From assembly GCA_949297975.1 (NCBI GenBank), contig CASFUX010000195.1, positions 1 to 32,033 on the forward strand: a stretch of 32,033 nucleotides of DNA, in the 5' to 3' direction. Each line of letters starts with the position of its first letter. The first letter of the stretch is position 1. The translations under genes and the position numbers were made by a program. Under the pieces are notes generated by a model. It saw only the letters and a program-made list of their open reading frames with translations, did not search any database and was not told the origin of the DNA. This DNA comes from an uncultured Bacteroidales bacterium. Lineage in GTDB: Bacteria; Bacteroidota; Bacteroidia; Bacteroidales; Paludibacteraceae. This document shows positions 1-32,033 of the stretch, in pieces.

Positions 1-269
1 ACTTCGTGACCGACCTCGCCCCCTTCTTCACCCAAGCGGCGCAGGACGTGTACGCCCGCACGGCCGACGCGGCGGTACGCATCCCCGAAGGCTTCCAGGG
101 CGGCGCGCTCGACTTCGCATCGAGCCTCTTCGCCTGGGTCATCTTCCATGCGGTGTATAATTTCAAATACGTGGGTTCGGCCATCCTCGTGCTGGGCACG
201 CTGGCCCTGGCCATCTTCAACCGCCGCCGCATCATCAAAGAAAGCATGCAATCAATGAACAATGAATAA
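1..269 (+). CDS. C-terminal end of an unidentified membrane protein (5' cut by the window edge)
   Basis: The reading frame is open from base 3, so the gene begins before the window. The GTG at position 6 is probably internal. About 88 residues are visible: a polar stretch, then a hydrophobic segment (ASSLFAWVIFHAVY), then a second one (GSAILVLGTLALAIF) followed directly by the basic cluster NRRRIIKES, which fits one or two membrane helices and a short cytoplasmic tail. I do not recognise the family. It lies 100 bp upstream of kduI on the same strand. I saw no terminator or -7 box in that gap, so it may be co-transcribed with the uronate genes. That operon link is inference. Confidence 0.6.
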   Translation, partial: FVTDLAPFFTQAAQDVYARTADAAVRIPEGFQGGALDFASSLFAWVIFHAVYNFKYVGSAILVLGTLALAIFNRRRIIKESMQSMNNE

Positions 270-369
270 TGAACAGCGAACAATGAGTAGCGATTGCATT
301 TCTACCCGCTACCCGCTACTCGCTACAAATAAATAATATAACCATAATAATAAATAGGAGAATAAGAAA

Positions 370-1290
370 ATGAAAAGACTTGTTTTGGCAGTATTGGTAG
401 GGGCAGCCGCCATGTCGGCTACCGCCCAAGTGAATTACAGAATGCAGACGGCTTGCCACCCGCAGGACGTGAAGGAGTACGACACGCAGTTGCTGCGCGA
501 CCGCTTCGTGATGGAAAAGGTGATGGTGACCGATGAAATCAACCTGACGTACTCGCTCTACGACCGCCTCATCTTCGGTGGAGCGGTGCCCGCCACCAAG
601 GAACTGGTGCTGGAAACCATCGACCCGCTGAAGGCCGAATACTTCCTCGAACGCCGCGAACTGGGCGTCATCAACGTGGGCGGCGACGGCATCGTGACCG
701 TGGACGGCAAGGAATACGAACTGCACTTCAAGGACGCGCTCTACGTGGGACGCGGCAACAAGCAGGTGACCTTCAAGAGCAAGGACACGGCCAACCCCGC
801 CAAGTTCTACATCAACTCCGCCACCGCGCACAAGGAGTACAAGACGCAGCTGGTGACCATCGACGGACGCAAAGGCTCGCTGAAATCCAACTCGTTCCCC
901 GCAGGGAAGATGGAAGAAAGCAACGACCGCGTCATCAACCAGCTCATCGTGGCCAACGTGCTGGAAGAAGGCCCGTGCCAACTGCAAATGGGCTTGACCG
1001 AACTGAAGCCAGGCAGCGTGTGGAACACCATGCCCGCCCACACCCACAGCCGCCGCGTGGAAGCCTATTTCTACTTCAACGTGCCCGACGGCAACATGAT
1101 TTGCCACCTCATGGGCGAACCGAAGGAAGAACGCCTCGTATGGCTGGCCAACGAGCAGGCCATCATGTCGCCCGAATGGTCCATCCACGCCGCCGCCGGT
1201 ACGAGCAACTACATGTTCATCTGGGGCATGGCGGGCGAAAACCTCGACTACAACGACATGGACAAGCTGCCCTACACGGAAATGAGATAA
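370..1290 (+). CDS. kduI: 5-dehydro-4-deoxy-D-glucuronate isomerase (KduI) with an N-terminal signal peptide
   Basis: KduI converts 4-deoxy-L-threo-5-hexosulose uronate, released from unsaturated uronides of pectin or glycosaminoglycans, into 3-deoxy-2,5-diketogluconate, which KduD then reduces. The cupin fold is clear: [16 protein letters not shown] supplies H224, H226 and E231, and [11 protein letters not shown] supplies H273, the four metal ligands of the family. [15 protein letters not shown] and FIWGMAGEN are also family signatures. The protein is 306 residues, against about 278-280 for the usual cytoplasmic enzyme. The excess is a classical signal peptide ([19 protein letters not shown] before Q20). 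I chose the ATG at 370 because AGGAG lies 9 bases upstream and because homology to the family begins around residues 21-24, ahead of the next ATG (M25). The transporter follows 120 bp downstream. Export to the periplasm is inferred. Confidence 0.93.
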
Positions 1291-1302
1291 TGAACTGAAC
1301 GC

Positions 1303-1388
1303 ACACGGAATACACAGATAATACGGAATTACACGGATTTGAGGAAAGGCCAATCCGTGTAATTCCGCTCAATCCGTGTATTCCGTGT
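1303..1388. repeat. Long imperfect inverted repeat between kduI and the MFS transporter
   Basis: The arms 1303-1339 and 1352-1388 are near-complementary, with a 12-base loop. They are built from repeated cacgga/tccgtg words, for example ACACGGATTT against AATCCGTGT. A related word pair occurs in the palindrome at 16999-17059. There is no T-tract, so it is not a standard terminator. In mRNA it would form a hairpin of about 35 bp that could modulate the ratio of the two products or protect the upstream message. Function is not known. Confidence 0.75.
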
Positions 1389-1410
1389 ACTTTTTATCCC
1401 CCGAAACACC

Positions 1411-2865
1411 ATGACAGATATCCGACAGAAAATGACCAACTACCGCTGGGTGATATGCGGGATGCTCTTCTTCGCCACGGCGGTCAACTACTTAGACAGG
1501 CAAGTGCTTTCGCTCACGTGGAAGGACTTCATCGCGCCTGAGTTCCACTGGACTGACACGAACTACGGCCAAATCACGGCCATCTTCTCCCTCGTTTACG
1601 CCATCGCCAACGTGTTTGCCGGACGCTTCGTCGACTGGTTGGGCACCAAGCGCGGTTACTTGTGGGCCATCGCCATCTGGTCAGCCGGGGCGTGCCTGCA
1701 CGCCTTGTGCGGCTGGGCCACCGAGCACACGGTGGGCTTGCAGGATGCCGCCGCCCTGGTGGGCGCGGGAGGCGCGATGGCCAGCACCATCGCCATCGTG
1801 AGCGTGTACTACTTCATCGCCGCCCGCGTGGTGCTGGGCATCGGCGAGGCGGGCAACTTCCCCGCCGCCGTGAAAGCCACCACGGAGTATTTCCCGAAGA
1901 AGGACCGTGCCTTCGCCACTTCCATTTTCAATGCAGGCACCACGGTGGGCGCACTCGTCGCCCCGCTGTGCATCCCCACGCTGGCCCGTTACTTCCAGCG
2001 ATTGGGCGTGGGCAACGGCTGGGAAATGGCCTTCCTCCTCATCGGGGCGTTGGGCTTCGTGTGGATGGCCGCCTGGGTGTTCGTGTACAAACGACCCGAT
2101 GAAAACCCGCACGTGAACGCCGCCGAACTGGCCTACATCCGGCAAGACGACGGCGAGGAAGCCGCCGCCCATCCCGCCCCGAAAGCAGAGGAACGGAAGC
2201 TCACCTTCATGCAATGCATCCGCCTGCGGCAGACGTGGGCGTTCACCCTCGGCAAGTTCCTCTCGGACGGCGTGTGGTGGTTCCTCCTCTTCTGGACACC
2301 CGCCTACATCTCGGACGTGTACGGCTACACGTCGGACACGCCCACGGCGCAACTGCTGCTCTTCGTGCTCTACGCCATCACGCTGCTCTCCATCCTAGGG
2401 GGCAAGTTGCCCACGTTCATCATCAACCGCACGGGGGGCAACCCTTACGAGTCGCGCATGAAAGCCATGCTGGTATTCGCCGTCATCCCGCTCATCGCCC
2501 TGTTCGCGCAGCCGCTGGGCAACTACTCGTACTGGTGGCCCATCCTCATTATCGGTTTGGTGGCAGCCGCCCACCAGTCGTGGTCGGCCAACATGTATTC
2601 GCTGGCGGGTGACATCTTCCCCCGCAACACGGTGGCCACCATCACGGGCATGACCGGCATGGCGGGCGGGCTTAGCTCGTTCATCATCAACATGGTATCG
2701 GGCCGCCTGTTCGACTATGCTGAAGCCACGCAAATGGCCTTCCTCGGCTTCGAGGGCAAGGAAGCGGGTTACTTCATCGTGTTCTGCTACTGCGCCGTGG
2801 CCTACCTGCTGGGCTGGACGGTAATGAAGGTGCTCGTGCCGCGCTACAAGCCGGTGAAAGCGTAA
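1411..2865 (+). CDS. MFS transporter, hexuronate (ExuT-like, anion:cation symporter) family
   Basis: This is a 12-helix major facilitator of 484 residues. The first helix ends in the signature NYLDRQVLSLTWKDF, seen in Bacteroidetes hexuronate transporters. The loop FAGRFVDWLGTKRGYLW is the MFS loop 2-3 motif, and VLGIGEAGNFPAAVKATTEYFP is the ACS-family motif of helices 4-5. A charged central loop (about residues 232-262) separates the two six-helix halves. With kduI directly upstream it most likely imports uronates or their 4-deoxy keto derivatives. The exact substrate cannot be read from the sequence. The start is the first ATG; M8 is an alternative. A terminator follows the stop by about 30 bases. 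Confidence 0.9.
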   Translation: MTDIRQKMTNYRWVICGMLFFATAVNYLDRQVLSLTWKDFIAPEFHWTDTNYGQITAIFSLVYAIANVFAGRFVDWLGTKRGYLWAIAIWSAGACLHALCGWATEHTVGLQDAAALVGAGGAMASTIAIVSVYYFIAARVVLGIGEAGNFPAAVKATTEYFPKKDRAFATSIFNAGTTVGALVAPLCIPTLARYFQRLGVGNGWEMAFLLIGALGFVWMAAWVFVYKRPDENPHVNAAELAYIRQDDGEEAAAHPAPKAEERKLTFMQCIRLRQTWAFTLGKFLSDGVWWFLLFWTPAYISDVYGYTSDTPTAQLLLFVLYAITLLSILGGKLPTFIINRTGGNPYESRMKAMLVFAVIPLIALFAQPLGNYSYWWPILIIGLVAAAHQSWSANMYSLAGDIFPRNTVATITGMTGMAGGLSSFIINMVSGRLFDYAEATQMAFLGFEGKEAGYFIVFCYCAVAYLLGWTVMKVLVPRYKPVKA

Positions 2866-2894
2866 GCCCCGGCATAAGCAGCCTCCCCGCAAAG

Positions 2895-2932
2895 AAAATC
2901 CCCCAAGGCAAACGTCCTTGGAGGATTTTTTT
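2895..2932 (+). terminator. Rho-independent terminator after the MFS transporter
   Basis: The arms (ATCCCCCAAGG and CCTTGGAGGAT) flank a short loop and are followed by a run of seven T. It lies about 30 bases past the transporter stop and should end the uronate transcript. Confidence 0.85.
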
Positions 2933-3018
2933 ATGCCGCATCCATGCACCCGGTTTTTCCCAAACGTGAGCAGATGTCTCTATCGTTAAAAAGTTCCGTG
3001 CCACTCCGTTCCAAGCAC

Positions 3019-3076
3019 AAAGAGCGCAGAGGATGCAAAGTTTGAACATCTTGGCTTTGCGTCCTCTGCGCTCTTT
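3019..3076. repeat. 22-bp inverted repeat hairpin at the 3' side of the histidine kinase gene
   Basis: The arms 3019-3040 and 3055-3076 pair over 22 positions with a single G-U wobble, around a 14-base loop. The words AAAGAGCGCAGAGG and CCTCTGCGCTCTTT dominate. It lies in the gap between two convergent genes and may act as a bidirectional 3' end or stability hairpin. Similar gcaaa/tttgc hairpins occur after nadC. Confidence 0.8.
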
Positions 3077-3115
3077 GCGGTTAAAAAAGCGTGCCTGTCG
3101 GGGGACAGACCCTCA

Positions 3116-6100
3116 TCACGACACATCCTCCGGCAGTTCCACCCGGAAGGTGCTGCCCTCGCCCACCCTCGTCTCGAAGGTGATGGTGCCGCCGAATTGC
3201 TCTACTATCTTCTTGCTGATGGCCAGCCCCAGCCCCATGCCCTGCGCCTTGGTGGTGAAGTTGGGCATGAACATCTTATCCTGCACCTCGGGCGACACGC
3301 CGCTGCCGTTGTCGGTCACGGCAAGGAGCACGCGCCCCCCCTCGCGGGCGAGCGATACGTCCACCTGCCCCCGGCGGTCGCGTGGGATGGCTTGGATGGC
3401 GTTTTTTATCAGATTGTTGAATACCTGCACCAGCTGCTTGGTGTCGGCAATGACGTACACGGGCTGCTCCGTGCCCGCATAGCGCACGTCCACCTGCTCG
3501 CGGTTGTTGGCAAACAGCCGCACCACCGACTGCAAGGTGGCGGCCACGTCCACCCGCGCGGGGCGGGCTTCGGGCATCCGGGCAAAATCCGAGAACGTGG
3601 CGGCTATGCGCGACAGGTTGTCTATCTGCTCCACCAGCATGGCCGTGGTGTGGCGGAAGTAGTCGTCGAAGCCCGCATCGGCCATGTCCTTGCGGCGTTG
3701 CAGCTGCTGGATGGACAGCTTCATGGGCGTGAGCGGGTTGTTAATCTCGTGAGCCACCTGCCGCGCCATCGACTTCCAGGCCGACTCGCGCTCCGACTGC
3801 GCCAGCAGCCGCACGCTGCGCTCCAGTTCATCCACCGTGCGGTTGTACCGCGCCACCAGCTGCCCTATCTCGTCGTGGTAGCGGTAATCCACCTTCTCGT
3901 TACGTCGCCCGAGGCGCATTTCCCGCAACTTGCGTTCGAGCATGTGGAGCGGGGCGGAGATGCGCCTGCCCGCCACGATGGTAAGCAGGATGGCCAGCAA
4001 GGCGATGCCCAGGTAAATGTGCACGATGACAGCGGCGAAGCTCTTGATTTCGGCACGCATGTTCTCCTCGCTCAGGAACTGCGGCACGGCGATGTAGCCT
4101 ATCTGCAAGTAATCACCGTTGTAAAAGTCGGTGTACGCCGCCAGGTAATCCAGGTCGCCGATGTGCTCGTGCTGTTCCAAGTCGGGGCTGGCAGAGAAAT
4201 AGGGACGCGGAGCCATGCGGTCGCTCACCAGGTGGCGATAGAAGAGGAGCGGCTGCGAGCTGCCCACCAGCACGCCCCGGTTGTCGTACACGTGGATGTC
4301 CGTCTGGTACGTGTAGGACAGTTCCTGCAAGTCGGCATTCAGAGCCGAGGTGTTGCCCGCGTCCAGACCTTGGTTCCAATAATACAGGTTTTGCAACGCG
4401 TGCTGGATGTAGCCGCGCTTGCTGCGCAGGTTCTCTATCTGCCCGTCGTGGTAACGCTGCCGGATGGAGTCGATGGAAAAATAGAACACGCCCGAGAAGC
4501 ACAGCACCAGCAAGGCGATGAACATGTATTGGAAACGCGCCGCCAGCCCGGGACGGAACCGCTCCACCCCCGACGCGTACCGCACCGCCCGCACCGCGAG
4601 CCATGCCAGGGCAAAATACACGAACGACAGATAGGCCACGAAACGCAGATGAGCCGCCAAGCCGTCGCGCCCCTGCCGGGACACCACGATACAGGTGCCG
4701 TCGCCCGGACGGTACACGTAATGCCACCGACCCGCGTGCCGCACCGTGGCGTGGTCGCTGTCCGGCGGCAACGCCCCCATCCACGCATCGTCCGCCGGAT
4801 AGTCGGTCGTGCCCGAGGCGTAGGTCAGCCTGTGGCCGTCATACCTGGCCACCGACACGTCCAACTGCTTGTGCAGGTCGGCCGAGGCGGGGATGAGCAA
4901 GTCCGGGAAACTGTAGCTGCGGTATTGCCTGCGCGGATAAAGTTCCAAAAAACAATACACCGTATCGGCCACGGTCCGCCCGCCCCGCAGCACGCCGATG
5001 TGGGTCATGTCGTTCTGCATGGTGGGCACGCGGTAGAAATGCGTGCGGCCTATCCGCGCCCCCGTCTGTCCGATGTATTCCCGGTATTCGTCCAGCAAAT
5101 CCGAGGAAGCCGTCGCCGCCACCACCTGCACATCGTATTTGTTCCAAAAACCTTGGAAATAACGTTTCTCTATATACGCCTCCAGCACATCCGCCGAGTC
5201 GGGATGCGCCACCAACCGCGCCACCCGGGGGTCATCGGCCATGCGGTCGTCCAGTTCCTCCAGCAGCAGGTCGGCCATGCGGTCGTTTTCCACATTCCCG
5301 TTCACCGACACGTTCTGCGCCAGCACGCGGTACTTCGCTTGGTTCTTTTCCATGCCCAATGCCCGGCAGTCCACCGCCACGAACGCCGCATACAGCACCG
5401 CCCACAGCAGCAAGACAAGCCACCCCTGCCGCGCCTTGTGCCAATGCAAGGCCGCATAGCACCCCGCCGTGAGACACACATAAGCCGCCGCGCACAGCCA
5501 CAACCGACCACCTCCGGCCAGCCAGCAGCCGACCGCCAAGGCCACCGCAGTCAGCACGTCCACCCACCAAATGTGCCCATGCCCCACCCGGCAGCGGTGC
5601 GTGCCGAAAAACACCAACGCCAACGCCATGCCCCACAGCAGCACCAGAAATAGCATCCACAGACCCGCCCAGGAAAAATCGTCCACATCCAGCAGGCTCA
5701 GCTCAACGGACGAATGCAGCACCACGTTGCGCAACCCGGCACACAGCAACAGAAAGCAAGCCGGATAAGCCAACTGCAACACCACCCCCCCCGCCAACGG
5801 CAACCGCCGCGTGCGGACGTGGCGGAAGAACAACCAGGCCGCCGCCACGATGAATGCCGTAAGCACCGACAGATGGGCGAGGTTGCCCAACATCCGCCCC
5901 CCGGAGTACAGGAAAGGGCTGCACAGGCTGTTGCCCAGCAAAGTGCCCGGCACGCCGCAGCCCAACAGCAACGCCACCACGCCCCCGCCGCCCGCCAGCA
6001 CCAGCAGGAACGAGCGCACGGACAGCCACCGCCCGCCCCACCAACGCGGCAGGCGGGCATACGCCGCCAACGCCAGCACAAGGCACAAGGCATACGCCGC

Positions 6101-6727
6101 CCCGCTCAAGCGGCCCCACCATTCATTATAGATAGGTTCGGCTGGCTCTACCAGCGAGAACAGATAATGCCCCCGCTCGCAATGCACGGCATACGCATCC
6201 CGCGCATCGCCCTGCACGATGCCCACCCGCTTGTCCATGTCGAAGCCCCGGGCAAAGCGGTTGACCAGCAAGTCGTTCTCATACGGGTAATGGTACTTCA
6301 CCACCAGCAGGGCCGCATACGTCACCCGGTCGTATTCACAGGCCAGTATCACGCAATAGGCATTGGGCAACTCCACAAAATGCCAGTCCTTGAAGCGGTG
6401 CACGTCCACACCCCTTATGTCGAGCCGGTTGTCCGACCAGAACACCAGTTCGTCGTCCTCTATTATATAATAGGAAATGTCATCGTCCGGAAAAGGATAA
6501 TCCACCAGCGAGTCGGCCGGTGCCGTCCGCATCCGGTCGCGCAAATCGAGCAAAGTGCCGTAGGCGGCCTTTTCCTTCCGCTGCAACTGTTGCTGGAACG
6601 CGACCACGTCGATGGCTCGCCCCGGCGAAGTGCGGTACAGCCACCCGCACACCACGCCCGCCACCAGCAGCAAGCTCATAGCCACCACGAGCCGCTGCAA
6701 AGGACGATATTGAATATCGGTAAACAT
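3116..6727 (-). CDS. Large multi-pass sensor histidine kinase (NtrY-like architecture), orphan
   Basis: The protein has 1203 residues. About twelve hydrophobic segments are visible: one near residues 8-30, a cluster of eight in the second fifth of the protein, two near the middle, and one just before a HAMP-like linker (about 917-970). Three long segments between them look extracytoplasmic and would be the sensors. The kinase core is complete. The HisKA box VAHEINNPLTPMKL carries the phosphoacceptor H993, the N box is NLIKNAIQAI, the G1 box is DNGSGV, and G2 is GMGLGLAISKKI. I chose the ATG at 6727 (MFTDIQYRPLQ) because the open frame upstream of it only runs into a palindromic spacer. No response regulator is adjacent, so its partner is elsewhere. 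The ligand is unknown. Confidence 0.9.
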   Translation of the reverse strand: MFTDIQYRPLQRLVVAMSLLLVAGVVCGWLYRTSPGRAIDVVAFQQQLQRKEKAAYGTLLDLRDRMRTAPADSLVDYPFPDDDISYYIIEDDELVFWSDNRLDIRGVDVHRFKDWHFVELPNAYCVILACEYDRVTYAALLVVKYHYPYENDLLVNRFARGFDMDKRVGIVQGDARDAYAVHCERGHYLFSLVEPAEPIYNEWWGRLSGAAYALCLVLALAAYARLPRWWGGRWLSVRSFLLVLAGGGGVVALLLGCGVPGTLLGNSLCSPFLYSGGRMLGNLAHLSVLTAFIVAAAWLFFRHVRTRRLPLAGGVVLQLAYPACFLLLCAGLRNVVLHSSVELSLLDVDDFSWAGLWMLFLVLLWGMALALVFFGTHRCRVGHGHIWWVDVLTAVALAVGCWLAGGGRLWLCAAAYVCLTAGCYAALHWHKARQGWLVLLLWAVLYAAFVAVDCRALGMEKNQAKYRVLAQNVSVNGNVENDRMADLLLEELDDRMADDPRVARLVAHPDSADVLEAYIEKRYFQGFWNKYDVQVVAATASSDLLDEYREYIGQTGARIGRTHFYRVPTMQNDMTHIGVLRGGRTVADTVYCFLELYPRRQYRSYSFPDLLIPASADLHKQLDVSVARYDGHRLTYASGTTDYPADDAWMGALPPDSDHATVRHAGRWHYVYRPGDGTCIVVSRQGRDGLAAHLRFVAYLSFVYFALAWLAVRAVRYASGVERFRPGLAARFQYMFIALLVLCFSGVFYFSIDSIRQRYHDGQIENLRSKRGYIQHALQNLYYWNQGLDAGNTSALNADLQELSYTYQTDIHVYDNRGVLVGSSQPLLFYRHLVSDRMAPRPYFSASPDLEQHEHIGDLDYLAAYTDFYNGDYLQIGYIAVPQFLSEENMRAEIKSFAAVIVHIYLGIALLAILLTIVAGRRISAPLHMLERKLREMRLGRRNEKVDYRYHDEIGQLVARYNRTVDELERSVRLLAQSERESAWKSMARQVAHEINNPLTPMKLSIQQLQRRKDMADAGFDDYFRHTTAMLVEQIDNLSRIAATFSDFARMPEARPARVDVAATLQSVVRLFANNREQVDVRYAGTEQPVYVIADTKQLVQVFNNLIKNAIQAIPRDRRGQVDVSLAREGGRVLLAVTDNGSGVSPEVQDKMFMPNFTTKAQGMGLGLAISKKIVEQFGGTITFETRVGEGSTFRVELPEDVS

Positions 6728-6750
6728 ATTCACGATACTACGTTTATTTG

Positions 6751-6977
6751 GGACACATGGCACACATAGTTTTATTAACTTCACGTCAATGAGATAAAGC
6801 GCACATAGCTTGTCCCGGCAAGCCGGGACGGAAAAATCCAAAGAGTTGCTATCATCCGCTTAAGCAAACGATACATTTTAAAAGTCCCGACACATGGTGG
6901 CGGGACAAGCTATGTGCGCTCCCTATCCAAACGAGGTACACTCCGTCCCTACTGTGTGCTATGTGTCTATTGTGTTT
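6751..6977. repeat. Composite palindromic spacer element, copy A
   Basis: Outer arms 6751-6770 and 6951-6968 read GGACACATGGCACACATAGT and the near reverse complement. Inner arms 6799-6816 and 6902-6919 are a perfect 18-bp inverted repeat (GCGCACATAGCTTGTCCC). A small perfect hairpin, GTCCCGGCAAGCCGGGAC, sits at 6812-6829, and a second GTCCCG...CGGGAC hairpin precedes the right inner arm. It fills the gap between the histidine kinase start and the rlmH stop. Copies B-F below share this plan. Confidence 0.8.
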
Positions 6978-7016
6978 CTCAAACATCCCCTCCTCGGGAG
7001 GGGCTTGGGGAGGCAT

Positions 7017-7490
7017 TTATTCATGATGGTACGGCTCTCCCCGGATGATGGTCATCGCCCGGTAGAGCTGCTCCAGGAAGATGACACGCACCATCTGATG
7101 CGAAAAGGTCATCCGCGACAACGACATCAGCCCGTTCGCACGCCGGTACACCCGCTCCGAAAAACCATATGGCCCGCCCACCACGAACACCAGCCGCCGG
7201 GTGGATGCCAGCAATTTCTGCCCCAAGAAGCCCGCGAACTCCACCGAGGTGCGTTCCTGCCCTTTCTCGTCCAGCAGCACCACCTCGTCACCGGGTTCTA
7301 TCTGCCGCAGCAGCAAGTCAGCTTCCCGCTCCAGCTGTTCCCCCTTCGACAAATGCTTGGTGCCCTTCAGTTCGGGCACTACCTGCATGGAAAACGTGAG
7401 GTAATGCCGCAAGCGGTTCTGATACTCCTCCTCCAGCTTGACCAACTGTTTATCAATCGTTTTCCCTACAACCAAAAGATTTGTTTTCAT
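7017..7490 (-). CDS. rlmH: 23S rRNA (pseudouridine1915-N3)-methyltransferase RlmH
   Basis: RlmH is a SPOUT-class methyltransferase that modifies pseudouridine 1915 in helix 69 of 23S rRNA, using S-adenosylmethionine on assembled ribosomes. The 157 residues match the family length. The trefoil-knot SAM site is seen as VFVVGGPYGFSERVYRRA (about 101-118). SLSRMTFSHQMVR (123-135) and the invariant C-terminus RGEPYHHE (150-157) follow. The gene diverges from the DUF4783-nadC pair and stands alone on its strand. Downstream is a G/C-rich hairpin (CCCCTCCTCGGGAGGGG, about 6987-7003) and then copy A of the spacer element. Confidence 0.97.
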   Translation of the reverse strand: MKTNLLVVGKTIDKQLVKLEEEYQNRLRHYLTFSMQVVPELKGTKHLSKGEQLEREADLLLRQIEPGDEVVLLDEKGQERTSVEFAGFLGQKLLASTRRLVFVVGGPYGFSERVYRRANGLMSLSRMTFSHQMVRVIFLEQLYRAMTIIRGEPYHHE

Positions 7491-7529
7491 GTCCCGCCGC
7501 TATGCTTTTATCAAAATATGCGCAAATAT

Positions 7530-7561
7530 TTTGCTCCACCCGATGTTTTGCATTATTTTTG
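7530..7561 (+). promoter_or_regulatory. Bacteroidetes-type promoter for DUF4783-nadC
   Basis: A -33 box TTTG (7530-7533) and a -7 box TATTTTTG (7554-7561) are separated by exactly 20 bases, matching the TTTG-N19-21-TAnnTTTG consensus. Transcription would start near 7566, giving a leader of about 335 nt that contains spacer element B. Confidence 0.75.
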
Positions 7562-7661
7562 CGTTGGTAGAATGCCCGTTACGCTTTGCAAATATGGCAT
7601 TTTTTCATGACATGGAGAAAAGCGGAGCGTGAAAACATCTACAATCGGCAGTCGAGGAGAA

Positions 7662-7856
7662 GGCAGCATAGATAACATAAGTATTATGTATTCTTTGTTT
7701 TTAGGAACGACAACATAGTCTGTAAAGCAACTACCGTTGCTTTACGTGAGCAACAAAGGTGGCCTCCCGTCCCGATGCGGAGCTTCGGGACAAGCTATGT
7801 TCCCGATTTATCAAGCAGGAATGGAGCTGGAAACCACTCATGTTTTCTATGCTTCC
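7662..7856. repeat. Composite palindromic spacer element, copy B (in the DUF4783-nadC leader)
   Basis: The ends 7662-7681 (GGCAGCATAGATAACATAAG) and 7837-7856 are inverted repeats, 17 of 20 matching. Inside are a perfect hairpin GTAAAGCAA/TTGCTTTAC (7722-7745), ACATAG/CTATGT arms, and a gtcccga...tcgggac hairpin (7769-7791). It is clearly homologous to copy C at 17355, including the terminal arms and the GTAAAGCAA hairpin. It lies entirely within the predicted transcript leader. Confidence 0.85.
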
Positions 7857-7901
7857 CCTCAATCCCAATACCTCTTTTGCATGACCAAAACACGAACACA
7901 T

Positions 7902-8306
7902 ATGAAACGAACAATCCCACTCGCAGCCCTGCTCGTGCTGATGCTCGCCTGTCCGCTTGCAGGCATGGCGCAGTCGCCCGACATCCCCACGGCCATCACC
8001 AACGCCCTGGGTCAAGGCGACGCATCGGGCTTGTCCGCCTACTTCAACGACAACGTGGAACTGGTGGTGGACAACCGCAACGACATCTTCAGCAAGCAGC
8101 AGTCGCACGGCATCCTCACCGACTTCTTCCGGAAAAACCGGGTAGACAGTTTCAATGTGCTCCACAAAGGGGAACGGGGCATGTCGTGCTTCATCATCGG
8201 CACGCTGGCAACCGACCTCGCCACCTACCGGGTGTACGTGCTGACGCGCAAGAACGAAAACCAACACTTCATACAACAACTTAGAATAGAACCATCCAAT
8301 GAATAA
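7902..8306 (+). CDS. DUF4783 family secreted protein
   Basis: A 134-residue protein with a signal peptide (MKRTIPLAALLVLMLACPLAGMAQ, cut before or after the final Q). The rest, with IPTAITNALGQGDASGLSAYFNDNVELVV near its start, fits the small NTF2-like fold assigned to the Bacteroidetes DUF4783 family. The function of the family is not established. I chose the ATG at 7902 because it gives a clean signal peptide. The frame is open further upstream but there it reads through repeat element B. The stop overlaps the nadC start by 8 bases, so the two are translationally coupled. From memory, the rlmH / DUF4783 / nadC neighbourhood recurs in Bacteroides. Confidence 0.88.
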   Translation: MKRTIPLAALLVLMLACPLAGMAQSPDIPTAITNALGQGDASGLSAYFNDNVELVVDNRNDIFSKQQSHGILTDFFRKNRVDSFNVLHKGERGMSCFIIGTLATDLATYRVYVLTRKNENQHFIQQLRIEPSNE

Positions 8307-9147
8307 GGACGATTACAAACAATTCATCCCGCTGTGGTTCGCCGAAGACATCGGCGACGGCGACCACACCACGCTGGCCTGCATCCCGGCGGATGCCATG
8401 GGCAAGTCGCAACTGATAATCAAGGAAGACGGCGTGCTGGCCGGCGTGGACGTGGCACGCGAGATATTCCACGCCTTCGACCCCGCGCTGAAGATGACGG
8501 TGTTCATCCCGGACGGCTCGGAGGTGAAACGCGGCGACATCGCCTTCGTGGTGGAAGGCAAAGTGCAATCGCTGTTGCAAACCGAGCGGCTCATGCTCAA
8601 CATCATGCAGCGCATGAGCGGCGTAGCCACCCGCACCCGCCAATACGTCAAGGCGTTGGAGGGAACGAAGACCCGCGTGCTCGACACCCGCAAGACCACC
8701 CCGGGCCTGCGTCTGCTGGAAAAGGAAGCCGTGCGCATCGGTGGCGGCACAAACCACCGCATCGGTCTCTTCGACATGATATTGCTGAAGGACAATCACG
8801 TGGACTTCGCCGGGGGCATCGAAAACGCCATCCGCCGCACGAACCAATACCTGAAGGAAAAGGGCAAGGACCTGAAAATAGAAATCGAAGTGCGCAACTT
8901 CGACGAGATAGAACAGGTGCTGCGCACCGGTGGCGTGGACCGCATCATGCTGGACAACTTTACCCCCGCCGACACCCGCAAGGCCGTGGAAATGATTGCC
9001 GGACGCTACGAGATAGAGTCGTCGGGCGGCATCACCTTCGACACCATGCTGGACTACGCCCGCTGCGGCGTGGACTTCATCTCCGTGGGTGCCCTCACCC
9101 ACTCCGTCAAAAGCCTCGACATGAGCTTCAAGGCGGTGGAAGATTGA
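8299..9147 (+). CDS. nadC: Nicotinate-nucleotide pyrophosphorylase (carboxylating), quinolinate phosphoribosyltransferase
   Basis: NadC converts quinolinate and PRPP to nicotinate mononucleotide, CO2 and pyrophosphate in de novo NAD synthesis. At 282 residues it has the normal length. The N-terminal open-faced sandwich (EDIGDGDHTT, about 16-25) and the TIM-barrel half are complete. Active-site motifs are DTRKTTPG (129-136), GGGTNHRIGL (148-157) and LKDNH (163-167), and ESSGGI follows near residue 240. No nadA or nadB lies nearby. It overlaps the DUF4783 gene by 8 bases and should share its promoter near 7530. A long hairpin follows the stop. Confidence 0.97.
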   Translation: MNKDDYKQFIPLWFAEDIGDGDHTTLACIPADAMGKSQLIIKEDGVLAGVDVAREIFHAFDPALKMTVFIPDGSEVKRGDIAFVVEGKVQSLLQTERLMLNIMQRMSGVATRTRQYVKALEGTKTRVLDTRKTTPGLRLLEKEAVRIGGGTNHRIGLFDMILLKDNHVDFAGGIENAIRRTNQYLKEKGKDLKIEIEVRNFDEIEQVLRTGGVDRIMLDNFTPADTRKAVEMIAGRYEIESSGGITFDTMLDYARCGVDFISVGALTHSVKSLDMSFKAVED

Positions 9148-9166
9148 GAGAGAGAACGCAAATGAC

Positions 9167-9404
9167 GCAAAAAGCGCAAATGAACGCAAATCCTATCTGC
9201 GTCCATTTGCGCTTCTTGCATTATTCCTTGCCTGCTTGATGAGGAAAGTTTATGCAAATTTGCAGTTGTACTTCAAATTTGCATAAATGGCACACCTTAT
9301 CTCAATAACATCCGCCTTTCTGTAGAGACAAGGCATGCCTTGTCTCTACAAGCCGACCCTACCTCTATAACACCTCCCGTTTGGAGATGCGGCGGCTGCA
9401 TCTC
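9167..9404. repeat. Cluster of four hairpins between nadC and the PEGA gene
   Basis: Four separate inverted repeats occupy this convergent gap. Arms 9167-9188 and 9198-9219 match at 20 of 22 positions (gcgcaaatg words) and probably mark the nadC 3' end. Arms 9251-9262 and 9274-9285 (TATGCAAATTTG) are perfect. Positions 9321-9350 form a perfect 30-bp palindrome with half-site TGTAGAGACAAGGCA. Arms 9384-9390 and 9398-9404 (GAGATGC/GCATCTC) lie directly beside the PEGA stop codon. The TGTAGAGAC word recurs at 13762-13916. Confidence 0.8.
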
Positions 9405-9406
9405 TA

Positions 9407-11536
9407 CTAAATAAAAAAGCCTATCCCGATATAACCCTCATGACATTTCAATCCCCAATTGTAGCTATATCCGGCAGAAATCAATAAGACATCCATTCTA
9501 TATATAGCTCCAATCTCAAATTCCAGACCAGAAGCTCCTGTTTCTCCTTCAATAAGTTCTCCACCCCATCCAGCACCAGCTTGCAGTGCCAGCCAAGAAG
9601 TAGGATTGTACATAATACCACCAGTAAGATGAAAAATTCGTTTTCCTGCTCTAAATTGGTAATATCCACCCCAACGACCGCTATATCCCATACTAAACCC
9701 TATCGGACTTACTCCATAGCTTCCTGCTGACATGCGATAGTCCATATAAAAGTAAGGGTCTATGCGCTCCCGAGTATATCTATATGTTGACGGCCTAATA
9801 TAGGTGCCACCCGATAGCTTGGTAGTGCTGTTTCGTGACGGTTTAGACCCGCGATACTTTATATTAAAGTGTTTATATACATTTTCATAACCTTCAACCT
9901 CCACAATCTCCTTTTCTTTCATTTTCCCATATTCCCACACGACCTCATGCTTTCCCAACGGCAATGTGATTAACAGGGGAACATTCCCATGATACTTTCC
10001 ATCCACATATACCTTAGCAGAAACATTGGATTTCACATATATACTTGCTGTCTTCGGTTTAAGTGACCGATACAAACCCTGTGCGCCTGGCCTTATTTCT
10101 ATATTTTCTATTATCGGCTCATAATTATCGTTAGTAAGTTTTATCTCATGCTTCCCCATAGGGAGTGTCAATAGTAAACTTTTATTAGAAGACGAATGCC
10201 CCATGTACACATCATCCACGTAAGCAGAAAAGTACACATCCGAAGAAATGATCAACGCCCCCGTCTTCGGCTTCTCCTCTAACCCCGCTTCCACGGTCTC
10301 CACCTTGCCTTCGAGGATGGTTACATACGTTTCATAAGGCTGGTAATCTTCATTCTCCGGCACGATGCGCACGGCGCGTCGGCCTACCAGCACGTCCTGC
10401 ACCATGCAGGGGGTGAGGGGGCTGCGTTGCTTGCCGTCAATGTACACGGAGGCTTTCTGGTTGTTCGTTACCAACACCTGCAACTTGCCGTACAGGGGTT
10501 CGAGGGCGGGGGATGAGAGCGACAACGGCTGCCCCGCCGTCACGGAGAAGTCGCGCCTGTGGGGGCGGTGTGAGGCACGGCTCGCCTCTAATACGTGCAG
10601 GCCACTCGCCAGGTCACCCCGCCACGTGCCGGTGGCGCGGAATTGCCGGTCGATATAGATGCTGTCGCCGGGGTTGGCCGCTTGTACCTCCACCGTACCG
10701 AAGTCTGGTGCCAGCGTGAGGCGCACCTCGCCCGTACCGCCCGGCTGGATGGTAACTTCCTGCTCAGTCGTTTTGTACAAGTCCTTGGTCAGCATCACCC
10801 GGTGCGTGCCTTTGAGCAAGGTCAGCGTGGCGGGGGTGTGGGCGTTCTGTAACTGCCCGTCCACCAATATGGCAGCCCCCGCAGGCTCGGAATGCACCTG
10901 GAGCGTGCCGTTGGACGACACCAGGCGCACCGTCAACTGGCCGGTCTCCTCCTGCCGCACCGTGATGCGCCCCCGCTCCGGCTCGTAGCCCGCCGCCGTC
11001 ACCTCGTAGTCGTAGGTGCCGGGGGCTATCGTGGTGCTGTAGTACGTATCGGCCATCACCTTAGGGTCTTGCGTGCCGAGGCGCAGGGTCGCTCCCGGCA
11101 CGTTGCACTCCACCGACAGGTAGCCCACATTGAGCGTCTCTTCCACGTGGGTATAGACCCGGCCGCCCGTCAGCGTCATGCTGTACACCCTGCCCGCTTC
11201 GAGCGGGGCGGGCAGCAAGTAGTTCTCCATCGTGCCCGCCACCGTGTGCGTGATGGAGATGCGCGAAGCCGTTGCCGGGGCATACACCCACGTACCATGC
11301 TCGCAGTCCACCTCGCCGTAGCCCACCGAGCCGAAGTCGAACCGCGTGAAGCCATCGCAGTTCAGCCCGGTGGAAATCTTGATGAGGGCGTAGAGTTGGC
11401 CATCGTACTGGCTCTTGCGTGGGTAGTTTACCTTGGCGTCGAGGTCGTGCGGCAGGGGTTCAAACTGCGTGACCGACATCTGCCCCACCGCCCCCAGGCT
11501 GGCCGATAAGAATAGGATGAATAAAAAGAACTTCAT
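9407..11536 (-). CDS. PEGA-repeat secreted protein with C-terminal outer-membrane barrel
   Basis: A 709-residue protein with a signal peptide (MKFFLFILFLSASLGAVGQ). After an N-terminal domain of about 115 residues there are roughly six PEGA-like modules of 65-70 residues starting near 138, 210, 280, 350, 425 and 496. They are recognisable by patterns such as GTLQVHSEPAGAAILVDG, VYIDGKQRSP and KVYVDGKYHGNVP. The last 120 residues are rich in aromatic and glycine beta strands and end in GFFI, as expected for a small barrel. PEGA modules are thought to bind surface polysaccharide. The ligand here is unknown. Base composition changes sharply near 10255: the 5' part is about two thirds GC, while the final 280 codons are 35-40% GC in the lines I counted. 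The gene ends with tandem TAG codons at the edge of a small hairpin. Confidence 0.85.
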   Translation of the reverse strand: MKFFLFILFLSASLGAVGQMSVTQFEPLPHDLDAKVNYPRKSQYDGQLYALIKISTGLNCDGFTRFDFGSVGYGEVDCEHGTWVYAPATASRISITHTVAGTMENYLLPAPLEAGRVYSMTLTGGRVYTHVEETLNVGYLSVECNVPGATLRLGTQDPKVMADTYYSTTIAPGTYDYEVTAAGYEPERGRITVRQEETGQLTVRLVSSNGTLQVHSEPAGAAILVDGQLQNAHTPATLTLLKGTHRVMLTKDLYKTTEQEVTIQPGGTGEVRLTLAPDFGTVEVQAANPGDSIYIDRQFRATGTWRGDLASGLHVLEASRASHRPHRRDFSVTAGQPLSLSSPALEPLYGKLQVLVTNNQKASVYIDGKQRSPLTPCMVQDVLVGRRAVRIVPENEDYQPYETYVTILEGKVETVEAGLEEKPKTGALIISSDVYFSAYVDDVYMGHSSSNKSLLLTLPMGKHEIKLTNDNYEPIIENIEIRPGAQGLYRSLKPKTASIYVKSNVSAKVYVDGKYHGNVPLLITLPLGKHEVVWEYGKMKEKEIVEVEGYENVYKHFNIKYRGSKPSRNSTTKLSGGTYIRPSTYRYTRERIDPYFYMDYRMSAGSYGVSPIGFSMGYSGRWGGYYQFRAGKRIFHLTGGIMYNPTSWLALQAGAGWGGELIEGETGASGLEFEIGAIYRMDVLLISAGYSYNWGLKCHEGYIGIGFFI

Positions 11537-11603
11537 TTTTAATGTTTAATGATTAATGTTTAATGATTAGTGATTAATGATTAACGGGGTTCCCGCTGAT
11601 AAC

Positions 11604-11765
11604 GCGGATTTACGCGGATAAGTACTGATTCGCTTACCTCTTACTCCTCGCCTCTGCATCGTGTCCCGCAGATGGCGCGGATTTACGCGGATGAGTACTT
11701 ATTCGCTTACCTCTTACTCCTTGCCTCTGCATGGCGCGGATTTAGGGCGAAAGATTTTTCGCCCC
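11604..11765. repeat. 56-bp direct repeat and hairpin in the PEGA / 598-residue protein gap
   Basis: Bases 11604-11659 and 11677-11732 are direct copies differing at about three positions (both start GCGGATTTACGCGGAT and end GCCTCTGCAT), and a third partial copy begins after 11733. A hairpin GGGCGAAA/TTTTCGCCC follows at 11746-11765, and GTAGGGCGATGCCCTAC comes shortly after. The flank 11540-11585 is a low-complexity run of taatgattaatgttt words. The rest of the 391-bp gap (11537-11927) holds no gene I can support. A G/C-run hairpin (CCCCCTTTAGGGGG) lies just before 11928. Confidence 0.8.
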
Positions 11766-11927
11766 TACAGGCCGTAGGGCGATGCCCTACGCTGAATGCC
11801 ACAAGGCCGTTGGACTTGACTTTCAGCCTTTTATCTTTGTACTTTATACTTTCACCTTTTTTGCGACCATCCGCGCTATTCGCGTCATTTGCGTTCCAAC
11901 AAGCCCCCTTTAGGGGGTTGGGGGTCT

Positions 11928-13724
11928 TTACAGCCCCAGGTTGCCCATGTTGTACGCCCCGAGCACCGGGTCTTTCTCTGGCTGCCAGGTGCGCACGTGG
12001 ATGATGGGGCGGTCGGGGTCGTTCAGGTCCACGTGCAGGAACAGGTAGCCCGTGTCGCCGTAGGTGGTGGAGAAGTAGTCCTGCTGCATCTGGATGCCGT
12101 ATATCTCCCCGCCCTTGCCGGCCCGCACGATGTTGATGTCGGCAAACTTCAAGTTGATGTACTCCTGCGCGGCGAAGCAGGCCTTCAGGTTGCGCATGTA
12201 GGTCTCCTTGCTCAGCCGGTTCTGCCGCACGCGGGACGGGATGTACTGCCCCTCCAGATGGGTGGCGGGTGCCAGCACCTTGCCCACGATGATGAGCGCG
12301 TCGTCCGAGAAGACGGATTGCAGGTAATCCAGCCGCTTGAGGGCGTAGGCCGTCTGGTACGTCTCGATGAAGTCGATGATGGCCAGGCGCGAACGCTCGT
12401 TCCATTGCTCATGCTCCAGAATGCTCCGCACCATGTGGTCAGACAGAGCGAAGGTGAGGTTGCTTATCTTGTGTGCTGCTGTGTCCACCTGGAACACCAC
12501 CTGCTCCACAAACGAACGGCGGTTGCTGAACGTGAAGCGCATGGGCAACGAACGAGCCATGAAGCCGCCCTCGCACGGCACGAAGCGATAGTTGGGTTGC
12601 CCGCAAATAACCGCCTGCCCGTTGTGCACCAGCTTTTGATATACATCGTATCCCTCGGGGGTGAAGCAGGGTTGCGCCGCCTCGTAGTCCCGGCTGTCGA
12701 TGGCCTGCTGCACCCGCTCCAGCAGCGAGCGGTACGTCTCCACATCGCCGGGCAACGGCGGCATGTCCGCTTCCGGCGTGGCCACCTGCACTTCCGCCTG
12801 GAACTCGTCCACCCGGCGGATGGGCACCACCATCGAGGCGGCCTTGAACGGTACGGGATCCACGTAGGGCAACACGTCGTTCACGTCCTTGTCCGTCTTC
12901 CATTCATCGCCGAACTCATACTCCACCCGCAGGCGTATCTCCTTGTGCGCCTGTTCGTCATCGCCCACCAACTCGGCCACGCCGATGCCATCCTTCGCTC
13001 CCGTTACCGGCAGCCACAGCCGCCCGTTGTGCACCCGGTACTCCAGGTTGCCCACGGGCTTGCCTTGGTAAGAGAATGCCAGGTTGTAAAAGGTGAGGTT
13101 CGGCTCGGTGCGCTTCCCCGTCACCCGGCATTCCAGCCCGCCCAGCACCCGGTCGATGCGCCGGGGCAGGAAGAGGGACAGGTTCTCCTCCCGCCCGTCC
13201 ACGGCCAGTGTCAGCGTGCTGCCGTCCGGATGGCTTTGCAGCAGGAGCAACGCCCAGTAGTAGTACTTCAACGCATCGGCCATCTGCAAGCGGCTTTCCG
13301 CCCCGATGGCTGTCTGCACGAAGTCCTTGATTTTCTGCTCACGACTGGCGAATATCTTCCGCACCTCGGTACGCTTCACGTAGCACAGCACGTGCATCCC
13401 GTCCCGTTCCTCCCACTCCATCCGCTCCGTGTTGTTCAGCGTGGCCGAGGAGTACGAGCGCAGGATGTTCTCCGCCCGTTCGCTGTAGGTGCTCTCGCCG
13501 TTCACCGTGCGCTGCTCCGACTTCAGGAAGTTGCCGCTGGAGACGCGCACGGATATCATCCGGATGAGGCTGGACAATGCCTCGTCCTCCGCCATCTTGG
13601 ACGAACGCCCGATGCCCTCACCCCAATAGTAGTCCTTGCCGCTCTTGATCTCGCTGACGGACTGACCCGCCACCGACACACACGCCAACAAGGCGATAAG
13701 CATGGAAAATGTTTTGTTAAGCAT
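11928..13724 (-). CDS. Secreted protein with LPP20-like N-terminus and NTF2-like C-terminus, function unknown
   Basis: The 598-residue product starts with a signal peptide (MLNKTFSMLIALLACVSVAG before QSV). A lipobox reading of LLAC is possible but less likely. Residues of about 23-130 (YYWGEGIGRSSKMAEDEALSSL, then VRVSSGNF) resemble the LPP20 domain: a conserved WGEG followed by an alanine-rich helix. The middle has no family I recognise. The last 150 residues (DFIETYQTAYALKRLDYLQSVFSDDALIIVGKV through YLFLHVDLNDPDRPIIHVRTWQP) look like an NTF2-type fold. I chose the ATG at 13724 because it gives the signal peptide. It lies between an LPP20 lipoprotein gene and the PEGA gene on the same strand, suggesting one envelope-associated set. 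I could not assign a function. Confidence 0.8.
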   Translation of the reverse strand: MLNKTFSMLIALLACVSVAGQSVSEIKSGKDYYWGEGIGRSSKMAEDEALSSLIRMISVRVSSGNFLKSEQRTVNGESTYSERAENILRSYSSATLNNTERMEWEERDGMHVLCYVKRTEVRKIFASREQKIKDFVQTAIGAESRLQMADALKYYYWALLLLQSHPDGSTLTLAVDGREENLSLFLPRRIDRVLGGLECRVTGKRTEPNLTFYNLAFSYQGKPVGNLEYRVHNGRLWLPVTGAKDGIGVAELVGDDEQAHKEIRLRVEYEFGDEWKTDKDVNDVLPYVDPVPFKAASMVVPIRRVDEFQAEVQVATPEADMPPLPGDVETYRSLLERVQQAIDSRDYEAAQPCFTPEGYDVYQKLVHNGQAVICGQPNYRFVPCEGGFMARSLPMRFTFSNRRSFVEQVVFQVDTAAHKISNLTFALSDHMVRSILEHEQWNERSRLAIIDFIETYQTAYALKRLDYLQSVFSDDALIIVGKVLAPATHLEGQYIPSRVRQNRLSKETYMRNLKACFAAQEYINLKFADINIVRAGKGGEIYGIQMQQDYFSTTYGDTGYLFLHVDLNDPDRPIIHVRTWQPEKDPVLGAYNMGNLGL

Positions 13725-13761
13725 CACAATTAAACAACATATATATAATGACAAACCATCC

Positions 13762-13916
13762 GTAGAGACATCACTCCTGTGGCGTCTCTAAAAATGCCAC
13801 TCCTGTAGCATCTCTAAAAAACGCCATTCGGTGTGTGCAAGAGACGCCACAGGAGTGACGTCTCTACAAAAAACACCATTGTGCGACTGGAGACACCACG
13901 GGAGTAATGTCTCTAC
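13762..13916. repeat. gtagagac inverted/direct repeat cluster overlapping the LPP20 stop codon
   Basis: Arms 13762-13789 and 13840-13867 are inverted repeats matching at 27 of 28 positions. A degenerate further copy of the right arm lies at 13889-13916, and a fragment at 13796-13815. The unit runs from AGAGACGCCACAGG to GTCTCTAC. The last copy runs into the coding frame: its TGTAGAGAC end supplies the TAG stop of the LPP20 gene (13913-13915). Confidence 0.85.
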
Positions 13917-14512
13917 AGTTCCTGCTCGCGGTTAAACTGTTCGCGGGCTTTCTCCATTTCCTTGCGGTAGTTGTGTTCGGCAAAGTCAATGTCCAGCTTC
14001 GTCTCGGCAGATAACCTTTTCACGATATTCTGCACGTTTTCCGCCGACAATTCGATGCACACGTACACCTGGTTCTTGCCATCGGGCAGTATGTACACAT
14101 TGCTGCACACGGGCACGGTACCGGTCAGTATCTTGCTCACGTAGCCCTATTGCAGTTCGTTGGCCTTGCCGGATTCGTCCAGCACGCCGTCCTTGGCATA
14201 CTGCTCGTTGAAGCTGGAAATCAAGCTTTCCATGGCCATCTCCAACTGGCGGGCTATCTTCGTGCGGGCATCCAGTTCAGCCAGGTTGTTGGCAAACGAT
14301 TCCTTCATGGACACCCCTTCGCCCCAAGCGCGGATGGTGCCGTCGGGAGCTTTCAACGCCATTTCCTGGCATTCATCGCGTTCCTTCTTGATACGTCCCA
14401 CGTTTTGCTGTGCCTGCTGGGCTACCGTCATTTGCTTGCTTTTACAAGCGGTCATACCACCGCCAATGGCCAACAAGGCCACGCTGATTATAATAGAAAG
14501 AGTCTTTTTCAT
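13913..14512 (-). pseudogene. LPP20-family lipoprotein interrupted by one in-frame amber codon
   Basis: One continuous frame of 199 codons encodes a signal peptide with a lipobox-like MTAC (C23), then a helical region, RAWGEGVSMKESFANNLAELDARTKIA (the LPP20 WGEG helix), and a C-terminal part with VYVCIELSAENVQNIVKRLS. A single TAG at 14149-14147 falls after codon 121 (NELQ), and the frame resumes with GYVSKILTGTVP. Both sides are needed for the LPP20 fold, so they are one gene. The upstream half is 14147-14512. The downstream half could only restart at a GTG (14140), for which I see no ribosome-binding signal. TAG also ends the DUF362, PEGA and DUF4831 genes here, so it is a normal stop. A CAG-to-TAG nonsense change or a base error is likeliest. 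Confidence 0.8.
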
Positions 14513-14605
14513 TATTTTTCGGTTGTTAATGGATTGATAAACTGGTTCGTCTATCGGACAAACATTGAAGAAGCACCGAAAGAAAGGAGGGAAAGGTATG
14601 CACAC

Positions 14606-14626
14606 AAAAAAAGCGTGGTGCTTTTT
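14606..14626 (-). terminator. Terminator of the 6S-like RNA
   Basis: On the minus strand AAAAAGCACCACGCTTTTTTT forms a short hairpin (AAAAAGC/GCTTTTT) with a T-run. It lies 18 bases past the closing stem of the structured RNA. Confidence 0.7.
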
Positions 14627-14767
14627 GTTTTATGTCTTTATCTGGATCTTGAGGTCTTCGACTACCTATCCTAACCAAATAAAACGAACAAAAGCCCACG
14701 CCACGAAGCGTGAGCGTCATGCTTTTGTTCTTGGTTAGGATTTTGAAATTGTCGAAGTTTCAAGATC
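14606..14767 (-). ncRNA. 6S-like structured RNA (possibly the Bacteroidales-1 family)
   Basis: On the minus strand a long, interrupted hairpin is visible. The closing stem pairs GGATCTTGA (14768-14760) with TCAAGATCC (14652-14644) and CTTCGAC (14757-14751) with GTCGAAG (14662-14656). After asymmetric internal loops, ATCCTAACCAA pairs with TTGGTTAGGAT and GAACAAAAGC with GCTTTTGTTC. A terminal hairpin with CACGCTTCGTGGCGTG closes it. This closed stem, central bubble and terminal stem is the 6S RNA layout, and the RNA would be about 160 nt with its own promoter and terminator. 6S RNA traps RNA polymerase by mimicking an open promoter. The identity is from memory of the architecture. A covariance-model search would decide. 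The LPP20 gene lies downstream. Confidence 0.7.
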
Positions 14768-14799
14768 CAAGAATACGAGCTAATAACGCTTTTTCCTAA
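14768..14799 (-). promoter_or_regulatory. Promoter of the 6S-like RNA
   Basis: On the minus strand TATTCTTG (14775-14768) matches TAnnTTTG at all but one defined position, and TTAG lies 20 bases upstream (14799-14796) in place of TTTG. The predicted start near 14764 coincides with the beginning of the RNA closing stem, which is why I favour it over the more distant box at 14885. Confidence 0.55.
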
Positions 14800-14877
14800 T
14801 ATGTCATGTTTCAAGATGCGCGTACCCAATCACACGCAATTTATACCATAGGCCAATTTGTTTAAATGATTTTGCGA

Positions 14878-14885
14878 CAAAAGTA
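14878..14885 (-). promoter_or_regulatory. Second possible -7 box upstream of the 6S-like RNA
   Basis: Minus-strand TACTTTTG is an exact TAnnTTTG match, but no convincing -33 box lies 19-21 bases upstream. If active it would yield a longer precursor starting near 14873. The 22-bp palindrome array begins 72 bp upstream. Confidence 0.35.
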
Positions 14886-14956
14886 CGAAATTATTTTGGA
14901 TATGCCACTTCTCCCATGCCCGAGAGGCACCGAAGGCATTCACAATGCAATTTCCA

Positions 14957-15038
14957 ACTTACTATAGTAAGTCAAGCAACTTTCTATAGTAAGTGAGCAA
15001 ACTTTCTATAGTAAGTCAGGCAACTTTCTATAGTAAGT
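14957..15038. repeat. Four 16-bp palindromes at an exact 22-bp period
   Basis: Copies start at 14957, 14979, 15001 and 15023. The first, ACTTACTATAGTAAGT, is a perfect palindrome. The other three read ACTTTCTATAGTAAGT, identical to each other and with one mismatched pair. The six-base linkers differ (CAAGCA, GAGCAA, CAGGCA), so the palindrome and not the linker is conserved. A 22-bp period places all four on about the same face of the helix, as expected for an operator array. It lies upstream of the minus-strand 6S-like RNA and downstream of the AraC-type gene. Confidence 0.85.
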
Positions 15039-15077
15039 TTTGTCAGCAAGTAACATGACATATTGTCTTTTATTTTA

Positions 15078-15385
15078 TGAATATCCGCATTGAGCCAAAT
15101 AAAACACAATAGGCACAATAGCAAAGGAGAATATTAGGAGGAGATGTCAGATGGCCGCAAGCGAAAAAGGTCACAATAGTATGCACCACCGCTTCGCGGC
15201 GGGCATGAAGCCTGTATCGTCCACGCAGATTGCCGCGCAGACCACACGGAAGTAACCTACAGTCCCGATGCGGAGCTTCGGGACTTCTATTGTGTGCTCC
15301 TATCCAGTTGAATGACTTTCTTGCAGAACCACACATTTCCTATTGTGTCTATTGTGTTTTTTGTATTGGCAGATTGCGGATATTC
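15078..15385. repeat. Composite palindromic spacer element, copy D
   Basis: The ends 15078-15121 and 15341-15385 are long imperfect inverted repeats (TGAATATCCGCA...cacaataggcacaatag against its complement). The interior has further cacaatag/ctattgtg arms and a 23-bp hairpin at 15262-15284 identical to the one in copy B at 7769-7791. It fills the space between the 22-bp palindrome array and the 3' end of the AraC-type gene, ending 4 bases short of that gene. Confidence 0.85.
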
Positions 15386-15389
15386 ATTT

Positions 15390-16616
15390 TTATTTTTCCT
15401 CGCTGGCATTGTCCCGGAATGCCTTGGGGGTCATCCCGTCGTGGTATTGCACGAAACAGCGGTGGAACACCGAAGGCGAAGAAAATCCGCACCGTTCGCC
15501 CACCTGCCCTACCGGCAAATCCGGATGCGACAACAACACCGACTCCGCCTCGCGCATCCGGTAGTCGCGCACCACGCCGCTGAAGCTCTGCCCAAAACCC
15601 TCGTTGAACACGCGCGAGAGGTAGGTGCGGTTCAAGGGCAGCACTTCCGTCACATCCATCAACTTGAAATTCTTGTTCAGATAAGGCTTCCGCTGCTCCA
15701 ACCACACCCTCACTTCTTCGCAATAGGCCGACAAGCGGGTGATGAACAGCGTCTCGGCATCCGGTTCGTCCATGCCTTGCTCATCCAGTTCCCTCGCCTC
15801 GGCCTCTTGCCGGGCCTCACTCTCATCCAGGGTGTTGCGGAAAAAATCCTCCGTATAAGGATTACGCTGAAACAACCCTTTGTACAGGATATAGGAGAAA
15901 AAGCACAGCACCACCAGCCCGTGCAGCACCAGCGTCCACGATTCCCCATTGAACAGCAACGCGCAATAGGCCGGCGCGATGGCGTATAACCCGATGCCAT
16001 AATTGCGCACCCATTCTATTTCCATGTCCTCGTCACTGGCATAATTGAATTGGCACCATTGCTCATACACCTTCTTGTAACTCCACGTATGGATGAAGAG
16101 GACAAGCAGATAAAAGAGAAGCACCCCCACGAGTATCAGGCGGTACCATACGTTGAAATGCCCCACATACAGCAGGAATTCCTGCCAGCTGTGCAGTTCC
16201 CAAGGCTTTTGGCCTAAAAAATACAACACGACGAAATAAACCAGGGTGAACAGCAGGTAAGGCAGCAGGAGCAAACCCGCACGCCTCAAGGTAAGCCAAC
16301 CGGGACGCACCACTTCAAGTGGGTACAACAATGACAGAAACAGATAAAGGCTGCCTGCCGCAAGCGTCCACACGTCCAACACGCTGCGGTGCACGAAATC
16401 GAGGCCAAACGAGCCTGTCAGCATACTGCCCAGCCGAAGCAGATAAAACGCTCCCCACAAGATGGCCACCATGGCCAGCAGGACACGCGAACGATTGCGC
16501 CCCTCGGACTTCAGCAGCAAAAAGGCCCCGCCTACGCAAACAAATCCATTCAACGCCTGCAATACAGGTAGCACAGAATCCGAAGCAGGCAGTGTCAGCA
16601 TATTCAACGGCATCAT
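15390..16616 (-). CDS. Membrane-anchored AraC-family transcription regulator
   Basis: A 408-residue protein with about seven hydrophobic helices in the first 250 residues (for example LLAMVAILWGAFYLLRLG, LLLLPYLLFTLVYFVVLYFL, LILVGVLLFYLLVLFIHTW). An acidic linker follows (DESEARQEAEARELDEQ), then a C-terminal AraC/XylS double helix-turn-helix (about 300-400). The first recognition unit includes LNRTYLSRVFNEGFGQSFSGVVRDYRMREAE and the second includes GERCGFSSPSVFHRCFVQYHDGMTPKAFR, the classical AraC signature. The regulator therefore binds DNA while anchored in the inner membrane and presumably senses an envelope or small-molecule signal. It is monocistronic. Whether it binds the nearby 22-bp array is untested. 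Confidence 0.92.
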   Translation of the reverse strand: MMPLNMLTLPASDSVLPVLQALNGFVCVGGAFLLLKSEGRNRSRVLLAMVAILWGAFYLLRLGSMLTGSFGLDFVHRSVLDVWTLAAGSLYLFLSLLYPLEVVRPGWLTLRRAGLLLLPYLLFTLVYFVVLYFLGQKPWELHSWQEFLLYVGHFNVWYRLILVGVLLFYLLVLFIHTWSYKKVYEQWCQFNYASDEDMEIEWVRNYGIGLYAIAPAYCALLFNGESWTLVLHGLVVLCFFSYILYKGLFQRNPYTEDFFRNTLDESEARQEAEARELDEQGMDEPDAETLFITRLSAYCEEVRVWLEQRKPYLNKNFKLMDVTEVLPLNRTYLSRVFNEGFGQSFSGVVRDYRMREAESVLLSHPDLPVGQVGERCGFSSPSVFHRCFVQYHDGMTPKAFRDNASEEK

Positions 16617-16655
16617 TTTCTTGTCGAAAACTATGGGTTACAACAAAAAATCAGC

Positions 16656-16663
16656 TATCTTTG
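16656..16663 (+). promoter_or_regulatory. Orphan plus-strand -7 box TATCTTTG
   Basis: An exact TAnnTTTG match lies 40 bp upstream of the AraC-type start but points away from it. No plus-strand gene follows before rsmG at 31289, and I see no -33 box. It might start a short divergent RNA. The remainder of the 469-bp gap 16617-17085 holds only the palindrome at 16999 and some short hairpins. Confidence 0.3.
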
Positions 16664-16998
16664 TGAAGTCAAAACACACCACGTCACCATTCGAGTCAAG
16701 TGGGGTAAAATTATATAAAGCATGCGATTTGAGAAAGAGGAAAGACATTTTTTAACATAATATCTCGCCAAACCATGCGACCTTGATATCTACTCCCACT
16801 CTCATTCCGTCCGGGCATTCAACTTCAATACCACAAAGAAAAGAAATGTCCGCAATGTATTCAAACAACAAGTATACCATTTAAACTTTTTTAAACAACC
16901 GGTTTAGAACCACAAGTAACGGGCTACGGACCACAAGTGCCAAGCGGGTTAGCTTACCCGCTACTCGGCCCCTGCTACCTTGGCATCTGCAAAAAAAA

Positions 16999-17059
16999 GT
17001 ACCGGTTAACACGGATAAGGAGGTTGGTTCATTCTCCTTCTATCCGTGTTAACCGGTAC
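16999..17059. repeat. Perfect 19-bp inverted repeat with extended stem
   Basis: Arms 16999-17017 (GTACCGGTTAACACGGATA) and 17041-17059 are perfectly complementary. AGGAG/CTCCT extends the stem inward past a one-base bulge. It lies 27 bases past the stop of the 60-residue minus-strand gene and could form its 3' hairpin. The acacgga word resembles the repeat at 1303-1388. Confidence 0.85.
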
Positions 17060-17085
17060 CATTCCGTCCGTGCCGCGTGTCGCGG

Positions 17086-17268
17086 TCAATTCAGCATGAT
17101 GTCGGTAAACTTCTCGTCCACCTTTTCGGCACGATAGGCGGCCGCAAACTGCATGATGCGCTGCAAGGTCTCTTTCCTCGGTTGCAGACGGCCGTAGCCG
17201 CCCATCGGTTCATGCAGAACCAGCGGTTCCGCTCCCACTTGTTTCGACAAAGTAAAATCTTTTTGCAT
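17086..17268 (-). CDS. Small conserved-looking protein, 60 residues, function unknown
   Basis: The frame encodes MQKDFTLSKQVGAEPLVLHE at its start and ends RAEKVDEKFTDIMLN. It has no signal peptide or membrane helix. It looks amphipathic and basic in the middle (GRLQPRKETLQRIMQFAAAYR), suggesting a C-terminal helix. From memory, short proteins with an ETLxRIxQFAxAYR pattern are common in Bacteroidales, but no function is assigned. I chose the ATG at 17268. The frame continues 14 codons upstream to an alternative at 17310, which reads less like a natural start. It stands alone between spacer element C and a strong palindrome. Confidence 0.65.
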   Translation of the reverse strand: MQKDFTLSKQVGAEPLVLHEPMGGYGRLQPRKETLQRIMQFAAAYRAEKVDEKFTDIMLN

Positions 17269-17354
17269 AGGCAGTCTTGTTTTATGTTCGTTCTGTATAT
17301 AGAACGGCAAGACGTGCGAAATAGTATGCTGCCTGCAAAATATTTCCGCTCGGG

Positions 17355-17540
17355 GGCAGCATAGAAAACATAAGACATATCATTTCTTCTCTCTTAAAAA
17401 TCGGAAACATAGTCCGTAAAGCAACTGACGTTGCTTTACACGGGGCTACAAAAATCGTGCGTCCCGATGCTTGCCATCGGGACAAGCTATGTTTACGCTT
17501 TTAGGCGGAAAGAAATGATATGCCTCATGCTGCCTATGCT
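17355..17540. repeat. Composite palindromic spacer element, copy C
   Basis: The terminal arms 17355-17388 and 17510-17540 are imperfect inverted repeats (GGCAGCATAGAAAACATAAG at the left end, complement at the right). Inside are the GTAAAGCAA/TTGCTTTAC hairpin (17416-17439), shared with copy B, and a 23-bp hairpin (17461-17483) identical to the one in copy E at 22442-22464. It lies 13 bp past the stop of the DUF362 gene. Confidence 0.85.
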
Positions 17541-17552
17541 ATCCTGCACCCC

Positions 17553-18615
17553 CTACTGCCCGGTTTCCTGTACGAAAGGCTTCAGCCCCTGCACCGCCTC
17601 GGCTGGCGTAATGCGCTTGCCGCCGTTGTCCAGGTCGATGAGCACGTAGCGGTCGTTGCCCATGCCGAGTTCCTTCATGTACGACAGCTGGCGCAACCCG
17701 TGGCGGGTCTCCATGCGTTCCACCAGGTCGTGGTGCTCGGCTTCGGTCATGGCGTATATCAAGTCCACGCAAGCCTGGTCCAACGCCAGGATGTCGGTGG
17801 AGGACAGGATGCCCACGTTGGGTGTCACCACCGGCTCGGCGGCGAGGCCTTCGCAGTCGCAGGACACGGACATGTTGCGCATCACGTTGACGTAGGTGAT
17901 GTGCTCGCCGAAGTGGTCCACCACGGCCTTGGTCGACTCCGTCATGCGTTCCATGAATTCTTCTTCCTTGATGTCCCACATGTCGTCCTGGCCGGGGGGT
18001 GGTGTGTATCCACGCCTTGCCCACGCGCCCGTCGGCACAGCCGATGCCGATGTTCTTGTTGCTGCCGCCGAAGCCGCCTTGCGTGTGCCCCTTGAAATGG
18101 GTAAGCACCACCAAAGAGTTGTAACGTGGCAGGTGGCTCCCCACCGACATGCGGTCAAACCACTTGCCGCCCCGCACCGGGATGGTCAGCGTGTCCTCCT
18201 CGTCCATGATGTCCACGGGGCAGAACGTCCAGCCGTTCACCTCCAGCGTGCGCCGGTGCTGCTCGGTGGTGTAGCGGTCGCCCTCGTAGTACGTGTTGGT
18301 CTCCACGATGGTGGCCTCAGGCAGGTCCTTTTGCATCAGCTGCTTCACCCATGCGGCGGGGATGATGTTGGGACCGTGCTGCTCACCGGTGTGCAGCTTC
18401 ACCGCCGTCTTTCCCCCGATGCGGGCGCACACCTGTTCATAGGCCTGAATGAGGCCTTCCGCACTCAAGTTGCGCGTGAAGTAAACAATGGATTCATTGC
18501 CAGTACGCTGTTCATAAGGCACATATTTGTCGCCATCCTTGCCGGGCACGGGCTGTGCCATGGCCGCTGCTCCTGCTATTAAACCTGCCATCATTATTGC
18601 TATTATACGTTTCAT
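17553..18615 (-). pseudogene. Secreted DUF362 family protein with a one-base frameshift
   Basis: The first 205 codons, read from 18615, give a signal peptide (MKRIIAIMMAGLIAGAAAMAQ) and a typical DUF362 N-terminal half (VKLHTGEQHGPNIIPAAWVK, VVLTHFKGHTQGGFGGSNKN). At a C6 run on the minus strand (17999-17994) the family sequence moves to the +1 frame and continues GQDDMWDIKEEEFMERM through LSSTDILALDQACVDLIYAM to a TAG at 17553. Removing one C gives 353 continuous codons, which joins both halves exactly. The protein is therefore broken in this sequence, by a true indel, a slippage-prone switch or a homopolymer error. DUF362 proteins are of unclear function, and some relatives carry Fe-S clusters. 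I see no ferredoxin motif here. Confidence 0.85.
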
Positions 18616-18640
18616 AATTGGTTGTTGATAAATTCCGACG

Positions 18641-18648
18641 CAAAGGTA
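18641..18648 (-). promoter_or_regulatory. -7 promoter box of the DUF362 gene
   Basis: Minus-strand TACCTTTG followed by C is an exact TAnnTTTG(C) match. The start would fall near 18636, giving a leader of about 20 nt. No clear -33 box is seen at 19-21 bases. Confidence 0.6.
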
Positions 18649-18712
18649 ACGGATGTTCCCCTCGCGGGCGTTACCCGAATGACGGAATGATGTACCCCGA
18701 TTCCTGTTACCG

Positions 18713-19306
18713 TCACTTCAGTTCCAGGTGGATGTTGCATTCCACGGCCATGCGGCGCATGTTGATGAGGGCGTAGCGCATACGCCCCAGGGCGGTGTTG
18801 ATGCTCACGCCGGTGCGGTCCGCGATTTCCTTGAAACTCAATTCCTCGAAATAGCGCATCCGCACCACTTCCCGCTGCACGTCGGGCAGGAAGTTCACCA
18901 GGTGCGCCACGTCCTGCAACACCTGCTCGTTGGACATCACGTCCTCCACGCATTTCTCCGCCAACTGGGCATCGTTCATGATGTCGTAACCGGCCGTGCT
19001 CACGGGGAACGTGTTTTCGTTGCGCTCACGCCTGAAGTAATCCACTATCAGGTTGTGCGCTATGCGGTTGAGCCAGGACAAAAACTTCCCCGATTCAACA
19101 TATTTTCCCTGTTGAATGGTGACGATGGCCTTCATGAAAGTGTCTTGAAAAATATCTTCGGTCAGTTCACGGTCGCGCACGAACAGGAAGATGTACGCGA
19201 ATACCTTGGATTGATAACGGAACAATAATTCTTCAAACGCCTTACTATCGCCTAATTCATACCGCTTGACCAATTCGTCATCGGTCAATCGAGTTAAAGC
19301 ATCCAT
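18713..19306 (-). CDS. RNA polymerase ECF sigma factor
   Basis: A 197-residue ECF-type sigma-70 protein. Region 2 lies at about residues 25-95 (LLFRYQSKVFAYIFLFVRDRELTEDIFQDTF, then FLSWLNRIAHNLIVDYFRR) and region 4 at about 135-190 (LPDVQREVVRMRYFEELSFKEIADRTGVSINTALGRMRYALINMRR). The HTH of region 4 would read the -33 element. It is a single-gene unit with its own promoter and no adjacent anti-sigma gene, unlike the sigma factor at 21686. DUF362 follows 97 bases downstream with its own -7 box. Target genes are not known. Confidence 0.93.
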   Translation of the reverse strand: MDALTRLTDDELVKRYELGDSKAFEELLFRYQSKVFAYIFLFVRDRELTEDIFQDTFMKAIVTIQQGKYVESGKFLSWLNRIAHNLIVDYFRRERNENTFPVSTAGYDIMNDAQLAEKCVEDVMSNEQVLQDVAHLVNFLPDVQREVVRMRYFEELSFKEIADRTGVSINTALGRMRYALINMRRMAVECNIHLELK

Positions 19307-19400
19307 GTGCAGTCCTCTTTTTTATGGATTAAATAATAGTAATGGTGGGCAATAGGCGTTAAAATGTTTGGTTCGTAAATTATTCTTATTGTTTCCGGGG

Positions 19401-19431
19401 CAAATGTAATAAATATATCGAAAAGGAGAAA
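19401..19431 (-). promoter_or_regulatory. Promoter of the ECF sigma factor gene at 18713
   Basis: Minus-strand TACATTTG (19408-19401) is an exact -7 match. TTTC (19431-19428) stands 19 bases upstream in place of TTTG. The start would be near 19396, leaving a leader of about 90 nt. Confidence 0.6.
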
Positions 19432-19498
19432 CCTTTTGGTGAAATAATTTCAAATTTCCCTGCACGATCAGGCATTGGGCTTGACGCTGGTATTCCAT

Positions 19499-19545
19499 TA
19501 AAAAAAGCACGCCCCCGCAGTTTTTGCGGGAACGCGCTTTTTCCT
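19499..19545 (-). terminator. Strong terminator after the NigD-like gene
   Basis: On the minus strand CCCGCA/TGCGGG around AAAAC, flanked by AAAAAGC and GCTTTTTTT, forms a long GC-rich hairpin with a T-tract. It lies 27 bases past the NigD-like stop and insulates it from the downstream sigma gene promoter. Confidence 0.88.
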
Positions 19546-19571
19546 TTAACTTGCCTTGCCCCACGGCCGCA

Positions 19572-20333
19572 TTACTCCAGTTGCAGGCTCGACAGGGTGG
19601 TAGCGGCCACGCTCTCCCCTTCGTCCGTTTCCTCGCCGCCCAGGCGATAGACCACTTCCTGCACCGTTTCCTTTTCGCCATACAGCGGGGCGTGGACAAC
19701 GATGTTCAGCGAATCTGCCGTGGCAAATTGCTCACGCAACGGCAGCAGGTCGAAGGCCGCAATGCCCCAGCTGTCGTAGTTGGGCAGGTCGCCCTTGCTG
19801 TGGTGGCGCAGCTGCAAATGCACCTTGCCGTCGGTGGCAGGCACGGAGTCGGCATAGGCCACCAGGTTGATGAAATGCTTGATACCGCTATTGGATGAGC
19901 GCACCAGGAACTCCACGTTGAGAAAGTCCGACGCTATCCACGGCTTGCCCACCTGCACGAACGCATCGTGCCCGATGCTGTCCTCCTGCGCTTCGGTCAC
20001 AGGGTTCAGCTCCACATTGAAGATGCCTTTGGTCAGTATCTCGTACAGGTACGTGTACTCGATGCCATAGTCGTAATCGCTGCCCTCGCCCATTTCCTCC
20101 GTGATGTAGAAGTCGGCGATGAGCCGCTGGCGGTGCTCCGGCACGTAGGGCGAGTTGAGGGGCTTCAAGCGTTCGCCGCCGTCGGACAGCAGGATATAAT
20201 CGCTCACCTTGTCGGGGTTGAGCACGGTGCCGATGGTGCGGTACACCGGTTCAGCCGGTTCATTCTTGCAACCGGTGAATGCCAAGGCCGCCGCTGCGGC
20301 AGCCAGGCAGAAAAGTTTCGTTGTCGTTTTCAT
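19572..20333 (-). CDS. NigD-like lipoprotein
   Basis: A 253-residue surface or periplasmic lipoprotein. The signal peptide ends in the lipobox FTGC with C22. The following sequence (GTVLNPDKVSDYILLSDGGERLKPLNS, with RLIADFYITEEM) fits the N-terminal OB-like domain of the Bacteroidales NigD-like family. The second half (SNSGIKHFINLVAYADSV, LQLRHHSKGDLPNY, LNIVVHAPLYG) fits its C-terminal beta domain. NigD was named from a Prevotella nigrescens bacteriocin locus, but most homologues occur outside such loci and have no known role. It is followed by a strong terminator and separated from the barrel gene upstream by a 120-bp low-complexity gap, so it is probably transcribed alone. Confidence 0.88.
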   Translation of the reverse strand: MKTTTKLFCLAAAAAALAFTGCKNEPAEPVYRTIGTVLNPDKVSDYILLSDGGERLKPLNSPYVPEHRQRLIADFYITEEMGEGSDYDYGIEYTYLYEILTKGIFNVELNPVTEAQEDSIGHDAFVQVGKPWIASDFLNVEFLVRSSNSGIKHFINLVAYADSVPATDGKVHLQLRHHSKGDLPNYDSWGIAAFDLLPLREQFATADSLNIVVHAPLYGEKETVQEVVYRLGGEETDEGESVAATTLSSLQLE

Positions 20334-20453
20334 CTTGTGTTGAATTTATCGGTACGCCAAAACGCTAAAACGCTAAGATTGTTCATAATATTAAATGTTC
20401 CTTCGCGTCCTTGCGCCTTTGCGCACCCATTGTTAATTTTTAATTGTTCATTG

Positions 20454-21689
20454 TTAATTGTCAAACGTTATTCTCATTCCCGCGTTCAGCCCCACGATGA
20501 GCGGGTTTTCGGTGCGGGCGCTCAAGGGCTGGTTGTTCTTCAAATAATAAAACACGTTCGGCTCCAGGTACACGCTCAGGCTGCGATAAAAGCGATACTC
20601 GATGCCCACCGAGGCGTTGAGCGACCATTGCAGGCCCGCGATGCGCCCCGTCTCGGTCGTGGCCGTCGGGGCAAGGTTGGGCGTGCGCACAGTCTCCCGG
20701 TAGGTGGCCTGCACGCCCTTTTCCACCATGCCACCCGCCAGGCAGTAGATGCTCCACCGGGGGCGGTCAATGAGGTAAGCCACCGCGTTGAGCGGTATGC
20801 CCACGTAGTGCATTTGCAGGTCGGCCTCGCGCTGGACGATTTGCTTGTCGGCCATCATGGAGTGCAGATAGGTGTACGTCACACCCGTTTCGAGGGCGAA
20901 ATGCCTGCCCAAGTCCTTGCGCACCCGAAGCCCGGCGGAAAGGGGCGGCAGGTGCGTGACGCGCGAAAACGTGCCCGATGCCGGTTGCTGCGCTTCGTCG
21001 GCATTCTCCAGAAAAGCACTGGTGCGGGGCGCGTAGGCGAGCAGGTTCTTCTGCTCCGTGTGCTTGCTGCCGCCACCGCTCACCGAGAGGGCGACATGCC
21101 ATCCCCCCGCCCGTTTGCGGGAACGGGCGGACGGCGGTACGTCCCACGAGGCTGCCTCACTCCCATCCAAACGTTCGGGCGCAGGCTGTGCGGGGCGGGC
21201 GGGAGTTGGCTCGGATGGGCGGGCAGATTGCGGTTCATCGGCCTGCGGCGTGTCCGCTACCTCCGCCTGCACCGGTTGCGAAGCACTTGCCACCGGGCGG
21301 TGACGCGGCGGGACAACCACAAATGCGGACGGCTCCGCTTCCACATCCTCCCGCGTCCCCACTGCCTGAACCACGGGGGCGGCGGGCTGCACCTGCGGGG
21401 GCAGAACCGAGGCCTCAGTCTCGCACGACACGGACTGCACCCCTTCCGGCTCCGCCACACCGACAGGGCGGAAAGGCGGCATCAGCACCAGCAGGCACAC
21501 GGCAGCCGCCACCGCCGTCGCACCTGCCAGCCACGTCCACAGGGGCACAGCCTCGCGCCGCTTGCCATTCAGGCGGGCTTCAAGCTCCGCCCAAGCACGA
21601 TCGTCGGGTGGAAGTTCGTGTCCTGCCAGCCGGTCGCGCACCGCGCGGCTAAAGGAGTCGAGCCGGTCGTTATCTTGCTTCCTTGTCAT
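20454..21689 (-). CDS. Anti-sigma-like membrane protein fused to an outer-membrane beta-barrel
   Basis: The 411-residue product begins with a charged cytoplasmic segment of about 48 residues (MTRKQDNDRLDSFSRAVRDR, then DDRAWAELEARLNGKRRE). A single membrane helix follows (about 50-70, WTWLAGATAVAAAVCLLVLM), then a Pro/Ala/Gln-rich linker (about 80-195), and then a domain of about 210 residues with alternating beta strands ending GLNAGMRITFDN, like small outer-membrane barrels. The start ATG overlaps the stop of the ECF sigma gene by 4 bases (ATGA), so the two are coupled. This supports an anti-sigma role for the N-terminus. The layout implies one chain anchored in the inner membrane and reaching the outer membrane through the linker. 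That is inference. No zinc-binding anti-sigma motif is visible. Confidence 0.82.
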   Translation of the reverse strand: MTRKQDNDRLDSFSRAVRDRLAGHELPPDDRAWAELEARLNGKRREAVPLWTWLAGATAVAAAVCLLVLMPPFRPVGVAEPEGVQSVSCETEASVLPPQVQPAAPVVQAVGTREDVEAEPSAFVVVPPRHRPVASASQPVQAEVADTPQADEPQSARPSEPTPARPAQPAPERLDGSEAASWDVPPSARSRKRAGGWHVALSVSGGGSKHTEQKNLLAYAPRTSAFLENADEAQQPASGTFSRVTHLPPLSAGLRVRKDLGRHFALETGVTYTYLHSMMADKQIVQREADLQMHYVGIPLNAVAYLIDRPRWSIYCLAGGMVEKGVQATYRETVRTPNLAPTATTETGRIAGLQWSLNASVGIEYRFYRSLSVYLEPNVFYYLKNNQPLSARTENPLIVGLNAGMRITFDN

Positions 21690-22240
21690 CTTTCGTTTCC
21701 TCCACGTTGTAAAACCATTTGCTGCAACATCTGCCGGGCGCGGGCAAACTGCGAGCGCGACGAGGCCTCGCGTATGTGCAACATGTCGGCTATCTCGGCG
21801 TGCGAATACCCTTCGATGGCATACAGGTTGAACACCGTGCGGTAGCCATCGGGCAACGCGGCCACGCATTGCAACAGTTCGTCGGCCGAAATCCGCTCCA
21901 CCGCTGAAGGGGTGCATTCGTCGGGCAGGTCGAGGCATTCGTCCGCAGCCACGCTCTGCCGCAGCACGTCGGCACGGCGCAACTGTTCGAGTGCCGTGGT
22001 GACGAACACCCGCCGCATCCAGCCCTCCAGCGAACCGCTGCCCCGGTAGCCCCCTATCTTGGTGAACACCCGGATGAACCCCTCTTGCAACAGGTCGCGG
22101 GCCGTGTCGCGGTCGCCTGCATAGCGGGTGCACACGGACAGCATGGACGGCGCATACCGCTCGTACAGCCACCGCCGTGCCTGCCCTTCGCCACGCTTGC
22201 AGCCTGCGATTACTTCCTGCTCGTCAAAAGTGCTGTCCAT
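21686..22240 (-). CDS. RNA polymerase ECF sigma factor, coupled to an anti-sigma-like barrel protein
   Basis: A 184-residue ECF sigma factor. Region 2 (about 20-90) reads RRWLYERYAPSMLSVCTRYAGDRDTARDLLQEGFIRVFTKI, and region 4 (about 125-180) reads LPDGYRTVFNLYAIEGYSHAEIADMLHIREASSRSQFARARQML, including the RSQ...ARxxL HTH end typical of Bacteroidetes ECF factors. The gene ends in an ATGA overlap with the next gene, which encodes a membrane protein with a short cytoplasmic N-terminus. The pair therefore looks like a sigma/anti-sigma unit responding to an envelope signal. Spacer element E lies upstream. A possible -7 box TACTTTTG at 22434-22427 sits inside that element, without a clear -33 box. 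Confidence 0.93.
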   Translation of the reverse strand: MDSTFDEQEVIAGCKRGEGQARRWLYERYAPSMLSVCTRYAGDRDTARDLLQEGFIRVFTKIGGYRGSGSLEGWMRRVFVTTALEQLRRADVLRQSVAADECLDLPDECTPSAVERISADELLQCVAALPDGYRTVFNLYAIEGYSHAEIADMLHIREASSRSQFARARQMLQQMVLQRGGNER

Positions 22241-22314
22241 CTCTTATATTATTGTAGATGCAAATGGGGGAAGAAACGTTGCATGAAGCTTAAGTTATCT
22301 GGAGAACATGATAG

Positions 22315-22523
22315 ACACATAGCACATATAGCTATTCCTGTCATTTCGTATTCAACAAGAAGCACACATAGCTCGTCCCGACACAGAGTGCCGGGACTTT
22401 AGCATGTACCATCCGCCTTAAGCGTACAAAAGTAACCAATAGTCCCGATGCTTGCCATCGGGACAGCTATGTGTTCTCTTAAAGACTATGCAGAAATAAA
22501 AACTCTGTGCCGCTCTGTGTCCA
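22315..22523. repeat. Composite palindromic spacer element, copy E
   Basis: Inner arms 22361-22373 (AGCACACATAGCT) and 22465-22477 are complementary at all but one position. Outer arms 22315-22332 and 22504-22523 are degenerate gacacatagcaca words and their complement. A 23-bp hairpin at 22442-22464 is identical to that of copy C. It occupies almost the whole gap between the sigma factor start and the universal stress protein stop. Confidence 0.8.
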
Positions 22524-22531
22524 TATCTTAT

Positions 22532-23302
22532 TCAGTCGCACAGTGCGTACAGGTCGCCCCGGGGATTGATGAGGAGGATAGGCACCGAGGAATGGCGCAA
22601 CAAGTGCCGTTCCTTAGGACCGAACAAGAGATCGTCCAGCCCATAGTCGCGCGAGGCGGAAAGCAGCACCAGCCCGTAACCCTCGCCAGCGGCACGGCGC
22701 ACGGCCTCGCGCTCCACCTTGTAACTGTCGCCCCGCGCCCGCTCTACCCGGTATGACACCTGGAATTTGTCGAGCAACGCACTGATCTTCTCTACCGTGC
22801 GCCCAGCCTTGGAGCCGTAGTCGTTGGCCTGCAACAGCAGCACCTGTGAGCCGTAAAACCGCCCGAAGGCCGAAGCGAACTGCGCCTTTTCATACTCCTC
22901 CTCCAAGAAAGTCACCGGCACCATGACCTTATCGGGACGAAGCGGTGCAAAACCCGTGCCACATATCAGATAAGGGATGCGCAACCCCCGGCAGGCCGTG
23001 AGCGTGCGTTGCAGGGTGCGGGGACGGTCGTCGGGCTGCTGCACGAGCAGGAACGAAGCTTCCAGTTCCTCGCACACCTCGCTTAATTGGCCGAAGCCGT
23101 CCGTGCGCACCACAACCTGCACCGGCACGTCCCCCACCCCGTCGGCCAACCGCTGCAACTCCTCCCGAAGCAGTTCGAGGGGAGTACCGCCTTCGGCAAA
23201 GGCCAGCAGGCCGAGCGTTTTCTTGAAATGACGCGCCAACGACGAAGCCGACTCCCAAGCCGCCTCCGCCGTGGCAGGATGATGTACGCAAAGAAGAACC
23301 AT
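22532..23302 (-). CDS. Universal stress protein (UspA-like)
   Basis: A 256-residue soluble protein with two UspA-like halves. The first (VLLCVHHPATAEAAWESASSLARHFKKTLGLLAF) matches the family N-terminal strand-helix. The second (VPVTFLEEEYEKAQFASAFGRFYGSQVLLLQAND) repeats it, and the C-terminus GPKERHLLRHSSVPILLINPRG resembles the G-x9-G(S/T) nucleotide-binding end, here with RHSSVP in that position. USPs are small cytosolic ATP-binding or dimerising stress proteins of varied role. It lies in the minus-strand run after MurF-Alr but is separated from it by spacer element F and a tandem array, so it may be transcribed on its own. No -7 box was found. Confidence 0.85.
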   Translation of the reverse strand: MVLLCVHHPATAEAAWESASSLARHFKKTLGLLAFAEGGTPLELLREELQRLADGVGDVPVQVVVRTDGFGQLSEVCEELEASFLLVQQPDDRPRTLQRTLTACRGLRIPYLICGTGFAPLRPDKVMVPVTFLEEEYEKAQFASAFGRFYGSQVLLLQANDYGSKAGRTVEKISALLDKFQVSYRVERARGDSYKVEREAVRRAAGEGYGLVLLSASRDYGLDDLLFGPKERHLLRHSSVPILLINPRGDLYALCD

Positions 23303-23361
23303 AGGGGTGATTGATGATTTGCCTATTTACTATTTTACAATTTACTATTGACGATTGACAA

Positions 23362-23449
23362 ATTCCGTTACTACGCGGCAAAAATTCCGTAGGCACGCAA
23401 TTAAATTTCCGCACTGGCGCGGCCGGATTTCCGCAGGCACGCGCCCACG
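23362..23449. repeat. Four degenerate 22-bp tandem units upstream of the universal stress gene
   Basis: Units start at 23362, 23384, 23406 and 23428, an exact 22-bp period. All contain (A/T)TTCCG at the start and a CGC about 12 bases later (for example TTTCCGCAGGCACGCG). The internal sequence is degenerate. The array lies 60-150 bp upstream of the universal stress protein start. The period equals that of the palindrome array at 14957, although the motif is different. Roles as operators or as a decayed minisatellite are both possible. Confidence 0.65.
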
Positions 23450-23451
23450 GT

Positions 23452-23597
23452 CACATAGCACACCGAGTTTTTTGCCCCGCTTCCACCTAAAAAGCACACA
23501 TAGCTGTCCCGATGTCGAACTATCGGGATAACATCAAGACAAGCTATGTGTGCTCCTTATCGACAACAAAATACACAACTATATGTGCTATGTGTCC
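23452..23597. repeat. Composite palindromic spacer element, copy F
   Basis: Inner arms 23493-23505 (AGCACACATAGCT) and 23542-23554 (AGCTATGTGTGCT) are perfectly complementary, and the left arm is identical to that of copy E. Outer arms are CACATAGCACAC (23452-23463) and tgtgctatgtg (near 23584-23594). The core is a gtcccgat...atcgggat hairpin at 23506-23529. It lies 15 bases past the MurF-Alr stop. Confidence 0.85.
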
Positions 23598-23611
23598 ACA
23601 AAAAAAACCGC

Positions 23612-26071
23612 TCATTCCCGGAAGTACACCCGCTTCACCCGGCGGGACACGCCCGTGAGTACCTCGTAGGGGATGGTGCCCATCCATCCGGCCACCTCCG
23701 CCAGTGGAATGTGCGGGCCGAAGATTTCCACCGAGTCGCCCTCGCGGACATCGATGCCCGTCACGTCCACCATGCACAGGTCCATGCACACGTTGCCCAC
23801 CACCGGGGCACGGTGGCCGTTGATGTACACCTGCCCCACGCCGTTGCCCAGGCGGCGGTCGAAGCCATCGGCATACCCGATGGGCAGCACGGCGATGCGG
23901 CTCTCGCGGCCGATGACGCCCCGGCGGCCATAGCCCACCGTGTCGCCCGGGTGCAGGTTGCGTATTTGCAGGATGACCGTGCGCAGCGAGCACACCTGCT
24001 TCAGCGGGCTGCCGGGCAACACGCCGATGCCGTAGTGGCCGATGCCGAGACGCACCATGTCAAACTGGTATTCGGGGAAACGCTCGATGCCGGGCGAAGC
24101 CAGGATGTGGCGCAGTATGCGGTGCGGGAAGGCCGCCGCGATGCGCCCGGCACATTCCTCGAAAGTCTTGATTTGCTGCAAAGTGAACGCATCCTGGGCA
24201 GGCTCGTCGGCCACGGCCAGATGCGAGAACACCGAGCGCACCCGCACCTGCCGCTGCCCGGCCAGCACCTGTAGCAGCCCGTCCACGTCCTGCGGTTCGA
24301 AGCCCAGGCGGTGCATCCCGCTGTCTATTTTTATATGGATGGGATAGTCGGTCACGCCCTGCCGCTCCGCCGCCTCGATGAACGCCCGCAGCAGGCGGAA
24401 GCTGTATATCTCCGGTTCCAGCCCGTAGTCGAATATCAGCCCGAAGCTGCCCTGCTCGGGGTTCATCACCATGACGGGCAGGCGGATGCCCTCGCGGCGC
24501 AGTTCCACCCCCTCGTCGGCCACGGCCACGGCCAGGTAGTCGCAGCGGCAATGCTGCAAGGTGCGGGCCACCTCCACCGAGCCGCTGCCATAGGCGAACG
24601 CCTTGACCATGCTCACCATCTTCGTGTCCGGCCGCAGCAGGGAGCGGAAGTAGTTCACGTTGTCCACCAAGGCGTTAAGGTCCACCTCCAGCACCGTCTC
24701 GTGGGCGATGCGTTCGAGCCGGGCGGACACGTCCTCGAAATGGAACCGCCGCGAGCCTTTGAGCAGCACCAGCTCGCTGCGGAACGTGTGCATGAGCGGC
24801 GAGCGCAGCAAGTCGTCGGTCGTGGGGAAGAAGTGCGCCTCCAGCCCGTCAAAGAGGGCGGCATGGCGGCTCACCTCGCTCCCCACCCCCACCAGGCGCG
24901 TCACGCCCCGGCTGCGCACCAGCCCCGCCACGCGGGCATAAAGCTCCGCAGGCGGGAAGCCGCTCTGCTCGATATCCGACAGGATGAGCGTGCGGGCCAG
25001 CTGCTTCGACGTGGCCTGCCGGTTCATGAAGTCGAGGGCAATGTCGAGCGAGTTGATATCCGAGTTGTAACTGTCGTTGATAACCACGCAGTCGCGGATG
25101 CCCTCCTTCACCTCCAGGCGCATGGCCACGGGTTCGAGCCGGGCGACGCGGCGGGCGATGCCGGCCCCGTCATACCCCAGGTAGAGCATGAACGTGATGC
25201 ACTGCAAGGCGTTTTCCACCGAAGCGTCGTCGGCAAAAGGCAGCGTCAGCCCGAAGTCCCGCCCGCCGTAGCCCAGCGTGAGCGCGGTGGCGTTGTCGCG
25301 CTTGTCCAGGGCGAGCACGCGCACCGTGGCCTCCTCGGCCCGCCCCCACGTGAAGAGGCGTGCCCCCAGCGCGGCCTGGGCGATGGTGATGTCGAGCAAC
25401 TTGTTGTCCAGGTTGTAAATGAGCACGTCCGACCGGGCGAAGAGCCGCAGCTTCTCCTGCGCCTTTTGCTTCAGGCATTTGAAATTCTCCTGATGTGCGT
25501 CGCCCAGGTTGGTGAAGATGCCCACGGTGGGGCGGATGATGGGTTCGAGCCGTTCCATTTCGCCGGGACGGGAGATGCCCGCCTCGAAGACGGCGAGCTG
25601 GGTGTTCGCGTCCAGCCCCCACACGGAGAGGGGCACGCCCGTCTGCGAATTGTAGCTGCGGGGCGAGCGGGTGATGGCGTAGTCGTCGTGGAGCAGCTGG
25701 TAGAGCCATTCCTTGACGATGGTCTTGCCATTGCTGCCCGTGATGCCCACCACGGGGATGGAGAAGGCCGCCCGATGTGCCGCCGCCAGCCGTTGCAAGG
25801 CCAGCAGGGTGTCGTCCACCCGCAGGAAGGCGGCCTCGGGCATCTGTTCGTACTCCGGCAGCCAGCGGCTCACCACAAAGCAACGCACGTTTTGTGCGTA
25901 CAATTCGGGGATGTACCGGTGGCCGTCGTCGCGTGGGCTGACCAGGGCGAAGAACAACGTCTCCGCCGGAAAAGCAAGCGACCGGCTGTCAGTCAGCAAC
26001 CGGTCGATTTCGTAGTCGGGAGCGGCATTCATCTCCGCCCCCATCAGTCGGGCTATTTCGTGAAGAAGCAT
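23612..26071 (-). CDS. Bifunctional UDP-MurNAc-tripeptide:D-Ala-D-Ala ligase / alanine racemase
   Basis: A natural fusion of 819 residues found in Bacteroidetes. The MurF half (about 1-450) has the ATP-binding loop VGITGSNGKTIVKEW (GSNGKT at 112-117) and the Mur ligase region FEAGISRPGEMERLEPIIRPTVGIFTNLGDAH, and it adds D-Ala-D-Ala to the muramyl tripeptide. The Alr half (about 455-819) has the PLP lysine K490 in MVSMVKAFAYGSG, HIKIDSGMHRLGF, and the tyrosine region DTVGYGRRGV, and it makes the D-alanine. One chain thus supplies and uses the D-Ala pool for peptidoglycan. The PLP motif reads VKAFAYG where most racemases have VKANAYG. No ddl or other mur gene is adjacent. Confidence 0.97.
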   Translation of the reverse strand: MLLHEIARLMGAEMNAAPDYEIDRLLTDSRSLAFPAETLFFALVSPRDDGHRYIPELYAQNVRCFVVSRWLPEYEQMPEAAFLRVDDTLLALQRLAAAHRAAFSIPVVGITGSNGKTIVKEWLYQLLHDDYAITRSPRSYNSQTGVPLSVWGLDANTQLAVFEAGISRPGEMERLEPIIRPTVGIFTNLGDAHQENFKCLKQKAQEKLRLFARSDVLIYNLDNKLLDITIAQAALGARLFTWGRAEEATVRVLALDKRDNATALTLGYGGRDFGLTLPFADDASVENALQCITFMLYLGYDGAGIARRVARLEPVAMRLEVKEGIRDCVVINDSYNSDINSLDIALDFMNRQATSKQLARTLILSDIEQSGFPPAELYARVAGLVRSRGVTRLVGVGSEVSRHAALFDGLEAHFFPTTDDLLRSPLMHTFRSELVLLKGSRRFHFEDVSARLERIAHETVLEVDLNALVDNVNYFRSLLRPDTKMVSMVKAFAYGSGSVEVARTLQHCRCDYLAVAVADEGVELRREGIRLPVMVMNPEQGSFGLIFDYGLEPEIYSFRLLRAFIEAAERQGVTDYPIHIKIDSGMHRLGFEPQDVDGLLQVLAGQRQVRVRSVFSHLAVADEPAQDAFTLQQIKTFEECAGRIAAAFPHRILRHILASPGIERFPEYQFDMVRLGIGHYGIGVLPGSPLKQVCSLRTVILQIRNLHPGDTVGYGRRGVIGRESRIAVLPIGYADGFDRRLGNGVGQVYINGHRAPVVGNVCMDLCMVDVTGIDVREGDSVEIFGPHIPLAEVAGWMGTIPYEVLTGVSRRVKRVYFRE

Positions 26072-26103
26072 AGTTTGTTGTGAAATCGTTTAATCGCTTA
26101 ATC

Positions 26104-26151
26104 GGGGAACTGGGGAAGCGGGGAACTGGAGAACTGGGGAACTGGGGAAGC
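26104..26151. repeat. Three 16-bp tandem units between the radical SAM and MurF-Alr genes
   Basis: Units start at 26104, 26120 and 26136, each beginning GGGGAACTGG (for example GGGGAACTGGGGAAGC). The following ccacgattccccaattccg stretch (to about 26195) is partly complementary to them. The gap is 127 bp and may lie inside a shared transcript. Confidence 0.75.
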
Positions 26152-26198
26152 ATCTTTTCGCTTTCACGATTCCACGATTCCCCAATTCCGCAATTCCA

Positions 26199-26972
26199 TC
26201 ATCCCGCCACTGACACGTTGAAACCCCGCTTGCGAGCCTTGGCGGCAATGGCGTTCAATTCGTCGAGCGGGACGCGCACCAGGTCCTTGGCAGGCGTGGC
26301 GCGGTCTATCGTGTAAATCATCACCTGCTTGGGCTTGATTTCATCGAGCGCGTCGAGCCAGGCAGACACCTCCTCGCGCGTGGTGTTGTCGAACGCCTCG
26401 CCCTCGAACGTGCCCCGGGTGAACATGGTTTGGATAATCAACGCCCCCTCGAAGTCCTTGAGGTGCTCCGTGAGCCACAGCACAGACAGGTAACGGTCGC
26501 CCCCCGTGGGTCGGTTGAGCAGGTGATACGTGTGGTCAACGGCCGTGTCGAACTTCAGGATGTTGTTGTCCACCTTCAACAAGGCATTGAACACCTGCGG
26601 GCGGTCGATGCGGGTGGCGTTGGACAGCACGCTGATTTTGGCCGCCGGGTAATAGCGGTCGCGCAGGGCGATGACATCGTCCACAATGTCGCCGAAGTCG
26701 GCATGGATGGTCGGCTCGCCGTTGCCCGCGAAGGTAATGACATCCAGCGGCTCGCCCGCCCCGCTCATCTGCCGCAAGCGTGCCTCCAGGGCCTCGCGCA
26801 CCTCGGCACGCTTCGGGGCACGCGCCTCGTGCACAGGGGTATTGAAACCGCATTCGCAGTAAATGCAGTTGTACGAACATATCTTCGCATCGGCAGGCAT
26901 CAGGTTAATGCCAAGCGAAATGCCCAACCGACGGCTGTGGATGGGACCGAATATGGTTTGATTGAATAACAT
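26199..26972 (-). CDS. Radical SAM protein, substrate unknown
   Basis: A 257-residue radical S-adenosylmethionine enzyme. The 4Fe-4S ligands are C32, C36 and C39 in KICSYNCIYCECGF, the CxxxCxxC motif, and a fourth cysteine, C41, follows. The SAM-binding GEP motif is seen in VITFAGNGEPTIHADFG, and SVLSNATRID and LKFDTAVDHTYHLLNRP fit the rest of the barrel. There is no auxiliary cluster domain, and the protein ends right after the barrel. This compact type is widespread, with members annotated only as radical SAM proteins. The N-terminus resembles those annotated near tRNA modification enzymes, but I cannot assign a reaction. The upstream spacer holds a repeat field and no -7 box. Confidence 0.9.
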   Translation of the reverse strand: MLFNQTIFGPIHSRRLGISLGINLMPADAKICSYNCIYCECGFNTPVHEARAPKRAEVREALEARLRQMSGAGEPLDVITFAGNGEPTIHADFGDIVDDVIALRDRYYPAAKISVLSNATRIDRPQVFNALLKVDNNILKFDTAVDHTYHLLNRPTGGDRYLSVLWLTEHLKDFEGALIIQTMFTRGTFEGEAFDNTTREEVSAWLDALDEIKPKQVMIYTIDRATPAKDLVRVPLDELNAIAAKARKRGFNVSVAG

Positions 26973-26977
26973 AATCT

Positions 26978-27299
26978 TTACTTCGTGAGATTAGCTCACT
27001 ACGTGAGCGAGATTTACTTCGTGAGATTGGCTCACTAACGTGAGCGAGATTAGAGATTAGTTCACTGCGCTCACATCACCCGCAGGCAATCTCGCTCACG
27101 AAGTGAGCCAATATCCAATCTCGCCCGTTAGGGTTAATCTCGCCGTCAGGCCAATCTCGCCCGTTAGGGCTAATCTCGCCCGACAGGGCTAATCTCGCCC
27201 GACAGGGCTAATCTCGCCCGACAGGGCTAATCTCACCGTCAGGCCAATCTCGCCCGACAGGGCTAATCCCACCGCAGGCTAATCCCGCCCGACAGGGCT
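26978..27299. repeat. Field of ctcac/gtgag hairpins and about ten 16-19-bp tandem units
   Basis: From 26978 to 27116 come several copies of a motif ending in ctcac-loop-gtgag hairpins (for example CTCACTACGTGAG at 26995-27007). From 27117 to 27299 about ten units of 16, 17 or 19 bases follow, each starting AATCTCGCC or AATCCC and holding a mini-palindrome such as GCCCGACAGGGC or GCCCGTTAGGGC. Three consecutive 19-bp units are identical. The array runs into the 3' end of the DUF4831 gene, whose last codons and TAG stop are repeat sequence. Confidence 0.85.
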
Positions 27300-28340
27300 A
27301 ATATCCAACAATCTTCCCGTCTCCTCATCCACGGTTATCCGCACGTCCTGTTGCGAAAGCAGTTCGGCAGGGATAGGTATCACTTGCCCGAACTGGGGCA
27401 TGAGGAATTGGCCGGAGAAGCAGGCATCCCGCCCGTTGCCTATGGTGACCCGGGTCGTGGCGGGCAGCACGGAGTACAATTCCGGTCGGGCGACTTTCTT
27501 CCCTGCCTTGTCGGGCACGTAGGTGTCGATGGTTTCGGGTACAATATTAATATAGTAAGGCGCACCGCTCAAGTCGTCGGCGGGCACCAGTCCCTTGAGG
27601 GGCGACAGGCGGAAGAGCACTTCGTTCTGCATGGCCGCCGTGGGCAACAGGTGCAAGGTGTGCGTGCTCGTCTCGCGCACGGTCGTACCGGTGAAGAGTT
27701 CCGTCAGTTCGCGCTCCATCCGATCCATGCCGTCCAGCATGGCCTTCAGCGATTCGCCATCGGCAGGCAGCGGGTCCAAGTCGGCGGTGAGCAAAGCCAA
27801 ACGGCTTTCGCGGATGCGGTAAATCTGCTTGGCCGCCCCCTCGGCCATCTTGGCGGTGGACGAAGCCAGCATGTATTCCTCCGTCAGGGGCAGGGGTTTC
27901 GCTTGCGGGGCGGGCTTGGCCGGTGCGATGCGGGCGGCGGGGATGACGGGACGCGGTTCTTCGGGCGACACGTTGATGCCCCGCAGCAGCCCCCGCCCGT
28001 CCACCGAAACGAGGTTCAGCGGGCATTCCTTCGAAGCCGCCACGGCGTAGGTGCGTGCCGGGTCGGCCTGCGCACGGGGCTTTACCCGCACGTCCGTCAC
28101 CCGATACGTGGTGCGTTCATCGGTTATCACCTCCTTCTCGGCCAAGTAACGGCCGGAGTATTGGTAGAACTCGCCCGGTGTCTCGGTGGTCTTCTCGATG
28201 TCCACTTCGATGCAAAGCTCAGTGCGCGGCAGGGAATAGACCAGCACCGGCTCGCCCATGGGCAATTCAAACCGCTCCTGCGCCGAGGCGAAACCGCCCG
28301 CAAGCAACAGCGCGGCAACAGTCAGGATGGATTGTTTCAT
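27279..28340 (-). CDS. DUF4831 family secreted protein
   Basis: A 353-residue protein with signal peptide MKQSILTVAALLLAGGFASA before QERF. It reads as an all-beta and coiled protein: VYSLPRTELCIEVDIEKTTETPGEFYQYSGRYL near the N-terminus, a Pro/Ala-rich spacer (about 131-150), a helical SSTAKMAEGAAKQIYRIRESRLALL, and a C-terminal RLSPLKGLVPADDLSGAPYYINIVPE. These fit the Bacteroidetes DUF4831 family, of unknown function. The ATG at 28340 gives the signal peptide directly. A TTG start 12 bases upstream is possible. From memory, association with topA recurs in Bacteroides. The last six residues (SPVGRD) and the TAG stop are encoded by the first unit of a tandem repeat array. Confidence 0.87.
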   Translation of the reverse strand: MKQSILTVAALLLAGGFASAQERFELPMGEPVLVYSLPRTELCIEVDIEKTTETPGEFYQYSGRYLAEKEVITDERTTYRVTDVRVKPRAQADPARTYAVAASKECPLNLVSVDGRGLLRGINVSPEEPRPVIPAARIAPAKPAPQAKPLPLTEEYMLASSTAKMAEGAAKQIYRIRESRLALLTADLDPLPADGESLKAMLDGMDRMERELTELFTGTTVRETSTHTLHLLPTAAMQNEVLFRLSPLKGLVPADDLSGAPYYINIVPETIDTYVPDKAGKKVARPELYSVLPATTRVTIGNGRDACFSGQFLMPQFGQVIPIPAELLSQQDVRITVDEETGRLLDISPVGRD

Positions 28341-28411
28341 TGCAGATTTCAAATTTCAGATTTCAGATTGTTTTCCGCAGATGGCGCAGATGCCGCTTCC
28401 CGCTACCGAGC

Positions 28412-30739
28412 TTACGCCTTCCTCCTTGTCCCTTTCTTCTTCACGCTGTCTTTCTGCTCCTCTATCAGTTTGCGCACGTCGTCTTCGGTCAGCGTTGCCG
28501 GGTCAGTGCCTTTCGGGATTTTGTAGTTGTTCTTCTCGAAGGCGATGTACGGACCGTAACGCCCGTTGAGCACTTCTATCTCGCCATTCGCGCCAAACGC
28601 CCGGATGAGGCGGTTCTTCTCAGCCTCGCGCTTCGCCTCGATGATTTCGATGGCGCGTTCGGGTGTCACGGTCATGGGGTTGTCGGTCTTGGGCAGCGAG
28701 TAGAACTTGCCCGCGTGCCGCACGTAAGGGCCGAAGCGTCCCACGGCCACCGTCATCTCCGCCCCTTCGAATTCGCCCAGCGAACGCGGCAGCTCGAACA
28801 GCTTGAGGGCTTCCTCCAGCGTGATGCTCTCGATGGACTGGTTCTTGAGCAGCGAGGCGAAGAGCGGTTTTTCCTCCTCGTCCGCCGTGCCAATCTGCGC
28901 AATAGGTCCGTAGCGGCCTATCTTGACCGACAGCTGGCGGCCCGTCTTGGGGTCGGTGCCGAGCACGCGCTCGCCCACCTGCCGTTCGGAATTCTTCATC
29001 GTGCTTTCCACCAGCGGGTGGAAGTCCTTATAGAACTTGTCAATGGCTTCCGTCCATTGCTCAGTGCCCTCGGCGATGTGGTCGAATTCCTTTTCCACCT
29101 CGGCGGTGAAGTTGTAGTTCAGTATGTCAGGGAAGTATTTGGTGAGGAAGTCGTTTACCACCACGCCGGTGTCGGTGGGGAACAGCTTGTTCTTTTCCCC
29201 GCCGTAGCTTTCCGTCTTTTCCTCGTCGGTAAGGTGGTCGCCGCGCAGCGTGAGCACGTTGCATTCGCGCCGTTCGGCAGGGCGGTTGCCTTTTTCCACG
29301 TATTGGCGGTTCTGTATGGTGGAGATGGTGGGCGCGTAGGTCGAGGGGCGACCGATGCCCAGTTCCTCCAGCTTGCGCACCAGGCTGGCCTCGTTGTAGC
29401 GGGGCGGATGCTGCGAGAAGCGTTGTTGCGCCGTCACCTCGCGGGCTGCAAGCCGTTCGCCCGGGTTCATGGCGGGCAGCATGGCGTTGTCTTCCGCCTC
29501 CGGCTCGTCATCGGTGGACTCCATGTACACCTTCAGGAAACCATCGAACACGATGACCTCGCCCGTGGCCACAAAGCGGTGCTTCGACCCGCTCATATCG
29601 ATGGTGATGACGGTCTTTTCCAACTCGGCATCGGCCATTTGCGAAGCGATGGTGCGCTTCCATATCAGTTCGTAGAGGCGTTGCTCGTTGGCATTGCTGC
29701 CGATGGTGTGGGCGTTCATGTAGGTGGGGCGGATGGCCTCGTGCGCTTCCTGCGCCCCCTTGGAATGGGTGGTGAAGCGGCGCGTCTTCACGTAACGCTC
29801 GCCCATCGTGCCGATTATCTCATCGCGCGAGGCGGCGAGGGCGAGGTTGGACAAGTTGACCGAGTCGGTACGCATGTAGGTGATTTTCCCTTCCTCGTAC
29901 AAGCGTTGCGCCAACGCCATGGTCTGCGACACGGAGAAGCCCAACTTGCGGGCAGCCTCCTGCTGCAAGGTGGAGGTGGTGAAGGGCGGTGCGGGCGATT
30001 TCTTCACGGGCTTCGTCACGATATCCTCAATGGAGAACTGCGCCGCCCGGCAGGCCTGGAGGAAGTCCACGGCCTCCTGCTTGGTGGCGAAGCGCGTGTT
30101 GAGTTCCGCCCGCAATTCCACGGGCTGGCCGTTCTTGTCCGTGCCCGCGAAGAGGGCCGCCACGCGGTAAGCCGCTTCGGACTTGAAACGCTGTATCTCG
30201 CGCTCGCGCTCCACGATGAGGCGCACGGCCACCGACTGCACGCGCCCCGCCGACAGCGAAGGCTTCACCTTGCGCCACAGCACGGGCGACAGCTCGAAGC
30301 CCACGATGCGGTCGAGCACGCGACGGGCCTGCTGCGCGTTGACCAGGTTGAGGTCGATGTCGCGCGGATGCTCGATGGATGCCAGGATGGCGGGCTTGGT
30401 GATTTCGTGGAACACGATGCGGCGCGTGCTTTCGGGCTTCAGCCCCAGCACCTCGTACAGGTGCCAGGCGATGGCTTCCCCCTCGCGGTCCTCATCGGAG
30501 GCCAGCCACACCATGTCGGCATCCTTCGCCGCCTTCTTCAGCTCGGCCACCAGTTTCCTCTTGTCGGGCGACACCTCGTACTTCGGCGCGTAGTTGTGCT
30601 CGAAGTCGATGTTGATGCCCTTGTCGGGCAGGTCGCGCACGTGTCCGAAACTGGACATCACGTGGTAGTCCTTGCCCAGGAACTTCTCTATGGTTTTGGC
30701 CTTTGCAGGCGATTCGACGATGACAAGATTTTTCGACAT
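28412..30739 (-). CDS. topA: DNA topoisomerase I (type IA)
   Basis: TopA relaxes negative supercoils through a tyrosine-linked single-strand break. The 775-residue protein opens with the TOPRIM domain (NLVIVESPAKAKTIEKFLG, acidic site WLASDEDREGEAIAWH). The catalytic tyrosine is Y288 in ITYMRTDSVNLS, the RPTYMN region supports the strand-passage cavity, and GRPSTYAPTISTIQNRQY follows. The C-terminus carries three glycine-rich repeats (VKIGRYGPIAQIG, VAVGRFGPYVRHAG, LNGRYGPYIAFE) and a basic tail KKKGTRRKA, without the cysteine zinc fingers of the E. coli enzyme, as in other Bacteroidetes. The ATG at 30739 is chosen because MSKNLVIVESP is the usual N-terminus. An exact -7 box lies 45 bp upstream. 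DUF4831 follows 71 bases downstream. Confidence 0.97.
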   Translation of the reverse strand: MSKNLVIVESPAKAKTIEKFLGKDYHVMSSFGHVRDLPDKGINIDFEHNYAPKYEVSPDKRKLVAELKKAAKDADMVWLASDEDREGEAIAWHLYEVLGLKPESTRRIVFHEITKPAILASIEHPRDIDLNLVNAQQARRVLDRIVGFELSPVLWRKVKPSLSAGRVQSVAVRLIVEREREIQRFKSEAAYRVAALFAGTDKNGQPVELRAELNTRFATKQEAVDFLQACRAAQFSIEDIVTKPVKKSPAPPFTTSTLQQEAARKLGFSVSQTMALAQRLYEEGKITYMRTDSVNLSNLALAASRDEIIGTMGERYVKTRRFTTHSKGAQEAHEAIRPTYMNAHTIGSNANEQRLYELIWKRTIASQMADAELEKTVITIDMSGSKHRFVATGEVIVFDGFLKVYMESTDDEPEAEDNAMLPAMNPGERLAAREVTAQQRFSQHPPRYNEASLVRKLEELGIGRPSTYAPTISTIQNRQYVEKGNRPAERRECNVLTLRGDHLTDEEKTESYGGEKNKLFPTDTGVVVNDFLTKYFPDILNYNFTAEVEKEFDHIAEGTEQWTEAIDKFYKDFHPLVESTMKNSERQVGERVLGTDPKTGRQLSVKIGRYGPIAQIGTADEEEKPLFASLLKNQSIESITLEEALKLFELPRSLGEFEGAEMTVAVGRFGPYVRHAGKFYSLPKTDNPMTVTPERAIEIIEAKREAEKNRLIRAFGANGEIEVLNGRYGPYIAFEKNNYKIPKGTDPATLTEDDVRKLIEEQKDSVKKKGTRRKA

Positions 30740-30783
30740 ATATATAATATTGTATAGGTATCCCGTTTTGCGGGGCAAAATAA

Positions 30784-30791
30784 CAAAAATA
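30784..30791 (-). promoter_or_regulatory. -7 promoter box of topA
   Basis: Minus-strand TATTTTTG is an exact TAnnTTTG match. The start would be near 30779, giving a leader of about 40 nt. The best TTTG upstream is only 13 bases away (30808-30805), so the -33 element is weak or absent. Confidence 0.5.
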
Positions 30792-30854
30792 GGTGCTTAC
30801 GCTCCAAATCCGCAGCGGATTATTTTTTGATTTTTATGATAACAACAGGCAATT

Positions 30855-31168
30855 ACCTCACCCTAAACCCATCTCCCCGGGGAGATGGGAACCGGGAAAT
30901 ACCTTGAAGCCGAGGCTTCTGCGTACAAGGCAGACTTCATTTCCCACTCTTCGGAAAGAGTGTGAGAACTACGAAACAAACCCGCGTCATTTCAAGCGCA
31001 GCGAGACACGAAGTTGAGCGTAAGCTAAATCTCACAGTGACCTTAGGAGCGTTTTCTCGCTGCGCTCGAAATGACGAGAACGCCATGGAGCCAGTTTCGG
31101 CTGCGTAAACTTCGGCTTCAGAACATGCTCAATCCCTCTCTCCTCGGGGAGATGGGTTAAGGGTGAGG
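30855..31168. repeat. Nested palindrome between divergent topA and rsmG
   Basis: Three pairs of arms are nested. Outer arms 30855-30882 and 31142-31168 match at about 24 of 27 positions (CCTCACCCTAAACCCATCTC and complement). Middle arms, around 30903-30938 and 31089-31121, share GAAGCCGA/TCGGCTTC words. Inner arms 30987-31006 and 31056-31078 match closely (GTCATTTCAAGCGCAGCGAG and complement). The whole is about 314 bp and fills most of a 549-bp divergent gap. I see no gene in it. The plan is the same as in copies A-F, but the words are different. Confidence 0.85.
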
Positions 31169-31274
31169 CGGTTGGCAGACAGGACTGCTTTTTCTTATCT
31201 CGAACTCGCGTACATTTTTGGTTCGATTGCCCTAAAACCGCGCAGGCGAATGGGAATATGTGCGCGAAACTTCT

Positions 31275-31282
31275 TACTTTTG
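31275..31282 (+). promoter_or_regulatory. -7 promoter box immediately before the rsmG start codon
   Basis: TACTTTTG followed by C is an exact TAnnTTTG(C) match. It ends only six bases before the ATG at 31289, so transcription would begin at or within about three bases of the start codon. I see no good -33 box. Confidence 0.6.
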
Positions 31283-31288
31283 CACCCG

Positions 31289-31909
31289 ATGGAAATAATA
31301 CTGAAATACTTCCCGCAACTGACGGAAGAACAACAACGCCAATTGGCCGCGCTGCACGGCCTGTACACGGATTGGAACAGCAAAATCAACGTCATCTCGC
31401 GCAAGGACATCGGCCACCTGTACGAGCACCACGTGCTGCACTCGCTGGCCATCGCGCAGCTCGTGCAGTTCACGCCCGGCACCCAAGTACTCGACGTGGG
31501 CACGGGAGGCGGCTTCCCCGGCATACCGCTGGCCATCCTCTTCCCGGAGGCACGGTTCACGCTGATTGACTCCATCGGCAAGAAAATCAAGGTGGCCACG
31601 GAGGTGGCCGGTGCCATCGGGCTGCGCAACGTGACACTGAAACACCTGCGCGTGGAGGAGGAAAAAGGCAAGTACCATTTCGTGGTGAGCCGCGCGGTGA
31701 TGCCGCTGGACGAACTGGTGAGACTGGTGCGCAAGAACATCGCCACACGGCAGCAGAACGCGCTGCCCAACGGCCTCATCTGCCTAAAGGGGGGCGAACT
31801 GCAACGCGAGATAGCCCCCTTCGGCAAGTCCGCCGAACTGACCGACATCAGCGACTTTTTCCAGGAAGAATACTTCAAGACGAAGAAAATCGTGTACCTG
31901 CCGATGTGA
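31289..31909 (+). CDS. rsmG: 16S rRNA (guanine527-N7)-methyltransferase RsmG
   Basis: RsmG (GidB) methylates N7 of G527 in 16S rRNA, the site whose loss gives low-level streptomycin resistance. The 206 residues match the family. Sequence landmarks are LHGLYTDWNSKINVISRKDIGHLYEHHVLHSLAI (about 26-59), the SAM-binding VLDVGTGGGFPGIPLAILFP (about 68-87), and TLIDSIGKKIKVATEVAGAIGLRNV (about 91-115). I chose the ATG at 31289 (MEIILKYFPQLTEEQ) because the open frame upstream runs through the spacer palindrome and has no homology to expect. The -7 box ends six bases before this ATG, predicting a leaderless or nearly leaderless mRNA. The thioesterase gene follows 24 bases later. Confidence 0.96.
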   Translation: MEIILKYFPQLTEEQQRQLAALHGLYTDWNSKINVISRKDIGHLYEHHVLHSLAIAQLVQFTPGTQVLDVGTGGGFPGIPLAILFPEARFTLIDSIGKKIKVATEVAGAIGLRNVTLKHLRVEEEKGKYHFVVSRAVMPLDELVRLVRKNIATRQQNALPNGLICLKGGELQREIAPFGKSAELTDISDFFQEEYFKTKKIVYLPM

Positions 31910-31933
31910 CAGACGCGAAGACGCAAAGGAATT

Positions 31934-32033
31934 ATGAAGAAACTCATCAACCCCTGGCTAGGACTGCCCGGCTACCAATGCTTCGGCTGCTCGCCCGACA
32001 ACCCGGACGGCCTGCACATGGAATTTTACGAGG
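31934..32033 (+). CDS. PaaI-family hotdog-fold thioesterase (3' cut by the window edge)
   Basis: Only the first 33 residues are visible: MKKLINPWLGLPGYQCFGCSP followed by DNPDGLHMEFYE. The CFGCSPxNPxGLxMxF pattern is the N-terminus of PaaI-like acyl-CoA thioesterases, which hydrolyse acyl-CoA with a hotdog fold. The catalytic segment lies outside the window. It follows rsmG by 24 bases on the same strand and is probably co-transcribed. A short run of gcgaagacgcaaagg words separates them. Confidence 0.85.
   Translation, partial: MKKLINPWLGLPGYQCFGCSPDNPDGLHMEFYE

Follow-up and report, generated by a model that had tools for sequence, protein, structure and literature searches.

The spacers of this window, by which we mean the whole stretch of 32,033 nucleotides analysed here, contain six composite palindromes, and the question that they raise is whether these form one mobile family and what could have moved it. 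On our best reading, the elements are non-autonomous mobile palindromic repeats which have recently spread in one lineage of the genus. They are REPIN-like, and their partner is probably not a RAYT but a Cas4-like nuclease, the link between the two being statistical.

Six copies of one nested-palindrome family

A model, R1, was built from 14 training copies, namely A, D and E together with 11 from elsewhere in the source genome (G000, 87.6% complete). The six copies of the window, with their parts and R1 scores, are the following:

Element A, 6751..6967, minus strand: core 6797-6921; R1 E 2.2e-26, but in the R1 training set; outer word arms GGACACATGGCACACATAG ... GTGTGCTATGTGTC, inner arms AGCGCACATAGCT, two GTCCCG hairpins and a middle stem
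Element B, 7662..7856, plus strand: core 7707-7806; R1 E 2e-10, outside the training set; ends GCAGCATAG/CTATGC, inner ACATAG arms, GTAAAGCAAC hairpin, GTCCCGAT core
Left target-site duplication of D, 15068..15076, no strand: TTTTATTTT
Element D, 15077..15387 (311 bp), plus strand: core 15167-15299; in the R1 training set; 13-bp terminal inverted repeats ATGAATATCCGCA/TGCGGATATTCAT; CACAATAG occurs six times in its outer and inner arms; the core is GTCCCGAT
Right target-site duplication of D, 15388..15396, no strand: TTTTATTTT
Element C, 17355..17540, plus strand: core 17401-17498; subfamily of B; R1 E 2.7e-9, outside the training set
Element E, 22314..22522, plus strand: core 22360-22478; in the R1 training set; ends GACACATAG ... 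CTCTGTGTCC, inner AGCACACATAGCT arms, two GTCCCG hairpins
Element F, 23449..23597, plus strand: core 23492-23555; R1 E 1.7e-7, outside the training set; ends GGTCACATAG ... CTATGTGTCC, inner AGCACACATAGCT arms, one GTCCCGAT hairpin

These bounds amend those of the first-pass annotation for three copies: D spans 15077-15387 with its duplications outside, and the first base of E is 22314, that of F 23449. Nested inverted arms were found in all six stretches; in A, the pair 6798-6820/6898-6920 is nested within 6752-6766/6953-6967, and in D the pair 15101-15125/15336-15360 within 15077-15098/15366-15387. Inverted words form the termini of A, E and F. The proposal that the six stretches make up a single family was borne out by R1, which recovered the untrained copies B, C and F (E 2e-10 to 1.7e-7), the next-best match in the window having an E of 0.46. 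Reading the sequence directly, we confirmed that B and D have the same 23-bp core, that C and E likewise share one, and that B and C have GTAAAGCAAC/GTTGCTTTAC in common. The suggestion that the arms look recombined was partly right, in that cores and hairpins are combined differently among subfamilies.

The copies are not confined to the window. At E 0.01, R1 found 62 distinct places in the source genome, a list from which F is absent owing to stricter filters, and the pattern CGGGACAAGCTATGT with at most two mismatches gave 53 matches genome-wide, compared to 6 for the reversed pattern. Six copies per 32 kb, which had been called dense, indeed mark a local concentration, the genome averaging about 0.65 per 32 kb. 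At the same threshold, R1 found 17 places in the congener G248 and none in the congeners G247 and G249, and the remaining 37 of the 41 genomes yielded one weak match.

Recent spread, ends and target duplications

In G248, the one genome used for comparing the sites of C, D, E and F, the orthologous spacers lack B, C, D, E and F, and A is represented by a degraded relic. The sites of B, C and D are empty there, with nothing comparable in place, while the spacer orthologous to E holds an unrelated palindrome instead and that orthologous to F three CRCGGAT words.

The elements use two largely separate word dialects, CACAATAG in the D subfamily and CACATAG/CACAGAG in most other elements, which are mixed in L304 and at the right end of A. 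The D subfamily, to which 12 of the 20 further places fetched belong, has 13-bp terminal inverted repeats ATGAATATCCGCA and target duplications of about 9 bp, and its full-length copies are mutually very similar. The direct-repeat score of 14 sequences (D and 11 other copies of its subfamily, together with L020 and L030, which have no terminal repeat; L298 gave no pair and was dropped) was 75, compared to a mean of 19.6 and a maximum of 44 in 766 mispaired controls. An exact repeat of at least 7 bases was present in 6 of the 12 D-subfamily copies, one with a single mismatch in two and one of 6 bases in two; L292 and L310 had no direct repeat. The D subfamily has moved by true transposition with target duplications of about 9 bp.

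The word-bounded copies, in contrast, have sharp ends at GGACACAGAG/CTCTGTGTCC-type words and no target duplication at these ends. Ends were clear in 22 of 35 elements (17 own and 5 in G248; 13 were dropped), and these scored 10 against 17.9 for mispaired controls, so that a target duplication was rejected for word-bounded elements. The question of target-site duplications raised by the first-pass annotation is answered differently for the D subfamily, which has them, and for the 22 word-bounded elements, which do not. RAYT (Y1 transposase, PF01797) gave no match at E 0.01 in the source genome, which is 87.6% complete. The many copies, the sites empty in the congener, the duplications of the D subfamily and this lack of a RAYT match support the original view of MITE- or REP-like non-autonomous elements with a common word set.

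Word arrays around GxxExxY nuclease genes

The first-pass annotation missed both the separate word dialects and a word-flanked gene family that is also present in the source genome. Arrays of inward CRCNNAG-type words flank genes of the GxxExxY family (PD-(D/E)XK nuclease) across phyla. The CRCNNAG pattern was chosen after inspection of 111 loci, 87 of which carry chains of at least two words, compared to none of 26 rlmH loci; distal segments of the discovery loci themselves had such chains in 9 of 82 cases, with CACAGAG words in several. Applied unchanged to 30 new loci (those scoring best in 120 genomes rather than a random sample), the frozen pattern was found at 24 of the 30 versus 2 of 30 distal controls, and inward arrays on both sides at 18 of 30 versus outward arrays at one. 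By eye, the six misses carry CGCAGAT, CACAGAT, ATTCGTG or imperfect CACAGAG words. At 15 GxxExxY loci of the same family the pattern was found in 7 and failed in 8, compared to none of 11 controls; among the failures in the held-out and same-family loci, some show other words and others no word that we could see. Counting without any pattern, a 7-mer occurred at least five times in 53 of 111 flanks versus 4 of 86 distal segments. A generic tandem 7-mer separated less well (at least two pairs in 77 of 111 loci and in 8 of 26 rlmH loci). The association of words with GxxExxY genes is seen across phyla and in two domains.

GxxExxY genes were found in 137 of 247 genomes of the order at E 1e-5, and in 120 of 247 genomes of the phylum sample at E 1e-20. 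At least two tandem CACAGAG matches occurred in 60 of 137 genomes with the gene versus 7 of 110 without it (P 7e-12, uncorrected for kinship and genome size). Nine CACAGAG-labelled genomes had a median of 7 tandem matches, compared to 0 in 21 others (P 0.012), 25 of these 30 genomes also carrying further GxxExxY matches outside the comparison. The flanking word tracks the protein: on a tree of 123 columns it changes 33 times, compared to 43.7 when shuffled (minimum 40 of 300), and the nearest protein from a different phylum carries an identical word in 16 of 48 cases versus 7.9 expected (P 0.0125), these counts using the 70 of 126 loci with a clear word and leaving out the other 56.

Target duplications were rejected for the GxxExxY genes as well, since the score at 75 loci, 83 versus 69.2 mispaired with 33 of 300 as high, was not above mispaired controls and no clear duplication was seen. 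The genes sit between neighbours resembling a single operon and recur at identical operon sites, mutA/mutB and leuC/leuD, which is unlike an active transposon; the neighbours are taken, from their protein ends, to be mutA, mutB, leuC, leuD, sufB and sufC. Carriage of the own GxxExxY protein by phages or plasmids was rejected, tblastn with this one query giving 0 of 50,697 phage records at E 1e-6 and 8 of 72,556 plasmids at E 1e-8.

The sole intact GxxExxY gene found in the source genome, L061, is flanked by six CACAATAG words and no CACATAG, like D. Its flanks and D have 17 bp in common, a stretch of at least 12 bp being common to 1 of 500 random stretches. R1 gave no match on these flanks, so the link runs through the words and the plan and not through the GTCCCG core; the 13-bp terminal repeats of the D subfamily were likewise not seen at this locus. 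CACATAG/CACAGAG is used by most other elements read in the source genome and by all 8 examined of the 17 places in G248. A GxxExxY gene with these words was found in neither draft (about 88-89% complete), and the one intact gene of each genome is flanked by CACAATAG in the source genome and by CGCTAAG in G248. The branch that unites the L061 protein with CACATAG-flanked proteins has a support of 80, three of its rows being without that word.

The GxxExxY protein P0001 falls into two curated families, TIGR04256 (142.5 bits, cut-off 35) and PF13366 (PDDEXK_3; 139 bits, cut-off 22). E, D, ExK, Q and Y are invariant in 20 members, which places D, ExK and QxxxY among the conserved positions. The AlphaFold model (pLDDT 95.8) had SSO0001 as its best structural match in the PDB (probability 1.00, E 0.011, TM 0.53), and a PDB sequence search with A1 gave no match at E 1. 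Motif and predicted fold indicate that GxxExxY is probably a Cas4-like PD-(D/E)XK nuclease. No function for it was found in the literature searched, which leaves out most subscription papers and bioRxiv preprints. A gene taken for GxxExxY adjoins a reverse transcriptase (PMC8934634), GxxExxY is also named in PMC12085832, and TIGR04256 or PF13366 is named in PMC9756366.

A candidate partner for the palindromes

Because the end words of the elements are of the same kind as those that flank its gene, the GxxExxY nuclease is the leading candidate mover. With moderate confidence, we propose that the elements are recently spread non-autonomous mobile palindromes and that the nuclease recognises its own word arms and promotes copying in trans. 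By analogy with RAYT and its REPINs, the nuclease would recognise its own word arms and would cleave palindromic DNA once this is extruded or single-stranded; such cleavage may then promote the copying in trans of palindromes without the gene. The D subfamily would most likely ride on a putative DDE-type transposase with the word element as passenger, since its outer terminal inverted repeat and duplications point to such a carrier.

That DDE-type transposition accounts for everything is unlikely. Every subfamily would then consist of conventional MITEs derived from one or several DDE-transposase insertion sequences that the draft has lost or lacks; the words and hairpins would be passengers, and GxxExxY genes a further passenger of the same ends. 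The terminal repeats and duplications of the D subfamily fit such an origin, and its closely similar full-length copies suggest recent movement; however, duplications are missing from the 22 word-bounded elements and not clear at the 75 GxxExxY loci, and the words accompany GxxExxY across phyla and two domains and track the protein clade. We hold it improbable that the main role of the elements is that of transcribed RNA hairpins or terminators, bound or processed by GxxExxY, with their spread incidental. Stable nested folds, a position in spacers between genes and the operon-like neighbours of GxxExxY genes speak for such a role. Presence and absence, however, vary between close congeners, and covariation was modest, with two-sided change in 6 of 29 base pairs (none of 500 shuffles was this high; a one-column slide gives 7). 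CACATAG stands opposite CTCTGTG in the inner arms of 4 of 14 copies, so that the word is conserved where pairing is not. An Rfam RNA family was rejected for the elements, as no match was obtained at the gathering score in the window, nor at E 1 in 6700-7900. A different and since lost REP-type enzyme (RAYT or HUH transposase) is a very improbable mover. The hairpin-bounded plan without duplication is like that of REPINs (PMC3116915), but the source genome has no Y1 transposase match at E 0.01.

Several known systems come close to these elements. Like the REPs and REPINs that form REPtrons with RAYTs, they are small multi-copy intergenic palindromes with paired hairpin ends and several types per genome, no duplication was seen in the word-bounded copies, and the ends of the elements match in kind what flanks a small enzyme gene resident in the genome. 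In contrast to these, the candidate is a PD-(D/E)XK nuclease and not a Y1 transposase, and each end consists of 7-8-nt words arrayed at steps of about 10 nt, not of one REP, a unit given as 20-40 bp in PMC3733652. The same paper describes IS200/IS605 and TIRtrons, which resemble the GxxExxY system in having an enzyme gene within inverted, partly self-complementary ends and gene-less copies elsewhere, and differ in enzyme fold and in having no word arrays. The D subfamily resembles MITEs in its terminal inverted repeats, target duplications, the 311 bp of D and the empty site, whereas the word-bounded copies tested here are without duplications. The BrickBuilt MITE of Porphyromonas gingivalis differs in its ends, of GAGACCTTCGCA type, and in its 23-nt tandem repeats (PMC4596501). 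Cas4/RecB-like PD-(D/E)XK nucleases share the modelled fold (SSO0001 best) and D, ExK and QxxxY with GxxExxY, which differs from them in its length of about 125 residues, its word-array flanks and its lack of a PDB sequence match at E 1.

More tentatively, and with somewhat less than even confidence, we suggest that a single Cas4-like GxxExxY nuclease set between inverted arrays of a 7-8-nt word of its own may be a widespread, unnoticed prokaryotic mobile element, one that copies both itself and swarms of word palindromes lacking the gene through spacers, with no target duplication. The nuclease and its word would co-evolve into dialects, so that the mutA/mutB site bears different words in different species, and the elements of the window would descend from it as non-autonomous forms. 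We found no earlier report in the literature searched, from which most subscription papers and bioRxiv preprints are missing, and one may exist; within that literature the word-array strings gave no paper, and among the matches listed for short word strings none was about bacterial repeats.

Repeats of the CACAGAG / CACGAAG / CGCAGAT type are a familiar sight in many genomes, and the word arrays of GxxExxY genes would explain them. The array signature around most GxxExxY loci tested gives a common gene a testable function. If the nuclease moves or maintains the palindromes, RAYT and REPIN would not be the sole partnership of this kind, and there would be a natural DNA substrate for a Cas4-like nuclease.

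Nested palindromes in the window and across the genome

Nested inverted repeats were present in all six spacer stretches that the first-pass annotation had grouped as a dispersed family:

A, 6751-6967: outer arms of the words CACATAG and CACAGAG
B, 7662-7856: GTAAAGCAAC/GTTGCTTTAC in place of the left hairpin
D, 15077-15387: bears CACAATAG words
C, 17355-17540: GTAAAGCAAC/GTTGCTTTAC in place of the left hairpin, as in B
E, 22314-22522: outer arms as in A
F, 23449-23597: a single hairpin

An alignment of 14 copies showed the outer arms of A and E and, inward of them, inner arms AGCRCACATAGCT, a GTCCCG hairpin, a middle stem and a conserved GTAACC motif followed by a second hairpin, GTCCCGAT. 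A model with 28 pairs, R1, built from 14 copies (A, D, E and 11 from elsewhere in the genome), recovered all six elements, including B, C and F, which lay outside its training set, and the proposed family was thereby borne out. The search was extended to the whole genome and its relatives. R1 gave 82 matches in the own genome, corresponding to 62 places (E 0.01), and blastn with element C gave 56 matches up to an E value of 10. Three of the 41 genomes searched with R1 had matches, namely the own genome, the congener G248 and, with one weak match, G262. The 28 rows from G248 had 18 distinct starts and, after one overlap was merged, represented 17 places; no match was found in the congeners G247 and G249. 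The window elements are a genome-wide family that has spread recently.

Orthologous sites were compared in G248, whose RlmH is 95% identical to that of the window. B, C and D were missing from the corresponding spacers, with nothing comparable in their place. E and F were also missing, from spacers that are not bare: the E site holds an unrelated palindrome (CCCCCTCAACTCCCCC ... GGGGGGAGTGGAGGGGG) and the F site three words that belong to a different dialect (CACGGAT, CACGGAT, CGCGGAT). These two spacers (L257, G248 contig C42) seem to have been re-used by different repeat families. At the A site there is a degraded relic, split by a further palindrome, a ATTTCTCCCTACGGTCGAAATGACG / ATTTCTCGCTGCGCTCGAAATGACG-type repeat that was found at L038, L059 and L222. 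The rlmH-adjacent sequence of G247 and G249 contained neither A nor B.

Other repeats were observed in the window. A dispersed TTTCCGCACTGACGCGG-type repeat at positions 23360-23442 matches G248 about 20 times. A short stretch at 20428-20461, within or beside a coding frame, has about 13 matches in G248 and two in G247, and represents a third family of repeats or else a widespread protein motif. Directly left of D, at 14955-15040, lies an array of self-complementary ACTTTCTATAGTAAGT words; the counterpart spacer of G248 has TACTATAGAAAGT words. A long, near-perfect hairpin at 16998-17060 with CACGGAT-type words (TAACACGGATAAGGAG ... CTCCTTCTATCCGTGTTA) is perhaps a separate word element.

Element ends and target-site duplications

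D belongs to a subfamily whose copies closely resemble one another. We fetched 20 further places from the genome. Twelve of them (L291-L300, L305, L310) carried three to six CACAATAG words each, no CACATAG and, over all 12, CACAGAG once; the remaining eight had CACATAG or CACAGAG, with a single CACAATAG in addition at L304. Copies of the D subfamily have their true ends at ATGAATATCCGCA/TGCGGATATTCAT, outside which lie direct repeats about 9 bp long:

D: TTTTATTTT
L293: AATAAGTAA
L296: TTTTGAAAT
L305: ACAAAAAAAT

Over 14 sequences the summed direct-repeat score was 75, against a mean of 19.6 and a maximum of 44 in 766 mispairings. Judged by its ends and duplications, D is a MITE. Elements outside this subfamily have sharp ends, GGACACAKAG ... 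CTMTGTGTCC, and no duplications were found at the 22 of 35 word-bounded elements with readable ends (score 10 against 17.9 when mispaired). Target-site duplications, suggested as a check on the mobile-element reading, were seen in the D subfamily and not at these word-bounded copies. Because there are two end types, with and without duplication, the family has at least two routes of movement: the D subfamily most likely uses a DDE-like route, and the word-bounded copies one without duplication. Elements A-F are non-autonomous mobile palindromes. They were not filed as REP/RAYT elements because no RAYT was found in the genome.

Word arrays at putative GxxExxY nuclease genes

A resemblance of the arm words to repeats beside genes of the GxxExxY family (PF13366/TIGR04256) served as a lead. 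One such gene is intact in the own genome (139 and 142.5 bits) and stands between CACAATAG arms that contain hairpins; its flanks contain six CACAATAG and no CACATAG, the same as D, and have 17 identical bases in common with D, while 1 of 500 random 250-bp genome stretches shares 12 or more. Its neighbours are, as we read them from protein ends, sufB and sufC. A remnant in the same genome (L062, 1501-1599) matched 33 profile positions and is bracketed by CACGGAA-type words, between what are presumably leuD and leuC, again read from protein ends. GxxExxY genes or remnants recur at the same operon sites across species, and their flanking words often differ; the operon names, read from protein ends, are presumptive:

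mutA/mutB: L110, L113, L117, L228, L236
leuC/leuD: L062, L230, L274
sufB/sufC: L061

At mutA/mutB the words are CGCTAAG in G248 and CACGGAG in G249.

PF13366 was found in 137 of 247 genomes of the order. Repeated words occurred in the flanks of 111 discovery loci, 31 from the order and 80 from many phyla and two domains. Chains of two or more CRCNNAG words at steps of 8-16 nt were present at 87 of the 111, compared to 0/26 rlmH loci of the same genomes and 9/82 segments 1 kb away within the same GxxExxY loci. The frozen pattern was then found at 24/30 new loci against 2/30 segments 1 kb away, with arrays pointing inward on both sides in 18/30 and outward in 1/30, and at 7/15 same-family loci against 0/11. 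Two or more tandem CACAGAG hits occurred in 60/137 genomes with the gene and 7/110 without it, a comparison uncorrected for kinship. The association of word arrays with GxxExxY genes is general.

A rapid tree built on 123 columns from 126 proteins gave good support to 10 of its 123 inner branches. Over 70 labelled loci it required 33 word changes, against 43.7 in 300 shuffles (minimum 40), and 11 CAC/CGC changes against 21 (minimum 16). The nearest protein from another phylum had the same word in 16 of 48 cases, which are not independent (7.9 expected, P 0.0125). The protein of the own genome, P0001, groups with seven others (support 80, open branch), four with CACATAG-type flanks (L093, L094, L097, L098) and three without such words (L095, L106, L107). 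Word and protein change together.

E40, E50, D80, E90-x-K92, H101, Q104 and Y108 (P0001 numbering) are kept in 20 aligned members and read as a PD-(D/E)XK site that includes a QxxxY-like motif. With an AlphaFold model of L093, computed with 31 relatives (pLDDT 95.8, pTM 0.88), the top PDB structure match was SSO0001, which we take to be a Cas4 protein (probability 1.00, E 0.011, TM 0.53), and nothing in the PDB reached 0.001 or below; the top named viral match was a PD-(D/E)XK nuclease of Halogranum tailed virus 1 (E 2.1e-7, TM 0.71). A PDB sequence search gave no chain at E 1. The own protein matched 8 of 72,556 plasmids and nothing in the phage collection.

A candidate partner for the word-bounded copies

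By analogy, GxxExxY is the best candidate partner of the word-bounded copies, on which it would act as RAYT acts on REPINs. The likeness lies in the paired hairpin ends, the lack of duplication, a small resident gene that stands between the same kind of ends, the dialects, and a gene recurring at the same sites. This reading is weakened because neither the own genome nor G248 yielded a GxxExxY gene with the words that most of their elements use, CACATAG or CACAGAG, and because the flanks of the GxxExxY gene had no match to R1. The literature searched yielded no earlier description of word arrays beside GxxExxY genes. In our rating the window elements are a new family within a kind already known, and the word elements with their candidate nuclease partner a new system variant; on a bold reading, word elements and GxxExxY together would be a new class of mobile element.
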